From Acidobacteriaceae bacterium (GTDB lineage Bacteria; Acidobacteriota; Terriglobia; Terriglobales; Acidobacteriaceae), in the NCBI GenBank assembly GCA_025355505.1, contig JANXZM010000096.1, positions 1-64,000 on the forward strand: a stretch of 64,000 nt of DNA, in the 5' to 3' direction. The position numbers were made by a program, and so were the translations under genes. The stretch's first letter is position 1. The number at the start of each line of letters is the position of its first letter. Of this stretch, positions 1 through 64,000 are shown in pieces. The notes under the pieces were generated by a model. That model was not told where the DNA came from. It did not search any database and was given only the letters and a program-made list of their open reading frames with translations.

Positions 1-25
1 TAAGTCGTTGATTCTAGGGACGCGG

Positions 26-151
26 ACTTAGACGCTTAGACCCGAGAGCCTTTCCGCAATCTTTTACCCTATTACCTTATATATATATATTGATATTTAA
101 TGTTTTTCCAAGACAGAATAGAAAACAGGTCTAAGGTCTAAGTGTCTAAGT
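26..151. repeat. Inverted-repeat-bounded AT-rich module A (candidate origin)
   Basis: A 17-base arm at 26-42 is matched by its reverse complement at 135-151 with one mismatch. The arms are made of repeated GTCTAAG/CTTAGAC heptamers, with an extra GGTCTAAG at 128-135. Between them lies an AT-rich core with a (TA)n run (about 79-90). Module B repeats the same core 177 bp further on. Repeated short direct motifs beside an AT-rich core resemble iteron origins; that function is inferred. Confidence 0.7.
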
Positions 152-203
152 CAGCACACACACGATGTGAGGCACGTCCGTGTCGAGCGCGTGCGTTTAG
201 CCG

Positions 204-327
204 CTTAGACCCATAGACCCGAGACCACTTTCCTACTCTTTTACCCTATTACACTATATATATATATGGATATTTAGTAGTTTTTCAGACGAGAGTACAA
301 AACAGTCAAAAGGTCTATGGGTCTAAG
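204..327. repeat. Inverted-repeat-bounded AT-rich module B (candidate origin)
   Basis: A perfect 16-bp inverted repeat, CTTAGACCCATAGACC at 204-219 and its complement at 312-327, bounds an AT-rich core. The core shares CTTTTACCCTATTAC, a (TA)n run and GATATTTA with module A at a 177-bp offset. The right arm contains the stop codon of the leftward helicase gene (315-317), so the module sits directly at the end of the replication operon. Confidence 0.7.
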
Positions 328-2027
328 TGCACGCCCCTGCGCCTAGGAACATCCTCCGGCGACAGACGCTCCCTGCCGTCCCGCGGGTCGGTCCACAGCA
401 CCCACTTGCCGCGGGCTCGGCTGCTGCGACGGCGAATCATCTTAACCGTCAGGCCGCGCGAGACGCTGTGAGGCCGTCGTTCATCACAAATTTCAATGGC
501 GTCTAGGAACCACGGCGGAAACAGCGATTCGTTGGTATTGATGAAGCGCAAAAAGCAGGAGTCGAGCATGTAGATGTCCGCGTAGTCGGTATCCGAACGC
601 ACCACGCGTCCGGCTCCCTGCACGATAGCCAAGGCAACTTGCTGCGCGTACCACTGCTCATCCCGTCGCTTGCGCTCGGCTACGTAGGGGTCGCCCAAAT
701 TGGGATATGGCATCTTCGGAAAAATCAGGAATCGCGCCCGCGCATCTTTCAGGTCTATGCCCTCAAACATTGCGACGCCTAGCAACACGGTGGGCTCTGC
801 ACTTTCACAGTGCTGCGCTATCAACTCTTCCCTGTCGTCCTTGGTGTGGGTGAGGATGCGAGCGCCGAACTCTTTAAAGCCTCGCGCTAGATCCAACTGC
901 ATTGGGTAACTTTGGCAAAGCACCAAACCCTTGTCATTGGGGTAGTGTCGGATTATCTCGCGGCAGGCATGTTGCATTTGGGGGAGCGACTGCGTGTAGT
1001 TCTTTTTCGTCATATAAGCGGCTGGGCGATAACTCAGTATCCGATTTTTGACGGGGAAAGGGCTTTCCACAGAAAGACACACCGCCTCCGTTTCCGGAAT
1101 GCCCAAGCCACTAAGGAATGCATCAGCACGGCCCGTCGTTGCGGACATGAACAGCAGCTTATCCGCCCTGGCGAATAGCTTGGCCGCCGCTACGCTCGCA
1201 TTCATAGGGCAGACTGCGAACCCGTTAACGTCAAGGGTCCAGTAGTACCAATCGCCCGACTCCAATGCCACGTCAATCTGATCCGACTCCATCTTGTAAG
1301 TACGCGCCTGTTTCGGGGTATCAAATTGAGTGTGGGCTATCTGAGCCTGATACTCGCGCAAGGCTGCTTCTGCTTTGCTCTGCTGGTTAGGGAGACGGGG
1401 AAACCGGAGCATGTCATAGCCCACCCTTGCGCAATGTGCAGGGGTAATTTTGATAGTGCCCAGATCAATTAGCTTTTTTTCTAGGCCGTGACACTCGTCA
1501 ACTACAAGCAACCTGCGGCGGGGCCGCCCCAAGTCCTCAGCCGAGTTATCAGCCGAGTTATCAGCCAAGTTCTCCGGACAATGCGCCCAGAAGAGAAAAT
1601 CCACGTTCGTTGCGCTCAGTGGACCCCGCCAAAATTCATTGCGCGCTGGGATGTAGTCGCGGCAAACTTTCTTGTGCAGGTCTTCATTCCAATCTTCGGC
1701 GGTCTGACAATCACGTTCATCCATGAAGACTGGCCGCCCGTGAAAGTTGAAGTTCCGGCACTCGTAGTTTGCTTTGCCGATGACCGTGCTAAGCCTCCGG
1801 TAGTCGTTTTCGTACTGCTTCACCAAGGCGTTTTGTGGGCTGGTGATGAAAGCGCTACCGCAGTAGGTAGCCGCGGCTACGCCGATAGCAGACTTACCCA
1901 CGCCGGTGGGAGCGTCTAGGACAAACACGCGTCGGTCTTCAACTATCAGGGCTTGGTGAATGCGCTTCAGGCATCCAATCTGCTCCCTGCGGGCCTCCGG
2001 TAGCGGGAAACACTCCAACATGCTCAC
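315..2027 (-). CDS. XPD/DinG-family superfamily 2 DNA helicase
   Basis: A predicted ATP-dependent DNA helicase, third gene of the leftward replication operon. Walker A is APTGVGKS (residues 39-46), the DEAH-type box is DECH (177-180), and motif VI is QGAGRVVRS near residue 480. Four cysteines lie between motifs I and II (C90, C107, C122, C150), the position of the iron-sulfur cluster in XPD/DinG enzymes, so a 4Fe-4S cluster is likely. The start is GTG at 2027, overlapping the upstream stop (GTGA); an in-frame ATG at 2021 is the alternative. A 12-nt tandem duplication (1537-1571) gives a repeated ADNS sequence after C150. It could unwind element DNA in replication or repair. The family is clear; the role is inferred from neighbours. 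Confidence 0.8.
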   Translation of the reverse strand: MSMLECFPLPEARREQIGCLKRIHQALIVEDRRVFVLDAPTGVGKSAIGVAAATYCGSAFITSPQNALVKQYENDYRRLSTVIGKANYECRNFNFHGRPVFMDERDCQTAEDWNEDLHKKVCRDYIPARNEFWRGPLSATNVDFLFWAHCPENLADNSADNSAEDLGRPRRRLLVVDECHGLEKKLIDLGTIKITPAHCARVGYDMLRFPRLPNQQSKAEAALREYQAQIAHTQFDTPKQARTYKMESDQIDVALESGDWYYWTLDVNGFAVCPMNASVAAAKLFARADKLLFMSATTGRADAFLSGLGIPETEAVCLSVESPFPVKNRILSYRPAAYMTKKNYTQSLPQMQHACREIIRHYPNDKGLVLCQSYPMQLDLARGFKEFGARILTHTKDDREELIAQHCESAEPTVLLGVAMFEGIDLKDARARFLIFPKMPYPNLGDPYVAERKRRDEQWYAQQVALAIVQGAGRVVRSDTDYADIYMLDSCFLRFINTNESLFPPWFLDAIEICDERRPHSVSRGLTVKMIRRRSSRARGKWVLWTDPRDGRERLSPEDVPRRRGVHLDP

Positions 2028-3628
2028 TGACCACCCCCAGCCACAGCCTTGGGAAATCGGAACCGCGTTGCTTTGCCGCTGGGAGTATGCATCTCCAGGC
2101 CAATATTTAGGAGCGCCTGTGATGCCCGGAACCGATTGCTAAGAGCAAGGGACGAGCTCAGCAGTTTATTCATACCAGGACCAAGGCTCACCTGCAAAGC
2201 CTCTGCGTGTCTCTTGAGGGACCAGCACCACTCCTGCGCCGTCCGCCATTCGCCGTGGTACAGCACCCCGGCGATGAGCTCCTCAACTAAGGGCGTGAGG
2301 TCGTCTTGGTCTGCCATCGTGCTCGACTGGGATTCAGTGACGGCCTGAATAGCAGCCATGACCGCAGGCTCGCATTTTTCTTGCCGGGCCAACAGGCGCA
2401 GGAAAACCCAGAAAGATGACAGCCGGTGCTTAACGCGAAGGTGAACCTCGTCGGCTTTTTCAGCGGCAGTAATCTCACGCATGGCCGCGGCGCTGCGACC
2501 TACCAGTTCCGTCCACAGCGCATCACGAAGGTTCCCCTTGCGCCAGGTTTCCCGAACTTCAAACTCTGAGCGGAATTCATCCACGCGCCCAGTGTTAAAT
2601 TGCAGAATGCGCTGTGTCACCGCATCCTCAGATATGCTAAGGCGGTTCGTGGTCAGCATCACCACGCACTCGATGATGAACGTCACCAGCTCGCCTGTCG
2701 TATAAAGCTTGCGACGGCGAATGCAACCTCCAGTTACCACGGACTTCAGCATATCGTCGAGCAGCGAAATGTCGTTCGATTCGTCCAGGACGAGAAAGCC
2801 CGGAGCGCCGATGAGGACCGTCTCGCACTCTTTCCTATCGTTCGGCGTGAGCGTAACCTTGAAGTCTGCTCCGCACAGCACCCAACCGATAGCTTGCGCC
2901 ATTGCCGTTTTCAGCGTCCCGGACATCCCGCTGTGCAGATGAATGATGGGCACGGTAAGGACGCGCTCTTTAAACAGCGTGGCCAACAGAAAACCCATGA
3001 GCAGAGTTCGAGCTATGGGTTGAGTAATCAGGCCTTCAAAACGACAAATGTCGAACACGTAGCGCGCCCAGGGGCTTTCCCCGTCGATATCAAGCGCACC
3101 GCCTTTGTATGCAGTAGCCTTTTTGATGTCGGTCAGGTGGGCGCTGCCTTCGGCCTCCATGAAGACTAAGCCGTCATCGCCGTTGACGTGGCGAGTAATT
3201 ACGCCTGCGCCGTCAATCCGTAGATAGCGCCTGTTGAATTCGTTCAAAAAGAGCAGATGTTTCTCGGGTTGATAGTGAAAGGCGCGGTGCATGGCGCAGG
3301 GTTTGACGTGTTCTGACCCGGTGAGGTAATCGCTAAAACGGAGAAGCATGTCCTCAGACTTGTCAAAGGTGAACCACTGGTATAGGTACTCGGCCGCCTC
3401 CATGTTTTTCGGGACGAATAGGCGCACCTTTCCGTCTAGGTCAACGTGCGCTGGAACCGCACCAAACTCCATTGAATCTAGGTTCAGCAAGGAGCCGTTC
3501 TGATTCAGCACGCTAATCATCTGGGCATAGATAGCGCCATAGCGGATGTAGTCCGGTTGCTTGGCAATGTCCTTGTCAGCGAGCAGTCGTAACATTTCCT
3601 TGCGGGATTTCACCGCTGTTATAGGCAT
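2024..3628 (-). CDS. D5/SF3-like AAA replicative helicase of the integrated element
   Basis: A probable hexameric replicative helicase partner of the primase-polymerase encoded just upstream. A P-loop GMSGTLKT lies at about residues 234-241, a Walker B LVLDE at 279-283, and a sensor-1-like TTNR follows. The P-loop is unusual: the glycine normally preceding the lysine is leucine. The ATG at 3626-3628 overlaps the upstream stop (TAATG), so this start (534 aa) is preferred over a longer reading frame beginning at 3730 inside the previous gene. The last bases overlap the next helicase gene by 4 nt, implying translational coupling. The family assignment rests on motifs and on the PrimPol neighbour; a DUF927-like ATPase is a related possibility. 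Confidence 0.7.
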   Translation of the reverse strand: MPITAVKSRKEMLRLLADKDIAKQPDYIRYGAIYAQMISVLNQNGSLLNLDSMEFGAVPAHVDLDGKVRLFVPKNMEAAEYLYQWFTFDKSEDMLLRFSDYLTGSEHVKPCAMHRAFHYQPEKHLLFLNEFNRRYLRIDGAGVITRHVNGDDGLVFMEAEGSAHLTDIKKATAYKGGALDIDGESPWARYVFDICRFEGLITQPIARTLLMGFLLATLFKERVLTVPIIHLHSGMSGTLKTAMAQAIGWVLCGADFKVTLTPNDRKECETVLIGAPGFLVLDESNDISLLDDMLKSVVTGGCIRRRKLYTTGELVTFIIECVVMLTTNRLSISEDAVTQRILQFNTGRVDEFRSEFEVRETWRKGNLRDALWTELVGRSAAAMREITAAEKADEVHLRVKHRLSSFWVFLRLLARQEKCEPAVMAAIQAVTESQSSTMADQDDLTPLVEELIAGVLYHGEWRTAQEWCWSLKRHAEALQVSLGPGMNKLLSSSLALSNRFRASQALLNIGLEMHTPSGKATRFRFPKAVAGGGQ

Positions 3629-4761
3629 TAGCAACACCACCACTTTCCCGTTTGAAGAAACAGCTGTTGACGAAAATCTTTCCACTTCAATTCTAAGCAG
3701 GAGTCGTGCTTGCACTTGAACTTCGGCCACCCGGCCTTCGTGATCATCACCATGGGTGATGTGGCTCCGTGGTTTTCGTTAAAAGGACACGGGCGCAGAA
3801 TCCACATGATGCCCTGCGAAATCTCGCGCGGCGCTGCGTAGTCCAGAGAGTAGAAGTCCAAAAGAGATTCCATGCGCTCAGGCGTATACTCACCAATCCG
3901 TGCCGCTGAAAGTTTCGGTAATCCTTGCTCTTCGTGGTCATCAATTACGTCCCGAATGTTCTCCAGGGTGACGAGCGCGGCGTCTTCAGATGCGGAAAGT
4001 ATTTCGCAAGTGCGTTGCGCCTTGTAGTTAAACGTGCCGGGCAACCGCATAAGCTGTGCTGGCGAGCGCACAGAAGTGTCAAGCTTGACCACGCCGGGCT
4101 GATCAAACTGACCCGCCAAGGCTGCGTAGAGGCTGTGCAACGTCAACTGGACTTCGCGCGTATTGGGCAGGTCCGTTTTGAAGTAGGTGTGGCGGCCATT
4201 ACCACTGAAGACATCGCCCGCTGGGTTGGGCCAACCGCCCCGGCTAAGATACTCCACAAGCCGATCACGCATCTCAACCGCGAGTGCTATTTGGTCCGGG
4301 TCAGCAGCTGTCCCTGTGGCGCGTACCGGGTCGAAGTCGAATGGCAGTAGAATATGGCGCGCGATGTCGCTATCGGCCACACACTGACCCACCAGCGGCG
4401 AGTAGAGGGTGTCTATGGGCATGTCGCGACGGGAAACTACGTCGTCAACCAGTTCGTTAATGACGATGTAGCAGTCCAAACCCGCCACTTCTGGGTGGAC
4501 GAGCGCCTCCGCAATGCAGTCGGGATCCTTCGTAACGAGCGAGATGCGCTGCTTGCCTAGCCATCGAATCTCGGTTAGTCGTGGCAGGCCGAACAGCGTG
4601 ATCACTCTAGCGTCAATAGGCATTTGAAATCTCCCAATGTAGTCAGCAGGTGGACGCGACAGCCGTTGGGAGTCGGCCCCGCGCCACGCGTTTGGCCCCT
4701 CGTGCTGCCACGCCCATTCGCCTGGGTAAGATAAAAGCGGGGCCAAAATTGGGTTGCTCAT
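3628..4761 (-). CDS. Bifunctional primase-polymerase (AEP/PrimPol) with C-terminal zinc finger
   Basis: Predicted to make primers and extend DNA for the integrated element. The archaeo-eukaryotic primase hallmarks are in order: DFD (about residues 142-144), SGNGRHTYF (186-194), and a D-x4-R...RLPGTFNYK segment (228-247). The C-terminus carries a CPFNENHG...CKHDSC zinc finger as found in phage and plasmid primases. The start ATG at 4761 is preferred because GGAAG lies 8 nt upstream and it follows the excisionase stop by 4 nt; a TTG at 4812 would overlap that gene. It precedes the D5-like helicase with a 1-nt overlap, the classic PrimPol-D5 pairing of plasmids and satellites. Confidence 0.8.
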   Translation of the reverse strand: MSNPILAPLLSYPGEWAWQHEGPNAWRGADSQRLSRPPADYIGRFQMPIDARVITLFGLPRLTEIRWLGKQRISLVTKDPDCIAEALVHPEVAGLDCYIVINELVDDVVSRRDMPIDTLYSPLVGQCVADSDIARHILLPFDFDPVRATGTAADPDQIALAVEMRDRLVEYLSRGGWPNPAGDVFSGNGRHTYFKTDLPNTREVQLTLHSLYAALAGQFDQPGVVKLDTSVRSPAQLMRLPGTFNYKAQRTCEILSASEDAALVTLENIRDVIDDHEEQGLPKLSAARIGEYTPERMESLLDFYSLDYAAPREISQGIMWILRPCPFNENHGATSPMVMITKAGWPKFKCKHDSCLELKWKDFRQQLFLQTGKWWCC

Positions 4762-4765
4762 TTGT

Positions 4766-4975
4766 TCAGCTTCCGCAGCTCGCCTTGCCTTTTCCAAGGC
4801 CGTCTTTTTCAACTCGTGCTAGTTCGGCGGCTGTGATAAGTCTGCGGCTACCGACGTTGAATGTGTTCAGTAGTCCGCGATAAATGAATCGCCGGATGGT
4901 GAATGGCGATATGCCCCAGCGGGACGCTGCCTCCGAGATGCTAAAGGCGGTTCGATGTGATGACTCAGTGGCCAT
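4766..4975 (-). CDS. Excisionase / AlpA-like MerR-type helix-turn-helix protein
   Basis: A 69-residue protein whose core (ISEAASRWGISPFTIRRFIYRG followed by VGSRRLI) matches the winged helix-turn-helix of Xis/AlpA-type DNA-binding proteins: recognition helix near residues 22-33 and a basic wing near 43-46. Such proteins direct excision or switch on element genes. It is first in the leftward replication operon and divergent from the zinc-finger/integrase pair, so it is well placed to control both directions through the 4976-5074 region. The role is inferred from size, fold and position. Confidence 0.7.
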   Translation of the reverse strand: MATESSHRTAFSISEAASRWGISPFTIRRFIYRGLLNTFNVGSRRLITAAELARVEKDGLGKGKASCGS

Positions 4976-5074
4976 TACGGCTCCTTCTGACTTGGGCTTG
5001 CATCCCTACAATCGCACGTGTTACCATAGTGGTCAAGCCGTTTATTCGTTACATCCGTTACACAGGAGACGGTC
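4976..5074. promoter_or_regulatory. Divergent control region of the element
   Basis: This 99-bp gap separates the leftward HTH/PrimPol operon from the rightward zinc-finger/integrase genes. It contains a direct repeat of CGTTACA (5048-5054 and 5057-5063), an operator-like arrangement, and a leftward TTGACC that could be a -35 hexamer. AGGAG at 5064-5068 is the ribosome binding site of the rightward gene, 6 nt before its GTG. The operator role is not proven. Confidence 0.45.
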
Positions 5075-5941
5075 GTGAGACATCATCGGAGATCACCTAA
5101 GCAGGTGGGGCGATTGCCCCGGTCGCGGCAAACGCCTGTGGTCGCTCAAGACCCATTCGCCTTCCAATGGAGGACGGATTCGGCAGGCTATGAATGGCAA
5201 AAGGGTGCGGCTGCCTCCGGCCCTCGTTTAGTCGCGCGTGATGTCCCCGGAAGTTCAATGAGGACGTACTCCCCATTGGCAGACTATCCAGGTCTGTTCC
5301 GTGACTTCTCGGTGCTACAGGGGAAGGATGGCATCCGCCAGTTCGCTGATAGCTACGGAACACTTCTCCCCGCGAGATACCCGAGTACCGACCGCCCGTC
5401 TTTGCACCACCTTCGCCACTGGGAATATGAGATCGAGGACATGCGCGTCCTCGTTCGTCTTTGGGATTCCATCGTAGATTGCAACCTGAAGGAACTGGTC
5501 AACATCGTCGAATGGGAAAGTGGTGGGGGCGTCGGATATAAGATCGACGCGCCCAGACGCAAGGTGGACGTTTGGCTTTGGCTCCCCAGCTTCGGCTCAC
5601 CATTGCCTGATCTTTTCAAGCCGGGTGATTTTTTGCTGCCTGCCCGGTACGCACTCCAGGCCGAAATTAACGCGCGGTTGACAGACCCCGAGATTGGTCT
5701 ATGCGTTCCCCGGCTCACCTGGACGCCGGATCTAAATCAGCGAATCACGATTACACCGCCCAACCTTCTGGCAGGCATGTGGCTTCAGTTTGCACAGGCA
5801 GTAACCGGCAACTATCTGTTGAAAAGGTGCCCAGGGTGTGGCAACTACTTCCAAGCGGGACCTGGAGGAAGGCGGGCGGATGCGGCGACGTGCGGCAATA
5901 CTTGTAGGCAACGGAAGGCACGAAATGGGGGTAAGAACTGA
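5075..5941 (+). CDS. Unknown protein with C-terminal zinc finger, coupled to integrase
   Basis: A 288-residue protein of unknown function. The GTG start has AGGAG 6 nt upstream. The N-terminus is basic. The middle holds no motif I recognise. The C-terminus carries CPGCGNYF...C-x3-C followed by RQRKAR, a zinc-finger pattern like that at the ends of CGNR-type and similar DNA-binding proteins. Its TGA overlaps the integrase ATG (TGATG), so the two are translated together. It might be a recombination accessory protein, a regulator or element cargo; none can be chosen from sequence alone. Confidence 0.6.
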   Translation: MRHHRRSPKQVGRLPRSRQTPVVAQDPFAFQWRTDSAGYEWQKGAAASGPRLVARDVPGSSMRTYSPLADYPGLFRDFSVLQGKDGIRQFADSYGTLLPARYPSTDRPSLHHLRHWEYEIEDMRVLVRLWDSIVDCNLKELVNIVEWESGGGVGYKIDAPRRKVDVWLWLPSFGSPLPDLFKPGDFLLPARYALQAEINARLTDPEIGLCVPRLTWTPDLNQRITITPPNLLAGMWLQFAQAVTGNYLLKRCPGCGNYFQAGPGGRRADAATCGNTCRQRKARNGGKN

Positions 5942-7221
5942 TGGCATTATTGAAACGCGGTAAAGTCTGGCATTGCGATTTCGTGATTGATGGCGTGCGC
6001 TACCGGCAGTCTACCGGCAAAACAGACTGGCGCGAGGCACAGCAGAAGGAACGGGAATTCCAGGGCGACGCGGAACAAGGCAGGCTGGCAACCGACACCC
6101 GGCGCAAAGGAATCGCGCGGCTTTCGTTCAAGGATGCCGCCGAACAGTGGACATCCGACCGCGAGGCAAACATCTGTGTCAATTCCGCGAAGGTAGAACG
6201 AGAACGTGCCCGCGCCGTTAACCGCATGCTCGGACAGATGAGGGTTTCAGCCATCACGGTCGAAGATGTTTTGGGCTACGTCAGGCGGCGCAAGGCATCC
6301 GGCCGCGCAAACGCCACTATAAACCGCGAACTAGATACGATTCGTGGCGTTCTCAAGAAGGCAAAACGATGGCATCGTTTCGCGGAGGATGTGAGGCCCT
6401 TGAGGATCACGCCCAGCATCGGCCGGGCTTTGCCTCACGGAGAAAAGCTGAGGCTTCTGCGAACTGCCTCAACGCGTCCCGAATGGCAGAACGCATACTA
6501 TGGCGCGTTGCTTGTATTCAACACAACCTCCCGCGCGTGTGAATTACGCGGACTCCAATGGCGCGACGTGGACATGCTCAATCCGGCGATAACTATTCGA
6601 CGCAGCAAGACCGACGCCGGGCTCCGGGTGATTCCACTTAACGAAGGCGCGCGGTGGGCGATACGGCAACTCTATGCGCGGTCACGAAAGTTGGGAGGGG
6701 TGCGGCCGGGTGACTACCTTTTCTTCGCTTGCGAGCGCGGAAAACTGGATATGTCGAAGCCAACTAGCGGATGGCGAACCGCATGGCGTACCCTCACCCG
6801 GTTGGTGCTGTGTCCCGAGTGCGGCACTCAGCAGAATCCAGGCAAGACTTGCGTCAATGAGAAGTGCGCGGCAGACATCGAAAAGGTTAAGAGTCCGCTT
6901 GCTGGTCTGCGCTTCCACGATTTACGGCACCATGCCATCACGGAGCTAGCCGAGTCCCAGGCGAGCGACAGCACGGTTATGGCAATCGCCGGGCACGTCT
7001 CAAAGGCAATGATGGAGCACTACTCGCACATCCGACTGGCGGCCAAGCGTGTGGCACTCGACAGCATTTCGACCACGGAACACAAGGGTTATGACACAAA
7101 CCACGACACAAAACGGGAAGTGAAGCGAGGGGACGTTCCGCAAAGTGTTGAAAATTTGGTGGAGCTAGTCGGGATCGAACCGACGACCTCATCGTTGCGA
7201 ACGATGCGCTCTCCCATCTGA
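5941..7221 (+). CDS. int: Tyrosine site-specific recombinase (integrase) with inserted zinc ribbon
   Basis: Catalyses integration and excision at tRNA-Ala. It has an N-terminal arm-binding domain, a SAM-like core-binding domain (about 60-145) and a catalytic domain with R198 (in SRACELRGL), K223 (SKTD), H326-x-x-R329 (HDLRH), H352 (GH) and nucleophile Y361 (EHYSHI). A four-cysteine ribbon (C291, C294, C304, C309) is inserted between the catalytic lysine and the HxxR box, uncommon but seen in some integrases. The last roughly 20 residues (VELVGIEPTTSS onward) are simply the antisense of the tRNA and should not be read as a domain. The start overlaps the previous stop by 1 nt. Confidence 0.93.
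   Translation: MALLKRGKVWHCDFVIDGVRYRQSTGKTDWREAQQKEREFQGDAEQGRLATDTRRKGIARLSFKDAAEQWTSDREANICVNSAKVERERARAVNRMLGQMRVSAITVEDVLGYVRRRKASGRANATINRELDTIRGVLKKAKRWHRFAEDVRPLRITPSIGRALPHGEKLRLLRTASTRPEWQNAYYGALLVFNTTSRACELRGLQWRDVDMLNPAITIRRSKTDAGLRVIPLNEGARWAIRQLYARSRKLGGVRPGDYLFFACERGKLDMSKPTSGWRTAWRTLTRLVLCPECGTQQNPGKTCVNEKCAADIEKVKSPLAGLRFHDLRHHAITELAESQASDSTVMAIAGHVSKAMMEHYSHIRLAAKRVALDSISTTEHKGYDTNHDTKREVKRGDVPQSVENLVELVGIEPTTSSLRTMRSPI
7157..7221. other. Attachment-site region (att) at the 3' end of tRNA-Ala
   Basis: The tRNA 3' portion overlaps the integrase 3' end, so the crossover core is expected here. The element lies on the tRNA 3' side, and the matching direct repeat should sit to the left of this window. 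Exact core limits cannot be set from one copy. Confidence 0.55.
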
Positions 7222-7232
7222 GCTATAGCCCC
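7157..7232 (-). tRNA. tRNA-Ala (anticodon CGC)
   Basis: The reverse strand folds as a full cloverleaf: acceptor GGGGCTA/TAGCTCC (one G-T pair), D stem GCTC/GAGC, anticodon stem CATCG/CGATG around the loop TTCGCAA (anticodon CGC), T stem GTCGG/CCGAC with loop TTCGATC, and an encoded ACCA end. It decodes GCG alanine codons. It is the integration target of the adjacent element and remains intact. Confidence 0.95.
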
Positions 7233-7243
7233 ATACTTTCTTG

Positions 7244-7249
7244 ATTTTA
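7244..7249 (-). promoter_or_regulatory. Possible -10 box of tRNA-Ala
   Basis: Reading leftward, TAAAAT lies 11 nt upstream of the tRNA 5' end, at the right distance for a -10 hexamer. No good -35 match is visible. Confidence 0.35.
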
Positions 7250-7337
7250 CCAGCCGTTCTTCGATTTCGCCTACATGCGTGAATCTGTAATGTATCCTCC
7301 GCGCACAGTTGAACACTCGGAACGGTGAGTACATGAG

Positions 7338-7991
7338 GTGGAAGGCTATAATTTGGTGGTGAGTTCTTCCAAGGTAAAACAAGTGGCGTCCGCGGACTTC
7401 CCAACGCGCTGGGGACATTTTCTGATTCACGGATTTACGACCCGAGCATCGGCGTCGGGCGACGGCGCCAAGAACGAAGAGGCTGTGGCGCTGGTAATGG
7501 GGGAGGTGCATTCCGGGTCGCCGCTGGTGCGCATCCACTCGCAGTGTCTTACCGGCGACGTATTTGGCTCGCTGCGTTGCGATTGCCGCCAGCAACTTGA
7601 AATGGCGCTCTCGATGATCGCCGAACTAGGGGCGGGCGTCCTTATCTATGAGCAGCAGGAGGGACGCGGCATCGGGTTGATGGCGAAACTACAGGCCTAC
7701 GCGCTTCAGGATAGCGGATTTGACACGGTGGAAGCGAACGAGGTCCTTGGCTTTAAAGCCGACCAGCGCGAGTTCCTCATGCCGGTCGAGATCCTGAAAG
7801 CATTGGATATTCAGCGCGTCCGCCTGCTCTCGAACAATCCTGACAAAGTCGCCGCGCTTGAACGAGCGGGTATTCAGGTGACCGAGCGCGTGCCCTGCGA
7901 AGTCGCGCCCACCGAATATACGGAAGAATATTTGAAGACGAAGCAAGAAAAGCTGGGGCATCTGTTCAGCAGTCGCCGGGGGCAGAATTAA
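7338..7991 (+). CDS. ribA: GTP cyclohydrolase II
   Basis: First enzyme of riboflavin synthesis: converts GTP to 2,5-diamino-6-ribosylamino-pyrimidinone phosphate plus formate and pyrophosphate. Zinc ligands are seen in C-x10-C-x-C form (CLTGDVFGSLRCDC), followed by the GTP-binding YEQQEGRGIGL and the LLSNNPDK segment typical of RibA. It is a stand-alone RibA domain (about 200 aa), not fused to RibB. The start is uncertain: GTG at 7338 gives 217 aa, while GTGs at 7356/7359 nearer the conserved region are also plausible. It lies just right of the tRNA and is not part of the element. Confidence 0.93.
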   Translation: MEGYNLVVSSSKVKQVASADFPTRWGHFLIHGFTTRASASGDGAKNEEAVALVMGEVHSGSPLVRIHSQCLTGDVFGSLRCDCRQQLEMALSMIAELGAGVLIYEQQEGRGIGLMAKLQAYALQDSGFDTVEANEVLGFKADQREFLMPVEILKALDIQRVRLLSNNPDKVAALERAGIQVTERVPCEVAPTEYTEEYLKTKQEKLGHLFSSRRGQN

Positions 7992-8027
7992 GGCTGACAA
8001 TATCTGGTTGGGCGCCGCATCTGACCG

Positions 8028-8105
8028 CAGCGGCTAAATTCGCATTCAAACAAATGCGGTAACCGCAGCGCTGAAGCGTGTGCGCCACCCAAAATCAAGT
8101 TCGCA
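8028..8105. repeat. Dispersed intergenic repeat, copy 1
   Basis: The segment containing ACCGCAGCGCTGAAGCG followed by TGCGCCACCCA recurs at 35492-35570 in the same order, each after a GCGGCTAAA motif. Both copies are intergenic. This looks like a chromosomal interspersed repeat; family and mobility are unknown. Confidence 0.6.
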
Positions 8106-8174
8106 GCGAGCTGCGCTGGCCTTCCCGGACGAGGGCGTCCGTGCCTAGGTGATTGCGGAAGGGTGAGCATCTCC

Positions 8175-9080
8175 TCAGCCTCGCAGCAACCGGCTTAGGC
8201 CATTCCGATTTTTTACCGGCAAGCCACGCAGGGCGGCTCGCGCCAGCGCCACGTAAACCTCGCGCGCTCCGGGATGCTTCTTCAGCACGGCCAGATGTTT
8301 CGCCACCGTTTCCGCGTCTCCACGAACCAGCGGTCCACTAAAAGACCGCGACGGACCGAGGTGCGAGTAGTTTGCCAAAGTCTGCTGGATGATGGGCAGG
8401 CTCTTGCGGCGCGCACCCTGAGGCGTGAGTCCAGCGGCGCGAGCTGCTTCTTCGAGCGTCACCAGGAACGCCAGCAGCAGCGGCGAAGTCAAAGTGGCCC
8501 AGGCGTGATACGCCGGTTTGCGCGCCGCGGGCAATGAAAAGCTTTCGCCTCCCAAGTGGCGTACGATCCGGCTTGCAACTCGCGTCGCCGCGTGGTCGCC
8601 TTCCATGGCAAAAGGCACACCCGTCAAGGAAGGATGCGCACCGGCAACGAAGGTCATGAGCGGATGCACGGACGCGACCGCTACGCCTGCCTTGCGGAGA
8701 GGATCGAGTTCGCGGCTGGAGAGCGCTCCGCTGGAATGCAGGGCGAAACAAATTTTATTTTTCTTGTGTGCAGCTGCTCGTGCAGCCAGATGAACCGCGA
8801 GAGCTGAAGCCGCGACCCGAATATCCCGGTCGGGAACACAGAACCAGAGCAAGGTGGCGTGGAGCGCGGCGGAATCTGCGGTGACGAGCTGCGCGCCCAC
8901 CTTTGCGGCAAGAGCGCGCGCCTGACGACGCGACCGAGGCGAATCGCGGGTTACGATCTCGGTGATGGTGAAACCGGCACCGTGCAGCGCCACGGCCAGA
9001 AAAGTCGCCAGGCTGCCGGCTCCGACTATGGCCACGGTGGGCTTTCTGGCCGTCTTTTCGGCCATCAGGTTTCTGGTCAT
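8175..9080 (-). CDS. Rossmann-like and DUF2520 domain protein
   Basis: A predicted NAD(P)-binding oxidoreductase-like protein. The N-terminal Rossmann motif is VAIVGAGSLATFLA, followed by a segment with HSSGALSS and SVHPLMTF typical of the Rossmann-like/DUF2520 pair (related to pyrroline-5-carboxylate and dehydropantoate reductases). The C-terminal all-helical domain would form the dimer interface. The substrate is unknown for the family. ATG at 9080 is chosen; a TTG at 9122 and an ATG at 9065 are alternatives. It is convergent with ribA and divergent from the Nudix gene, with only about 70 bp between the starts. Confidence 0.8.
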   Translation of the reverse strand: MTRNLMAEKTARKPTVAIVGAGSLATFLAVALHGAGFTITEIVTRDSPRSRRQARALAAKVGAQLVTADSAALHATLLWFCVPDRDIRVAASALAVHLAARAAAHKKNKICFALHSSGALSSRELDPLRKAGVAVASVHPLMTFVAGAHPSLTGVPFAMEGDHAATRVASRIVRHLGGESFSLPAARKPAYHAWATLTSPLLLAFLVTLEEAARAAGLTPQGARRKSLPIIQQTLANYSHLGPSRSFSGPLVRGDAETVAKHLAVLKKHPGAREVYVALARAALRGLPVKNRNGLSRLLRG

Positions 9081-9149
9081 TGGTTCATCAGGGCTCTTCC
9101 AGTAGTTGGCTTTTCGGCTCAAGGGCGCAGCATACCTTATATTGTTGTC

Positions 9150-9767
9150 ATGGCGAAAGCGGCAGGAACGAAGTCAGTGGGGACGAAGTCAGCGCAAGCC
9201 CGCGTTCTCTCTTCCCGAATCAGTTACCACGGCCCGGTGTTCAGCGTCACTACCGATGAAGTGGAAGAGCCTGGGGGAGTGCGCGCCCGCCGGGATGTAA
9301 TTCGGCATTCCGGATCCATTGTTGTCTTGGCCGTCGATGATCTGGCCAGCGATGACGCGGCGAAAGCGGCACGCAAGGCCGAGCCGCGCGTCCTGCTCGA
9401 GCGCCAGTATCGGCACGCCGCGCAGTCAATGATGTGGGAACTGCCCGCGGGACGCATCGACGATGGCGAAACATCGCTCACCGCCGCCAAGCGTGAGTTA
9501 CTCGAGGAAACCGGATATAGCGCCCGCCAATGGAAGAGAATTTTGCATTTTTACGTCAGCCCCGGTTTTCTCGACGAAACCATGACCATCTACCTGGCAC
9601 GCGGCCTCCAGGCGGGCAAGGCCCAGCCCGAGGCGGACGAGAAGATCGCAGTCAGATTTTTCACTTTGTCGGAGGCGAAACGGATGGCGCTCAATGGGCG
9701 CATCCGCGACGCCAAGACGATCTCCGGCATCTTGTGGCTGGCTCAGATGCCGCGACCAGCGCGCTAG
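9150..9767 (+). CDS. Nudix hydrolase, ADP-ribose pyrophosphatase type
   Basis: Predicted to hydrolyse ADP-ribose to AMP and ribose 5-phosphate. The Nudix box is complete: G101, E107, R115-E116, E119-E120 and G122. The preceding RQYRHA...WELPAGRID segment and the SPGFLDE following the box are typical of NudF/ADP-ribose pyrophosphatases. The ATG at 9150 is preferred to longer upstream starts that would overlap the divergent DUF2520 gene. The first 20 residues are basic and low in conservation, so a slightly later start is possible. Confidence 0.88.
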   Translation: MAKAAGTKSVGTKSAQARVLSSRISYHGPVFSVTTDEVEEPGGVRARRDVIRHSGSIVVLAVDDLASDDAAKAARKAEPRVLLERQYRHAAQSMMWELPAGRIDDGETSLTAAKRELLEETGYSARQWKRILHFYVSPGFLDETMTIYLARGLQAGKAQPEADEKIAVRFFTLSEAKRMALNGRIRDAKTISGILWLAQMPRPAR

Positions 9768-9836
9768 ACAGCCGCGCCAGCAACCATCCCGTCACTCCGA
9801 GGCCATCCCCCTGCCACGGGTGTGTGACACCGAGCC

Positions 9837-9865
9837 TTGACAGTCCACGCGGCGAGCAGCACAAT
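9837..9865 (+). promoter_or_regulatory. Sigma-70-type promoter of the cold-shock gene
   Basis: A perfect TTGACA (-35, 9837-9842) is followed after 17 bp by CACAAT (-10, 9860-9865). The start codon is at 9939, so the leader would be about 65 nt, including a T-run and GC-rich segments. Long leaders are known for cspA-type mRNAs. Confidence 0.65.
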
Positions 9866-9938
9866 GCCTACACATTTTTTTGCGGGCCCCTGAAATCGCG
9901 CCTTTTCGGGGGGAATCCGCAAGAAAGAGGGGGCGCAC

Positions 9939-10148
9939 GTGGAACGTTTGAAAGGCACCGTCAAGTGGTTCAACAACGCCAAGGGATACGGCTTCCTCGG
10001 CCGTGAAGATGGACCGGATGTATTCATTCACTACAGCTCAATCACCACCGAAGGCTATAAGAGCCTGCAGGAGGGCGATCAAGTGGAGTTTGAGATTGTG
10101 CAGGGACAGAAAGGGCCGCAAGCGGCCAATGTAACCAAGGCTACGTAA
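9939..10148 (+). CDS. Cold-shock protein (CspA family)
   Basis: A 69-residue single cold-shock domain that binds single-stranded RNA/DNA and acts as an RNA chaperone. RNP1 is KGYGFL (about residues 15-20) and RNP2 is VFIHY (28-32). The start is GTG with a purine-rich AGAGG upstream. It stands alone behind its own promoter. Whether it is cold-induced cannot be told from the sequence. Confidence 0.95.
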
Positions 10149-10229
10149 GATTGTCGCGTACTGCTATGATCGTCCAACGCCGAGGGTGGTAGTGTCTTCC
10201 GCCACTAGCGGTTGGCGCTTGATCGCTTC

Positions 10230-10820
10230 ATGAGTCGCCGCGAAATCTTCGTCAACACACTGCTCGGCACCATTCTCCTGCTCGTTTTTTTCGCTCGCCT
10301 CGCTGCGATCGCACTCATCATTTGGTTCGGATTCGTCGGCCTCGATTGGGCATTTCATCTCATCGTTCCGGGCAGGACCCTGCCTACAGGATCCTTAACC
10401 TTTGGAATTTTGGCACTGTCGTCGTTATGGCCCGGCGTCGGGCATGCGCGAAAGGGGCGTTGGAGAAATGCGTTCTTGTGTTTTGTCCGCGCTTCGCTAA
10501 TGGGCTTCGCTTGGTTTACCCCCATTGAGTCATCCCTTGGCGGAAACGGTCTCGCGTGGTTTTCTTGGTTCCCAGTCATTGTGATCATCTTGACCATTGA
10601 GGCCGATGAAACCCTGGGATTGCTCAAGTTTTCCCTCGCCGCAGCCCTCGCCGGTGTAGCTATGTTGGCAAATAGCGGGTTGTTGGGAGATGGGAAATTG
10701 GCATACACGGTCGCGAATTGCGACCTCGCCGTGGCTGTCGCGTGGTGTATTGCCGCATTCCTGATTGGCCGCAGGAACGACTCTCTCGATCGACCGTTCA
10801 CTTTCCCGCCAGTCGCGTAG
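10230..10820 (+). CDS. Integral membrane protein of unknown function
   Basis: About five to six hydrophobic segments can be seen (near residues 10-45, 50-65, 80-100, 105-125, 130-150 and 160-180), separated by short polar loops with a basic R-K-G-R-W-R stretch near residue 75. No motif I recognise. The ATG at 10230 (196 aa) is preferred over a TTG 18 nt upstream. It lies between the cold-shock gene and polX with no obvious operon link. Confidence 0.6.
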   Translation: MSRREIFVNTLLGTILLLVFFARLAAIALIIWFGFVGLDWAFHLIVPGRTLPTGSLTFGILALSSLWPGVGHARKGRWRNAFLCFVRASLMGFAWFTPIESSLGGNGLAWFSWFPVIVIILTIEADETLGLLKFSLAAALAGVAMLANSGLLGDGKLAYTVANCDLAVAVAWCIAAFLIGRRNDSLDRPFTFPPVA

Positions 10821-10881
10821 ATCAGCCCCCGTCTAGCTCTCCCGTCCCAACTCGTTTAACCTTAGTCCTTGGTCATTGCCC

Positions 10882-12624
10882 ATGGACAACAAAGCCATTG
10901 CCGGACTGCTCTCCGAAACTGCCGATCTGATGGAGATCGATGGGCAGGATTCGTTTCGCGTGCGCTCTTATCGCAACGCCGCAGAGGCCATTGAGACGCT
11001 GCCGCAACAGGTGGCCGACCTGATTCAGGAGCCGAAGAAACTTCTCGAAGTGCGGGGCATTGGCAGAGGGATGCTGGCCAATCTGCAGATGCTTTTTAAA
11101 GATGGCAGCATCGAAGCGCACGCCGAACTGCTGAAGAAGTACGGGCCCTCGATACTTGAGTTGCTCAAAATTCAGGGGCTCGGACCGAAGACGATTGCTT
11201 TGATCTGGAGCGCCTATCAGGTCAGCGACATCGAGGGTGTGGAGAAATTGGCGCGCGAAGGCAAGATCCGGACGCTGCCGCGCATGGGCGAAAAGCATGA
11301 ATTGAAGCTGCTCAAGGCGATTGAAGACTACCGTCGCATCGCTGGACGGTTTCTGCTCGACACGGCGGAGGAGTTGGCCGAGAAACTGGTGGAGTATTTG
11401 TTAGCTGCTCCGGGCATCGAAAAAGTCACGCCCGCCGGATCGCTCCGCCGTGGACGTGAAACCGTCGGTGACCTCGACATCCTGGTAACCGGCAAGGCCT
11501 GCATCGAAGCGGAACCGCGACAGAAAATCATCGAACATCTGCTGCGCTTCCCCGATCTGATGGACATCATCGCGCAAGGCGACAACAAGGTCAGCTTCCG
11601 GCACCGTAATGGCATGCAGGTGGACGTGCGGCTGCTGCCTCCCGAAAGTTTCGGAGCGGCCATGCAGTATTTCACCGGCTCCAAGGCACACAACGTGGCG
11701 TTGAGGCAACGCGCGCTCAAGATGGGGTTCACGCTCAACGAATATAGCCTTGCGAAAATCGAGGACGAGAAGCCGGTTGCGCGTAAAACTGAAGAAGAAA
11801 TCTACGCCAAGCTCGGACTGGACTTCATCCCACCCGAGCTGCGCGAAAATCTTGGAGAGATCGAAGCGGCCGCGGAACACACTTTGCCTGTGCTGCTCGA
11901 ACTATCCGACATGCGCGGCGACGTGCACATGCACACCGTCGAAACCGACGGACGCAACACTATTGAAGAGATGGCCGAAGCGGCGCGGGAACGCGGCTAC
12001 GAGTACATGGCCATCACCGATCACTCGAAAAATCTCGCCTTCGCCAATGGGCTTACCGACGAACGCGCGCTGGCGCACATCGGAAGAATCCGGGCGGTCG
12101 AAAAGAAGATGAAGGGCATCCGCATTTTTGCGGGGATTGAAGTCGATATTCTGGGCGATGGCTCGCTCGATCTTTCCGATTCGGTGCTCGAACAAATGGA
12201 CATCGTCATCGCGAGCGTGCATTCGCTGTTCAATCAGGATCGCGCCACCATGACGGATAGGCTGCTGAAGGCCGTCGCGAATCCCAATACTTCGCTGATC
12301 GGACATCCCACCGGGCGTCTACTGTTGCGCCGCGACGCCTATCAGTTCGATCTCGACGCCGTGCTCAAAGCGGCGGCAAAGCATAAGGTGGCGATGGAGT
12401 TGAATTCCTATCCGGACCGGCTCGATCTCTGCGACGTCCATTTGCGGCTGGCGAAACAGCATGGCGTGAAAATTGTCATCAATACTGATTCGCACCATAC
12501 TTCGCACATGGAAAAATTGCATTACGGCGTTACCCAGGCGCGACGCGCCTGGCTGACGAAGGACGACGTGTTGAATACCCTGCCCGCGCGGGAATTTGCC
12601 AAGGCGATGAAGCACGGCTGGTAA
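10882..12624 (+). CDS. polX: DNA polymerase/3'-5' exonuclease PolX
   Basis: A bacterial family-X DNA polymerase for base-excision and gap repair. The order is an 8-kDa-like helix-hairpin-helix region (about 1-150, with GIGRG and GLGPKT hairpins), the nucleotidyltransferase core with GSLRRGRE and the metal-binding D197/D199 (GDLDIL), then a C-terminal PHP domain with HMHT (near residue 350), TDHS and further histidines that give the Mn-dependent 3'-5' exonuclease. The length of 580 aa is normal. ATG at 10882 is chosen rather than a TTG two codons upstream. Confidence 0.94.
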   Translation: MDNKAIAGLLSETADLMEIDGQDSFRVRSYRNAAEAIETLPQQVADLIQEPKKLLEVRGIGRGMLANLQMLFKDGSIEAHAELLKKYGPSILELLKIQGLGPKTIALIWSAYQVSDIEGVEKLAREGKIRTLPRMGEKHELKLLKAIEDYRRIAGRFLLDTAEELAEKLVEYLLAAPGIEKVTPAGSLRRGRETVGDLDILVTGKACIEAEPRQKIIEHLLRFPDLMDIIAQGDNKVSFRHRNGMQVDVRLLPPESFGAAMQYFTGSKAHNVALRQRALKMGFTLNEYSLAKIEDEKPVARKTEEEIYAKLGLDFIPPELRENLGEIEAAAEHTLPVLLELSDMRGDVHMHTVETDGRNTIEEMAEAARERGYEYMAITDHSKNLAFANGLTDERALAHIGRIRAVEKKMKGIRIFAGIEVDILGDGSLDLSDSVLEQMDIVIASVHSLFNQDRATMTDRLLKAVANPNTSLIGHPTGRLLLRRDAYQFDLDAVLKAAAKHKVAMELNSYPDRLDLCDVHLRLAKQHGVKIVINTDSHHTSHMEKLHYGVTQARRAWLTKDDVLNTLPAREFAKAMKHGW

Positions 12625-12866
12625 CACGGACAGGCGGCGGAAAGCGCTGCGGGGTTGGCTCCATTGGGAAACCGTTCACCACAAAGACGATTAAGATACA
12701 CGAAGGAAAACCTCTGAGACTAAAAGACTTTTGGATACTTGGTGTGGCGGCTTGTTCTCTGCGATTACGGAGAATCGATTCAGATTGGCGATCCCTTCAC
12801 AAAGCACTGATACCATGATCTTTGCGCACGCGCGACCGGACCGGAACTTAACAGCCGCCATCACTC

Positions 12867-14438
12867 ATGCTGAAGCTTGAAAAAAGACAGATTCTGAAGA
12901 ACGTCGGATCGAGCTGGTCCGCGCTCGCCATCAACGTGATGGTCGGCATTTTCCTTTCGCCGTTCATCCTGCATCGTCTGGGCGATGCTGCTTTCGGAAT
13001 CTGGGTGCTGATCTTCTCCGTGACCGGCTATTACGGTCTGTTCGATCTCGGCATCCGCTCTTCCATCATTCGCTACGTTTCGAAGTACGCGGCCACCGGC
13101 GATCGCGAAAAGCTCGCACAGTTCATCAACACCGCGCTGTTTACCTACACCGGTATTGGCGTGGCGAGCGTGGTGTTGACCGCGCTGTTGAGTTCGTCGG
13201 TTGAACACCTGTTCAAGATTCCGCCGGAGATGCATTCGCAGGCGCGTCTGCTGCTGTTGATGGTCGGGGTCTCGGTCAGCCTGAGTTTTCCGCTGGGCGT
13301 CTTCGGAGGCATGCTCGAAGGGTTGCAGCGCTTCTACATTCTGAACTGGACCAGCATCGGAGCGACCCTGGCCCGCGCCGCTTTGATTGTTTATTTCCTG
13401 AACCGCGGATACGGCCTGCTCACTGTCGCCCTGATCACCGTTGTCCTGCCGCTTTTTTCCTCGATTCTCCGCGGCATCATCGTATTCCGCTTGTGCCCCG
13501 TGCCGCTTGGTCTTAAGCATGTGGATCGCGCCTCGTTCCGCCACATGGCCAATTACGGCGGCACCACCTTCCTGGTGCTGGTCGCCTCGCGCCTGCGCTT
13601 CCGCACCGACGAACTCGTGCTTGGCACCATGATGTCCACCGTCGCCGTCACCTGGTTCAACATCGGCGCCCGCATTGTCGACTACGCGCAGGAATTCGTC
13701 TCCAGCCTCGCCCAGGTTTTTGTGCCCATGTCGAGCCAGTCGGAGGCCACCGGCAACCTTGATCGCGTGCGCAAGATTTACATCGCCGGCAACCGCGTGT
13801 GCGCGTTTTTGATTCTTCCTATCACCGCCATCCTGATTGTTTTCGGCAAACACATTATCCGCATCTGGGTGGGCGCTCGCTACGTTCCGCACAGCTACCC
13901 GGTGCTGGTGGTGATGATCATTCCTTTCGCGCTCATGCTGTCGCAGGCCGCTTCCTCGCGAATTTTGTTTGGCCTCGGCAAACATCAGACCATGGCGGCC
14001 ATCACCGTGATCGAGGGTATTGCCAACCTTGTCCTCAGTATCGCGCTCGTGCGCCCGCTCGGAATTGTCGGCTGCGCACTCGGCACGGCGATCCCGCTCA
14101 GCTTTACCTGTCTTGTGTTTTTGCCGCGCCATTTGAAGAAGCAGATCGGCGTTCCCGTCGGGACCTTCCTGCGCGAGGCGTACACGCTACCCATTCTTTT
14201 GACCCTCCCGCTGGTCGCAGCGCTCTGGCTCGCCAACCGACTCTTCTATCCGCGCAACCTGATCCAGTTGACGCTCGAAACCCTGGCGGTGAGTTCGGTC
14301 TACGGGGTCGGGCTGCTGTGGGCCTACCGTACTAACCGCGCGTTCCATGTGGCGGAGATTGCGGGCTTGGCCAAACCGGCGACTCCCGAGCAACCGCCGC
14401 AGGCGGTGGTTTCGGTGGAGTACCAGGGTGAGCAGTGA
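12867..14438 (+). CDS. Polysaccharide flippase (Wzx-like, MOP superfamily)
   Basis: A 523-residue protein with about 12-14 membrane segments, predicted to flip lipid-linked oligosaccharides across the inner membrane. The N-terminal region with WSALAINVMVGIFLSPFIL, then GIWVL...GYYGLFDLG and SIIRYV, is characteristic of polysaccharide biosynthesis exporters. The cytoplasmic tail is Pro-rich. It is the first gene of the rightward polysaccharide locus. No priming transferase or Wzy-like gene is adjacent, which is unusual for a complete Wzx/Wzy cluster. Confidence 0.88.
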   Translation: MLKLEKRQILKNVGSSWSALAINVMVGIFLSPFILHRLGDAAFGIWVLIFSVTGYYGLFDLGIRSSIIRYVSKYAATGDREKLAQFINTALFTYTGIGVASVVLTALLSSSVEHLFKIPPEMHSQARLLLLMVGVSVSLSFPLGVFGGMLEGLQRFYILNWTSIGATLARAALIVYFLNRGYGLLTVALITVVLPLFSSILRGIIVFRLCPVPLGLKHVDRASFRHMANYGGTTFLVLVASRLRFRTDELVLGTMMSTVAVTWFNIGARIVDYAQEFVSSLAQVFVPMSSQSEATGNLDRVRKIYIAGNRVCAFLILPITAILIVFGKHIIRIWVGARYVPHSYPVLVVMIIPFALMLSQAASSRILFGLGKHQTMAAITVIEGIANLVLSIALVRPLGIVGCALGTAIPLSFTCLVFLPRHLKKQIGVPVGTFLREAYTLPILLTLPLVAALWLANRLFYPRNLIQLTLETLAVSSVYGVGLLWAYRTNRAFHVAEIAGLAKPATPEQPPQAVVSVEYQGEQ

Positions 14439-14674
14439 AGGTCGAACCGGAAGGCGGGACGCGCTTTCCGCTCCCAGGCTTTGGGTGGAAGGCTGCAATC
14501 GGGTGCACACCCCTCCGGTGGACGAAACTCTCATGAGGTAAAATGGCGTTTTGTTATTTGTTCAGTAAATTGCAAATGGGTTCCGCCAGACATTAGGAAG
14601 GAAACATGCTTTTTCCGTCGTGATTCCCGCGTATCAGCCAACACTAAGGTTTAGTCAGGAATACGAACGACCCT

Positions 14675-15679
14675 ATGAATAAGATTTACGTTGGCGGAGG
14701 GCAATTTAGAAGCAGCATTTTTCAAAAGCTTGAGGAGTGGGAGTCCTGCAAGCGGGCGATGCTCGTCGAGATCGATCGGGCCACGAAGGGTTCGCGTAGC
14801 TGCGTCGAATACGAGTCCCCAAAGGAAGCCGCGCCGGACGAATTGCCGGCCATCATATTCAAATCATCCACCTTGATTGGCGACAAGCTTTACGCCTGCA
14901 CTTCGACCGAAGTCATGATCTATGACCTTCCGTCGTTTCGTCTGGCGACTTATATCTCTCTTCCATTTTTCAACGATGTTCATCATGTTTACCCGACGCC
15001 GCAGGGCACGCTGCTGGTCATGGTCACCGGCCTCGATATCGTGGCCGAAGTCTCGCTCGACGGAAAGTTCCTGCGCCACTGGGACGTGATGGGCGAGGAT
15101 ACCTGGAGTATTTTTTCCAAGGACACGGATTACCGGAAGATTTCGACTACGAAACCGCACCGGGCGCATGCCAACCATATTTTTCAGTTGGGAGATGAAA
15201 TCTGGGTGACTCGATTTCATCAGCGCGATGCGATCAGCCTCCATGATCGGCAGCGCAAAATCGAAATCGGGATTCAACGTCCGCACGACGGCTTCCTGTT
15301 CAACGGCTCTCTCTATTTCACCACCGTCGACGGGCACGTCTTGATTGTGAATGCTGGAACGCTCAAGATCGAGCGCGTCATTGATTTGAACGAAATGAGC
15401 GGTTCCAGCGGCGAAACCCTGGGCTGGTGCCGTGGCCTGCTTCCACTGGACGAGCGCTTTCTGTGGGTTGGCTTCACGCGGGTTCGTCCCACCAAATTCC
15501 GGGAGAACCTGAATTGGGTGCGGCAACAAAAGCGAACCCATCGCCCCAGTCACATCGCACTATACGATCTTCAGAGCGGCTCCTGTCTGGAAGAGATCGA
15601 AACCGAACCCCACGGCATTGGCGTGGTCTTCACGCTTTTCCAGCCCCCGCTTGCGCCGGGCGAAATTCACAACCGCTGA
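14675..15679 (+). CDS. Beta-propeller-like protein of unknown function
   Basis: A 334-residue soluble protein without signal peptide. Recurring strand patterns such as GDKLYACTSTEVMIYDL, GDEIWVTRF and NGSLYFTTVDGHVLIVNA suggest a beta-propeller. A conserved-looking HRAHANHIF and GWCRGL may form the active or binding face. It resembles the broad class of propellers found in polysaccharide and modification clusters, but I cannot name its ligand. It lies between the flippase and the formyltransferase-deacetylase fusion, in the same direction. Confidence 0.6.
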   Translation: MNKIYVGGGQFRSSIFQKLEEWESCKRAMLVEIDRATKGSRSCVEYESPKEAAPDELPAIIFKSSTLIGDKLYACTSTEVMIYDLPSFRLATYISLPFFNDVHHVYPTPQGTLLVMVTGLDIVAEVSLDGKFLRHWDVMGEDTWSIFSKDTDYRKISTTKPHRAHANHIFQLGDEIWVTRFHQRDAISLHDRQRKIEIGIQRPHDGFLFNGSLYFTTVDGHVLIVNAGTLKIERVIDLNEMSGSSGETLGWCRGLLPLDERFLWVGFTRVRPTKFRENLNWVRQQKRTHRPSHIALYDLQSGSCLEEIETEPHGIGVVFTLFQPPLAPGEIHNR

Positions 15680-15754
15680 CCCACGGGGGATTGCTCTATC
15701 GCAGGACCAAGGAAGTCGCGCCGGTTGCACCATCGGGGCAGGGACGAAGAAGAA

Positions 15755-17464
15755 ATGGCAGGGAATTTGTTTAAGGTCGTGATTTTTACTTCGGTTCCGC
15801 CGCGGCAGGTGGCCCGCATTATGGCGCGCATTCGCCGTGACGCTCCAGAAGCGCAGGTGGCCGGCGTGCTTTATGAGCGCCGCCTTCCCAAAACTCTGCA
15901 ACAGCGGATGGCGACGTGGTTGAAGAAGATGAAGCGCCTTGTGTACTGGCACTATGTGCTGCATCGCATCTTCGCCAGCGTCGGCCGTAAACTGACCGGC
16001 GTGCTGGACGCGGTCATCCGTTTTATTCATGCGGTTCCGAAGTGGCCGAATGGCAAACCGGGCTATGGGCTCGACGATTTGGACGCGACCTGCAAGGCGA
16101 ATGGAGTCGAACTTTCCATTACCCGCGACATTCACTCCGAGCCGGCGCTCGACTTTGTGCGCAGCCTCAATGCCGATCTCGGGCTGGTGTTCGGTACGCG
16201 CATCCTGAAACCGGCGCTCTTCGAGATTCCGAAACAAGGCTCGATCAACATTCACAAGCGCAAGGTGCCGGACTACCGCGGAGGCGGCGCGGTCGGACTC
16301 TGGGAGTTGCTCGACGACCAAAAAGAAATCGGAGTCACGGTTCATCGCGTCGAGGCGAAGGTAGATGTGGGAGCTGTAGTTCGCTCGGCGCTGATTCCGA
16401 TCGATCCCTTCGACGGTCTGGAGAGCCTGGCGCTAAAGGCCGATGTGGTGGGCGCGGACCTGATCGTGGCTGCGATTCGCGACTTCGCGAATGGAACGGT
16501 GACGGAGACTCCGCAGATTGGTTCCAGTAAACTGTTTCGCAGGCCGTCCGCCGAGGACTTGCTGCAGATGAAAAAGAAACTTGCGGCGCGGCGCCAAGGT
16601 CACGACAATCCTTTTCGGCGGCCGGCCTGGAAACTGCTCGTCAAGTCTCTGCTCTATGCCGCGCCGGTAGCGCTCCGCAACTGGCGGCGCCGGTGGCAGG
16701 GGGATTATCCGGTGATGATCCTCTACCACCATCTGGTTTCCGACCGCCCGCATCACTTTGGAGTTTCGACGGTGTACTTCCTGCGGCAGGTAAATTACCT
16801 GCTGCGGCACTATCGCGTGGTGAGTCTGAGCGAGGCAGTCGAACTGGTGCGGAAAGGCGGGAACACGGTGCCCACCGTCGCCATCACCTTCGACGACGGG
16901 TACGCCGACAATTTTGTAAACCTGCGAGCCGTGACCGAAGAAACCGGCTTGCCGATCGGATACTTCATCTCGACCGAGCATATTTCCAGTGGCCGCGAAT
17001 TTGCCCACGACCAGTTGTTGAATGTACACGGGTTTTTACCCAACACCTGGGAGCAGATTGAGTTTCTGAAGCGCTGCGGTTATGAAATCGGCAGCCACAC
17101 GCGCAATCACGCCGATTGCGGCTCGACCGATGAAGAGTTCTTGCGCCACGAAATCGTTGGTTCAGCTGACGATATTCAGCAAAAGCTGGGGCCGACTCCG
17201 AACTTTTCTTTTCCGTTCGGGCTGCCACAGAATATTTCGGCCTCGGCGGCGGCCATTGCCTGCGACAGCTACCAGAATGTTTTCTCGGCTTACCGAGGCG
17301 GGAACTTCCACGGAGACGCCAGGCGAATCCTGAAGCGCGGAAATTTTTCACACACAGTATGGGAACTGGAGTTGCAGTTGCAGTCGGTACTGACTGGGGA
17401 CGCAAAAGAGGCGGCACACTTGGAGGTTCGCCTCGATGATGTGTCGCAAGACAAGCCGTCGTAA
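15755..17464 (+). CDS. Formyltransferase-polysaccharide deacetylase fusion
   Basis: Two enzymes are fused. Residues 1-270 match formyl-THF-dependent formyltransferases, with the catalytic triad N165, H167 and D204 (INIHKRKVPDYRGG and VDVGAVV). Residues 315-560 are a NodB-type polysaccharide deacetylase: TFDDGY at 379-384 and HTRNH at 448-452 supply the Asp and metal-binding His residues. Such a protein could remove an N-acetyl group and cap the freed amine with formyl on the same sugar. That coupling is inference. ATG at 15755 is used, after a purine-rich GACGAAGAAG. No signal peptide is seen, implying action on cytoplasmic precursors. Confidence 0.85.
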   Translation: MAGNLFKVVIFTSVPPRQVARIMARIRRDAPEAQVAGVLYERRLPKTLQQRMATWLKKMKRLVYWHYVLHRIFASVGRKLTGVLDAVIRFIHAVPKWPNGKPGYGLDDLDATCKANGVELSITRDIHSEPALDFVRSLNADLGLVFGTRILKPALFEIPKQGSINIHKRKVPDYRGGGAVGLWELLDDQKEIGVTVHRVEAKVDVGAVVRSALIPIDPFDGLESLALKADVVGADLIVAAIRDFANGTVTETPQIGSSKLFRRPSAEDLLQMKKKLAARRQGHDNPFRRPAWKLLVKSLLYAAPVALRNWRRRWQGDYPVMILYHHLVSDRPHHFGVSTVYFLRQVNYLLRHYRVVSLSEAVELVRKGGNTVPTVAITFDDGYADNFVNLRAVTEETGLPIGYFISTEHISSGREFAHDQLLNVHGFLPNTWEQIEFLKRCGYEIGSHTRNHADCGSTDEEFLRHEIVGSADDIQQKLGPTPNFSFPFGLPQNISASAAAIACDSYQNVFSAYRGGNFHGDARRILKRGNFSHTVWELELQLQSVLTGDAKEAAHLEVRLDDVSQDKPS

Positions 17465-17964
17465 TTGATAGGATCGCTTTTTCTGCAGGCAGTGGAAGGG
17501 TAACTATGACGGACTCACTTCCGCGGCGGAAACGCCCGGTTCCGGCAAACTCGCACTGATTCTGGCTCTTGCAATCATGGTTGGGGCAGAGATCCGCAAG
17601 GTACTTTGGTTGCCCAGGGTGGGGCGCAAGGTTGCAAACTGTTTCACACCCTGCCAACGAGCCTGACCGTTTTGATGTAAGATAGTCCTTGGCTATTGTT
17701 TTGAATAGTTTACAAGAGTGCCATCGGCTGGCTTTCGGAAGGCAAATTGCTCCTTCTTAGATTGTTCCATTGATTTTAGGCCGGATTTCAGAATCGGCCT
17801 ATCAGTCTCAAATTCGTGGCTCCGCTCATGTTCCGACGGTTACCTGCAGCCCCAGCAAGTAGCTTGACGATCCACGGCAAAAAGGGCGAGCTTAGATAGA
17901 GACCCCCTAAGTGATTTTGCTATCAGCATAAATTTCAGTTAGAACATCCGGGAGGAATACTGCT
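17465..17964. other. 500-bp intergenic region before the sulfate-activation genes
   Basis: No credible gene is present. It has a 7-bp hairpin (TAGGCCG at 17777-17783 with CGGCCTA at 17795-17801) and AT-rich stretches around 17675-17720 and 17905-17945 that could hold the promoter. A GGGAGGAA Shine-Dalgarno sequence at the end serves the next gene's TTG start. No riboswitch fold was recognised. Confidence 0.5.
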
Positions 17965-19701
17965 TTGAACGCAACCAAGAGTCACCTTATCGCCCCACAC
18001 GGGGGAGAACTGGTTCAGCTGCAAGTGCCGGCCGCGCGTGCCGCAGAGTTAAAAGCGCAATCGAAGGATTGGCCTTCATGGGACCTGACTGCCCGGCAGC
18101 TTTGTGATCTGGAACTGCTGATGAGCGGCGGCTTCTCGCCGCTACGCGGGTTCATGAACCGTGCCGATTACGAGGGCGTCTGCCACAACATGCGGCTGGC
18201 GAACGGCACGCTGTGGCCGATGCCGATCACGCTCGACGTTACTGAGGACTTCGCCAAGAAATTGACGGCGGGCAGCAGCAAAATCGCACTGCGCGATGCC
18301 GAAGGCGTGATGCTCGCGGTGCTGAGCGTTGAAGATGTCTGGCAGCCTGACCGCAAAGCCGAAGCCCAGTCCGTTTTCAATTCCACCAGCGCTGCGCATC
18401 CGGGCGCCGACTACGCCATCAACAAATCGAATCCCTGGTATGTGGGCGGGAAAATTGAAGAGATGCAGGCTCCGGCGCACTATGATTTTCGCGCGCTGCG
18501 GCTCACTCCCGCTGACCTGCGCGCCCAATTCGCCCGCCTGGGCTGGACTACCGTCGTGGCCTTCCAGACCCGCAACCCCATGCATCGCGCTCACGTCGAA
18601 CTGACCATGCGCGCCGCCAAGCAAGTCGAGGCAAATCTGCTGATCCATCCCTCGGTCGGAATGACTAAGCCGGGCGATGTGGATTATTTCGTCCGCACCC
18701 GTTGCTACCAGTTGCTGCTCCCGAAGTACCCGCACGGAACCGTTGAACTCGCCATGCTGCCGCTGGCCATGCGCATGGGCGGACCGCGCGAAGCGGTGTG
18801 GCACGGCCTGATCCGCAAGAATCACGGCTGCACGCACTTTATCGTAGGCCGCGATCATGCGGGTCCTGGAAAAGATACCGACGGCAAGAACTTCTACGGT
18901 CCTTACGACGCCCAGGAATTGTTCAAGAAGCATGAAGCGGAAATGGGCGTCAAGATGGTTCCCTTCCAGATGATGGTGTATTTGCAGAACGAAGACCGGT
19001 ACGTTCCGGCTGATGAAGTGCCGCAGGGCGCGAAGGTACTCGACGTCTCCGGCACGGAATTGCGGGAGCGGCTCAACGAAGGCCGCGACATCCCGGCGTG
19101 GTTCACTTATCCGGAAGTGGTGCAGGAATTGCGCCTCAGTTATCCGCCACGGCACAAGCAGGGCGTCACCATTTTCTTCACCGGGCTTTCGGGATCGGGC
19201 AAATCCACTATCGCCAATGCTCTGATCACCAAGTTCCTCGAGATGGGCGGACGTCCGGTCACTCTGCTCGATGGCGATCTGGTTCGCAAGAACCTGTCGA
19301 GCGAACTTGGGTTCTCGAAAGAGCATCGCGACATCAACATCCGGCGCATCGGCTATGTTGCCTCCGAGATCACCAAGAACGGCGGCATCGCAGTGTGCGC
19401 CCCGATCGCTCCGTATGAGGCGACGCGCAAAGCGGTGCGGCAGATGATTGAACCGTTCGGCGGGTTTATTCTGGTGCACGCAGCCACTTCAATCGAGGTG
19501 TGCGAACAGCGCGACCGTAAGGGCCTGTACGCCAAGGCTCGCGCCGGCATCGTCAAGGAATTCACCGGCATCTCGGATCCGTACGAGGCGCCAATCGATG
19601 CCGAAGTCGTGATTGACACCGCCAAACTAAGCCCCGAGGAAGCGGCGCAGACCATCATTCTGCACCTCGAACGCGAGGGCTTCGTCGGCGCCAACGACTA
19701 G
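17965..19701 (+). CDS. Bifunctional sulfate adenylyltransferase/APS kinase
   Basis: Makes PAPS from sulfate and ATP in two steps. The ATP sulfurylase part (about 1-390) has QTRNPMHRAH (201-210) and GRDHAGPG. The C-terminal APS kinase part begins near residue 395 with the P-loop GLSGSGKST (about 409-417). Fusion in this order is known in Acidobacteriota and other bacteria. The TTG start is supported by GGGAGGAA 7 nt upstream. It heads a module with a TauE-like permease and CysQ, so it probably serves assimilation or sulfotransfer rather than sulfate respiration. Three sulfotransferase-like genes downstream are natural PAPS users. Confidence 0.95.
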   Translation: MNATKSHLIAPHGGELVQLQVPAARAAELKAQSKDWPSWDLTARQLCDLELLMSGGFSPLRGFMNRADYEGVCHNMRLANGTLWPMPITLDVTEDFAKKLTAGSSKIALRDAEGVMLAVLSVEDVWQPDRKAEAQSVFNSTSAAHPGADYAINKSNPWYVGGKIEEMQAPAHYDFRALRLTPADLRAQFARLGWTTVVAFQTRNPMHRAHVELTMRAAKQVEANLLIHPSVGMTKPGDVDYFVRTRCYQLLLPKYPHGTVELAMLPLAMRMGGPREAVWHGLIRKNHGCTHFIVGRDHAGPGKDTDGKNFYGPYDAQELFKKHEAEMGVKMVPFQMMVYLQNEDRYVPADEVPQGAKVLDVSGTELRERLNEGRDIPAWFTYPEVVQELRLSYPPRHKQGVTIFFTGLSGSGKSTIANALITKFLEMGGRPVTLLDGDLVRKNLSSELGFSKEHRDINIRRIGYVASEITKNGGIAVCAPIAPYEATRKAVRQMIEPFGGFILVHAATSIEVCEQRDRKGLYAKARAGIVKEFTGISDPYEAPIDAEVVIDTAKLSPEEAAQTIILHLEREGFVGAND

Positions 19702-19715
19702 GAAAGAAGTTCCCG

Positions 19716-19768
19716 GTTCTCAGTTCCTCAACTTGGTTTTGTTTTACTAAGGACTGGGAACTGAGAAC
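19716..19768. repeat. Inverted repeat between Sat-CysC and permease genes
   Basis: GTTCTCAGTTCC (19716-19727) and its exact complement (19757-19768) form a 12-bp stem with a 29-nt loop. There is no following U-tract in the right place, so it is more likely a spacer repeat or mRNA-stabilising hairpin than a terminator. Confidence 0.6.
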
Positions 19769-19780
19769 TACTCAAACGCC

Positions 19781-20551
19781 ATGGATTCATTGCTCCTAAG
19801 AATACTGATCGGTTTCACAGTAGGAACGCTGATCGGGTTGACGGGTCTGGGCGGCGGCGTATTGCTGCTGCCCATGCTCATCTTCGGCTTGCACATCCAG
19901 CCGATCATCGCGGTCGGCTCGGATGCACTGTTCAACTTTTTCACCAAGATTCCCGCCAGCATCATGCACCTGAGCAAAGGGACCGTGCGGAGAAAAGTTG
20001 TGCTGGCGATGGCAGTCGGCAGCATTCCCGGCTCGTATCTGGGCGTAACTTTTCTGGTACACCTGCGCCACGTCTATGGCAACGGCGTCAACGACTTCAT
20101 CAAGTCGGCCGTGGGACTGCTGCTGGTATTGATTCCCACGCTGCTTCTGTTCCAGGGACGGATTGAAGAACATCTCGCCAAGCGCCAGCCCACGATGAAA
20201 TCATTTGCCTTCATGAGTGTCATTGGACTGGTCGGCGGATTTCTGGTCGGCATCACTTCGGTGGGTTCGGGCAGCATCATCATGATGATGCTTCTTTTGT
20301 TTTATTCGTTCGCGCCCAAGATCATGGTCGGCACCGACATTGCCCATGCGGTGATCTTGACCGGCGTCACCAGCCTGTTGCACTATCGGGCGGGCAACGT
20401 CGACCTTCCGCTGGTTGGTTCCCTGCTGATCGGCTCAATTCCCGGTGGAATGCTCGGCTCGCATCTGAGCACGCGCGTTCCCGTGCTGTGGCTGCGCCGA
20501 ATCCTGTGCACGGTTTTGCTGATGACGGGAGCAAGAATGCTGTGGGCTTGA
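19781..20551 (+). CDS. TauE/SafE-family membrane permease
   Basis: A 256-residue membrane protein with about eight hydrophobic segments. Two TauE/SafE repeat halves are seen: GLTGLGGGVLLLPML near residue 15 and the matching GLVGGFLVGITSVGSGSIIMM near residue 150. Family members export sulfite or sulfoacetate or import sulfate or other oxyanions. Its position between Sat-CysC and CysQ suggests sulfate uptake for PAPS synthesis or sulfite efflux; direction of transport is not decided by sequence. Confidence 0.85.
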   Translation: MDSLLLRILIGFTVGTLIGLTGLGGGVLLLPMLIFGLHIQPIIAVGSDALFNFFTKIPASIMHLSKGTVRRKVVLAMAVGSIPGSYLGVTFLVHLRHVYGNGVNDFIKSAVGLLLVLIPTLLLFQGRIEEHLAKRQPTMKSFAFMSVIGLVGGFLVGITSVGSGSIIMMMLLLFYSFAPKIMVGTDIAHAVILTGVTSLLHYRAGNVDLPLVGSLLIGSIPGGMLGSHLSTRVPVLWLRRILCTVLLMTGARMLWA

Positions 20552-20634
20552 AAGGCATTGAATCATTGAGTCATTGAGTCGCGAAATCAATGTCTCAACG
20601 CCTGGATACTGGGTACTTATTCACGGAGAACTTA

Positions 20635-21450
20635 ATGACCTCATCCTCATCCGCAGAAACTCTTGAACGCATTCACGCTGCCCTTGAAGCGGCGCGGGCG
20701 GTGCTGAACCGCTTCACACCAGGCGCCATTGAAACCGAATACAAAGTTGGACACGATCCGGTCACCGAGGCCGATCGCGCCGTCGACGACATTTTGCGGA
20801 AGACTCTTCTGCGCCCCGGCGAAGGCTGGCTTTCGGAAGAGACCGTGGACGACTTCACTCGCCTCGACAAGCAGCGCGTCTGGGTCGTCGATCCGCTCGA
20901 CGGCACTCGCGAGTTTGTGCAAGGTATCCCGGAGTTCTGCGTTTCGATCGCCATGGTTGAGAATGGAATTGCTGTCGCTGGCGGAATCTGCAATCCGGCA
21001 ACCGACGAACTCATCCTGGGATCGCGCGACACCGGCGTAACCTACAACGGGAAGCCCGCACAACCGAGCCAGCGCAAGGACCTGCACGGCGCTCTCGTGC
21101 TCGCCAGCCGCAGCGAAGTGAAGCGTGGCGAGTGGAAGCAGTTCGAGTCCGCCGAGTTCAATATTCGTCCCATGGGATCGGTGGCCTACAAACTCGGACT
21201 GGTCGCCGCCGGCCGCGCGGATCTCACCTTCACGCTGGTTCCAAAAAATGAGTGGGACGTTGCCGCTGGGGCGGCGCTGGTGGAAAGCGCCGGAGGCTGG
21301 GTGCTCAAGCTAGACACTTCTCCGCTGCGCTGCAACCAGAAAAATCCGCTGATCTCCGGCCTGCTGGCGGGGAGTCCGTTTCTGCGCGATCCGCTGCTCG
21401 CCCTGCTCGACCGGCACGCGCAGACCGTCGGCGCTGACAAACAACCCTAA
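20635..21450 (+). CDS. cysQ: 3'(2'),5'-bisphosphate nucleotidase CysQ (inositol-monophosphatase family)
   Basis: Hydrolyses 3'-phosphoadenosine 5'-phosphate (PAP), the by-product of every sulfotransferase reaction, to AMP. The Mg/Li-sensitive phosphatase motifs are present: E-E in WLSEETVDD, DPLDGTREFVQG (near residue 92) and the C-terminal WDVAAGAALVESAGG. ATG at 20635 follows GGAG by about 6 nt and is preferred to an ATG at 20590. Location beside Sat-CysC and before the sulfotransferases argues for PAP recycling, although inositol or histidinol phosphate hydrolysis is possible in this family. Confidence 0.88.
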   Translation: MTSSSSAETLERIHAALEAARAVLNRFTPGAIETEYKVGHDPVTEADRAVDDILRKTLLRPGEGWLSEETVDDFTRLDKQRVWVVDPLDGTREFVQGIPEFCVSIAMVENGIAVAGGICNPATDELILGSRDTGVTYNGKPAQPSQRKDLHGALVLASRSEVKRGEWKQFESAEFNIRPMGSVAYKLGLVAAGRADLTFTLVPKNEWDVAAGAALVESAGGWVLKLDTSPLRCNQKNPLISGLLAGSPFLRDPLLALLDRHAQTVGADKQP

Positions 21451-21475
21451 CCTCAGGAACATTGTCCCTGGAAAA

Positions 21476-22261
21476 ATGGCTGCCTCGCGCATCGTATTCC
21501 TGATGTACCACGAGCTGGAGCTTGCTGGCCGGAAACTCTGCCAGTCCGAGCCCGGCTACGTGCGCTACATTCTGCCGCTCGAGACTTTCCGCCGCCAGAT
21601 GGCTTGGATCAAGGAATCCGGCTGGCGCGGCCTGAACGTCGGCGAAGCTCTTCGCTATCCTGCCGAACCGAGCGTTTGTATCACATTTGACGATGGCTGC
21701 GAGACCGACCTTATCGCCGCCGCGCCCATGCTCCGCGAGTTCGGCTGCAACGCAACCTTCTATCTCACCGCTGGATTCCTGGGCACGCCCGGTTACCTCA
21801 ATGCCAGCCAGGTGCGCGATCTCGACGCGCAGGGATTCCAGATCGGCTGCCATTCGATGACGCACCCTTATCTCTCCGATCTCCCGGAGCCGGAACTGAA
21901 GCGCGAAGTCGTGGATGCGAAGCTCCAGATCGAAGCCATCGTCGGACATTCCATCGAACACTTCTCCTGTCCGGGAGGACGCTACGACCAGCGCACGCTC
22001 CAGATGGCGCGCCAGGCCGGATTCGCAACCGTCGCCAATAGCCAGTTTTATGCGAACTCCTCCGGCACCAGCCCCTACGAACTCGGCCGCGTAGCCCTGC
22101 TGCGTGACCTCACCTTAGAGGAATTCAGCGCGACCTGCCATGGCCGCGGGTTGTGGAAGAAACGCCTTCAGCATCAGGCCCGGCGCAACGTCCAGCGCGT
22201 GCTCGGAAACCGCGCCTACGATCACCTGCGCGCGGTCCTGCTGGGGGAATCCCGCCAGTAA
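21476..22261 (+). CDS. Polysaccharide deacetylase (NodB homology)
   Basis: A 261-residue carbohydrate esterase family 4 type protein that removes N- or O-acetyl groups from sugars. Catalytic TFDDG lies at 70-74 and metal-binding HSMTH at 126-130; FSCPGGRYD (about 160) supplies the motif-3 Arg. No signal peptide is visible. It follows cysQ by 25 bp and probably belongs to the same transcript. It differs in sequence from the deacetylase half of the fusion protein at 15755. Confidence 0.87.
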   Translation: MAASRIVFLMYHELELAGRKLCQSEPGYVRYILPLETFRRQMAWIKESGWRGLNVGEALRYPAEPSVCITFDDGCETDLIAAAPMLREFGCNATFYLTAGFLGTPGYLNASQVRDLDAQGFQIGCHSMTHPYLSDLPEPELKREVVDAKLQIEAIVGHSIEHFSCPGGRYDQRTLQMARQAGFATVANSQFYANSSGTSPYELGRVALLRDLTLEEFSATCHGRGLWKKRLQHQARRNVQRVLGNRAYDHLRAVLLGESRQ

Positions 22262-22419
22262 CCGCAATTTTGGCTATTTTAGTTTCCCTGCCCTCAGCCT
22301 CTTCTTCCACTCCATGCCGTAACCATGGAACAGCCTCTCACTCCAGATCGCCCGTCCCGCACCTGCTTTCCCTTACTTCGCACCAAATGCACGGGTGGAC
22401 ACTGGGGGCATGCGAATCC

Positions 22420-22442
22420 GTACATGCCGCGCCCGCATGTAC
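22420..22442. repeat. Short perfect inverted repeat upstream of the Ig/beta-helix gene
   Basis: GTACATGC (22420-22427) and GCATGTAC (22435-22442) flank a 7-nt GC-rich loop. About 110 bp later, just before the gene, is the motif CCCCCATACTTTAGTAC (near 22524-22540) with a short TACT/AGTA dyad. These could be regulator sites for the surface-protein gene; no family can be named. Confidence 0.45.
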
Positions 22443-22555
22443 TAACGCGTCCCCAATGAACTTCCGGCATCTGGGAACCCTTGCCCCATCCCGATAGATT
22501 CAGCGTGAGGACAATCGACTAGTCCCCCATACTTTAGTACGGTCGAGGGCTCGCA

Positions 22556-25234
22556 ATGTTTGAAACAGTGACAAGGTTTGAAAAGAGAAATGCATTCCTA
22601 AGTCATTCCAGATTTCCCCCTGCGTTGGCACAGCGCCTAAGCGTCTTGATCATCCTGCTCGTGGTTGCGCTGATGACCACCTCTTGCGGTTCGGCGGCAC
22701 AAGCCGCCGGCACGCAGACCAACGGGACCCCCAACAACCTGAACTTGTACGGAAATCTTCCCGGGGGGACGGTCAGTGAGTCATACAACGCTGTGCTCGC
22801 AGTAGGGGGCGGAAACTTCCCCTACCAGTTCTCGGTAAAAACGGGCGCGCTGCCCCCGGGTATCAGTTTGAACCCAGCCACAGGGACGTTCTCGGGGCAT
22901 CCTGCAACCGCGGGTAACTTCTCGTTTGAGGTGATTGTGACCGACTCCCCGCGCCTCGACCGGGGTAGACAGAAGTTCGATGTTGCTATCGCTGGTAGCG
23001 GCGGCGGCGGGAATGTCGCGGTCAGTGTGTCTCCGGCCAGCGCCACTTTGTTGTCGATTCAGAAGCAGCAGTTCACAGCCACGGTCAGCGGAACTTCCAA
23101 TACCGGGGTGACGTGGTCAGCAACGGGAGGGTCGGTCGATGCCAATGGTCTTTACACCGCGCCGACGGTGACCGCGCCAACTAACATGGTCGTTAAGGCG
23201 ACCAGCAAAGCTGACTCCTCGAAATCAGCCAGCGCTGCCATCACCGTTAACCCCGTGAACAACCAGGCACTAATAATCACAACCGGGAATCTTCCCCAGG
23301 GCCAGCAAGGGGACACTTATAGCGAAGTCTTCGCCGCGACCGGCGGAAGTACACCTTACAGTTGGAGCATTTCCGCAGGCACTCCTCCCGCGGGAATCGC
23401 GATGAATGCGAGCGGGAATTTTGCCGGCATGCCCAGCGCAGCCGGTACATCCAACTTCACGGTCACTGTCACCGATGCCGCCGCCAAGACTACAACCGGA
23501 ATTTTCAGCGTCGCCGTCATTGCCGGTGGTAATTTCGATGGTCCGGCGGAACTGCCGAGAGTGACCGTCCCCAGTGCGATGGCGGACACGCCCGCGCCGG
23601 GAGCAGTCATCACCGTCAACGCGGGCGGCGATCTGCAATCAGCCTTGAACAGCGCTCACTGCGGTGACGCGATCCACCTTCAGACGGGCGCAACCTTTAC
23701 CGGCAAGTTCATTGTGCCGGCCAAGAACTGCGACAACAACCACTGGATCATCATCCGCACCAGTTCTCCGGACAGCGCTCTGCCTGCGGAAGGACAGCGC
23801 GCCACGCCTTGCTATGCCGGGGTCGCTTCTCTCCCGGGGCGCCCACAATATAGCTGCTCCAATCCAAAGAACGTGATGGCAAAAGTACAGATTCAAACCC
23901 AAGGCGACGGTCCATTCCAGATCGCCACCGGCGCCAACTATTACCGGTTCATCGGCTTGGAAGTTACTCGCCCCGCCGGAGCCCCCGGGCCCGCCGGGCT
24001 GATCACGGGCAAAGGCACCGCGGATCACTTGGTGGTGGACCGCTCATGGCTGCATGGAGCGCTGCAGGATGAAACTCACGTCGGCGTAAGCTTGAGTGGC
24101 ATGACCAACGTGGCGGTCGTCGATTCCTATTTCAGCGACTTCCATTGCATCTCAGTGAGCGGAGCTTGTACCGACTCTCACGCGATTTCCGGTGGCGTCA
24201 GCGCTACTCAGGATGGCCCCTTCAAGATCCAGGACAACTTCCTGGAAGCATCGAGTGAGGCGGTGCTGTTCGGCGGCGGCGGGGCCACCTTCTCCCCAAG
24301 CGACATCCAAATCCTGAACAATCACTTCTGGAAGCCTTGGCAGTGGATGCCTGGCAGCCCGAACTTTATCGGCGGATCGGACGGCCATCCCTTCGTCGTC
24401 AAGAATCACCTCGAACTCAAGAATGCGGTTCGCGTGCTGGTCGAGGCCAATCTCATGGAAAACAACTGGGGAGGCTTCAGCCAAAGCGGCTACGGCATTC
24501 TGCTCACCCCCAAGAACCAACACACCCAGAGCGGCTCTAACATTTGTCCGCTGTGTCAGGTCACCGATGTCACCATCCGCTATGTACACATCTCGCATGC
24601 CGGGGGCGGAATCCAGATGGCAACCGCCATCTCCGGCAACGGCACAGATGGAGCCCAGGCGCTGGCTGGCACTCGCTGGAGTATTCATGACGTGGTTCTC
24701 GACGACCTCAACAGAAAATATGTGGGCGGCGGCAGCGTGTTCCTGATCATGAACACGTGGCCCAAGAACCCGCTCAACACCATCACCATCAATCACGTCA
24801 CCGGTTTTCCGGATCCCAACGGCCACATGATAGTCATGGGGAACATCTACACAACCGTGCCCATGTATGACTTAGTTTTCACCAACAACATGATGGTTAC
24901 CGCCGCGCATCCGGTGTGGAGCTCAGGAGGCGGCCAAGCCAACTGCGCCTATTTCGACGTACCCGTCACTACCATCACCAGCTGTTTCACTACCTTCACC
25001 TTCAGCAGCAACAGCTTGGTCGCAACTCCATCGGCGTTTCCCCCGTCGACATGGCCATCGAACAACATGTTCCCGCAAACCATCAACGATGCCGGGTTCG
25101 TCAACTACAACAACGGCAATGGCGGAAACTACGCGCTTCAGTCGAACAGCACTTACAAGAACAAAGGCACGGACGGCAAGGATCTCGGCGCCGACATTGT
25201 TGGACTCAACGCAGCGCTGGCGAACGTCGAATAA
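22556..25234 (+). CDS. Secreted lipoprotein with Ig-like domains and C-terminal parallel beta-helix
   Basis: An 892-residue surface protein. A hydrophobic segment (about 28-40) ends in a lipobox-like TTSC with C44 as the lipidated residue. Two putative-Ig (He_PIG-like) domains (about 60-138 and 240-325; note GALPPGISLNPATGTFSGHP) flank a Big2-like domain (about 150-238). From about residue 350 a right-handed beta-helix begins, with NAGGDLQSALNSAHCGD and repeated N-x-F/H turns, as in pectate-lyase-like folds. No lyase active site was recognised. The C-terminal part is clearly related to the next gene. It could bind or trim the polysaccharide; this is inference. Confidence 0.8.
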   Translation: MFETVTRFEKRNAFLSHSRFPPALAQRLSVLIILLVVALMTTSCGSAAQAAGTQTNGTPNNLNLYGNLPGGTVSESYNAVLAVGGGNFPYQFSVKTGALPPGISLNPATGTFSGHPATAGNFSFEVIVTDSPRLDRGRQKFDVAIAGSGGGGNVAVSVSPASATLLSIQKQQFTATVSGTSNTGVTWSATGGSVDANGLYTAPTVTAPTNMVVKATSKADSSKSASAAITVNPVNNQALIITTGNLPQGQQGDTYSEVFAATGGSTPYSWSISAGTPPAGIAMNASGNFAGMPSAAGTSNFTVTVTDAAAKTTTGIFSVAVIAGGNFDGPAELPRVTVPSAMADTPAPGAVITVNAGGDLQSALNSAHCGDAIHLQTGATFTGKFIVPAKNCDNNHWIIIRTSSPDSALPAEGQRATPCYAGVASLPGRPQYSCSNPKNVMAKVQIQTQGDGPFQIATGANYYRFIGLEVTRPAGAPGPAGLITGKGTADHLVVDRSWLHGALQDETHVGVSLSGMTNVAVVDSYFSDFHCISVSGACTDSHAISGGVSATQDGPFKIQDNFLEASSEAVLFGGGGATFSPSDIQILNNHFWKPWQWMPGSPNFIGGSDGHPFVVKNHLELKNAVRVLVEANLMENNWGGFSQSGYGILLTPKNQHTQSGSNICPLCQVTDVTIRYVHISHAGGGIQMATAISGNGTDGAQALAGTRWSIHDVVLDDLNRKYVGGGSVFLIMNTWPKNPLNTITINHVTGFPDPNGHMIVMGNIYTTVPMYDLVFTNNMMVTAAHPVWSSGGGQANCAYFDVPVTTITSCFTTFTFSSNSLVATPSAFPPSTWPSNNMFPQTINDAGFVNYNNGNGGNYALQSNSTYKNKGTDGKDLGADIVGLNAALANVE

Positions 25235-25273
25235 TTTTTCAGCTTCGACGGATTTTCAGCTCCCCAGCAATCG

Positions 25274-25310
25274 AGGTCCGCGGCTCGCCGCGGACCTTCT
25301 CTTTTTTCTC
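25274..25310 (+). terminator. Intrinsic terminator after the Ig/beta-helix gene
   Basis: A perfect 10-bp stem AGGTCCGCGG (25274-25283) / CCGCGGACCT (25288-25297) with a CTCG loop is followed by a T-rich tract TCTCTTTTTTCTC. It lies 40 bp after the stop codon and separates the two beta-helix genes. Confidence 0.85.
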
Positions 25311-25453
25311 GCGTAATCACGTCCTACCAGGAAAGTCGATCGGGCAGGGCCCGTGCTATCCTCCACTCATCCCAGTACACTGTGGACTGAAGGCCTCTCC
25401 GCGGTGATTACCGGTGCATGCGCGGGGCGTGCGACATAAGGAGAAACTACAAC

Positions 25454-27310
25454 ATGGCTCCGCTTCCTTTGCGATCCTCTTGCTCTGTCCCCGTAGTGAA
25501 AAGCTTGCTGCTTAAAGGTTTTTGCTTTTTCGGTCTGGTCTCCGCTTTGGTGGTCTGCTCGACGCTGCCGGCGCGGGCGGCGGCGCCTCCCACCAGTGAA
25601 AATGCTTATTGCGGTAAGGGCAATGTCGCACAGTTTGGCGCCAAGGACGGCGTCGCCGAACTTCCGAAAGCCTGTTACTACACCGCGCTCGACGGAACGC
25701 CGTCGCCGGGAAAACAGATTCGCGTCTCTGCCAAGGCCGATCTGGCTGCTGCCATCGAACACGCCAAGTGCGGAGACACGCTGCTTCTGCCCGCCGGCAC
25801 CTCTTTCGATGTGACCGCGCTGCCCTCGAAAAAATGCGACGACCAACACTACATCACGGTGCGAACCGACACGCCCGACTCCAAGCTTCCCTCCGAAGGC
25901 ACGCGCATCTCTCCCGCATGGGGCGGAGTGGCGAGCCTTCCCGGGCGTCCCCCCTTTGCTCAACCTCCGGGCGGACCAGCCAAGTTGCTCGCGACCATTA
26001 TTGTGCGACGTCCTTCGGGCGCAGCCGTCGGAGATCATGTCCGCTTCATTGGAATTGAGTGGACTACAACTCCCGACACCGATATCAGCCGCATTGCGAC
26101 CGCCGAACACGGAGACCACATCATTTTCGATCGCAACTGGTTCCACCCCGCCGAAGGCAAGGAAGTAGGCCATGGGGTGGGAGTGTTCGACGGCGCGCAC
26201 ATGGTTGCCGTCATCAACTCCTACATTAACGGCCTGAATTGCATTGCGCGCACCGGAAAATGCACCGATGCGACCGGTGTTGGTGGCGGCAAGGGCGACG
26301 AACCTATCTCCACCCTCAAGATCTACAACAACTTCATCGAGTCTGCCGGAGAAAACATTCTGTTCGGCGGCAGTGCCGCTACCCAGGTTCCGACCGACAT
26401 CGAGATCCGCCGCAATCATTTGTTCCGCCCCATGCTCTGGAAGGAGGGCGAGCCCGGCTACACGCCGACCGCTTCGGGACAGCCCTACATCGTCAAGAAT
26501 AACTTTGAGCTCAAGAGCGCGATCCGGGTTTTGTTCGAGGCCAATCTGCTCGAGAACACCTGGGGCGGTTTCAGCCAGACCGGATACTCCATCCTGCTCA
26601 CTCCCAAGAGCCAGGGCAACCAGTGCCCGATTTGCCGGGTCAACGATGTCACCATCCGTTTTAACCGGATTCGCAACGTTGCCGGAGTCTTGCAGATTGC
26701 CAACGCGTTCGCAAAGACCGGCGGTTCTGCCGCAGACGGCGGGCGCTACAGCATTCACGACCTCTTCGCCGACAACCTGCACGACAAAGATTACAAGGGC
26801 GGCGGCACCTTCCTGATTCTGGTCTCGTGGCAGCCGCCGATCCACGATCTCCAGATTGATCACGTAACCGCGTTTGTCACGGGCAAACTGCTCGCGGTCC
26901 TGAACCCCGGAGCGAAGCTGGCGAACTTCACGCTGACCAACAGCGTATTTTCTGTTGGCGCTGAGCGGCCGGTGGCCTCGGCTGGCGGAGGCCCAGAAAG
27001 TTGCGCAGGAAAGAGCCAGGGGCTAGGCTCTGAAGCGGTTCTGCAAGCCTGCTTCGACCCCTACAAATTCGAGAAAAACCTGATTATCAGCGAGCGCGGG
27101 TCTTTCCCCAAGGGAAACTTCGTCGTTGGGTCGCCCGAAGCAGCCGGCATCCGCGACCTCAAAGACGCCGTCAGCAAAGATCCAAGGCTCTGCCACGCCA
27201 AGGGGCCGGGCTGTCCCAAGGTGTCTCCCGGAGCGGGTGCTGCTTCCGACGGGCGCGACTTGGGGGCGGACATTGACGCGGTCGAAGCAGCCATCGCTGG
27301 GGTGGAATAG
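25454..27310 (+). CDS. Secreted beta-helix protein, paralogue of the preceding gene's C-terminus
   Basis: A 618-residue protein with a signal peptide (basic N-terminus, hydrophobic core about 17-36, cleavage near ARAAA). The rest is a right-handed beta-helix matching the last 530 residues of the gene at 22556: both have a HxKCGDxxxL...AGTSF-like start, a KKCD..HYITVRT block, WGGVASLPGRP, NNFELK..IRVLFEANLLEN-like and a final DGRDLGADI. It lacks the Ig-like domains. ATG at 25454 follows AAGGAGA by 9 nt. The catalytic role is unknown; a polysaccharide lyase or epimerase-like activity is possible. Confidence 0.8.
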   Translation: MAPLPLRSSCSVPVVKSLLLKGFCFFGLVSALVVCSTLPARAAAPPTSENAYCGKGNVAQFGAKDGVAELPKACYYTALDGTPSPGKQIRVSAKADLAAAIEHAKCGDTLLLPAGTSFDVTALPSKKCDDQHYITVRTDTPDSKLPSEGTRISPAWGGVASLPGRPPFAQPPGGPAKLLATIIVRRPSGAAVGDHVRFIGIEWTTTPDTDISRIATAEHGDHIIFDRNWFHPAEGKEVGHGVGVFDGAHMVAVINSYINGLNCIARTGKCTDATGVGGGKGDEPISTLKIYNNFIESAGENILFGGSAATQVPTDIEIRRNHLFRPMLWKEGEPGYTPTASGQPYIVKNNFELKSAIRVLFEANLLENTWGGFSQTGYSILLTPKSQGNQCPICRVNDVTIRFNRIRNVAGVLQIANAFAKTGGSAADGGRYSIHDLFADNLHDKDYKGGGTFLILVSWQPPIHDLQIDHVTAFVTGKLLAVLNPGAKLANFTLTNSVFSVGAERPVASAGGGPESCAGKSQGLGSEAVLQACFDPYKFEKNLIISERGSFPKGNFVVGSPEAAGIRDLKDAVSKDPRLCHAKGPGCPKVSPGAGAASDGRDLGADIDAVEAAIAGVE

Positions 27311-27393
27311 AAGTCCAAGTCGCGGCCTAGTCAACCCGCTGGTGACTTCCGTAACCCCTGTTTTAACAAGGGTTTCAAACAGCCCGGGCCACC

Positions 27394-28458
27394 TTGCGTG
27401 ATAAGATTTTTAGGGTGCCCACACCCAGTCCTAGCAATCGCCAGCATGCTCCCGTCTTCGTGATGGGCTGTCACCGCTCTGGGACGAATCTGCTTTACGA
27501 CATGTTGTTGTCCTCCGGCGGGTTCGCCATCTACCGCGGGTTTCTGCCGATTTACAAAATTCTGATCCCCCGCTTTGGCTCCATGAAGAGCCGCGCGAAT
27601 CGCGAAAAGATCCTCGCGACCTGGCTCCATGGCAAGGGTTTCCGGCGCACCGGGCTCGATGCCGAGCAGCTGTCGGCGCGCATCCTGAACGAATGCCGCA
27701 ACGGAGGGGACTTTATCCGCGTGGTCATGGACGCGGTGGCCAGCAGCCAGCAAGTGCAGCGCTGGGCGGTGTACGATCCTGACAATGTGCTGCACGTCGA
27801 GCGGGTGAAGCGCGACATACCCAACGCGCTGTTTGTGCACATCATCCGCGACGGGCGCGACATTGCGCTCTCGCTCAAGAAAATGGGGGGCTTCACTCCT
27901 CTGCCCTGGGACCGCAGCCAAACCGACAGCCTGGTGGCGACTGCGCTGTATTGGGAGTGGATGGTTCACAAGGGCCGCGCCCATGGCGGCAAGTTTCCTG
28001 CCGACTACATCGAGATTCGCTACGAAGACCTGATTACCAACCCGCACGAAACGCTCGGCAAACTCGGCGGTTTTCTCGATCACGATCTGGACTACGACCG
28101 GATTCAACGGGCTGGCCTGGGCCGCCTGTCCGAAACCAACTCTTCGTTTCGCGAAGAAGGCGCGAAAGAATCAATCAATCCGCTGGGCCGCTGGAAAGAA
28201 CGTCTGGCGCACGCCGATGTCGCCGCCATCGAAGCAACCGTGGGCGAGTGCCTGCAGGAAAATAGCTACGAACTGTCGTTGCCCGCCGCCGAGCGCCGCC
28301 GGAGCTTGCGCCAGTGGTGGATGCGCGGAATGTATCCCGGCTTTCTCGGCAGCAAGCTGTGGCTGAAGCTGCATACGCCGGTCGGCCGGCTCGCCAACAT
28401 GTCTGCGCTCGAACTTGAAGAAGAACCAGCGCCGGTGGCGGAGTCGGTCGGGTCCTGA
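27394..28458 (+). CDS. Sulfotransferase family protein (first of a tandem pair)
   Basis: A predicted PAPS-dependent sulfotransferase. The 5'-phosphosulfate loop is GCHRSGT (25-31) and the 3'-phosphate site is HIIRDGRDIALS (149-160). These match the Sulfotransfer_3-like family that modifies sugars or small molecules. A WKERL-type segment and aromatic-rich C-terminus follow. The start is uncertain: TTG at 27394 or GTG at 27415, neither with a strong ribosome binding site. It is a paralogue of the next gene (shared RTGLD, PLPWDRS, HDLDYDRIQ segments), arranged in tandem 8 bp apart. Confidence 0.82.
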   Translation: MRDKIFRVPTPSPSNRQHAPVFVMGCHRSGTNLLYDMLLSSGGFAIYRGFLPIYKILIPRFGSMKSRANREKILATWLHGKGFRRTGLDAEQLSARILNECRNGGDFIRVVMDAVASSQQVQRWAVYDPDNVLHVERVKRDIPNALFVHIIRDGRDIALSLKKMGGFTPLPWDRSQTDSLVATALYWEWMVHKGRAHGGKFPADYIEIRYEDLITNPHETLGKLGGFLDHDLDYDRIQRAGLGRLSETNSSFREEGAKESINPLGRWKERLAHADVAAIEATVGECLQENSYELSLPAAERRRSLRQWWMRGMYPGFLGSKLWLKLHTPVGRLANMSALELEEEPAPVAESVGS

Positions 28459-28466
28459 GGATTGTC

Positions 28467-29558
28467 ATGAATCCGGCAACCAGAGTGATGAAAAACGCCC
28501 TCGTCGAGAATCAGCCAGCCCCTCAGGCGGCGGTGCCGGCCATGCGGGGCGCGCGTTCTAAGGCTCCCGTGTTTGTGCTGGGCTGCGGACGCTCCGGAAC
28601 CAAGTTCCTGTACCACACGCTACTTTCCGCCGGCGGGTTCGCTGTCTATCATGCGGAGAGCAACGCCTTCAACCTGCTTGGCCTGCGCTTCGGCAACCTC
28701 GCCCATCGCGGCAACCGCCGCCAACTGCTCGACGCCTATTACATGAGCAAGTTGTTTCAACGGACGGGACTCGATCCCAAAGATATCGAAGATCGCGTGA
28801 TGGAAGATTGCCGCAATGCCGGCGACTTCCTCCGCATCGTGATGGAAACCATCGCCGGCAAGCAAGGCGTCGAGCGCTGGGCTGAATCTACGCCGCTGCA
28901 CTTGCTCTATCTTCCGTTGATCAAGAGAGTGATTCCCGATGCTCTCGTCGTCCACATTATTCGAGACGGCCGCGATGTCACCGCTTCATTGCACCGCATC
29001 GGCTGGATTCGTCCGCTGCCGTGGGACCGCAGCCGCGCGTTTCTTGTGCCCGCCATCTTCTGGCGATGGATCGTAAGCAAGGGCCGGCGCTACGGTCAGG
29101 CGCTCGGCACCGATTACATGGAAGTTCACTACGAGGATCTGGTGCTGAATCCGCGCGAAACGCTGGCGTACATTGGCAAGTTCATTGAACACGACCTGGA
29201 CTATGACCGCATCCAGCAGGTCGCTCTCGGATCGGTGCACAATCCGAATTCTTCGTTTCGCGGCGACGGTAAGGAGACCGAAGCGAGCACCATCGGCCGG
29301 TGGAAACGCATGTTCACTCCACCGCAGGTTCGCGACATCGAGTCGAGCATCGGCAACCTGCTCGTCGATACTGGGTACGCGCTCGAAACACCGCCAGCAG
29401 AGCGCAAATCGTCGCTATCTGTGCGCTTGATGAATTTTCTGTATCCGTTATATTTCGCCGTCAAACTTTGGCTGAAATCGGATACTCCGCTGGCCCGTCT
29501 CGCCGACAAGGGGCGCATGGGCAGCGCCGAGTCCGATGCGAAGCCCGAGGCTAAGTAG
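28467..29558 (+). CDS. Sulfotransferase family protein (second of a tandem pair)
   Basis: Same family as the preceding protein. The PAPS 5'-loop is LGCGRSGT (38-45) and the 3'-phosphate site HIIRDGRDVTAS (163-174). An extra 20-residue N-terminal extension is Ala/Pro-rich. Divergence between the pair is substantial outside the motifs, so they probably modify different positions or acceptors. The upstream CysQ and Sat-CysC genes would supply PAPS and remove PAP. Confidence 0.82.
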   Translation: MNPATRVMKNALVENQPAPQAAVPAMRGARSKAPVFVLGCGRSGTKFLYHTLLSAGGFAVYHAESNAFNLLGLRFGNLAHRGNRRQLLDAYYMSKLFQRTGLDPKDIEDRVMEDCRNAGDFLRIVMETIAGKQGVERWAESTPLHLLYLPLIKRVIPDALVVHIIRDGRDVTASLHRIGWIRPLPWDRSRAFLVPAIFWRWIVSKGRRYGQALGTDYMEVHYEDLVLNPRETLAYIGKFIEHDLDYDRIQQVALGSVHNPNSSFRGDGKETEASTIGRWKRMFTPPQVRDIESSIGNLLVDTGYALETPPAERKSSLSVRLMNFLYPLYFAVKLWLKSDTPLARLADKGRMGSAESDAKPEAK

Positions 29559-29594
29559 AGTGTGGCGCGAGTACGGTTCGTATCAGGGCATGCC

Positions 29595-29661
29595 TTCAGG
29601 TGTTCAGGCATGCCGAAAGTGCTGCGTCATGAGAGCGCCTTCAGGCGCTGAGGCCGTAGAT
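29595..29661. repeat. Palindrome-rich intergenic repeat
   Basis: Two GGCATGCC palindromes lie about 22 nt apart, followed by a GCGCCT/AGGCGC hairpin. It is similar in style to the other REP-like intergenic elements of this window. No gene overlaps it. Confidence 0.45.
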
Positions 29662-29687
29662 CGGAGTTTCACCACGAGTTACTGACG

Positions 29688-30119
29688 ATGAAGGCGATTT
29701 CCCTAACCTGGCGGCCTGAAGGCGCGTTTCACCACGTGGGCTTCGTCGTGGCTTCGATTCCGAGTTCCGTGCAGGGATTTGCCAGCATGTTGCAGGCAGA
29801 TTGGGACGAACAAGTTTTTCACGATCCCAATCAGTGCGTTCGGGTCACGTTCCTGAAGAGCCGGCGCGCGGACGATCCGCTGTGGGAGCTGGTGGAACCG
29901 GCCGATGAACAATCGCCCGTGCATTCCTTCGCAGCCAAGGGCGGCGGGCTGCACCATGTTTGTTATGTCGTGGACAATCTGGAGGAGGCACTCGCCAAGG
30001 CGCGCACGCTGGGAGCGATCGTGACGCGGCAGCCGATGCCAGCGGTCGCGTTTGGCGGCCGGCGCATCGCATGGATCTACACCAGGAACCGTTTGCTGAT
30101 CGAGTATCTGGAACGCTGA
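29688..30119 (+). CDS. VOC-family protein (glyoxalase/epimerase fold)
   Basis: A 143-residue protein with two beta-alpha-beta-beta-beta modules: FHHVGFVV near residue 14 and LHHVCYVV near 88, with a C-terminal LLIEYLE. Metal ligands typical of the fold are present (H in HHVGF, H in HHVCY, E in IEYLE). Methylmalonyl-CoA epimerase-like VOC proteins have this layout. It precedes FkbH and ACP, so it may act on an acyl group or its precursor. The reaction cannot be named. Confidence 0.75.
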   Translation: MKAISLTWRPEGAFHHVGFVVASIPSSVQGFASMLQADWDEQVFHDPNQCVRVTFLKSRRADDPLWELVEPADEQSPVHSFAAKGGGLHHVCYVVDNLEEALAKARTLGAIVTRQPMPAVAFGGRRIAWIYTRNRLLIEYLER

Positions 30120-30135
30120 TTTCATTTCTAATTCG

Positions 30136-32085
30136 ATGTCCGATTCGATCTCCAATTCGCCGTCCGATTCGACTTCCGCTGAGCGCAATCCGTCAAACCT
30201 GCGTGCCGAAGTCGACGGGCTGATCGCCGAAGGCGCTTTCGATCGCGCCTCGCGGCGGCTGGCGGAGCTTTGGCGGCGCGATCCCGCGTCGGGTACGGCG
30301 AGCTTCGTGACCTCGCGACTCGACGAGTTGCGCGACAAGTCGGGGCACAAACTACCTCTTACAACATTTAAACTGGCGGTTCTGCGCTCGTTCACGGTCG
30401 AGCCCATCGTGCCGCTCTTGCGGGCGGAAGCATTCGCGTTCGGGATCGATCTGGAAGTCCATGTTGGCGATTTCAATACATACGTACAGGACATGCTCGA
30501 TAGCCAGAGTTCGCTCTATCGCTTTGCTCCGAACGCGGTCGTACTGGCGGTACGCGCCGACCAGGCCGCGCCCGAGTTGTGCCGTGACTTCGCCGATCTG
30601 GCACCGGAAGCGGCGCAGCAGGCCGCCGAGCGCGTGGTTCGCGGCTACCAGCAGTGGATCGGCGCGTTTCGAAAACACAGCCAGGCGGCGCTGATCATTC
30701 ATTCCCTCGAACGCCCGTCATCTCCAAGTCTCGGAGTTCTCGACGACCAATCCGAGGCGGGCCAGTCCGGACTCATCCGGCAGATCAATCGAGAGCTGCG
30801 GCGCGTCGCCGAAGAATTCCACGGAGTGTACGTACTCGACTACGACGCGCTGGTGGCGCGACATGGCAGCGAGCATTGGCACGACGAGCGCAAGTGGCTG
30901 ACGGCGCGGCTTCCCATCGCGGCTGGTTATCTTCTTCCGATGGCGAGCGAGTGGATGCGTTTTATCGTGCCGCTTAGCGGCCGCACCGCTAAAGTTCTGG
31001 TCGTCGACCTGGACAACACGCTGTGGGGCGGCGTGATCGGCGAAGATGGCATCACCGGCATTAAAGTTGGCGTCGAATATCCGGGCGCGGGGTATCAGGC
31101 TTTGCAGCGCGCTCTGCTCGATCTGTCGCGTAAAGGAATTCTGCTCGCCGTGTGCAGCAAGAACAATCTCGACGATGCCATGGAAGCGCTGGAGGAGCAT
31201 CCCGGAATGCTGGTGCGCGCGAAACATTTCGCAGCGATGCGTGTTAACTGGACGGACAAAACGCAGAATCTCCGCGAGATTGCACAGGAGCTGAACGTCG
31301 GCATGGATGCGCTTGCCTTTCTCGACGACAATCCCTTCGAGCGCGAGCAAGTTCGCGCCGCGCTTCCCGAAGTTACCGTCATTAGTCTTCCGAAGAATCC
31401 GCTGGGGTATGCCGCCGCTGTCAGAAATTGTGCGGCGTTTGAGCGGCTGACCCTTTCGTCCGAAGACCAGCAGCGCACTAAAATGTATGCGGTACAGAAG
31501 CAGCGCGCCGGCGCTGAACAGAATTTCCAGACAAAAGAAGATTTCTTTCGCTATCTCGAGCAGGAAGCTGAACTGGAACTTGTGTCGGGCCTGACGCTGG
31601 CGCGGGTTGCGCAAATGACGCAGAAGACCAACCAGTTCAACCTGACGACCAGGCGCTACACCGAACCGCAGATTGCGGAGATGGCTGAAAAGCCGGGGTG
31701 GCACATATTTTCGATTCGAGTGCGCGATCGTTTTGGCGACCACGGACTAGTCGGGGTCGCGATCGTGCACGACGAAGGCGAGCAGTGCGAAGTGGATGCC
31801 TTTTTGCTGAGCTGCCGCGTCATCGGAAGAACGGTCGAAACCGCGCTTCTCGCCCATCTGGCCGAGACCGCTGCCCAGCGCGGCTGCAAACGGCTGGTAG
31901 GATGGTTTCTGCCGACGAAGAAAAATGCTCCGGCCCGCGATTTCTATCCACAGCATGGCTTCGAGCGGAAGGAGGTACATGGCACGGGCTCGCTGTGGAC
32001 TCTCGATCTGACGGCTTCCACTTCTCATTGCCCCGATTGGATTAAGCTGGTAACGAGGGAAACAAAAACGGGAGGAAAGAATTGA
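30136..32085 (+). CDS. FkbH-like HAD-IIIC enzyme (acyl/glyceryl loading onto ACP)
   Basis: FkbH-type proteins take 1,3-bisphosphoglycerate, dephosphorylate it and load a glyceryl unit onto an acyl carrier protein. The central HAD domain has VVDLDNTLWGG (D291, D293) with CSKNN as motif 2 and FLDDNPFER as motif 4. The C-terminal GNAT-like region includes RVAQMTQKTNQFNLTTRRY, diagnostic of FkbH. The N-terminal 250 residues form the usual SGNH-like extension. The 4-nt overlap (TTGA) with the ACP gene supports a functional pair. Confidence 0.9.
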   Translation: MSDSISNSPSDSTSAERNPSNLRAEVDGLIAEGAFDRASRRLAELWRRDPASGTASFVTSRLDELRDKSGHKLPLTTFKLAVLRSFTVEPIVPLLRAEAFAFGIDLEVHVGDFNTYVQDMLDSQSSLYRFAPNAVVLAVRADQAAPELCRDFADLAPEAAQQAAERVVRGYQQWIGAFRKHSQAALIIHSLERPSSPSLGVLDDQSEAGQSGLIRQINRELRRVAEEFHGVYVLDYDALVARHGSEHWHDERKWLTARLPIAAGYLLPMASEWMRFIVPLSGRTAKVLVVDLDNTLWGGVIGEDGITGIKVGVEYPGAGYQALQRALLDLSRKGILLAVCSKNNLDDAMEALEEHPGMLVRAKHFAAMRVNWTDKTQNLREIAQELNVGMDALAFLDDNPFEREQVRAALPEVTVISLPKNPLGYAAAVRNCAAFERLTLSSEDQQRTKMYAVQKQRAGAEQNFQTKEDFFRYLEQEAELELVSGLTLARVAQMTQKTNQFNLTTRRYTEPQIAEMAEKPGWHIFSIRVRDRFGDHGLVGVAIVHDEGEQCEVDAFLLSCRVIGRTVETALLAHLAETAAQRGCKRLVGWFLPTKKNAPARDFYPQHGFERKEVHGTGSLWTLDLTASTSHCPDWIKLVTRETKTGGKN

Positions 32086-32330
32086 CAGCCAGTACGTTTG
32101 AGCAGGTGCGGAACGTCGCCAGCGATATTTTCGGAATTCCGGCGGACAAGATCACGGCGGAATCCTCGCCGGAAACGATCGAGAACTGGGATTCCATGCA
32201 ACATCTGAATCTGGTTCTCGCCATCGAAGAAAAGTTCAGAGTGCAACTCGATCCCGAAGATATTGAGCAGATGAAGAACATCGCCGCGGTCGCAACGCTG
32301 GTCGAGAAACTGCAATCCTCCACGCGCTGA
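32082..32330 (+). CDS. Acyl carrier protein
   Basis: An 82-residue carrier with the phosphopantetheine attachment site at S38 in NWDSMQHLNL. The TTG start overlaps the FkbH stop, and GGAGG lies 7 nt upstream. It is divergent from fatty-acid ACPs, as expected for a dedicated carrier of the FkbH product. The probable cargo is glyceryl or a derivative. Confidence 0.9.
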   Translation: MTASTFEQVRNVASDIFGIPADKITAESSPETIENWDSMQHLNLVLAIEEKFRVQLDPEDIEQMKNIAAVATLVEKLQSSTR

Positions 32331-32368
32331 TGCTTTTTAAGTTGAATTAACGCTCACACCCTTGATTC

Positions 32369-33505
32369 ATGGCCATCGTCATCCAGCCCTATCGTCCCGA
32401 ACACGAGCCCGCCGTAGCGGATTTCAATCAGCGCCTCCGGCAAGCGGGCGAGGACCAGAACATGGTGTTCTACCAATGGGCGCAGCCACGCTGGCTCCCG
32501 CGTTCCGCGGACTCCCGCGTCTACAATGAATTTTTCGTCGCCGTCGATGGCGGAATTGTGCGCGGCGGCTACGCGCTCAAAGGCCAAGAGTTTTTCTTTC
32601 CCGACGGACAGATTCGCTCGATTGCCTACTATCACCATCCGCTGTCCGAGGGCATCGTCAACAAGGCTCATGCCATAGTGGGCACGCTGCTGCTGCGCGA
32701 CGCGATGCAGCGTGCGCCGCTGCTCTACTGTCTTGGCATGGGCGGATACGACAATCCGTTGCCGCGGATGCTGGTTCGTTTGGGATGGGCACATTGCCTG
32801 GTTCCGTTCTTCTTTCGCGTCGTGAATCCTTCGCGCTTTCTGAGAAATATGCAGACCCTGCGCTCGTCGCCATCGCGAAAGTTTCTGATGGACCTTGCAG
32901 CCTACAGCGGCGCTGGTTGGGCCAGCTCGAAGCTGTTCCACGGCTACCGCTCTCTCGGAGCGCCCCGGTCAGCGACAGCCGAGTGCTGCGAAGTCGCGAG
33001 CTTCGAAGCCGCTAAAGTCGCCGAGAGCTTGCAGTCTCTATGGGAACAGGCGCGGCAGACTTGCTCGTTCACGGCAGTACGGGATGCCGAGGCGTTGGGC
33101 ATTTTGTATCCTTCGGCGCAAACGCATCTCACCCGCATTGTGATGAAGCGCAACGGCTCCGCGATTGGATGGGCCGTAGTCGGCGAACGCCGCAAGGACT
33201 CAAAGTACGGCAACATGCGGGTCGGGTCGGTCGTTGACTGCTTCGCACTTCCGGGAGAATTGTTTTCCGTTGTGCGATGCGCCACTCAGACACTCGAGCG
33301 GCAGGGCTTCGACCTGATCCTCAGCAATCAGAGTCACCAGGCCTGGGGTGAGGCGTTCAAGGCCGCGGGCTATCTGCCGGGACCATCAACTTTTCTTTTT
33401 GCCGCGTCGAAGAAGCTGGCGGAATTGCTGGCTCCGTTTGAAGAAGTACGTCCGCGAATGCATCTGACGCGCGCGGATGGAGATGGGCTGCCGGGGAATT
33501 TCTAG
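32369..33505 (+). CDS. GNAT-family acyltransferase
   Basis: A 378-residue protein with an N-terminal GNAT-like fold (IQPYRPEHEPAVADFN start, then VAVDGGIVRGGYAL and IAYYHHPLSEG) and a second, more diverged half with VKRNGSAIGWAVV-like strands, suggesting a double GNAT domain. It follows the ACP by 38 bp and could transfer the acyl group from ACP to the sugar. The acceptor is unknown. It is convergent with the leftward sulfotransferase gene. Confidence 0.7.
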   Translation: MAIVIQPYRPEHEPAVADFNQRLRQAGEDQNMVFYQWAQPRWLPRSADSRVYNEFFVAVDGGIVRGGYALKGQEFFFPDGQIRSIAYYHHPLSEGIVNKAHAIVGTLLLRDAMQRAPLLYCLGMGGYDNPLPRMLVRLGWAHCLVPFFFRVVNPSRFLRNMQTLRSSPSRKFLMDLAAYSGAGWASSKLFHGYRSLGAPRSATAECCEVASFEAAKVAESLQSLWEQARQTCSFTAVRDAEALGILYPSAQTHLTRIVMKRNGSAIGWAVVGERRKDSKYGNMRVGSVVDCFALPGELFSVVRCATQTLERQGFDLILSNQSHQAWGEAFKAAGYLPGPSTFLFAASKKLAELLAPFEEVRPRMHLTRADGDGLPGNF

Positions 33506-33536
33506 AGCCGCCGTCAGCTATCAGCTACACCCGCCT

Positions 33537-34409
33537 TCACAGGATCGCTTGGGTGATTGCGGCGGCCTCTGGTTTGGTTTCGGTGGAGAGCTTGTAGCCT
33601 AGTTGTTTCATCAGCGGGCCCCACTGCGCTTCCATGCAGGTGACGGTTTTTTCGGGAAGGATGGCTCGCCATCCTCCGGAAGAGGCTTTGCGGACGAACG
33701 GCTTATCGCTGCGGGTGTGGAACGTGGCTACCCATTTCTTGCCCTGCGTCTCTTCCATCTTGCGCATGTTGGCGGCGGAACTTAGTTCGATGGCGCGGTT
33801 GATGCGCTCGGGATCGGGATTGAGGCCCATGAACTGGGCTACGCGCGCCAGTTCGCGCGGCTGATTTTGCTGCAGATCTTCGTAGCGCATCAGGAGGAAG
33901 CTATCGTGTCCCTGGCGCGTGGCCAGCCAGCTATTCACGTGGTCGGCCCAGGAACCGATACGGCGCCAGAAGTTACCGTCCATCCAGAGGGGAACGAATT
34001 CTTCAAGGGGACAGCCGTCGGGAATCGAACGCAGCTTCATCTCCCAGTGATAGTTGGAGATGGCCACATCGCGCGGGTCACGCACGATGTAAATCACGCG
34101 GCGGTAGCGGGCGTCGAAGGACTCGTGGCTTTTGAGCACGCGCGGGCGGGGAAGGCGCCGGAGGGCCCAGTCGGCGGTCTTGTACATGTCGGGAACCAGG
34201 CGTTCGACATTCAGGAAGGTGACGGGTTCGTTAGGATTCACGAAATTGCCAACCAGGAAACGCGTCCAGGTGTTGCCGGAACGCGGATAGGACGTGAGAA
34301 AAACGTCGTCGTCGAAAATGGTGATTTCGCGCTCGATCAGCGTGCGGCGAAACAGCACGTCGTGAACCCGCGATAGATGCCGGAATGCCCTGCGAACGAG
34401 TAACGCCAT
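33537..34409 (-). CDS. Sulfotransferase (Sulfotransfer_1 family)
   Basis: A classic PAPS-dependent sulfotransferase of 290 aa. The 5'-PSB motif is TSYPRSGNTW (39-48), the catalytic His is H95 in KSHESFD, the 3'-phosphate motif is YIVRDPRDVAISNY (107-120), and the C-terminal RKASSGGWRAIL resembles the RKGxxGDWK PAPS-binding loop. These make it the most convincing sulfotransferase of the three. It lies in a leftward group with a FemAB-like gene and the AlgD-like dehydrogenase. Confidence 0.92.
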   Translation of the reverse strand: MALLVRRAFRHLSRVHDVLFRRTLIEREITIFDDDVFLTSYPRSGNTWTRFLVGNFVNPNEPVTFLNVERLVPDMYKTADWALRRLPRPRVLKSHESFDARYRRVIYIVRDPRDVAISNYHWEMKLRSIPDGCPLEEFVPLWMDGNFWRRIGSWADHVNSWLATRQGHDSFLLMRYEDLQQNQPRELARVAQFMGLNPDPERINRAIELSSAANMRKMEETQGKKWVATFHTRSDKPFVRKASSGGWRAILPEKTVTCMEAQWGPLMKQLGYKLSTETKPEAAAITQAIL

Positions 34410-34439
34410 TGGTGCTTCCCCTTGATTTTCTTCTTCGTC

Positions 34440-35471
34440 TTATTCTTCGGCCGGGCTGCGTTCGGCGGCGCAACGGTTGCCTTGCAGCCATCCGAGAACT
34501 TTTTGCTTGCGCGCAAACATGTTGCGCGCCTCGTTGCGCAACGCGCCTACGATCTGATAACGAGACTTGGTGAACCAGGGCACGCGATGCGGCGTGCAAC
34601 CGTATTTTTCTTTGTAAGTGCCTTCGCCACCCCAGTCGAAGATGGTGGCGCCGCGCTTTTTCCAGTAGCGCATGGCGTACCAATGGCAGGCTTCGTTGGG
34701 ACGCAGGCTCTGATAGGCGCGGAAGCTGGCGTTGCCCCAAAACTCCGCGATCTGATTGAAGCCGGGATAGATTCCGGTGGCAATGCACTTTCCTTCCGCA
34801 TCGCGCGCGCGAATCAGCAAGACGTTGCCGCCCGGCTCGACGTTGCGAACCAAGGCGCGGACCCGCTCCACCGAATAGGTGGGAACGAGAGACTGCTTGG
34901 CAAAAACGTCCTTGAGTTGCTCGTAATATTCGTCAGCGAAGGCTAGGTCGTGGGCCTCTTCGATTTTGAGGCCGCTTTTCTCCGCTTTGCGAATGCAGCG
35001 GCGGCAGGAGCTTTCCATGCCCTTGAACAAATCTTCTTCCGAGCGGGTCAAGTCGCTGCGATAGGACGCGTAGTACTCGGTTTTGAATCCCGCAGCCTCG
35101 CCGTCTTCGAAGGTGAAGTTAGGATCGGAAACTTCCAGATGCAGGCACTTGAGATCGTCCCAGGCAAACTTTTCCAAAGCTTCGAGCGCGGCCCCGCGCG
35201 GGACGCCGGGATTGAGATTGAAGCCGATATAAGGAGTCGTCCAGCCAGGAAAAGAACTGCCCAGAACTTTCATGCCGAATTTCGAGAACGTGAGCCCGGT
35301 AAAGTATCCGAGGACGTCGCTTGCTTCGCGCAGCTCGGCCAGCACGGGCTGGGCGTTCTGCGACTCGGCGACGAATTGCAGCCACTCGCGCGTCTGGAAG
35401 ACGGTGCGGTCGGCGAAGCGGTCGAGGCGCTTCCAGTCGGCGGATTTGACGTCAATGGGATGAAACTTCAT
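34440..35471 (-). CDS. FemAB-like/GNAT acyltransferase of polysaccharide cluster
   Basis: A 343-residue protein related to FemAB/BioF2-type GNAT enzymes, which transfer aminoacyl or acyl groups to cell-surface precursors. The N-terminal TVFQTREWLQFV (about 24-35) and the C-terminal GANASFRAYQSLRPNEACHWYAMRY-type strand-helix pattern (SLRPNEACHWYAMRYWKKRG) match the family. FemAB-like proteins are common in exopolysaccharide loci. It sits 30 bp from the sulfotransferase gene. The substrate is unknown. Confidence 0.78.
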   Translation of the reverse strand: MKFHPIDVKSADWKRLDRFADRTVFQTREWLQFVAESQNAQPVLAELREASDVLGYFTGLTFSKFGMKVLGSSFPGWTTPYIGFNLNPGVPRGAALEALEKFAWDDLKCLHLEVSDPNFTFEDGEAAGFKTEYYASYRSDLTRSEEDLFKGMESSCRRCIRKAEKSGLKIEEAHDLAFADEYYEQLKDVFAKQSLVPTYSVERVRALVRNVEPGGNVLLIRARDAEGKCIATGIYPGFNQIAEFWGNASFRAYQSLRPNEACHWYAMRYWKKRGATIFDWGGEGTYKEKYGCTPHRVPWFTKSRYQIVGALRNEARNMFARKQKVLGWLQGNRCAAERSPAEE

Positions 35472-35491
35472 TTTTTTCTGGTCTCGTGACC

Positions 35492-35570
35492 TTAGCGGCT
35501 AAAGCCGCGATCGGCACAATGCAGTTACCGCAGCGCTGAAGCGCTGCGCCACCCACAATCAAATTCACAA
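35492..35570. repeat. Dispersed intergenic repeat, copy 2
   Basis: Shares ACCGCAGCGCTGAAGCG, TGCGCCACCCA and the AATCAAATTC-like end with the element at 8028-8105. It lies between the FemAB-like and AlgD-like genes. Confidence 0.6.
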
Positions 35571-35590
35571 ATCGAAAATCCAGCAACTTC

Positions 35591-36916
35591 TTACCAGCAA
35601 ATTCCTTCATAGGTTCGAGCGCCTTCTGGACGCCGCGTCTTATCCAGATGGATGAGGTCAATCACGATCTGTTCGGGCCGCAGGTACTTGGCAAGCTGAT
35701 CTTTGCTCGCCGATTTGTTGCCGAGGATCACGACTTCGGCGGTGCGCAGTACGCCTTCGAGGTCGGCAGAGAGCACGGATCCGATATGTGGGATGACTTC
35801 TTCGATGTACTGGCGATTGGAGCCGGCGAGGCGGCCGAGAGAAACATCCTCGTCCCAGACTTTGACTTCGAGGCCCTCGCCCATGAGGCGCTTGATCAAT
35901 TGCACCTGCGGGCTCTCGCGCAGATCGTCGGTGCCGGCTTTGAAACTCAGGCCGAGCTGCGCAATTTTCTTTTTGCCCGTGCTCAGCACCATTTCCACGG
36001 CACGATCGACGTGCTCGGCATTGCTCGGCATCAGGGATTCGAGCAGTGGAAGCTTCAGATCGAGTTCTTTGGCTTTGTAGGTGATGGCTCGCAAATCCTT
36101 CGGAAGACAGGATCCTCCGAAGGCGAAGCCCGGAGAAAGATATGCGGGAGAAATGTTCAGCTTGGTATCGGAGGTGAAAATTTTAGTGACCGCGTGCGCG
36201 TCGACGCCGAGATGCTTGCACATGGTTCCCATTTCGTTGGCGAAGCCGACTTTCAGAGCGTGATAGCAGTTGGAAAAATATTTGACCATCTCGGCAACGG
36301 GAATGGTCGTCTCGTAGAGAGTGCCGGGAGTGTTTTTGTAGAGTTCTCGCAGCGGCGCGAGGTGCTGGGTGTCGCTGGCTCCGAGAATCGTGTAGGGCGG
36401 ATTCAGGAAGTCGGCGACCGCGCTGCCTTCGCGCATGAACTCCGGGTTATAACAAACGGTAAAATCCTGTCCACACTTCTTGCCGCTTTCTTTTTCGAGG
36501 ATGGGGAGCACAACCGTTTCGGTGGTTCCGGCCAGCACCGTACTGCGCAGAACAAAAACGTGCGGCGATTTTTTCTGGCGCATGGCGGCGCCAATTTCCC
36601 GGGCAACGCTCTCGATGTGGCTGAGGTCAAGCTTGCCATTTTTCAAGCTGGGCGTCCCGACGCAGACGAACGAAACTTCGGAATTCATAACGGCTGTCAT
36701 GGCGTCGGTGGTCGCGTGCAGAAGTCCGGTGCGGTGCGCTTCGGCGACCATTTCGCTCATGCGCGCTTCGATGATCGGGGTGCGGCCCGAGTCCATCATT
36801 TCAACTTTGGCGCGGCTCACGTCGACTCCGATGACTTTGTGGCCCATGGAGGCGAAGCAGGCGGCCGATACGGAACCGACATATCCCAACCCAAAAATGC
36901 TAACGGACAAGCCCAA
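35591..36916 (-). CDS. Nucleotide-sugar 6-dehydrogenase, AlgD/UDP-glucose dehydrogenase family
   Basis: Oxidises the C6 hydroxyl of UDP-glucose or GDP-mannose to the uronic acid using two NAD+. The N-terminal Rossmann motif is IFGLGYVGSV (7-16), and the catalytic Cys is C270 in FAFGGSCLPKDLRA. The SCLPKD form and 441-aa length resemble GDP-mannose dehydrogenase AlgD more than typical UDP-glucose enzymes. TTG is the start, with AGGAG 7 nt upstream. It supplies a uronic acid, consistent with the heparinase-family gene opposite. Confidence 0.88.
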   Translation of the reverse strand: MGLSVSIFGLGYVGSVSAACFASMGHKVIGVDVSRAKVEMMDSGRTPIIEARMSEMVAEAHRTGLLHATTDAMTAVMNSEVSFVCVGTPSLKNGKLDLSHIESVAREIGAAMRQKKSPHVFVLRSTVLAGTTETVVLPILEKESGKKCGQDFTVCYNPEFMREGSAVADFLNPPYTILGASDTQHLAPLRELYKNTPGTLYETTIPVAEMVKYFSNCYHALKVGFANEMGTMCKHLGVDAHAVTKIFTSDTKLNISPAYLSPGFAFGGSCLPKDLRAITYKAKELDLKLPLLESLMPSNAEHVDRAVEMVLSTGKKKIAQLGLSFKAGTDDLRESPQVQLIKRLMGEGLEVKVWDEDVSLGRLAGSNRQYIEEVIPHIGSVLSADLEGVLRTAEVVILGNKSASKDQLAKYLRPEQIVIDLIHLDKTRRPEGARTYEGICW

Positions 36917-36960
36917 GCGAATTCTCCTGGAAATCGAGTATCTGGGGGCTGCTGCGTGGC

Positions 36961-36992
36961 ACTATAAACTATACCAACCCCCTGTTAACAGG
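36961..36992 (-). promoter_or_regulatory. Candidate promoter with 12-bp palindrome upstream of the dehydrogenase
   Basis: Reading leftward, TTAACA (36983-36988) and TATAGT (36961-36966) are 16 bp apart. The -35 box sits inside the perfect palindrome CCTGTTAACAGG (36981-36992), which could be a repressor site. A second TATAGT lies at 36968-36973. Confidence 0.45.
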
Positions 36993-37238
36993 TAGCAATC
37001 TGCTCTCCATTAGGCCGCTGGACGGCCTTAGGCGCAGACAACAACATTACTGTTTTCAATATGTTACAGAATATACTCAAAAGTCATCGAAGTCCAGGTC
37101 GGCGGCGGGACTAAAAGTGGACAACTGTTTCCACCGGGTGGGAATTCTGCCAGAGAAAATTGCCCACAGCATCAATCGTAGCGCAGCGAGCAGAGTCTCC
37201 GTCAGAGTTAGAAACTGGCCAGGTAACAACGGTAACCG
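36993..37238. other. Divergent intergenic spacer
   Basis: Together with the promoter above this makes a 322-bp gap between divergent genes. It has a small AGGCCG/CGGCCT hairpin near 37013-37030 and an AT-rich stretch at 37045-37085, but no gene or well-matched rightward promoter that I can support. Confidence 0.4.
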
Positions 37239-39689
37239 GTGAGTCTAGAGCGGCCTTTTCAGCATGTAAGATATAAAGAATCTGTGGCTTCCGGATGGCA
37301 AAACAAGTTGGCGCGCGTTTCCCGAATGGGCTGGGAAGAGGTTCGCGTGCGCCTGGCACAGGAATTACACAAGCAGAGCGACCTGCTCATGCACCGGACG
37401 GGAGTGCGCGCCGGGGCGATGCGGCTGAATGCGAATTCGGCGGTGCGGCCCGGGCAATTCTTTTTTTCAGACAACGAAAGTTTAGAGCGCGCGAAGTTGT
37501 TGCGCAAACATCTGCCGGACGAAGCGACCGCAGTTCTGCACGAGGCCGATGAAATTTGCGGCCATCGTTTTCGCCTGCTGGGTTACGACAATCTGGACTA
37601 CGGCGGAGAAATCGACTGGCATCTCGATCTTGTGCACGGCAAGCGCGCACCGCTCGATCCGTGGTTCAAAATTCCTTTTCTTAATTTTGCGGTGGTGGGC
37701 GACCACAAGGTCACATGGGAGTTGAACCGGCACCAGCACCTGGTGACGCTGGCCAAGGCCCGTCTGCTGAGTGGGGACGAGAAGTACACGCGCGAACTGA
37801 TGGCGCAGTGGCGCAGCTGGATCAAAGCCAATCCGTATCCCCTGGGTATCAACTGGGGAAGCACGCTGGAGGTTGCCTTCCGCAGTTTGTCGTGGATGTG
37901 GGTGGACCAGCTACTGGCGGGAGCCGCCGAGTGTGCGGCGTTTCGCTCGGAACTAGCGCCGGCGCTCGCGTTCCACGGGCGTTATATTGAGCGCTATCTA
38001 TCTACTTATTTTTCTCCAAATACGCACCTGCTGGGGGAAGCGGTGGCGCTGTTCTTCCTGGGCACTTTGTATCCGCAAATACCGGGGTCGGTGCGCTGGG
38101 AGAAATCCGGATGGAAGATTGTGCTGCACGAGGCGGAGCGGCAGGTGCGTCCGGATGGCGTTTACTTCGAGCAATCGCTGCATTACCACGTTTATGCGCT
38201 TGACTTTTTTTTGTATGCGCGGCTGCTCGCGGCTCGGAATGGACTGGAAATTCCTCAGGCGTATGACGCGGTGCTGGGACGAATGCTGGATGTAGTGGCA
38301 GCGCTGGCGCAGGCAGGACCGGCGGAAGGCTTCGGCGACGATGATGGCGGGCGGCTGTGGAATCCGCGGCGCAACCGGACGGAGCAGATGACGGACCCGC
38401 TGGCGCTGGGCGCGATGATGTGCTCGCGGGAGTTTTCCGCGGCCCGACTAACGGAGGAAGCGATCTGGTTGTTTGGAAATCAGGCTGTCGAGAAATTCTC
38501 GAAAGCGCAAACGAGCCCCTCGGCACACTCGCTCGCTTTTCCTGACGGAGGGCTTTACGTACTGGCGGATTCGCAGCCGTACGCGCAGGCGATGGTGGTG
38601 GATGCCGGTCCGCAGGGGGTGGGCCGCTCGGGGCACGGACATGCCGACGCACTCAGCCTGCGGCTCATCATGGATGGACGGCGGTGGCTGGTGGATGCTG
38701 GGAGCGGCGTTTACATTTCGAAAGATCCGGCGGACAGGAACACATTCCGCGGAACGGGTGCGCACAACACATTGCGCGTGGATGGAGCAGACCAGGCGGT
38801 TGCGGATGAACCTTTTTCATGGACTCACATTCCTACGACGCAAGTGGAAAACTGGATCGTGGGAAAAAGCTTCACTTACTTTGTGGGCAGCCATAATGGA
38901 TATGCCCGGCTGACGGATCCGGTTTTACATCGGCGGCACGTGCTGCATATCTCTTGCGGTGTGTGGCTGGTGCGCGATGTTGCGCTCGGTCAAACGCAGC
39001 ATGAACTGGAGATACGATGGCATTTCGCGCCCGATCTCGAAGTTCGAAACGTCGGCCCGGGACGGATGGAAATATCCAGGGCTGGTACTGCGTCTGGTGA
39101 ATCGACACTGAGCCTGATCGTGCCTGAAGAAACCGTCTGGCAAGCGGCGACTAAAGTTAGCAGAACGCTGCTTTCGCCCGCTTACGGTGCATTGCAACCT
39201 GCGCCGCTGGTACGATGCTCCGCCCGGGTATCGCTGCCGGCGGAAACGGCCACTGCTCTGGTACCGCGCCGTGGCGCAGTCCGGCAGGAAGGCAAACCAA
39301 CAATCGAACCGCGATTGGCCAGCATGAGGCAGGCAGCGGTACAAGTCTACGAACTCGATTATCATGACGAAAGCCAGGGATTCTTTTTTGCGCTCGGCGA
39401 CGAGGCGTGGACTTTCGGTCCGTGGTCTTCGGACGCGCGAGTGCTGTATTGCCGGATCGACAAAGAGAGACTCGCGCACCTGATCGTGATCGGCGGAACG
39501 CACGTCGCGTGGCAAGGACAGCCTCTGCTGAAGGCGGCGGGGCCATCCGCAATTTTCGAGTGGCGCAGGCAGGATGCAGTGACGAACCGAGCGCTGAGCC
39601 AGTTTTCGGTTACGCCCTTGTTCGAAGAACTGACGGGCGAAACTCCGACGTCGAATCGCAGTTCGTCACCATACGCGGAGAAACACTAA
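37239..39689 (+). CDS. Heparinase II/III-family polysaccharide lyase-like protein
   Basis: An 816-residue protein with an N-terminal (alpha/alpha) toroid (about 90-400; DWHLDLVHGKRAP, EVAFRSLSWMW, NTHLLGEAVALFFLG, FEQSLHYHVYALDFF) and a beta-sandwich heparinase II/III domain (about 425-680) with GHGHADALSLRL and DAGSGVY. Family members cleave uronic-acid glycans, but many linked to AsnB in exopolysaccharide loci are thought to act in synthesis. No signal peptide is seen. The start is uncertain (GTG 37239). The stop abuts the AsnB start codon with no gap, so the two are cotranslated. Confidence 0.87.
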   Translation: MSLERPFQHVRYKESVASGWQNKLARVSRMGWEEVRVRLAQELHKQSDLLMHRTGVRAGAMRLNANSAVRPGQFFFSDNESLERAKLLRKHLPDEATAVLHEADEICGHRFRLLGYDNLDYGGEIDWHLDLVHGKRAPLDPWFKIPFLNFAVVGDHKVTWELNRHQHLVTLAKARLLSGDEKYTRELMAQWRSWIKANPYPLGINWGSTLEVAFRSLSWMWVDQLLAGAAECAAFRSELAPALAFHGRYIERYLSTYFSPNTHLLGEAVALFFLGTLYPQIPGSVRWEKSGWKIVLHEAERQVRPDGVYFEQSLHYHVYALDFFLYARLLAARNGLEIPQAYDAVLGRMLDVVAALAQAGPAEGFGDDDGGRLWNPRRNRTEQMTDPLALGAMMCSREFSAARLTEEAIWLFGNQAVEKFSKAQTSPSAHSLAFPDGGLYVLADSQPYAQAMVVDAGPQGVGRSGHGHADALSLRLIMDGRRWLVDAGSGVYISKDPADRNTFRGTGAHNTLRVDGADQAVADEPFSWTHIPTTQVENWIVGKSFTYFVGSHNGYARLTDPVLHRRHVLHISCGVWLVRDVALGQTQHELEIRWHFAPDLEVRNVGPGRMEISRAGTASGESTLSLIVPEETVWQAATKVSRTLLSPAYGALQPAPLVRCSARVSLPAETATALVPRRGAVRQEGKPTIEPRLASMRQAAVQVYELDYHDESQGFFFALGDEAWTFGPWSSDARVLYCRIDKERLAHLIVIGGTHVAWQGQPLLKAAGPSAIFEWRRQDAVTNRALSQFSVTPLFEELTGETPTSNRSSSPYAEKH

Positions 39690-41642
39690 ATGTGCGGGAT
39701 CGCTGGGATTCTTGAATTCGGACGGGACGCGCGGGCAAGCGCCGGGGCTCTGCGCGAAATGTGCCGCGTGATCACCCATCGCGGACCCGACGACGAAGGC
39801 TTTTATACGGACGGCGCGGCGGGCATCGGCATGCGACGGCTCAGCATTGTCGATGTGGCGGGCGGGCATCAGCCGATTTCGAACGAAGACGGCACGCTAT
39901 GGATCGTGTTCAATGGCGAGATCTACAACCATCTCGCGTTGCGCGAGCAACTCATCGCGCGTGGTCACCGCTACGTCACGCATAGCGATACCGAGACCGT
40001 CGTCCACCTCTACGAAGAATACGGCGCGGACTGTGTGCAGCACCTGCGCGGCATGTTTGCCTTGGCCATCTGGAATCGCAATACGAAAACGCTTTTCATC
40101 GCGCGCGACCGGCTGGGCATCAAACCGCTGTACTACAAATTGACGCCGGAGCGGCTGCTGTTCGGTTCGGAAATCAAAGCGCTGTTGGCTCATGGCGGAA
40201 TTCGTCCGGAGTTTAATCGGGCGGCGCTGCCGGAGTTTTTGGCGTTTGGATATTTGTCGGGCGAGGAAAGTTTCTACGCCGGAATCAGCAAGCTGCTGCC
40301 CGGGCACACGATGACGATTGGTCCGGAGGGCAAAGCGGCAATCCGGCAGTACTGGGACCTGGATGTATCGACGCCGCACGAATCACGAAATGAAAGTTAC
40401 TACGTCCAGAGCTACCGCGAGTTACTCGAAGGCGCAGTCAATAGCCATCTGATGAGCGACGTGCCGCTGGGTGTTTTCCTGAGCGGCGGCGTGGATTCGA
40501 GCGCGGTGGCTGCGCTGATGACGAAAATACGACGCGAGCCGGTCGAGACTTTTTCCGTCGGCTACACCGAGCAGACCTACAGCGAACTGCCCTTTGCTCG
40601 CACGGTATCGGATCACATCAAGTCACGGCATCATGAAGTGTTCGTCAGCGAGCAGGATTTTTTTGCGGCGCTGCCGCACTTGATCTGGCATGAAGACGAG
40701 CCGATCGTGTGGCCGTCGAGCGTCTCGCTTTATTTTGTCGCCAGGCTGGCTCGGGAGAGAGTTACGGTGGTGCTGACCGGAGAGGGCGCGGATGAAACCC
40801 TGGCGGGCTACACGCGCTATGCCTTCACTTTGAAAAATGCGGCCATGGATCGTGCCTACCGCAGCGTGGTTCCGGGAATTTTGCGGCGCGGCTTGCGTAA
40901 CAGAGTTGCGACCTCTTCGCTGCTGGGGGCAACGCTGCGCCGGAAACTGGAACACACTTTTCTCGCTAAAGATGGAACTTCCTGGGCTTCTTTCTACTTC
41001 GATAATTTCTTCTCCGCTTTCGGCGAAGCGGAGCAGTGCGGATTGCTGACCCGTGAGTTCGCGCGGGAAGCCGCGCCCAGCACGGCATATAAGAATGTCC
41101 TTGATTACTGGAATCATTCGTCGGGCGAAATGCTGCAACGGCTGCTCTACACCGACATCAAGACTTACCTGGTGGAACTGCTTATGAAGCAGGACAACAT
41201 GAGCATGGCGGCTTCCATTGAAAGCCGCGTGCCTTTTCTCGATCACGTGCTGGTGGAATTCGCGACTCGAATTCCACGTGAAGTTCAGATCCAGGGACTG
41301 GCCGGCAAACGGATTCTGAAAAAAGCGGTGGGAGATCTGCTGCCGCACTCGATTCTGTACCGGCCGAAACTGGGATTTCCGACGCCGTGGAGCGGGTGGC
41401 TGGCCGGATCGCGACTGGAAACAATTCGAGAGATGCTGCTCGAACCGCGCAGCCTGAATCGCGGATACTTCCGGCGCGAAGCGATCGAGCAGTTGTTCAA
41501 CGAACATCGCGCGAAGCATCGCGACAACTACGATCGCATCTGGCGGTTGCTGAATCTTGAGTTGTGGCATCGCGTTTGTCTGGAAGGCGAAGCGCATGGC
41601 GAAGTCGGCATGCCTGCGATGAAGATGGCTTCAACGGGGTAA
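39690..41642 (+). CDS. Glutamine-hydrolysing asparagine synthase (AsnB-type) of exopolysaccharide cluster
   Basis: Transfers glutamine nitrogen to a carboxylate activated as acyl-AMP. The N-terminal glutaminase nucleophile is C2 (MCGIAGI), and the PP-loop ATP site FLSGGVDSSAV is near residues 262-272. Length 650 aa is normal. In polysaccharide loci such enzymes may amidate uronic acids; the upstream dehydrogenase and heparinase-like genes fit that idea, though ordinary asparagine synthesis is not excluded. Its ATG directly follows the heparinase stop codon. Confidence 0.9.
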   Translation: MCGIAGILEFGRDARASAGALREMCRVITHRGPDDEGFYTDGAAGIGMRRLSIVDVAGGHQPISNEDGTLWIVFNGEIYNHLALREQLIARGHRYVTHSDTETVVHLYEEYGADCVQHLRGMFALAIWNRNTKTLFIARDRLGIKPLYYKLTPERLLFGSEIKALLAHGGIRPEFNRAALPEFLAFGYLSGEESFYAGISKLLPGHTMTIGPEGKAAIRQYWDLDVSTPHESRNESYYVQSYRELLEGAVNSHLMSDVPLGVFLSGGVDSSAVAALMTKIRREPVETFSVGYTEQTYSELPFARTVSDHIKSRHHEVFVSEQDFFAALPHLIWHEDEPIVWPSSVSLYFVARLARERVTVVLTGEGADETLAGYTRYAFTLKNAAMDRAYRSVVPGILRRGLRNRVATSSLLGATLRRKLEHTFLAKDGTSWASFYFDNFFSAFGEAEQCGLLTREFAREAAPSTAYKNVLDYWNHSSGEMLQRLLYTDIKTYLVELLMKQDNMSMAASIESRVPFLDHVLVEFATRIPREVQIQGLAGKRILKKAVGDLLPHSILYRPKLGFPTPWSGWLAGSRLETIREMLLEPRSLNRGYFRREAIEQLFNEHRAKHRDNYDRIWRLLNLELWHRVCLEGEAHGEVGMPAMKMASTG

Positions 41643-41704
41643 CAGACTTTTTCCCCCGCGCTGCCTGAATTTCACGGCGCTCCTGGTGGTATCCTCGTTA
41701 GCTT

Positions 41705-43822
41705 ATGCGCAGCCTCCGCCTGATCTGCTTCGTGGTGGTGTTCACCACGCTTTGTGCTTTTGGTCAGCAACCGTTCCTTAGTGCTCGTCAGTGGACGGCG
41801 CTGCGAGACGAGTCGAGTGGTGCTGCTCCCTACGAGAACCTCCGCTATCTGACGGGCCTGCACCGTGTTCCGGCAACCGTGGAATTTGACCAAGCAGCCC
41901 AATTTGTTTTGCACCGCGCGCGCGAGTATGGCCTTGCCGATGCTCATACCGAGCAGTTCGCTATTGATGGGACCAAACAGTACGGACTAATGCGCTCGTA
42001 CCTGGCATGGACCGTCGAAAAGGCTCGCCTGTGGGAAGTCCGTCCGCAACATCTTCTTCTCGGAGATTGGGAGACCGATCCCATTCAACTGGCGGACTAT
42101 AGCCACAGCGCCGACGTGGAATCGGAATTGGTCGACGTCGGCAACGGCGCGAGCGAGATCGATTACTCCGGCAAGTACGTGCGCGGCAAGATCGTGCTGG
42201 CCGACGGCGTTCTCGCGCGAGTGCAGGAGTTGGCGATCGCACAGCATGGCGCGGCGGGCATCGTCAGCGACATGCCCAACCAGACCACGGCCTGGTCTGG
42301 CCTGGACACAACTGTGGTTCGGTGGGGCCATTTGGATGCGCGTCAACTGTCTGGCTTCGCCTTCATGGTCTCTCGCCAGACCGCCGAGGCGCTGCGGTCG
42401 CGCATGCGAAGCGGCGAGCCCATTATTCTGAATGCCCACGTGAAAGCTACCGTTGGCCCTGGCCACTGGACAGTCGTGACCGCCACAATTCCCGGCACGG
42501 ACTCTGCTGCGGGAGAAATTATCTATAGCTGCCATCTCGATCATGAACGTCCGGGAGCAAACGATAACGGAAGCGGATGCGTCACCATTCTTGAATCCGC
42601 GCGCGTGCTGGCGCATTTAATCGATTCGGGCCAGTTGCCGCGGCCGAAACGCACCCTGCGCTTTGTCTGGGGACCGGAGGTCGAGGGCACCATGGCGTTT
42701 CTCGCCACCCATCCAGAAATCAAGCGGCGGTTGCGCGCAAACATCCACATGGATATGGTTGGCGGCGATCCTTTCAAGAACAAGTCGATATTCCACGTCA
42801 CCGGGACGCCGTGGTCGCTGCCAAGTTTTGTGACCGATGTGGGCACCGTGTTTCTGGACACGATTCGCGCCGCCGCCAGCGGATATGCAGCGGGCGAAGC
42901 GCCGGCTGACGCTGGCATTGTAGAAACTCGCGCTGGCGGACAAGGCACCCGCAATGAATTGATCGCGGACGTAACGCCCTACTCGAGTGGCAGCGATCAC
43001 GATGACTACGACTCGTCCACTATCGCGGTCCCGTCACTGTACCTGCGTGACTGGCCAGACATCTACATCCACACCGACCATGACAACCTCGATCAGATCG
43101 ATGCGACGAAGTTGCGCCGCGTGGCGCTGCTGGGAGCCGCATCGGGATACGTCTACGCGAGCGTCACTGCACAACAGCTTCCAACGCTGCTTCCGTTTCT
43201 AACTGCCCAGGCCGAAGCTCGCCTTGCCAATGTCTTCGGAGCGGCGCAGCAGTTAGTCGATGATCCTCAACTCGAGGCGGGCGCTGCCTGGTACGAAGCG
43301 CGCAATCTTGTGGATCAAACGTTGCAGCGTGAACGCGCAACGCTTCACTCCTTAGTTGAGCTCACTGACGGGCCAGCGGTGGCGGATGCAGACGGAGCGA
43401 AAGCCCTTGGGGACCAAGCGGCAGGTTTGCAAAAGTGGCTCGATACGCAGGCAAAGTCACGGGAAGCAAAAGTAACGGCGCCCAGCGCGCCCTGGGCCGC
43501 CGACTCCGCTGCGAAACGCATCCCCACCCGCGTTGGGGAATTCGGCCCACTGACTTATCAGAACGACAACGTTCTGCTGGCGCGCCTGGGCAAAGAGCGC
43601 TATGCGAAAATCAAGCTGATCAACAGCGAAGCTACCCAACTGCTGAATGTACGTGACCAATCGGAGCTTTATGCTTACGAGATCGTCAACTTCGTAAATG
43701 GCAAGCGCACCGTGGGCGAGATACGCGACGCGGTATCGGCTGAATATGGGCCTTTGCCGGCGAATCTTGTCGCCGACTACCTCGACGCTTGCGCGGAAGC
43801 CGGAGTAATCCAGTGGAGGTGA
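41705..43822 (+). CDS. Secreted M28-family zinc metallopeptidase with PA domain
   Basis: A 705-residue protein with a signal peptide (about 1-20), a protease-associated domain (about 140-245, with YVRGKIVLADG) and an M28 aminopeptidase domain. Zinc ligands are H277 (SCHLDHERPG), D287 (ANDNGSG), E in WGPEVEG, D in HMDMVGGD and H in YIHTDHDN. The C-terminal 200 residues are an extra region ending in a winged-helix-like FVNGKRTVGEIRDAVSAEYG. It probably trims peptides outside the cell. Its TGA overlaps an ATG (TGATG) of the damaged Rrf2 frame. Confidence 0.88.
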   Translation: MRSLRLICFVVVFTTLCAFGQQPFLSARQWTALRDESSGAAPYENLRYLTGLHRVPATVEFDQAAQFVLHRAREYGLADAHTEQFAIDGTKQYGLMRSYLAWTVEKARLWEVRPQHLLLGDWETDPIQLADYSHSADVESELVDVGNGASEIDYSGKYVRGKIVLADGVLARVQELAIAQHGAAGIVSDMPNQTTAWSGLDTTVVRWGHLDARQLSGFAFMVSRQTAEALRSRMRSGEPIILNAHVKATVGPGHWTVVTATIPGTDSAAGEIIYSCHLDHERPGANDNGSGCVTILESARVLAHLIDSGQLPRPKRTLRFVWGPEVEGTMAFLATHPEIKRRLRANIHMDMVGGDPFKNKSIFHVTGTPWSLPSFVTDVGTVFLDTIRAAASGYAAGEAPADAGIVETRAGGQGTRNELIADVTPYSSGSDHDDYDSSTIAVPSLYLRDWPDIYIHTDHDNLDQIDATKLRRVALLGAASGYVYASVTAQQLPTLLPFLTAQAEARLANVFGAAQQLVDDPQLEAGAAWYEARNLVDQTLQRERATLHSLVELTDGPAVADADGAKALGDQAAGLQKWLDTQAKSREAKVTAPSAPWAADSAAKRIPTRVGEFGPLTYQNDNVLLARLGKERYAKIKLINSEATQLLNVRDQSELYAYEIVNFVNGKRTVGEIRDAVSAEYGPLPANLVADYLDACAEAGVIQWR

Positions 43823-43859
43823 TGGCTCGCAAAAAGAATGTTACGCGCTGCAAGCCATA

Positions 43860-44315
43860 ATGACCCTTGGCCGCCGCAACGGAACCGAGACTGTCAAGAT
43901 CCGGGACATCGCCATTGACAGCGACCTGCCGGAAAAGTTTCTTGAGTTGATTCTGCTGGAACTCAACAACGCGCGCATCGTGGAAAACGTTTGGGCCGCG
44001 AAGGGTGGCTACCGGCTGCGGCGCGCACCAACGGAGATCGAACTCAGCGAGATCATTCGTCTGCTCGACGGTCCACTTGCACCCTTTGGGGATGCGGATC
44101 AGCTTCGAAGCCTGATCCTCACCAATCCCGACCATCGCGCGCTCTATGGTGTGTCTTTGGAGGGGCGCGATGCCGCGGCCAATATCCTGGAGAGCGCGAC
44201 CGTCGCTGGCATCATCGGAGGTTCCTTCAAATCCCGTAAGCGATCGGGCGCAAGGAAGAACGCGAAGAAAGGCCCTCTTCTCTCTATCGTTCACAAAGAC
44301 GTGAAGAGTAAGTAG
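43860..44315 (+). CDS. Rrf2-family transcriptional regulator with an apparently broken start
   Basis: A winged-helix regulator; helix and wing segments IRDIAIDSDLPEKFLELILLELNNARIV and KGGYRL fit Rrf2 proteins. The conserved N-terminus lies upstream in the same frame (CYALQAIMTLG, reading from 43839), but that frame has no start codon. The natural start would be ATG at 43822, overlapping the peptidase stop. The ATG is one base out of frame, and one extra A in the AAAAA run (43831-43835) would restore MARKKECYALQAI. Either a sequencing indel or a true frameshift is present; initiation at 43860 would lose the first helix. No Fe-S cysteine cluster is seen. Confidence 0.75.
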   Translation: MTLGRRNGTETVKIRDIAIDSDLPEKFLELILLELNNARIVENVWAAKGGYRLRRAPTEIELSEIIRLLDGPLAPFGDADQLRSLILTNPDHRALYGVSLEGRDAAANILESATVAGIIGGSFKSRKRSGARKNAKKGPLLSIVHKDVKSK

Positions 44316-44400
44316 CAATCCCGCAATCGTGCCAGAAAAAGCAGGTCCTTCGATCCGCTCAGGATGACAATTGTTTCTTGGTCACTTGTACGCTGGACTG

Positions 44401-46029
44401 TTAAGCGAGGACAGCCTCGTACTCGCCATAAGCGCCTTTGAAATCGGTAATCTCATGGGTGCCCTCGAAGTGCCAGATCCTGGTCGCGACTTCATCAATC
44501 AGATCCTCATCGTGCGTGACCAGCAGCACCGTTCCGGGATAGCGCTGTAGCGAAATGTTAATGGCGTTGATCGATTCGAGATCCAGATGGTTGGTCGGCT
44601 CGTCGAGCACAAGCACGTTCGGCTTCTGCAGCATCAGTTTGCAGAACAGCAGCCGCGCCGCCTCTCCGCCGGAGAGTATGTCGGTACGCTTGTCGGCGTC
44701 ATCCCGCGGAAATAGCATCATACCCAGCAAGCCGCGAATTTCTTCGGTCGAAGCGGCAGGATCCCACTGATGCAGCCACTCCAGAACCTTGATGCCGGGC
44801 TCGATTAGCGCCTTGTGATCCTGGGCGAAATATCCAACTGAAGCTTCGTGGCCCCAGATAACTTTTCCGCCGTCGACAAAAGGGCCATCGTAGCCACTCG
44901 TTTTGCGCAGCTCCGATTCCGAAACCGTCGGCGAGTTCGCGAGCAGCGCGTTCACCAGAGTAGTCTTGCCAGAGCCGTTGCGACCCATCAACGCGATTTT
45001 TTCACCGCGGATCACGCTCGCCGTGAAGGCGGAAATCACTTTCGCTTCTCCGTACGATTTCGTCACACCTTCGATTTCGAGAATGTGTTTGCCGGAGGGC
45101 CGCTTCTGCTCGAACTTCAGGAACGGACGCTGGATGTTCGACCTTGCCAACTCGGTGACCTGCAGGCGCTCCACTTCCTTGCGCCGCGACTGCACCTGGC
45201 TGGAGCGGGTTCCGGCGGCAAACCGGGCGATGAACTCGTTTAACTGGTCAATCTTCTTTTCGCGCTGCGCGTTTTGCGATTCGATCTGCGACCGAATCTG
45301 CGTCTTAGCGACCACCATGTCGTCATAGGTGCCGGTGTAAGTGATGATGGTCTCGTAATCGATGTCGGCAATGTGGGTGCAAATGCCGTTCAGAAAATGA
45401 CGGTCGTGCGAGATCACGATCAGCACGCCTTCATATTGATTGAGAAAATTCTTCAGCCAGTGGATCGAGTCCAGATCAAGGTGGTTCGTGGGTTCGTCGA
45501 GCAGCAGCGCCTGCGGATGTCCGAAGATAGCCTGCGCCAGCAGTACGCGCATCTTCTGTCCGCCGGGTATCTCTGACATTTTCCGCTCGTGCATTTCATC
45601 CGGAATGTCGAGCCCTTGCAGCAAAATCGCAGCGTCCGTTTCGGCGGTGTAGCCATCTTCCTCCCCGACGATGCCTTCGAGCTCCCCGAGTTTCATACCA
45701 TCCGCGTCGGTCATCTCATGCTTCGCATAGATGATTTCACGTTCTTCGAGAGCGGCCCACAAGCGCCGATTGCCCATAATGACCGCGTCGATCACGCGAT
45801 ACTTGTCGAAAGCGAATTGATCCTGGCTCAGAACGCCGAGCTTCCTCGGGCGGACGACAGTTCCCTTCTGGGGATCAAGTTCGCCGGTCAGGAGCTTCAT
45901 GAACGTGGATTTACCTGCGCCGTTAGGGCCGGTAAGGCCGTAGCGCTTCCCCGGAATAAAGCCGGTGGAAACTTCGTCGAACAGAACTTTGGCGCCGTAG
46001 CGCATGGACACTTTGCTGACTGAAATCAT
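44401..46029 (-). CDS. ABC-F family ATPase (YbiT-like)
   Basis: A soluble tandem ABC ATPase without membrane domains, of the ABC-F translation-factor class. The N-terminal Walker A is GPNGAGKST (near 36), with signature-like PGGQKMRVLLAQ and DEPTNHLDLDS; the second half has GRNGSGKTT, LSGGEAARLL and DEPTNHLDLES. A basic linker (about 245-310, with QSRRKEVERLQV) corresponds to the P-site tRNA-interaction motif. The ATG at 46029 (MISVSKVSM) is preferred to an upstream extension. It probably acts on stalled ribosomes; a substrate or antibiotic link cannot be deduced. Confidence 0.9.
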   Translation of the reverse strand: MISVSKVSMRYGAKVLFDEVSTGFIPGKRYGLTGPNGAGKSTFMKLLTGELDPQKGTVVRPRKLGVLSQDQFAFDKYRVIDAVIMGNRRLWAALEEREIIYAKHEMTDADGMKLGELEGIVGEEDGYTAETDAAILLQGLDIPDEMHERKMSEIPGGQKMRVLLAQAIFGHPQALLLDEPTNHLDLDSIHWLKNFLNQYEGVLIVISHDRHFLNGICTHIADIDYETIITYTGTYDDMVVAKTQIRSQIESQNAQREKKIDQLNEFIARFAAGTRSSQVQSRRKEVERLQVTELARSNIQRPFLKFEQKRPSGKHILEIEGVTKSYGEAKVISAFTASVIRGEKIALMGRNGSGKTTLVNALLANSPTVSESELRKTSGYDGPFVDGGKVIWGHEASVGYFAQDHKALIEPGIKVLEWLHQWDPAASTEEIRGLLGMMLFPRDDADKRTDILSGGEAARLLFCKLMLQKPNVLVLDEPTNHLDLESINAINISLQRYPGTVLLVTHDEDLIDEVATRIWHFEGTHEITDFKGAYGEYEAVLA

Positions 46030-46108
46030 GATCTTCAGGGAACTGCGGGAATCGATCCAATCGGAAGAAGACGCAGCTACTCTCATTAGAATATCACGAC
46101 CGGGGTGC

Positions 46109-46148
46109 CCCACTCATTCGCGCACTTCGTTCTTCGCGAATGAGTGGG
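46109..46148. repeat. Perfect 14-bp inverted repeat
   Basis: CCCACTCATTCGCG (46109-46122) and its complement (46135-46148) flank a 12-nt loop. It lies between the divergent ABC-F and RNB genes, so it is unlikely to be a terminator; a dispersed repeat is more probable. Confidence 0.6.
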
Positions 46149-46275
46149 TTGGCAGCCAAAGTCAAAGGCATCACCACAGAGGGGGCACGGAGGGACACAC
46201 GGAAAGGCAATAAAGACTGAGGGCACTAAGGTGCTCGAAGAAAAATCGGCGATTCGTGTTAGCCTGTTCAGCGCA

Positions 46276-47748
46276 ATGAACAATTCTCGGCCTTCTTCTC
46301 TGAATCTTCAGGCAATGGCACGGCAGGTTATGCTGGCACACGGGTTCGAGCCGGATTTTCCGCCCGGGACCCAGCAACAACTGGCGGACATCAGTGCGCA
46401 TCCGCCGCAACTGGCGCCGACCGATAAGGTCCGGGATCTACGCGGCCTGCTTTGGTCTTCCATTGATAACGACACCTCGCGGGACCTCGACCAGATCGAA
46501 GCTGCCGAACGCCTGCCCAATGGCGACATCAAGGTCATGGTGGGCATCGCCGACGTGGATGCGTTCGTTGGCAAGGACACCCCGATCGATCAGCACGCGG
46601 CCAAGGAGACGACCACCGTCTATACCGGCATCATCAATTTTTCGATGTTGCCGGAAGAGCTATCGACCGGCGCGTCGTCTCTGCTTGAAAACGTGGACCG
46701 GCCGGGCGTGGTGATTGAGTTTGTGGTCAATATCAATGCCGGCGGCTCGATCAGCTCGAGCGACGTGTATCGGGCCATCGTTCGCAACAAGGCGCAACTC
46801 ACCTACGGCGCGGTCGGAACCTGGCTGGAAGGCACGGCGGCGGCTCCGCCAAAAGTAGCCGCGTCTTCGGAACTACAGGCGCAGCTCAAGTTGCAGGACG
46901 AAGTTGCCCAGGCGCTCAGGAAACTGCGCTACGAACATGGCGCGCTGAATATTGACACCAGCGAAGTTCATCCGGTGGTGCTCAACCAGCAGGTTGTCGA
47001 CGTCGTGAAGCAAGAGAAGAATCGGGCCACCGAGTTAATCGAGGATTTCATGATCGCCGCCAACGGCGTGGTGGCGCGGCTGCTGGAAAAAGTTTCTTCC
47101 TTGCGACGCATCGTGAAAACTCCCGCGCATTGGGACGGCATCGTGCGACTGGCGGCGGCGCAGGGTGAAACGCTGCCCGCACAGGCCGATTCCAAGGCGC
47201 TCAACGATTTTCTTCTGAAGCGCAAAGCCGCCGATCCCGATCACTTCGCCGACCTCTCGCTTGCGACCATCAAGCTGATTGGACCGGGCGAATATGTACT
47301 GGAGCGTCCGGGCGATCCCGAGCAGGGGCACTTCGGACTAGCCGTGCAGGATTACACGCACTCGACCGCGCCCAACCGGCGCTTTGCCGACGTGGTCACG
47401 CAGAGGCTGATCAAGAGCTTGCTCGACGGAAAACCCGGACCTTACTCCGACGACGAACTTGCCGGCATCGCGGCGAACTGCACACAGAAAGAAGATGCAG
47501 CGCGAAAAGTGGAGCGGGAAATGTCGAAGCGGTTGGCTGCCGTGGCGATGAGCCATCGGGTCGGCGAAACCTTCGACGCCATCGTCACCGGAGTCACTCC
47601 TAAGGGAACGTTTGTCCGCGTCTTGCAGCCGCACATCGAAGGATTGTTGGCACAAGGAGCGCAGGGTTTGCATGTCGGCGACAAAATTCTGGCTAAGCTG
47701 ACGCGCACTGATGTGCAGCGCGGGTATATTGATTTTGCCAAGGCTTAG
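46276..47748 (+). CDS. RNB-domain ribonuclease (RNase II/R family)
   Basis: A 490-residue 3'-5' exoribonuclease-like protein. The RNB domain has SIDNDTSRDLDQIE, matching the metal-binding Asp cluster except that the fourth Asp is Gln. The HSTAPNRRFADVVTQR segment supplies the conserved YTHFTSPIRRY-like motif, and the C-terminus has an S1-like fold (GETFDAIVTGVTPKGTFVRV). The N-terminal cold-shock domains usual in RNase R are absent, so this is a short form known in several phyla. ATG at 46276 is preferred to an earlier GTG-like extension. The Asp-to-Gln change may alter activity. Confidence 0.88.
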   Translation: MNNSRPSSLNLQAMARQVMLAHGFEPDFPPGTQQQLADISAHPPQLAPTDKVRDLRGLLWSSIDNDTSRDLDQIEAAERLPNGDIKVMVGIADVDAFVGKDTPIDQHAAKETTTVYTGIINFSMLPEELSTGASSLLENVDRPGVVIEFVVNINAGGSISSSDVYRAIVRNKAQLTYGAVGTWLEGTAAAPPKVAASSELQAQLKLQDEVAQALRKLRYEHGALNIDTSEVHPVVLNQQVVDVVKQEKNRATELIEDFMIAANGVVARLLEKVSSLRRIVKTPAHWDGIVRLAAAQGETLPAQADSKALNDFLLKRKAADPDHFADLSLATIKLIGPGEYVLERPGDPEQGHFGLAVQDYTHSTAPNRRFADVVTQRLIKSLLDGKPGPYSDDELAGIAANCTQKEDAARKVEREMSKRLAAVAMSHRVGETFDAIVTGVTPKGTFVRVLQPHIEGLLAQGAQGLHVGDKILAKLTRTDVQRGYIDFAKA

Positions 47749-48549
47749 AACATCCGCCATCTGGTCGACCCGATTGTTAACTCCAAAGGCATTAACCTGT
47801 GTTTCTCACTACCCCCTGACCCTTGGAATCATGGAGTTAGGCTGTGGAAAACTTTCAAAATCTAGAGCTTAAAGGACTTAGCTCGATTTTTGGCTTAAAT
47901 CTATTAATATTCAGAGTCTCAGCGGCTTGCTGACGCCCGCATATTGCCTCAAATTTAGTTATCAAAAAGCTACTAGCGCTTGCGGCCTGACGGCTTCTAG
48001 GGCCGTTCTGGTTGACGGGCACACTTCAGTCCCGTCCTAATCTGAGATTTTCGCGCCGGGGTGGGTGGGAAGTCTATGATGGCGGTCACAGCTTGGGTGT
48101 GATGAAAAATCAGCACGCGGTACTCAGTACCCAGTGGGTGGCAATACGGGCGGCGATCTTAGGTATCGAGGTGTGGGGCAGCTAGCGCTTCCTCGACTTC
48201 CGGGAAAATCTCGAGATTTACGCGGCGGTGGAATCCCAGGTCTCGAAAACCGCTAGACCTGGGGCACCCGGCTGCGGAAAAATGACTCAAGTTGGTAATC
48301 CAAGCATTTTCTCGAACCAAGATTCAACAACTTACGGGAGTATTTTCAGCTCAAAAAGCCCTGAAATTACTACCTTGGTTCATTTTTCCGCAGCCTGTTC
48401 AGCCGTGCCATTTAGGTCAATAAAAATGCGGGCTTTAGCCCCTGAGGGCCTGATAGCCCTCCCGGCAAATCATGAGCCGGAAGATGCGCTCCGATAGCCG
48501 CCGTTGAGGTCCCCGCCCGAGCGGAGTTTGGACGGGACACCCACCTGAG
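47749..48549. other. 800-bp intergenic region rich in repeats
   Basis: No credible gene. It contains GGTACTCAGTACC (a 6-bp dyad near 48118-48130), the MITE-like inverted repeat at 48270-48395, and a palindromic GGGCTTTAGCCCCTGAGGGC-type repeat near 48431-48462. It lies between the convergent RNB and RmuC genes, so it is probably a repeat-insertion hot spot. Confidence 0.6.
48270..48395. repeat. MITE-like inverted repeat (30-bp arms)
   Basis: The 30-bp arms at 48270-48299 and 48366-48395 match as reverse complements at 26 of 30 positions; the outer 16 bp (GGCTGCGGAAAAATGA) are identical. The 66-bp centre encodes nothing. No clear target-site duplication was found. A non-autonomous transposon remnant or a structured repeat is likely. 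Confidence 0.7.
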
Positions 48550-50208
48550 TTAGAACGGGTAAGGTTTGTCAGCCGGGCCTCTCACAGCAACTTCCTCTGT
48601 CGGGGCATCTTCCTGTTCGTCTGTGTCTTCCGCATCGACGAGAGCGGGGCCGAGGATAATTTTCGCTGTTTCTTCTGGCAATTTTTCAACATCGCGAAGC
48701 TTACGATTCATGGCGCGAGTGCGAATTCCCAGGTTTTTCACTGAATTGGCAGCAGTATTAAGCTGTTTCGAAAGACTGTCGACGACCCCGTTGTACTTTC
48801 CGAATTCGCTGCTTACTGCGCCTAGTATCTGCCACACCTCACTTGACCTCTTTGAAATCGCAAGGGTACGGAAGCCCATTTGCAGCGCGTTCAGCAGGGC
48901 CGTGAACGTCGTGGGTCCGGTGAGGGTTACATGATATTCCCGCTGTAACTGCTCGAACAAGCCTGCGCGCCGGAGAACCTCTGCGTAGAGGCTTTCGGTA
49001 GGCAGGAAAAGAATCGCGAAATCCGTTGTTCGTGGCGTGGAGATGTATTTGTCCCGGATAGTCTTAGCGAACTCCTTGATTCGGTTCTCTAACTCCTTGG
49101 CCGCCTTTGCTACCGCTTCGCTGTCACCCAGTTCTGCGGCTGCCAAAATCCTTTCGTAGTCCTCCCGCGGGAACTTAGAATCAACGGGAAGAAGGACCTC
49201 GCCATCTGGTTCCCGCCCTGGCAGTTTGATTGCGAATTCCACCCTCTCCTGACTGCCCTCCTTGACCTGAGCGTTCTTTATATATTGTTCGGGTGATAGG
49301 AACTGCTCCAGAATCGACGCTAACTGATTCTCCCCGTACGTGCCCCGAGCCCGAACATTAGAGAGCACCCTCTTGAGGTCGCCTACGCTGGCCGCCAGCG
49401 TCTGCATCTCACCGATGCCCTTGTGGACCCGTTCAAGCTGCTCGACAACCCGATTGAATGACTCACCGAGACGCGTCTCCAGGGTCGATTGCAGTTTTTC
49501 ATCGACGGTCTTTCGCGTTTCCTCGAGCTTAGTTGCGCTCTCATTCCTGATTACGTCGAGCCGACCCTCGACTGTTTGCTTTAGCGCCTCCTGAGCACGT
49601 TCCTGCTTCTCGGACAAAACCGAAAGGGCCGTGGTCACATGCTCAAGCCGCTCCTTCTGGTGCTCGCCAAGCTGAGTCAGTGTCTCAGACACCGTACGCC
49701 CCAACTTTTCGAAGCTGCCGGTCATCTCCTCCCGCAGATCTTTTGCGGCGCCTGTCTGCTTTGCAGCCGCACCATCAAGCTTCACTTCAATCGCTTGTCT
49801 CAGAGCGTCCCGGTTCGTCGTGGCTTCCTCGCCCATCCGGGTCATATCCTGATCCAATTTGGTGCCAATCGCGGCAGCGCGCTCGTCAATTGTCCTTACG
49901 CCTTTGTCAAGATGGTTGCCGAATTCCTTCACGTCGGCTCCGAGGGAATCGCCGAACTCGCGGAACACCTTAAGAGTTGTCTCCTGAAATCCTCGAAGGT
50001 TATCAGCTAGCTCCTGTCTCAACGCCCGCGCATGCTCGTCTGCGGCCTGCCTAATCCGGTCCGATTCATTCCGAAGAAGCTGCGATATCTGCTCTGAAGT
50101 AACTTCACTTCCGGGTCTACTGACACCGCCGCGAACCAATACCAGAAATGCAAAAAGCGCGGCGACACCAGCCAGCCCCGCTGCTAATATAACGACCCAT
50201 GAAATCAT
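48550..50208 (-). CDS. rmuC: DNA recombination protein RmuC
   Basis: A 552-residue protein with an N-terminal membrane anchor (about 4-26), a long coiled coil (about 35-280) and a PD-(D/E)XK-like nuclease domain (about 290-460) containing YGENQLASILEQFLSPEQY, LPVDSKFPREDYERI and FLPTESLYAEVL. These are RmuC hallmarks; RmuC limits inversions at short inverted repeats. The tail is acidic. Being next to a repeat-rich spacer is noted but need not be meaningful. Confidence 0.93.
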   Translation of the reverse strand: MISWVVILAAGLAGVAALFAFLVLVRGGVSRPGSEVTSEQISQLLRNESDRIRQAADEHARALRQELADNLRGFQETTLKVFREFGDSLGADVKEFGNHLDKGVRTIDERAAAIGTKLDQDMTRMGEEATTNRDALRQAIEVKLDGAAAKQTGAAKDLREEMTGSFEKLGRTVSETLTQLGEHQKERLEHVTTALSVLSEKQERAQEALKQTVEGRLDVIRNESATKLEETRKTVDEKLQSTLETRLGESFNRVVEQLERVHKGIGEMQTLAASVGDLKRVLSNVRARGTYGENQLASILEQFLSPEQYIKNAQVKEGSQERVEFAIKLPGREPDGEVLLPVDSKFPREDYERILAAAELGDSEAVAKAAKELENRIKEFAKTIRDKYISTPRTTDFAILFLPTESLYAEVLRRAGLFEQLQREYHVTLTGPTTFTALLNALQMGFRTLAISKRSSEVWQILGAVSSEFGKYNGVVDSLSKQLNTAANSVKNLGIRTRAMNRKLRDVEKLPEETAKIILGPALVDAEDTDEQEDAPTEEVAVRGPADKPYPF

Positions 50209-50331
50209 GGCCGATTACCTCCTCATATCTTAATGGGCGCATCCTTCTACCCTGACAGTATCAAACTTTGTCAGCTAAGGCAGCGCCCCTCCCACAACCA
50301 GATCTCAGCTTACAGTAACCGGGAAACTGGG

Positions 50332-52149
50332 CTAGCCGTTCTTCTTTTCCAGTTCGGCCCAACGCGCATAGAGGGCGTCGAGTGACTCTTGGGCCACATC
50401 TAGCGCGGCTTGCGCGCTTACGAGATGCGGAGCATCCATCGCGTTGGCCGGATCTTCAAGCTCTTCACGTTTGGCTTGCACTAACTGCTCGGCTTCTTCC
50501 ACTCGCTGCTCGATGCTGGCGTATTCCCGCGCTTCCAGATAGGAAAGTTTTTTCTTCGCCGGCGACGAACTAGAACTGGATGTCTGAAACATTCCCAGGG
50601 CCGTTGCCGCGCCTGACTTTGTGCGCTGGGCCTGCCACGCCTCCCATTGCCCGTAGTCGGCGAAGGTATCGGCGCCGCCTTTTCCGTTTAGTCCGAGGAC
50701 GATGCTGGATACGCGGTCGAGCATGTAGCGATCATGTGTTACCAGCACGAGCGAGCCAGGAAAATCGATCAGACTTTCTTCCAGAATTTCGAGAGTCGGA
50801 ATGTCGAGGTCGTTGGTGGGTTCATCGAGCAGGAGAATGTCGGCGGGTTGAAGCATGAGCTGCGCGATCAGGACGCGTGCGCGTTCGCCTCCGGAAAGCC
50901 GCCCGACCGGCTGGCTGAGTTGCTCGCCAGTAAACAGGAATCGCGCCGCCCATCCGGCCACATGAATTACGCGATCCCGATACACGACAGAATCGCCGTC
51001 CGGCGCTAGCGCGCGGCGCAGAGTCACGTCGGCATCGAGAGTGCGGGTCTGGTCGAAGTAGACGATACGCAGCCAATCGGCGCGGCGAATCTCACCATCG
51101 GTCGGAGCGAGATCTCCCTGCAACAAGCGGAGCAGTGTCGTCTTACCGCTGCCATTCGGCCCTACGAGACCTACGCGCATTCCAGCCGTGAGGATGAAGT
51201 TGAGCCCGTCGAACAATGATCGAGAACCCAACGCGGGGGTTCCCATGGTGCAAGTAACGTCCTGCAGCTCGATCAAGCGCTTGGTCTTGCGGTCGGTGGC
51301 CAAAAAATCGATCTGAGTTGTGGTGCTGCGGGTCCGCATATTCAGGTCGGCTAGCTCTCCCATAAGGTCGCCGGCTTTGCTGATGCGCGCTTTGGACTTG
51401 CGAGTACGAGCTTTCGCGCCGCGGCGGAGCCACTCGATTTCCCCGTGAACTAGATTCTCTAGCGCCTCGTGACGCTTCGACTGCGCGTGCAGGAATTCTT
51501 CTTTCTTCTCCAGAAACTCGGTGTAGCTACCGTGAACGCGGAGCGAGCCGTCGGGATAAATGCGATTGAGCTCGACCATGTCGGTGGTGACATTCTCTAA
51601 AAAGTAACGGTCGTGGCTCACAATGACGCTGGCGAATGCCGCTTGCTCCAGCAAGTCCTCGAGCCACGTGATCCCCGGAAGATCGAGATGGTTGGTGGGC
51701 TCGTCGAGCAGCAGGATATCGGGATGCTGCACCAATGCTTCAACAATTGCGAGGCGCTTCTGCCAGCCGCCGGATAATTCGGTCGCTTGCGCTTCCAGAT
51801 CTTCAAAGCCGGCGCGGCCAAGAGTCTCGGCAAAGCGCGCGCCGCGCTCGGTTCCGGAGACACCGCAAAGATCGAGAGCGCTTTCGATCACGGATCGCAC
51901 CGTGACCCCAGGCTCGAATCGCGAATCTTGCTCTACACAAGCTAGACGGGTTCGCTTGCGAAACGATACTTCCCCGCCATCGGGATTGACTTCGCCGGCC
52001 AGAATTCGTAGAAGCGTGGATTTACCGGATCCGTTCGGACCAATCAGGCCAATACGATCTCCGTCAGAAATGGTAAATGAAACGTTCTGGAAGAGCGGGT
52101 TCGCTCCGAAGGCTTTGGTAATTTCCTGTGCGTTGACAATGGGCGGCAA
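50332..52149 (-). CDS. ABC-F family ATPase (Uup-like)
   Basis: A 605-residue tandem ABC ATPase. Walker A motifs are GPNGSGKST (near 37) and GPNGSGKTT (near 330), with LSGGWQKRL, LSGGERARVL and DEPTNHLDLP/DEPTNDLDIP. The C-terminal coiled coil (about 520-605; YLEAREYASIEQRVEEAEQL) is the Uup C-terminal DNA-binding-type domain. Uup acts in ribosome function and suppression of transposon precise excision. It follows murU by 63 bp, the last of a leftward set with the amgK-type and murU genes. Confidence 0.92.
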   Translation of the reverse strand: MPPIVNAQEITKAFGANPLFQNVSFTISDGDRIGLIGPNGSGKSTLLRILAGEVNPDGGEVSFRKRTRLACVEQDSRFEPGVTVRSVIESALDLCGVSGTERGARFAETLGRAGFEDLEAQATELSGGWQKRLAIVEALVQHPDILLLDEPTNHLDLPGITWLEDLLEQAAFASVIVSHDRYFLENVTTDMVELNRIYPDGSLRVHGSYTEFLEKKEEFLHAQSKRHEALENLVHGEIEWLRRGAKARTRKSKARISKAGDLMGELADLNMRTRSTTTQIDFLATDRKTKRLIELQDVTCTMGTPALGSRSLFDGLNFILTAGMRVGLVGPNGSGKTTLLRLLQGDLAPTDGEIRRADWLRIVYFDQTRTLDADVTLRRALAPDGDSVVYRDRVIHVAGWAARFLFTGEQLSQPVGRLSGGERARVLIAQLMLQPADILLLDEPTNDLDIPTLEILEESLIDFPGSLVLVTHDRYMLDRVSSIVLGLNGKGGADTFADYGQWEAWQAQRTKSGAATALGMFQTSSSSSSPAKKKLSYLEAREYASIEQRVEEAEQLVQAKREELEDPANAMDAPHLVSAQAALDVAQESLDALYARWAELEKKNG

Positions 52150-52212
52150 TGATTTGCGGTCTCCGTGATGTGCTGATTGAGAGTACCAGTTGCGAGGCGT
52201 TCGACGCTGAGC

Positions 52213-52962
52213 CTACTGCGCGATGATTTTTTGCTTAAGATCCTGAGTGGCTTGCGCGACGTTCCGCGGGTTGCCAAGATCACGCCAATAATATTCATCG
52301 GCGCGGAAGGCGAGGATTTTCTCTCCCTGGGCCGCGAGACGCAAGTACGAGGTAATGATGGAGAACGCACCGTCTTCGGTCAACATCGAAAGAAGACGCG
52401 GAGAAATAACGTGGATGCCGGAAAACGCGAGCGCATTCACTTGTTCGGAAGATCGCACAAGCTCGGGCACTTGATCGTCCCCGGATCGCCGGCCGCAAAG
52501 CTGAAGCTGGTCGTCGAACAGCAGGTAGCGCGAGGTCTTGCGATCCTGCACCGCCAAGGTGGCGAGAGCCTGATTTGCAGTGTGAAATTGCACCATGCGC
52601 CGGAGGTCGATCGTGCTGAGGACATCGACGTTATGCACAATGAAGGGGTCTTCGGGGCGGACGGAATCCTCGACAAAGAAATGAGCGGCTTTTTTCAGGC
52701 CACCGCCGGTATCGAGCAGCACCTCCTCGCGCGAGACTTCAATGCGCATTCCGAAGTTGTCGTTCGTTTTCAGGTACTCCAGAATCATATCGGCAAAGTG
52801 ATAAACGTTGAGGATCACTTCGCGAACTCCAAAGCTGCGCAAGCGCGCGAGAGCGATATCGAGCAGCGTGCGGCCGTCAATCTCGACCAATGCTTTGGGG
52901 CGATCGGCGGTGAGCGGACGCAAGCGTGTGCCGAGGCCGGCGGCCAGAATCATCGCTTTCAT
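52213..52962 (-). CDS. murU: Nucleotidyltransferase, probable MurNAc-1-phosphate uridylyltransferase
   Basis: Makes UDP-MurNAc from MurNAc-1-phosphate in cell-wall recycling, bypassing fosfomycin-sensitive MurA. The signature LAAGLGTRLRPLTADRPKALVEI is at the N-terminus (residues 6-28 region), with LDTGGGLKKAA and the HNVDVLS metal site. The adjacent AmgK-type kinase gene provides its substrate, so the pair forms a salvage pathway. A glucose-1-phosphate specificity cannot be excluded. Confidence 0.87.
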   Translation of the reverse strand: MKAMILAAGLGTRLRPLTADRPKALVEIDGRTLLDIALARLRSFGVREVILNVYHFADMILEYLKTNDNFGMRIEVSREEVLLDTGGGLKKAAHFFVEDSVRPEDPFIVHNVDVLSTIDLRRMVQFHTANQALATLAVQDRKTSRYLLFDDQLQLCGRRSGDDQVPELVRSSEQVNALAFSGIHVISPRLLSMLTEDGAFSIITSYLRLAAQGEKILAFRADEYYWRDLGNPRNVAQATQDLKQKIIAQ

Positions 52963-52975
52963 GGATTCATCGCCT

Positions 52976-54412
52976 TCATTGATTCAGCTGCTCCTGCTCA
53001 CGATGACGCACCACCACTTCCACTCCATCGCTGGCGCGCAAGTGTTTGGCTAGTTGCTCCGCCAGATAGACCGAGCGATGCTGGCCGCCGGTGCAGCCGA
53101 ACGACACCATCAAGCGCTTGAAGCCGCGGCGCTGATACGCGCTCACGCTAGCGTCCACCAGCGACATTGCGCTGGCGAGAAACTGGTGCACGCTCTCCTG
53201 TTGATTGAGATAGTCGATGACCGGCGCGTCTTTGCCGGTGAGTGTCTTGAAGCGCTCTTCGCGGCCGGGATTCGGAAGGCTGCGGCCATCGAAAACAAAT
53301 CCGCCGCCGTTTCCGGTGTCGTCCTGCGGCAGGCCGCGGTGAAATGAAAAACTGAAAACACGCACCGTCAACTTTTCCGTATTTCCCGCTTCGGAGGTCA
53401 GGCCTTGCAACTTATCCGAGGCCACCATGCTCTTGAACGCTTCCATCAGCGTCGGCAACGCGATGGGCAACTCCACGTTGTGAAGCAGCCAGCGCAGGTT
53501 TTTCAGCGCGTATGGCACGCTTTGCAAAAAATGCTCTTTGCGTTCGTAAAAACCGCGAAAGCCATACGCGCCCAGAGCCTGCATGATGCGGACGTAAACG
53601 TAGGCGTAGTAATGGTGCATGAATACAGTGCGATCGAGATCGAGGAAACCGGCGAGGCTCTCCAGATAATGATCGAGCAACCGCTGGCGCAGGTCCGGGG
53701 ACAGGTCGGCCTTGGCATCGTACAAAAGAGAGGCGATATCGTATTGCAGCGCGCCTTTGCGGCCGCCTTGATAGTCCAGGAAAAATGGCTGGCCGTCGCG
53801 CAGCATAATGTTGCGGGATTGGAAATCGCGATAGAGGAAGTAATCGCGGCTGGCGCTTAGGAGAAATTTCGTCAAGCGGCTGAAATCGTCTTCCAGCGAC
53901 TGCTCGTTGAAAGGGATGCCGGCGAGCCTTAGAAAGTAATACTTGAAATAATTCAAATCCCACGCGATGGACTGGCGATCGAAGCTGGCGCGCGGATAGC
54001 ACACTCTGTAATTCAAATCACGGCCCGCTTCGACCTGAAAGCGCGGCAACACGGCTACGACTCTGCGATAGGCCTCGACTGCCTCGGAATCGATGGTCGC
54101 GCCGCTACGATGATCCGAAAGAAACTCAAAAAGCGTGGTGTTGCCAAGGTCTTCTTCGAGATAAGCGCCGTGGCTTAAGTCTTCGGTATAAATTTCCGGC
54201 ACGGGCAGACCGAGCCGCCGAAAGTGCCTGGAAAATTCGAGGAAGGCAACATTCTCTTCGCGCACGTCGTACAGGATGCCAATCACGCTAATTTTTTCGC
54301 TGGAAAGGCGGACGATCTTACGTCCCGAACCGCCGAGCTGTCCCTGCAGCGGCTGCATCCGCTCGACCGGTGAGTGAAAATGCCGCTCAAAGAGTCTTTT
54401 GAGAACTTCCAT
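52976..54412 (-). CDS. AmgK-type sugar kinase fused to a RapZ C-terminal domain
   Basis: Residues about 1-330 are an aminoglycoside-phosphotransferase-type anomeric kinase (MurNAc/GlcNAc 1-kinase): YRDFQSRNIMLRDGQPFFLDYQGGR supplies the catalytic DFQSRN and metal-binding D. From residue 346 the protein continues as a RapZ C-terminal domain, with SFSFHRGLPQD, F-V-F-D-GRSLPNP and GCTGGQHRSVYLAEQL (439 onward). In Escherichia coli this domain binds glucosamine-6-phosphate. The N-terminal P-loop of RapZ is absent. The fusion joins muropeptide salvage to an amino-sugar-sensing domain. ATG 54412 is clear; the next gene is murU after 13 bp. Confidence 0.88.
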   Translation of the reverse strand: MEVLKRLFERHFHSPVERMQPLQGQLGGSGRKIVRLSSEKISVIGILYDVREENVAFLEFSRHFRRLGLPVPEIYTEDLSHGAYLEEDLGNTTLFEFLSDHRSGATIDSEAVEAYRRVVAVLPRFQVEAGRDLNYRVCYPRASFDRQSIAWDLNYFKYYFLRLAGIPFNEQSLEDDFSRLTKFLLSASRDYFLYRDFQSRNIMLRDGQPFFLDYQGGRKGALQYDIASLLYDAKADLSPDLRQRLLDHYLESLAGFLDLDRTVFMHHYYAYVYVRIMQALGAYGFRGFYERKEHFLQSVPYALKNLRWLLHNVELPIALPTLMEAFKSMVASDKLQGLTSEAGNTEKLTVRVFSFSFHRGLPQDDTGNGGGFVFDGRSLPNPGREERFKTLTGKDAPVIDYLNQQESVHQFLASAMSLVDASVSAYQRRGFKRLMVSFGCTGGQHRSVYLAEQLAKHLRASDGVEVVVRHREQEQLNQ

Positions 54413-54975
54413 GAAGGTGATTTCCAGCGATTCGCTGCCCCCAAGTTCGCTGCCCCATCAAAGATAACATCGGACGCGCAGTCAAATGGACCTGCTACGG
54501 AGTAACACCGATTCTAGTTGGCCAAACTTGCAGCCATGAGTGGCCCTCGAACGCGAACCAAACGAGCGGGGCGCCTTTCTTGACCAAACCTGCTCGCAAA
54601 ATGGAGAGTTGCGGGCTGAAGTCGAATCGCTGCTGGCGGCGCACGCCGACGCGCAAAATCAGGTGGACGACAATATTTCCAGCCGTGTGTGCCAAGGTTC
54701 TTTCCCCGCGAACTGACACTACCGGAAATCGGCTTGCCCTGGCTGTGACCGAGGACGGGGCGTATTTGTGACGACCCCCAAGGCGCGAAGCGGCGCAAGA
54801 ATGCAGCCCTCGGCGCAAGCCGTGGGTAGGAAGCTGGCAACACAAAAGCCCCAGCGGGGCGAAACAATAGCCTGCTGGCGCCATGCGGCTGCGCGTCCAT
54901 TTCGCAGAATTCAGGCGATCGCGATGGGCTGGATCGCCCGCCTGCTCATTACTTGATATTCTGATCGGGGCAAAC
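54413..54975. other. 560-bp intergenic region, no supported gene
   Basis: It starts with a direct repeat of TTCGCTGCCCC (54431-54441 and 54446-54456). The rest is GC-rich, and open frames on both strands lack coding character. Segments such as AAAGCCCCAGCGGGGC (near 54846) look like dispersed repeat sequence. The promoter of the leftward amgK-type gene should lie in the first 100 bp, but no convincing boxes were seen. Confidence 0.5.
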
Positions 54976-55590
54976 ATGCCGTCTCATGCCAATCGCATAG
55001 TCATCGTTCTGCTGACGCTCAGCCTGCTCTGCGGTTGTGGCCACCCTCCCGCGGAGAACTCTTCGAACTCCGCCGATTCACAAAAGCTGCCCTTCGATCG
55101 CCCGCCGCGCTCGAGTGGAATCTCGCCCAGCCAGTCGCTGATTCCATCCACCACGAAACTGCCCGAGGGAACCCCCATTCCGATTCGCCTGCAGAGCGCG
55201 CTTTCGAGCGCGTCGTCACATGCGGGAGACATGTTCAGCGCAACCATCGATGAGACGGTCGTGATCGACGGCGAGACGCTGGTCGCCCGCGGCACATCCG
55301 CGACCGGACGCGTGCTCGAAGCGAAACCCTCGGGACGTTCGTTCGGCGCGCTTGGAAGCGCGCTCGAACCCGGCTATCTGCGGATTGTGCTGGTCAGTTT
55401 GAACATTGGCGGCAGGCCCATCACGATCGAAACCTCCAGCATCTTCGCTAAAGGAGGTTCCCGCGAGGAACGAAACCCCGCGCCCGGCACAACTTCCGGC
55501 GCCAGTCAGAAAGATAAAGATAAAGATATTATTTTCGGCACCGATCGCCGCCTCAACTTCCGTCTCGCCCAGACCGTGGATTTGCAATAA
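54976..55590 (+). CDS. Small probable lipoprotein of unknown function
   Basis: A 204-residue protein with a signal segment ending in LCGCG; Cys near residue 19 may be lipidated. The mature part has LPEGTPIPIRLQSALSSASSHAGDMFSATIDETVVIDGETLVARGTSATGRV, a beta-rich module common in acidobacterial secreted proteins (a conserved GTxxxVRL-type and ARGSxxxGxV pattern). The C-terminus is charged with DKDKDI. ATG at 54976 is preferred to an upstream start. Confidence 0.7.
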   Translation: MPSHANRIVIVLLTLSLLCGCGHPPAENSSNSADSQKLPFDRPPRSSGISPSQSLIPSTTKLPEGTPIPIRLQSALSSASSHAGDMFSATIDETVVIDGETLVARGTSATGRVLEAKPSGRSFGALGSALEPGYLRIVLVSLNIGGRPITIETSSIFAKGGSREERNPAPGTTSGASQKDKDKDIIFGTDRRLNFRLAQTVDLQ

Positions 55591-55879
55591 CTGATTTGCG
55601 ATAACATTGACTTGCAAGAACCTCGACTTGCCTTGGCCCGGCCTTGCGCAAACTACGCCGCACGACCGGCGGTCGTGTTTTGGCGTAAAATCATCTTGAA
55701 AAATATGTTTTTCACGGACGTCGCGAGCTCCACCTTCGGGGCCGGCGTCTGTAGCAGGACGGACGTTTCAAAGTTGACCTCCACCGTTTCGGGTGGACTG
55801 TCTTGCCTCTCAATCCACGAAGCCCGCAGCAGCCGAGCAACACCGGGCTAACGAGGGATGACGGGCCAGAGGCATCACC
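55591..55879. other. Spacer upstream of the YXWGXW gene
   Basis: No gene can be supported. An AT-rich stretch around 55680-55710 precedes a GC-rich leader. No riboswitch or strong promoter was recognised. Confidence 0.35.
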
Positions 55880-57034
55880 ATGCAGATCCGTTTTATTCGT
55901 ACGCTGTTGTTCACACTGTGCTTCACACTATTGTTCGGGCTGGTAGTGCTGTCGATGTCGGCGGCATCGTTCGCGCAAGTCGGCGTTTTTATTACGATCG
56001 CACCGCCCCCGCTGCCCATCTATCAGCAGCCCTATTGCCCAGGTGAAGGTTATCTCTGGACCCCCGGCTACTGGGCCTACGACTACGACTTCGGCGATTA
56101 TTACTGGGTGCCGGGCACGTGGGTGATGGCGCCGGAAATCGGTTTCCTGTGGACACCAGCCTATTGGGGTTGGGGTGGCGGCAGATTTATTTTCTATGAA
56201 GGCTACTGGGGTCAGCGCGTAGGTTTTTATGGCGGGATCAATTACGGCTACGGTTATTCCGGCGAGGGTTATGAAGGCGGACGTTGGGAGCACGACCGCT
56301 TTTTCTACAACCGTTCGGTGAACAACGTGAACATCACCGAGATTCACAACGTTTACAACACAACCATCATCAATAACACCACGGTGAACCGCGTCAGCTA
56401 CAACGGCGGCAACGGTGGAATCAACCGGGGTCCCAGAAAGGAAGAAAAGGCTGCGGCGCGCGAAAGACACATTGCGCCGGTAGCGATTCAAGCTCAACAT
56501 GCGCGGGAAGCCCGATCCAACCCGGAGCAACGTGCGTCGGTGAACCTGGGTAAGCCGGCCGTCGCAGCGACACCGCGGCCCGGAGATTTTAAAGACCGTG
56601 CCGTCGTACCGGCAAAAGCGGCAGGGGCGCCGTACACCCCGCCAGCCAATCGGGGCGGAAATCAGCCGCGTCCGGAGAACCGCAGTGAGAACAACAATGT
56701 TCCTCGACCGCCCGTCCATCCTCGCGACCTTGCGCCTCCGGTGCGACCCAATGCTCCCAATACAGGCAGCCCAAAGCTGGACCATAAGTACCAGCAGCAG
56801 CAGGAAAAGGTATTCACGCGGCAGGATCAGGGTCGGCAGAAACTGCAGCAGAAGCAGGAGCAGGAACACCAGCGACTGACGCAACAGAACGCCGGTGAAG
56901 CGAGAAAGCAGCAGGTAGAGCAGCGGCACCAGCAACAAACGCAACAATTGCAGCAAAAACACGAACAGCAGCAAGAGCATTTGCAGCAGAAACAGCAGCC
57001 GACGAATCGTGAGCGGCCGAAGCCTCCACAGTAG
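55880..57034 (+). CDS. YXWGXW-repeat secreted protein with Gln-rich C-terminus
   Basis: A 384-residue exported protein. The signal peptide (about 1-33, cleavage after SFA) leads to a Tyr/Trp/Gly-rich region (about 48-135) with repeated GYW, PGYWAYDYD, TPAYWGWGGG and YEGYWGQRVGFYGG units of the YXWGXW type. A hydrophilic Asn/Thr-rich link (about 140-185) follows, then a Pro/Arg-rich segment and a Gln-rich coiled coil (about 300-375). YXWGXW proteins are abundant in Acidobacteriota and of unknown function; a cell-surface or periplasmic structural role is plausible. Confidence 0.85.
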   Translation: MQIRFIRTLLFTLCFTLLFGLVVLSMSAASFAQVGVFITIAPPPLPIYQQPYCPGEGYLWTPGYWAYDYDFGDYYWVPGTWVMAPEIGFLWTPAYWGWGGGRFIFYEGYWGQRVGFYGGINYGYGYSGEGYEGGRWEHDRFFYNRSVNNVNITEIHNVYNTTIINNTTVNRVSYNGGNGGINRGPRKEEKAAARERHIAPVAIQAQHAREARSNPEQRASVNLGKPAVAATPRPGDFKDRAVVPAKAAGAPYTPPANRGGNQPRPENRSENNNVPRPPVHPRDLAPPVRPNAPNTGSPKLDHKYQQQQEKVFTRQDQGRQKLQQKQEQEHQRLTQQNAGEARKQQVEQRHQQQTQQLQQKHEQQQEHLQQKQQPTNRERPKPPQ

Positions 57035-57645
57035 GATTGTCGGCCGACGGAAACGCCTTAGAGATTGTCTGATTCAGTCCAGGTTGGCAAGACTGGATGC
57101 TAGAAAGGGGTGACCGTCGGCGGCGAAAGCCGCTTTGGTGGCGGGTTTGAAGGGGCATGACTGAAACTGAAACCATGCCCCTTCAAAGCTGTTTGGGGGG
57201 GCCGACATGATCAGTGTTTCCGTAACAACCAGTGGTGAAACTCGAATTTAAAATCCAGCAAATGAAGACGCGTTGATACGAATCTCCCTTGCGGCACGGG
57301 CTGCCAGGCCTGTGGTGAATCTCCAGCGGCAAAACCAGCGACTAAAGGCGCATTCATATCACGCCACTTACGATATGCCTGAAGGCATAGACTGATACAA
57401 ATCGTGCTTATAGCACGGGCTGGTAGATGGGCGGTCGCGCGGATTCCAGAGGCTTTGGTCCGTACTTGCCAGGCTGCTGGCTTGAAGGGACGCGTCCATT
57501 CGCGCGAATGGTGCACGCAGTCTCTCTGGCGGGCGTAGCTGGACGAGCCGATTGCTATCTATATATGCCTACGCCGTGCCATGTGGAATCCAGTTGTGCC
57601 TCTTCACCGACGGCTTCACTGGGAAAGAGTAACACCGCATGCGTG
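57035..57645. other. 610-bp intergenic region with hairpins and dispersed repeats
   Basis: It contains GCGGC-GAAA-GCCGC (57120-57133), the long perfect inverted repeat at 57146-57187, and two related segments near 57285-57320 and 57400-57425 that share GCACGGGCT and resemble dispersed repeats. The histidine kinase frame is open back to 57427, but that part lacks coding character and lies in repeat sequence. Confidence 0.5.
57146..57187. repeat. Perfect 14-bp inverted repeat after the YXWGXW gene
   Basis: TTTGAAGGGGCATG (57146-57159) and its exact complement (57174-57187) surround a 14-nt loop. It is 110 bp after the stop codon. There is no T-run afterwards (GCTGTTTGGGGGG), so it is a weak terminator at best. 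Confidence 0.6.
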
Positions 57646-60141
57646 ATGGACCGTTCCGACCCACGCCTCGTGAAGCAGCTGAGTATCTTTGCGTCTAGCG
57701 CCGCCGTGTTTTCGGTGGTGGTTGGGCTGTCGGGCCTGGCGGGGTGGAAGTTTCACATCGTAAGTCTGACCAGCTGGGGATCGGTGCCGGCAACGATGGC
57801 GGCGAACACGGCTGGCTGCTTCGTGCTGATCGGCGTTTCGGCGTGGGTGCTAAGAAAAAAAAACAATCAATCTTTCGCGCGGGCCCGGAAGCTTGCCGCT
57901 AGAACGGCAGCGGCCATCGCCGGGCTGGTGGGCTTGCTCAGCCTGGCGGAGTACCTTTTCAGACTGGATTTCGGCATAGATCAGTTTTTGTTGGCAGCGC
58001 CTGCCGCGCTGCAAACTGCCGCCGTGCGCCCTGGGCTGATGTCCCCGATCACCGCTGGAGCTTTTTTCCTCCTTGGTCTTGCCCTGTTGGGGATCGACTG
58101 GCAGAGGCAGCGGGGACTACGGTGGCCGTCGCAGATTCTCACCCTCGCAGGCGGCGGCGCGGCGGCGTTTGCGGTGCTCGGCTTTGCGTTTGATCCCCAC
58201 ATATACGCTTCGCATCTGTCATTGGCTCTGCCGACCGTGGTTACCCTCGCAGTTTTCTCGTTGGGACTGGTCTGCTCCGGCACCGAATCGGGACTGGGAG
58301 CACTGCTGTGCAGTCGGAGCTTGGGCGGGAGGCTGGCGCGGCGACTGCTTCCCGCGGCCTTTATTCCCGTAGTGGTGGGCTGGATCCGGTGGCAAATCAA
58401 CGCCGCCGGGCGCTACTCCGAGTGGAGCATTGTGGTTTTGGCCTCGTTGCTCACGATGTCTCTGCTGGCTGGCGTGATTGCCTGGGCAGCCGTGGCGGTG
58501 GATCGCAATGACGGGGAACGAAGAAGAGTAGAGGAAGCTCTCCACGAAAGCGAGGAACGATTTCAAGCCATGGCCAACGGTATCCAGCAGCTGGCATGGA
58601 TGGCCGAGGCCGATGGATCCATTTTTTGGTACAACCAGCGCTGGTACGAATACACGGGCACAACGTTCGGGCAGATGCAGGGGTGGGCGTGGCAAAACGT
58701 CCACGATCCCAGGATACTACCCGAGGTGCTGGAGCGGTGGAAGGGCGCGATTGCGGACGGCAAGCCCTTTGATATGGAATTCCCGCTGCGTGGCGCGGAC
58801 GGACGTTTTCGGGCGTTCCTTACCCGCGTCATGCCCGTAACAGACGTGGAAGGCCGGGTGGTTCGCTGGTTTGGCACGAATACGGATATCAGCGAACGCA
58901 AACAAGCGGAGGAGCGGCTCGCGGCCCAAGCGGAAGAACTGGCGCGCTCGCGGGAAGCCCTGGAAGCGCAGACGCTCAGGCTGCAGTTGGTGCTGGGCAG
59001 TATGGGTGAGGGCTTGATAGCGGTCGACCGGGAAGGACACTTTCTCATCTGGAACGATTCCGCGAACAAGCTGATGGGCCGTGGGGCAGCTGATTTGCCG
59101 AGCGCGCAGTGGACCCCTCATTACAAGATATTCCTGCCCGACGGAATCACCCCTTGTCCGGCGGATCGCCTCCCCCTGGTGCGGGCCCTGCTCGGGGAAT
59201 CGGTGCAAGTGGAATTGATGATTGAGCACCCGGAACGGGAAAACCAGGTTTCTCTCGAAGTCAATGCGCGCCCCATGAAGGACGCGAAGGGCAACCTGTG
59301 CGGGGGCGTCGCCGTTATGCGCGACACAACGCAGCAGAAAGCAGATGAGCGGGAGATCCGAAAACTCAATGACGAGCTCGAACTTAGGGTGATGCAGCGC
59401 ACCGCGGAACTCGAATCCGCCAATCAAGAGCTGGAAGCGTTCAGTTACTCGGTATCGCATGACTTGCGGGCGCCGTTGCGGCACATCAGCGGTTTTTCTC
59501 AGATGCTGGTCGAAGAATTCGGTCCCACGCTCAATCCTGAAGCCCGACACTACCTCGATCGCATCCAGGCAGGGACAAAGAAGATGGGCCTGCTGGTGGA
59601 TGAATTGTTGAATCTGGCGCGGGTCGGGCGCCAAGCGGTGAATCGGCAGGCCACCGGGTTGAACGCGCTGGTGGCGGAAGTGGTAGCGATTCTGGAGCCG
59701 GAGAGCTCAGGACGGCAGATGGAATGGGCGATCGACGATCTACCAGCGGTGGAGTGCGATCCCATATTGGTCAAACAGATCTTTCAAAACCTGCTGGCCA
59801 ACGCGCTCAAGTTCACCCGCCCCCGTGCGCGTGCCGTCATCGAAGTCAGTCACAAAGAAGAGAATGGGCAACTGGTGTTCATGGTCCGAGACAATGGCAT
59901 CGGCTTCAATATGAAATATATCGACAAATTGTTCGGAGTATTCCAGCGCCTGCATCGCGCGGAAGACTTTGAAGGCACGGGCATCGGCTTGGCGACGGTG
60001 CAACGCATCGTGCAAAAACACGGAGGGCGGGTGTGGGCGGAGGGGGAACTGGACAGAGGCGCAGCCTTCTATTTCACCCTGGGAGTGGGGAAACAAGCTG
60101 AAACGAAAAGCAATGGAGTTACGGCTGGAGGCCAATCATGA
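57646..60141 (+). CDS. Membrane PAS-domain sensor histidine kinase
   Basis: About 831 residues: an N-terminal block of some seven to eight membrane segments (about 10-280), two PAS domains (about 295-440, with WFGTNTDISERK ending; and about 450-580), a coiled segment, a HisKA domain with phospho-acceptor H605 (SYSVSHDLRAPLRH), and an HATPase domain (N box NLLANALKFT, G boxes DNGIGFN and GTGIGLA). The start is uncertain: ATG 57646 begins just before the first membrane helix. It overlaps the receiver gene by 4 nt. The signal is unknown. Confidence 0.85.
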   Translation: MDRSDPRLVKQLSIFASSAAVFSVVVGLSGLAGWKFHIVSLTSWGSVPATMAANTAGCFVLIGVSAWVLRKKNNQSFARARKLAARTAAAIAGLVGLLSLAEYLFRLDFGIDQFLLAAPAALQTAAVRPGLMSPITAGAFFLLGLALLGIDWQRQRGLRWPSQILTLAGGGAAAFAVLGFAFDPHIYASHLSLALPTVVTLAVFSLGLVCSGTESGLGALLCSRSLGGRLARRLLPAAFIPVVVGWIRWQINAAGRYSEWSIVVLASLLTMSLLAGVIAWAAVAVDRNDGERRRVEEALHESEERFQAMANGIQQLAWMAEADGSIFWYNQRWYEYTGTTFGQMQGWAWQNVHDPRILPEVLERWKGAIADGKPFDMEFPLRGADGRFRAFLTRVMPVTDVEGRVVRWFGTNTDISERKQAEERLAAQAEELARSREALEAQTLRLQLVLGSMGEGLIAVDREGHFLIWNDSANKLMGRGAADLPSAQWTPHYKIFLPDGITPCPADRLPLVRALLGESVQVELMIEHPERENQVSLEVNARPMKDAKGNLCGGVAVMRDTTQQKADEREIRKLNDELELRVMQRTAELESANQELEAFSYSVSHDLRAPLRHISGFSQMLVEEFGPTLNPEARHYLDRIQAGTKKMGLLVDELLNLARVGRQAVNRQATGLNALVAEVVAILEPESSGRQMEWAIDDLPAVECDPILVKQIFQNLLANALKFTRPRARAVIEVSHKEENGQLVFMVRDNGIGFNMKYIDKLFGVFQRLHRAEDFEGTGIGLATVQRIVQKHGGRVWAEGELDRGAAFYFTLGVGKQAETKSNGVTAGGQS

Positions 60142-60623
60142 ATTCAGGGGAACCGGAAATACTGTTAGTGGAAGACAATCAAGACGATGTGGATCTTGCT
60201 CTGTATATGCTGCGGCGGGAAAAGCTGGCGAACAACATCTTGGTGGCAAGCGATGGCGAGGAAGCGCTGGACTTTCTGTTTTGTCGGGGGGCGTTCACGG
60301 ATCGAACATTTGATCATCCCCCCAAGTTGGTGCTGTTGGATTTGAAACTGCCCAAGGTGGATGGTATGGAAGTGCTGAAACAGGTCAAGAGTGACCCGCG
60401 GACCAGGACCATCCCGGTGGTCATCATGACCTCGTCGAAAGAAGCGCGGGACTTGGTGGCCAGTTACAACCTGGGGGCGAACAGCTACATTCAGAAGCCC
60501 GTCGACTTTGACCAGTTCCGGGAGACGGTGAAGACGGTCGGACTGTACTGGCTGGTCATCAATCAGCCGCCGGTAGTGGAAAGTTCCCGGCAGTTGGTAG
60601 GCGTGGCTCATGACCGCCGCTAA
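60138..60623 (+). CDS. Single-domain response regulator (Rcp1-like)
   Basis: A 161-residue receiver domain without output domain. Acidic pocket E-D at 12-13, phospho-acceptor D68 (LLDLKLP), T/S in MTSS and K in YIQKPVDFDQF are present. The long loop with FCRGAFTDRTFDHPPK is typical of phytochrome-linked Rcp1-type receivers. It overlaps the upstream kinase by 4 nt and the downstream hybrid by 14 nt, so it probably acts as phosphate shuttle between them. Confidence 0.9.
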   Translation: MNSGEPEILLVEDNQDDVDLALYMLRREKLANNILVASDGEEALDFLFCRGAFTDRTFDHPPKLVLLDLKLPKVDGMEVLKQVKSDPRTRTIPVVIMTSSKEARDLVASYNLGANSYIQKPVDFDQFRETVKTVGLYWLVINQPPVVESSRQLVGVAHDRR

Positions 60624-61797
60624 GGATCGAGCGCCAGAACCCGACCAACTTCTGGTGCTGCACGTGGAAGACAACGAACTGGACGCGGAACTGGTGGCCC
60701 AGGCGCTGCGAAAAGGCGGTTTTTCGGCGTCGGTGGTGGTGGTACAGGCGGAAGCCGAGTTTGAGCGGCAGCTGCGCTTGCAGCGTCCAGACGTGGTGCT
60801 GGCCGACTACAACCTGCCGCAGTGGAAAGGCATGGAAGCGCTGGATGTGCTGCTGCGCGAGGGGTTGGACATTCCGCTGATCCTGGTCTCTGGCGCATTG
60901 GGAGACGTAACCGCGGTGGAGTGCATCAAGCGGGGCGCGACGGATTACGTTCTGAAAGACGGTCTGGCGCGGCTGCCCGAGGCCATTCGGCGCGCTTTGC
61001 AGGAAAAACGTCTGCTTCGTTTGCGCCGGCAAGCGGAAAAAGATTTAGCGCGAAAAGTCGAGCAACTGGCCCGCTCCAACGCGGACCTCGAGCAGTTCGC
61101 TTATGTGGCGTCGCATGATCTGCAGGAGCCGCTGCGCATGGTGGCGGCGTATACGCAACTGCTTGCCGAACGCTATCGCGGCAAACTCGACGCGAACGCG
61201 GACAAATTCATCGGCTATGCCAGCGAGGGAGCTCTACGCATGCAGACCCTGATTCAGGATCTGCTGGCTTTTTCGCGAGTGGGCCGGCATGACGTTGCTT
61301 GCGGACGCGTCGATTGTGGGGCGGCGATAGAAGAGGTGCTGCTGAGTCTGGGTCCGGCGATACAAGAGAGCGGCGCGGTGGTCACACATGCAAATTTGCC
61401 GGTGGTGTGGGCGGACCGCTCACAGATGGCGCAGGTCTTCCAGAATCTAATTGGGAACGCGATCAAGTTTCGCGGGAAAGAACCGCCGGCGATTTCCGTA
61501 GAGGCCGAGAAAGCGGGCGAGCAGTGGTTGTTCAGCGTGAGCGATAACGGGATGGGCATTGCGGCGGAGCACGCAGAAAATATTTTTGTTGTCTTCCAAC
61601 GCCTGCACGCGCGGCCCGAATACCCGGGCAACGGAATTGGCCTGGCCATCTGCAAAAAAATCATCGAGCACAATGGCGGGAAGATATGGGTCGAGGCGCG
61701 GGCCGGCCATGGTTCTATTTTCAAGTTCACCTTGCCCTGCGATGATCCAGTGAAGAAGGAATCGTGCGGCGAGGAAATGTTGGTGCGCAGCCGCTGA
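60610..61797 (+). CDS. Receiver-histidine kinase hybrid
   Basis: An N-terminal receiver (1-125; acidic D21, phospho-acceptor D66 in LADYNLP, K in VLKDGL) is fused to a HisKA domain with H169 (VASHDLQEPLRM) and an HATPase domain (NLIGNAIKF, DNGMGIA, GNGIGLA). There is no membrane segment. It ends the three-gene overlapping set, and its receiver could take phosphate from the first kinase. No DNA-binding output protein is encoded here, so the final target is unknown. Confidence 0.88.
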   Translation: MTAAKDRAPEPDQLLVLHVEDNELDAELVAQALRKGGFSASVVVVQAEAEFERQLRLQRPDVVLADYNLPQWKGMEALDVLLREGLDIPLILVSGALGDVTAVECIKRGATDYVLKDGLARLPEAIRRALQEKRLLRLRRQAEKDLARKVEQLARSNADLEQFAYVASHDLQEPLRMVAAYTQLLAERYRGKLDANADKFIGYASEGALRMQTLIQDLLAFSRVGRHDVACGRVDCGAAIEEVLLSLGPAIQESGAVVTHANLPVVWADRSQMAQVFQNLIGNAIKFRGKEPPAISVEAEKAGEQWLFSVSDNGMGIAAEHAENIFVVFQRLHARPEYPGNGIGLAICKKIIEHNGGKIWVEARAGHGSIFKFTLPCDDPVKKESCGEEMLVRSR

Positions 61798-61815
61798 AAG
61801 AATAACTTCCGGTAG

Positions 61816-61835
61816 AGACGCGGCTTGCCGCGTCT
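61816..61835. repeat. REP-like hairpin AGACGCGGC-TT-GCCGCGTCT
   Basis: A perfect 9-bp stem with a 2-nt spacer, 18 bp after the kinase stop. Degenerate copies of the same sequence lie at 63194-63216 and 63222-63242. It may act as a weak terminator or as a chromosomal REP unit. Confidence 0.65.
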
Positions 61836-62061
61836 GAGAATTGCCTGGGATCTGGCGTTTGGCCGCAGTCCCACTGGAGCGCCTGAAGAGGCTGCGCTAG
61901 AACTCGAGGTACGCGGTCGCAGCGGCGACTGAAGCCGCGCCCCAGCCAAACCGTCCGCCTCTGGGGCCGCAAGAAAACTCTTTCCTGGTCATGCTCGTAG
62001 ACACTAAACTGGAGGTAAGCAGGCCGAGGGTAGTTCCCAGCCCTCGAATCCCGGGGGTTCT

Positions 62062-63180
62062 GTGCGCGTACTGGTAACGGCTGACACGTTCAGCGGAGTT
62101 TGGACGTACTCGCGGGAACTGGTTTCGGGTCTGGTGACCCACGGGGCGCAAGTGACGCTCGTCAGCTTTGGAGAAATTCCACTTCCACATCAGATCGCAT
62201 GGATGGACGGGCTGCACGGGCTTCAGTATCATCCGACGGCGTTTCGTCTCGACTGGATGCAGGAAGGTGTGCAGGACTTTCACGCGGCGCAGGATTATCT
62301 GTGCGCGATCGTTCACGACACGCGTCCTGATTATTTGCATTTGAATCAGTTGAGTTTTGGGGCGCTGCCGGTGGCGACGCCGCGACTGGTAGTGGCGCAC
62401 GGCGATGTGATCACGTGGTGGTTGAGCATCCACGGACACGAACCAGCCGCTTCGGCATGGCTGAAGTGGTATCGCCAGACGATGGTTGCGGGCCTGAAGC
62501 GTGCCGACGCCGTGGTCACAACTTCGCGCTGGATGGAAGAGATGCTGCGCGTTGCCTACGGCGACGATTTCGAGGGCCACATTATTCCGCCCGGACGCAA
62601 TCCGATCTACTTCAATCCGTTTGTGGCCAAGGAAGAGTCGGTGCTGGCGATCGGGCGTCTGTGGGATACGGGGAAGCAGGTTGCATTGCTGACCCAGCAC
62701 GCGCACGGCCTGCCGGTGTGCATTGTGGGGGCGGACAACCCGATTCCCGCGCCGCCGGTGCCGATCCGCGCCGATGTGCGCGTCTCCACCGGCGAACACG
62801 AGATTTCGGTGAAGGGAGCGCAGACCGAATCGCAACTGCGCGCGCTCTACAGCAAGGCAACGATTTTTGCGGCGACTTCACGCTACGAGCCTACGGGACT
62901 GGCATCGATCGAGGCCGCGTTCTCGCGCTGCGCGCTGGTGGCCAACGACACCGAAGTGTATCGCGAACTGTGGGGCGACGCGGCGCTGTACTTCGAACGC
63001 AATAACGCCGAGAGCCTCAGCGAAGTGCTCGGTCAACTGGACGAAGACCGCGAACTGGCGCGCTTGTACGGGACGCGCGCCTACAATCGGGCGCGTGAGC
63101 GCTTCACGGCGCGACGGATGGTGGACGACTATCTGCGGCTGTATCGGCGGATGCGGACTTCGAAAGTGGCGGTGGCGTAA
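62062..63180 (+). CDS. Glycosyltransferase family 4-like protein
   Basis: A 372-residue GT-B glycosyltransferase. The N-terminal domain begins MRVLVTADTFSGVWTYSRELVSGL; the C-terminal domain has IGRLWDTGKQV, ATSRYEPTGLASIEAAFSRCALVANDTEVYRELWGDAALYF, the E-x7-E retaining motif with nucleotide-binding Glu residues. GTG start at 62062; an upstream GGGGG is at a usable distance. It is the only clear glycosyltransferase in the window and lies far from the polysaccharide locus, so a link is unproven. Confidence 0.87.
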   Translation: MRVLVTADTFSGVWTYSRELVSGLVTHGAQVTLVSFGEIPLPHQIAWMDGLHGLQYHPTAFRLDWMQEGVQDFHAAQDYLCAIVHDTRPDYLHLNQLSFGALPVATPRLVVAHGDVITWWLSIHGHEPAASAWLKWYRQTMVAGLKRADAVVTTSRWMEEMLRVAYGDDFEGHIIPPGRNPIYFNPFVAKEESVLAIGRLWDTGKQVALLTQHAHGLPVCIVGADNPIPAPPVPIRADVRVSTGEHEISVKGAQTESQLRALYSKATIFAATSRYEPTGLASIEAAFSRCALVANDTEVYRELWGDAALYFERNNAESLSEVLGQLDEDRELARLYGTRAYNRARERFTARRMVDDYLRLYRRMRTSKVAVA

Positions 63181-63193
63181 CGCGGTTTCTTGC

Positions 63194-63242
63194 AGAGATG
63201 AGGCTTGCCACGTCTACGGAGAAGGGGCTTGCCGCGTCTCTA
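63194..63242. repeat. Two degenerate REP-like copies upstream of infC
   Basis: Copies of the GGCTTGCC(G/A)CGTCT unit at 63194-63216 and 63222-63242, related to the hairpin at 61816-61835, stand in tandem just before the infC promoter. Confidence 0.55.
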
Positions 63243-63254
63243 CAAGCGGGCACA

Positions 63255-63301
63255 TGCTATACTTTTTAAGCAACTTTGTCTGTCAGATTGGTAAACGGAG
63301 G
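63255..63301 (+). promoter_or_regulatory. infC promoter and ribosome binding site
   Basis: TGCTATACT (63255-63263) fits an extended -10 element. GGAGG (63297-63301) is a strong Shine-Dalgarno sequence placed 5 nt before an ATC codon, not before the first ATG. Confidence 0.6.
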
Positions 63302-63306
63302 ACGGT

Positions 63307-63903
63307 ATCGACAAGCGTTTTATTCGCATGAACGAGCGCATCCGGGCGCGTGAAGTTCGCGTCATCGGTGACGAAGGGGAACAGATTGGCGTGATGCCTC
63401 CCTTCGAGGCGCTCAAGATGGCCCGCGAAAGAAACTTGGACCTGGTGGAGATTTCCCCAACCGCGCAACCTCCGGTTTGCCGCATCATGGACTATGGGAA
63501 ATTTCTGTACCAGAATGAAAAACGCGAGCGCGAAGCCAAGAAAAAGCAGAAGATTATCACGGTCAAAGAAGTAAAGTTTCGTATCAACGTGGACGATCAC
63601 GACTACGAAACCAAAAAGAATCACGTGTTGCGCTTCCTGGACGAAGGGGACAAGGTGAAAGCGACCATCTTCTTCCGCGGACGCGAAATGACGCGGCAAA
63701 GCCTGGGGCGCCAGATTCTGGAACGTCTGATTAAGGACGTTGACACCAGAGGCTTGGTGGAGTTCCGTCCACGGCAGGAAGGCAATACGCTGCACCTGAT
63801 TCTGGCGCCGAAGAAGACGGAAGGCGGAGCGAAGGAAAAGCCACCGGCTGCTCCAAAGCCCGCACCTCCACCCGCGCCGCCAAGCGGCGCGCAGACAGCG
63901 TAA
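63307..63903 (+). CDS. infC: Translation initiation factor IF-3, probable ATC start
   Basis: IF-3 binds the 30S subunit and proofreads start codons. The N-domain (IRAREVRVIGDEGEQIGVMPPFEAL; DLVEISPTAQPPVCRIMDYGKF), lysine-rich linker (EKREREAKKKQK) and C-domain (KEVKFRINVDDHDYETK; HNR-type FFRGREMTRQ) are typical. The tail is Pro/Ala-rich. The start is read as ATC at 63307 (IDKRFIRMNERIR), because GGAGG lies 5 nt before it and none precedes the ATG at 63328. Rare AUU/AUC starts are known for infC and give autoregulation. The genes for L35 and L20 would be expected just beyond the window. Confidence 0.93.
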   Translation: MDKRFIRMNERIRAREVRVIGDEGEQIGVMPPFEALKMARERNLDLVEISPTAQPPVCRIMDYGKFLYQNEKREREAKKKQKIITVKEVKFRINVDDHDYETKKNHVLRFLDEGDKVKATIFFRGREMTRQSLGRQILERLIKDVDTRGLVEFRPRQEGNTLHLILAPKKTEGGAKEKPPAAPKPAPPPAPPSGAQTA

Positions 63904-63919
63904 ACACGGCATTTATCAG

Positions 63920-63981
63920 TTAGCGCTTAGCACCCAGCCCCCGCGGGCGTGGTGAGGCTTTGGCTAAATGCTAAGTGCGAA
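63920..63981. repeat. Imperfect inverted repeat after infC
   Basis: TTAGCGCTTAGCA (63920-63932) pairs with TGCTAAGTGCGAA (63969-63981) at 11 of 13 positions, around a GC-rich loop. No T-run follows; possible attenuator-like or dispersed repeat between infC and the expected next gene. Confidence 0.45.
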
Positions 63982-64000
63982 TAGCTAATAGCTGAGGTCC

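Follow-up and report, generated by a model that had tools for sequence, protein, structure and literature searches.

Does a group of sulfate-activation, sulfotransferase and polysaccharide genes in a soil acidobacterium serve to sulfate a sugar polymer? Sugar polymers carrying sulfate have been described chiefly in animals, algae, cyanobacteria and marine bacteria, and they are often regarded as restricted to such organisms; a recurrent island in Acidobacteriota would bring this chemistry into soils. A 2021 study states that, cyanobacteria apart, no bacterium had been reported to produce a sulfated polysaccharide (PMC8205485).

Gene content of the island

The window analysed here is a stretch of 64,000 nucleotides from an Acidobacteriaceae bacterium (contig JANXZM010000096.1), for which a first-pass annotation had proposed PAPS supply, PAP removal and three sulfotransferases in one polysaccharide locus. 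As an observation of gene content this was borne out, as every gene named in it is an intact open reading frame and the set recurs in relatives; the interpretation given to it is supported in part. The span given at that time (17965-34409) leaves the dehydrogenase and the heparinase-family gene just outside, and the acyl carrier protein, FkbH, FemAB, AsnB, flippase and beta-helix proteins played no part in the reasoning. The polysaccharide-modification island is taken here to cover positions 12867-41642 of the window and encodes:

12867..14438, plus strand: Wzx-type polysaccharide flippase (PF01943, 72.3 bits; 11 hydrophobic segments)
14675..15679, plus strand: conserved island protein of 334 residues with no assigned function (homologues in 8 of 57 named loci; no match in Pfam or NCBIfam)
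15725..17464, plus strand: sugar N-formyltransferase fused to a polysaccharide deacetylase (PF00551, 45 bits; PF01522, 54.1 bits; motifs of both domains present)
17965..19701, plus strand: Sat-CysC, bifunctional sulfate adenylyltransferase/APS kinase making PAPS (NF004040, 928.2 bits, cut-off 669 bits)
19781..20551, plus strand: TauE/SafE-family permease (PF01925, 154.9 bits)
20590..21450, plus strand: probable CysQ-like PAP phosphatase of the inositol-phosphatase family (PF00459, 166.4 bits)
21476..22261, plus strand: polysaccharide deacetylase with its motifs and, by hydropathy, no hydrophobic signal segment (PF01522, 90.8 bits)
22556..25234, plus strand: secreted protein with putative Ig domains (PF05345, 68.9 bits, two stretches), an N-terminal hydrophobic segment and a region homologous to the next gene product (36% identity)
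25418..27310, plus strand: secreted right-handed beta-helix protein, lyase/epimerase-like (AlphaFold2 model, pLDDT 79.0; N-terminal hydrophobic segment)
27394..28458, plus strand: ST1, PAPS-dependent sulfotransferase (PF13469, 91.9 bits)
28467..29558, plus strand: ST2, paralogue of ST1 with 44% identity (PF13469, 77.5 bits)
29688..30119, plus strand: glyoxalase/epimerase-superfamily protein (PF13669, 63.7 bits; TIGR03081 below cut-off)
30136..32085, plus strand: FkbH-type HAD-IIIC acyl-loading protein (TIGR01686, 307.4 bits, cut-off 146.65)
32082..32330, plus strand: acyl carrier protein of 82 residues overlapping the end of FkbH (PF00550, 28.2 bits, cut-off 20.8)
32369..33505, plus strand: conserved protein (homologues in 18 of 57 named loci; no Pfam or NCBIfam family match)
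33537..34409, minus strand: ST3, Sulfotransfer_1-family sulfotransferase (PF00685, 131.7 bits)
34440..35471, minus strand: FemAB/GNAT-like protein (PF13480, 47.4 bits; TIGR03019 below cut-off)
35591..36916, minus strand: AlgD-like GDP-mannose 6-dehydrogenase, predicted to make GDP-mannuronate (1mfz, 449.7 bits)
37239..39689, plus strand: heparinase II/III-family protein (PF07940, 139.5 bits; PF16889, 110.7 bits)
39690..41642, plus strand: AsnB-type amidotransferase resembling the XrtA/PEP-CTERM kind (TIGR01536, 525 bits, cut-off 267.1)

PAPS genes, sulfotransferases and polysaccharide genes thus lie in one locus, as in a sulfated-polysaccharide cluster, and no recognised glycosyltransferase was found among the island genes scanned with Pfam and NCBIfam.

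Supply and fate of PAPS

Sat-CysC matches its model over the whole length and above the curated cut-off, carries all sulfurylase motifs looked for as well as the APS-kinase P-loop GLSGSGKST, and can be regarded as a bifunctional PAPS synthase. It is the sole PF01747 match in this genome. The adjacent TauE-like permease is clearly present, its suggested role as sulfate importer is unproven, and a full-length permease of the SulP family is encoded elsewhere in this genome.

That CysQ removes PAP, as had been stated, is probable in view of the context and of the motif DPLDGTREF, which we take as supporting CysQ, and it is for these reasons, rather than the profile score, that the protein may work as, and is named after, CysQ. 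Its best NCBIfam match, TIGR01331 (CysQ), reaches 133.6 bits and stays below the cut-off of 228.8, and among solved structures SuhB/IMPase (97.2 bits) is slightly closer than CysQ (83 bits); we do not classify the protein as a CysQ proper. It is one of two PF00459 proteins in this genome.

Neither CysH/CysD nor a sulfite reductase was found in this 96% complete genome, where the only PF01507 match is a TilS frame and PF01077 has no match. Given this, a single Sat and only three sulfotransferases (ST1, ST2 and ST3 being the only PF13469 and PF00685 matches), sulfate activation here looks committed to sulfation. A second genome, G033 (99% complete), likewise has Sat and sulfotransferases and no detected PAPS reductase or sulfite reductase. 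This commitment is not general, since relatives such as G016 have the same single Sat-CysC alongside CysH and sulfite reductase.

Such relatives, several in number, would fit the view that Sat-CysC, permease and CysQ form an ordinary assimilatory unit which lies beside polysaccharide genes by chance, as would four genomes (G027, G032, G034 and G036) in which Sat-CysC is accompanied by a CysQ homologue and the stretch read contains no sulfotransferase. However, with both reductases missing from the detected genes of this genome and of G033, and with the unit staying near sulfotransferases while the rest of the island is rearranged, we regard this view as highly improbable.

Recurrence in relatives

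Counting this one, 26 of 61 genomes contain the ST1 family. PF01747 is matched in 21 of these 26, compared with 12 of the 35 genomes lacking the family, and in 15 of the 21 genomes with both (again including this one) a single contig carries the ST1 family and Sat within 21 kb of each other; the remaining six, whose assemblies are fragmented, have them on different contigs. The only member of the genus without the ST1 family, G001, also has no PF01747 match. The five genomes with the ST1 family and no PF01747 match are G003, G008, G014, G020 and G023, of which G003 is rated 100% complete.

Recurring neighbours across relatives are Sat-CysC, TauE, CysQ, deacetylase, beta-helix protein, FkbH, FemAB, AlgD, heparinase-like protein and AsnB. 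As this gene set recurs in relatives of the genus and the family, its grouping is not due to chance. Because PAPS supply, probable PAP removal and sulfotransferases recur as a unit inside polysaccharide genes, and because no reductive use of PAPS was found in the genome, a sulfated glycan is the best reading of the island.

A glycan of this sort had been called rarely described in soil Acidobacteriota, which has to be qualified: in the phylum sulfotransferases as such are not rare (PF13469 in 158 of 396 sampled genomes), whereas few genomes carry the ST1/ST2 family (4 of 396, E 1e-40).

The sulfotransferases and their acceptor

All three proteins exceed the Pfam cut-off and contain intact both of the PAPS-binding motifs looked for, which places them in the superfamily of PAPS-dependent sulfotransferases; they show no signal segment, and the fold was examined for ST1 only. 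The ST1 model (pLDDT 87.2) has a sulfotransferase fold closest to tyrosylprotein sulfotransferases (Z up to 18.6), followed by the olefin-synthase (Z 18.1) and curacin (Z 17.9) sulfotransferase domains, with heparan-sulfate enzymes behind these at Z 13–14. By sequence, ST1 is detectably related to a sulfotransferase sited among glycosyltransferases and a flippase on pSYSM (E 9e-12, plasmid search), a region which we take to be the synechan locus and near which a cyanoexosortase-associated gene is found. Relatives just as close by sequence are found in Sinorhizobium and Cupriavidus, in clusters of a small-molecule-like character. The phylogeny that had been proposed as a refuting test (28 rows) groups ST3 with sulfotransferases of polysaccharide loci (support 97/96), which is favourable, and places ST1 and ST2 so as to point neither way. 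A sugar acceptor is thus unproven, as fold and phylogeny do not settle it.

These fold neighbours, the condensation-domain and GMC oxidoreductase genes adjoining the relatives in S. fredii and Cupriavidus, and the acyl carrier protein and FkbH near ST2 could suggest that the true acceptor is no sugar and that sulfate goes instead to a tyrosine of a protein, a chain bound to an acyl carrier, a lipid or a small molecule, the polysaccharide genes being mere neighbours. Yet no polyketide or NRPS gene occurs among the island genes scanned, the recurring neighbours are sugar genes, ST3 keeps company with enzymes of polysaccharide loci, and the curacin domain matches ST1 by sequence with only E 0.017 (PDB search), a value only loosely comparable with that for pSYSM as databases and programs differ. 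A non-sugar acceptor is therefore improbable in our opinion.

Backbone and decoration

The uronate-forming dehydrogenase that had led to the prediction of a uronic-acid-containing glycan is closest, over nearly its whole length, to GDP-mannose 6-dehydrogenase 1mfz, with UDP-glucose dehydrogenase as runner-up (227.3 bits), and contains GGSCLPKD, the catalytic Cys motif. Since the enzyme is AlgD-like, the uronate is probably mannuronate rather than glucuronate. The suggested likeness to glycosaminoglycans could not be upheld in detail, as there is no sign of a backbone in which hexosamine and uronate (GlcA/IdoA) alternate, the dehydrogenase favours mannuronate, and a crude hydropathy scan detected no hydrophobic signal or membrane segment in the heparinase-family protein.

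The model of the beta-helix protein at 25418 aligns best with alginate lyase 6kfn (Z 24.1, 278 residues, rmsd 2.6), followed by RbmB (Z 23.4) and the epimerase AlgE6 (Z 22.2). In fold it resembles alginate lyases and mannuronan C5-epimerases (Z 21–24), other beta-helix enzymes reaching Z 20–21. AsnB could amidate the uronate and so remove its charge, an AsnB-type reaction with precedent in O-antigen systems. The acyl carrier protein beside FkbH leads us to predict acyl decoration, for which the conserved protein at 32369..33505 is a possible acyltransferase.

Link to polysaccharide assembly

In one relative (G016) the island adjoins an exosortase-type Wzx/Wzy assembly cluster with glycosyltransferases resembling TIGR03087 and TIGR03088, a Wzy_C polymerase, a chain-length protein and a tyrosine kinase. 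The initiating transferase matches TIGR03013 over the cut-off, while TIGR03087, TIGR03088, TIGR03007, TIGR03015 and TIGR03018 are matched below it. Further on lies an exosortase which exceeds the cut-off of TIGR04152 (XrtD; 439.8 against 400 bits) and falls just below that of exosortase A (TIGR03109). In the genome studied here, a separate contig (C48) carries the assembly genes, next to a GroEL-like frame.

The nearby exosortase, the match of the polymerase-like protein to O-antigen ligase families, and the resemblance of AsnB (TIGR03108, 576.6 bits, cut-off 816.9) and FemAB in the window to models of the XrtA/PEP-CTERM kind, in both cases below cut-off, would agree with a sulfated glycan that is an O-antigen or a protein-linked glycan of the exosortase system instead of a free exopolysaccharide. 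Since G016 has a chain-length determinant, a tyrosine kinase and an initiating transferase that belong to the exopolysaccharide type, we consider this unlikely, although it is the most serious of the alternatives.

Proposed mechanism

In our judgement the island is likely to be a module dedicated to sulfating and decorating a secreted polysaccharide of the Wzx/Wzy type. Counting against this are the unproven acceptor, the closest folds and some close sequence relatives of ST1, the separate contig of the assembly genes, the lack of a recognised glycosyltransferase among the island genes scanned, the relatives with Sat-CysC and no nearby sulfotransferase or with the ST1 family and no PF01747 match, and those in which Sat-CysC coexists with CysH and sulfite reductase. 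Gene content, motifs, recurrent linkage, the proximity of an assembly cluster in one relative and the lack of a detected reductive outlet for PAPS are observed, while acceptor, order of steps, every sugar identity and sulfate in the product are predictions. Sat-CysC would convert sulfate and ATP to PAPS in the cytosol, from which ST1, ST2 and ST3 would transfer sulfate to sugars, at hydroxyl or amino groups. This would most likely happen while the repeat unit is attached to undecaprenyl and still awaits the flippase, and the CysQ-like phosphatase would clear the PAP produced. The AlgD-type dehydrogenase would supply GDP-mannuronate, deacetylases and N-formyltransferase would tune amino sugars, FkbH and the carrier protein would provide a glyceryl-type acyl group for a further decoration, the uronate may be amidated by AsnB, and the secreted beta-helix proteins would trim or epimerise the exported chain.

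A bolder suggestion, possible though rather doubtful, is that of a lineage which cannot reduce sulfate and which uses PAPS solely for an exopolysaccharide that contains mannuronate, is acylated and is N-deacetylated or N-formylated to a variable degree, a polymer with a chemistry intermediate between those of alginate and heparan sulfate. Its sulfation pattern might be species-specific, as islands of different species have different numbers of sulfotransferases (1 to 6 in the stretches read).

Comparison with known systems

Of the alginate enzymes (AlgD, C5-epimerases and alginate lyases), the island has an AlgD-like dehydrogenase by sequence and an epimerase/lyase-like beta-helix protein by fold; the genes scanned include no recognisable alginate polymerase. 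We know of no report of bacterial alginate sulfation.

In the sulfated capsule cluster of Cobetia marina KMM 1449 (PMC11766843), cysN/C, cysD, cysQ and a sulfate permease form one operon, and sulfotransferases lie in the polysaccharide cluster as in the island; the title indicates that the structure of the sulfated product is reported. This marine system has an ABC-transporter capsule and a CysND-type sulfurylase, whereas the island, from soil Acidobacteriota, has a fused Sat-CysC, a flippase and AlgD. As the combination of PAPS genes, CysQ, permease and sulfotransferases is published for Cobetia, the island represents a cluster type already known, now seen in a further group, and is not a new mechanism.

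The sulfated capsule cluster of Vibrio sp. KMM 8419 (PMC11641403) resembles the island in its second copies of PAPS genes and several sulfotransferases and differs in its ABC transporter and its UDP-Glc and dTDP-Rha genes, the term cysQ being absent from the main text. The synechan (xss) locus of Synechocystis PCC 6803 (PMC8205485) is, like the island, a Wzx/Wzy exopolysaccharide locus; of its two sulfotransferases, one is probably the relative detected with ST1. It is located on a cyanobacterial plasmid, the main text of its report does not use the terms PAPS or cysC, and the reported composition of synechan is rhamnose, mannose, galactose, glucose and sulfate, with no uronate. Pontiella sulfatireligans F21 (PMC7356697), from the marine Kiritimatiellae, has a putative sulfated-GAG cluster with three putative GAG sulfotransferase genes, one within a glycosyltransferase cluster; the main text of the report does not contain the term PAPS.

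If the proposal is correct, part of the soil sulfate would enter an extracellular polymer and not respiration or assimilation. The island also offers new sulfotransferases, paired with the genes that supply their donor, on which sugar specificity could be tested. The closest records with names bear titles of palsa, fen and bog isolates, and the island-bearing Acidobacteriota are known from metagenome assemblies.

Gene content of the island

In the Acidobacteriaceae genome G000, a 96.17%-complete assembly of 4.16 Mb in 119 contigs, the window covers positions 1-64000 of contig C103. The PAPS genes and sulfotransferases lie amid polysaccharide-modification genes in an island at window positions 12867-41642. 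Its twenty genes are, in order:

1, Wzx flippase
2, 334-aa protein without an assigned function
3, 15725-17464, formyltransferase-deacetylase fusion
4, 17965-19701, Sat-CysC, for making PAPS
5, TauE permease
6, CysQ-like phosphatase, probably for removing PAP
7, deacetylase
8, secreted protein sharing a beta-helix region with the next
9, 25418-27310, second secreted beta-helix protein
10, 27394-28458, plus strand, sulfotransferase ST1
11, 28467-29558, plus strand, sulfotransferase ST2
12, glyoxalase-superfamily protein
13, FkbH
14, 32082-32330, acyl carrier protein
15, 378-aa protein without an assigned function
16, 33537-34409, minus strand, sulfotransferase ST3
17, minus strand, FemAB
18, minus strand, AlgD-like dehydrogenase
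19, heparinase II/III-family protein
20, AsnB

The reading frames run without interruption and all motifs that were sought were found, which confirms the observation of the first-pass annotation that PAPS supply and sulfotransferases share one polysaccharide locus. The gene for the acyl carrier protein overlaps the 3' end of FkbH and is small enough to slip below size limits. The formyltransferase-deacetylase fusion, the layout of which recalls heparan sulfate N-deacetylase/N-sulfotransferase, has full-length homologues of more than 70% identity in four of the relatives from which stretches were read, G003, G010, G016 and G022. A phage-type integrase (5941-7221) lies to the left of the island, near the contig end.

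PAPS supply and sulfate reduction

Profile searches of the genome found a single match to PF01747 (Sat), the island Sat-CysC itself. PF01077, which covers sulfite and nitrite reductases, had no match in the genome, and PF01507, the family of PAPS reductase and CysD, had one weak match of 27.9 bits; this frame was rejected as CysH or CysD, being TilS by its Pfam matches (PF01171 180.9 bits, PF09179 28.8 bits). As no reductive outlet for PAPS was detected, it is probably made in this species for sulfate transfer only. That the reductive genes are concealed on a missing contig of the 96% genome is less likely, because two steps of the pathway are absent together and because the relative G033 (99% complete) likewise has Sat and matches neither PF01507 nor PF01077. 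Both families are also without a match in G005, G020 and G021, but these genomes are just 71-75% complete.

Among the 61 genomes compared, 43 match PF01507, with TilS-type matches counted in as in G000, and 48 match PF01077. The sole Sat of G016 is also its island Sat-CysC, alongside a CysH-type match and a sulfite-reductase-type protein, and in such relatives PAPS may serve both reduction and sulfate transfer. Six genus members (G002, G004, G009, G010, G018, G019) carry PF01077 frames of about 360-430 aa in adjacent pairs, a layout of dissimilatory type. The island TauE is a candidate sulfate importer, and G000 also has a full-length SulP match (PF00916) on contig C74.

Relationships of the sulfotransferases

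The three island proteins are the only PF13469 or PF00685 matches in the genome. ST1 and ST2 are paralogues with 44% identity, and ST3 is of the Sulfotransfer_1 kind. The closest named record of ST1 is from Acidobacteriaceae bacterium isolate palsa_296 (92% identity), followed by fen_85 (89%) and bog_256 (88%). The ST1 family was aligned in 45 rows (A4: ST1, ST2, 42 relatives chosen from 78 ST1-matching frames, and L149); a further alignment (A3) combined two proteins from the window with 22 selected relatives.

The predicted structure of ST1 (pLDDT 87.2, pTM 0.86) has the fold of a PAPS sulfotransferase. It aligns with TPST1 (Z 18.6 over 230 residues, rmsd 4.0), the olefin-synthase sulfotransferase (Z 18.1), the curacin sulfotransferase (Z 17.9), heparan 3-O-sulfotransferase-3 (Z 13.9) and NDST1 (Z 13.5), a set with mixed acceptors; the modelled fold shows the type of reaction and not what is sulfated. 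A search of the plasmid collection with ST1 matched 23 records, including proteins of small-molecule-like clusters and a sulfotransferase of pSYSM (E 9e-12, 25.7% identity), which is taken to belong to the synechan locus. The ST1-family profile scores them alike, with 87 bits for the pSYSM protein and 80 and 86 bits for the sulfotransferases of small-molecule clusters. ST3 matched 14 records at E 1e-10, and the two annotated neighbourhoods that were inspected, from Bradyrhizobium and Dinoroseobacter, are rich in glycosyltransferases.

The first-pass annotation had proposed sulfotransferase phylogeny as a check on sugar acceptors, and a tree of 28 hand-chosen rows was favourable for ST3. ST3 groups with the Bradyrhizobium and Dinoroseobacter proteins (97/96), although the Dinoroseobacter row is a long branch and long branches, of which the tree includes several, can join falsely. 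ST1 and ST2 form a separate clade, grouped with neither the sugar nor the non-sugar enzymes; outside it, one pSYSM sulfotransferase joins two from small-molecule clusters (93/79), and the second sits on a very long branch that makes its placement uninformative. In the search for a NodH reference, no frame of one pSymA stretch, unannotated there, matched either sulfotransferase profile at an E limit of 0.1.

Conservation across relatives and comparison with known systems

The ST1 family is present in 26 of the 61 genomes, namely G000, 22 of the 23 other members of the genus and three of the 13 genomes that represent other genera in the family. Sat accompanies it in 21 of these 26, compared with 12 of the 35 genomes that lack it. 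Where both occur, they lie on one contig at most 21 kb apart in 15 genomes and on different contigs in the remaining six, which are assemblies of about 160-590 contigs. In a phylum-wide sample of 396 genomes, the family (E 1e-40) was found in four and some PF13469 protein in 158. The five genomes with the ST1 family and no PF01747 match are G003, G008, G014, G020 and G023; G008 and G014 end at CysQ on a contig end, whereas G003, rated 100% complete, does not.

Despite varied order and content, Sat-CysC, TauE, CysQ, the deacetylase and the beta-helix proteins recur, as do FkbH, FemAB, AlgD, the heparinase-like protein and AsnB. Sulfotransferase numbers vary in the stretches read, with three of ST1/ST2 type and three of ST3 type in G006, two and three in G016, one and four in G010 and G011, and one sulfotransferase each in G028 and G014; G027, G032, G034 and G036 have Sat-CysC and CysQ and no sulfotransferase in the stretch read. 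The 57 named loci are not independent (L113 and L142, for instance, share a contig, as do L111 and L146), and 29 of them fall short of 19 kb. The other 28 reach that length; at set identity limits, 12 of these hold a Sat, TauE or CysQ homologue, 18 hold AlgD, and eight lack PAPS genes and AlgD alike. No Pfam match was found for two gap proteins from relatives (L063:17918-19318 and L057:3821-4990). Outside the Acidobacteriota, a Gemmatimonadota locus (L135, CP070722.1) carries a relative of ST2 with 46% identity, for which horizontal transfer is possible.

Clusters of this kind are already known from other bacteria. Cobetia marina KMM 1449 makes a sulfated capsule of reported structure, accompanied by sulfotransferases and by an operon that comprises cysN/C, cysD, cysQ and a sulfate permease gene (PMC11766843), and for Vibrio sp. 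KMM 8419 the authors regard PAPS genes and sulfotransferases in one cluster as a hallmark of a sulfated polysaccharide (PMC11641403). Synechan is described as a Wzx/Wzy version of such a system (PMC8205485), and accounts of Pontiella (PMC7356697) and granular sludge (PMC10483923) point to a wider occurrence, with poorly known enzymes. Among the matches listed, as judged from titles and the beginnings of abstracts in a search covering few subscription papers and preprints, no paper dealt with sulfated-polysaccharide biosynthesis in Acidobacteriota. The G000 island is a new version of this kind of cluster.

Link to polymer assembly genes

One end of the island, by DNA polymerase X, is common to G000 and G016. 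Beyond the island AsnB, G016 continues with a glycosyltransferase-like frame, a TIGR03088-like glycosyltransferase, a second AsnB, a protein without a family match, a methyltransferase, a Wzy_C polymerase, a TIGR03087-like glycosyltransferase, another frame, an initiating phosphotransferase (TIGR03013, over the cut-off), a tyrosine kinase, an XrtA-type ATPase and a chain-length determinant, with an exosortase further along. In G009, G011 and G033 the island is bordered by a further AsnB and by frames whose starts are similar, and in G009 these continue into frames resembling the initiating transferase and the genes around it; all were recognised by start and length only. The counterparts in G000, frames that resemble an exopolysaccharide assembly cluster, lie on contig C48 (29717-47228; L160, L161) and end beside a GroEL-like frame; they were identified from a single glycosyltransferase match of 75% identity and from translated frames whose starts and lengths resemble those in G016. 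Since the assembly genes are joined to the island in G016 and the corresponding frames lie on C48 in G000, the island is probably a modification module whose polymer machinery is encoded apart from it in the species of G000.

Predicted chemistry of the product

The core of the earlier interpretation, a sulfated glycan, holds, given PAPS genes and sulfotransferases amid polysaccharide genes and no detected reductive outlet. Sulfation of a polysaccharide, or of its lipid-linked unit, by the module is quite probable; our confidence in particular sugar identities is much lower. The proposed analogy to glycosaminoglycans proved weak, and mimicry of these polymers, prompted by the heparinase-family gene, was set aside. 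The heparinase-family protein has no signal segment and its best curated models are far under the cut-off (NF045573, 121.4 against 700), and the dehydrogenase is AlgD-like, matching GDP-mannose 6-dehydrogenase along almost the full sequence at 449.7 bits, compared with 227.3 for the best UDP-glucose dehydrogenase. Heparinase II/III-family and AsnB proteins are frequent in O-antigen and EPS loci.

The model of the secreted beta-helix protein at 25418-27310 (pLDDT 79.0) aligned best with the alginate lyase 6kfn (Z 24.1), followed by RbmB (Z 23.4) and the epimerase modules AlgE6 (Z 22.2) and AlgE4 (Z 21.8). Because tailspikes and polygalacturonases (Z 20-21.5) come close behind the lyases and epimerases, and other glycosidases matched too, the model suggests an enzyme class only and no particular reaction. 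Its sequence had no match in the PDB up to E 1.

FkbH and the carrier protein would load an acyl group, as is generally known from glyceryl-ACP formation, for an ACP-borne decoration of the glycan, and AsnB might amidate a carboxyl group in the manner of O-antigen systems.

Elsewhere in the window, a nucleotidyltransferase adjoins an APH-domain/RapZ-C protein (52213-54412, minus strand), resembling a sugar-salvage pair, and a PAS histidine kinase, a response regulator and a hybrid kinase form a cluster at 57427-61797.
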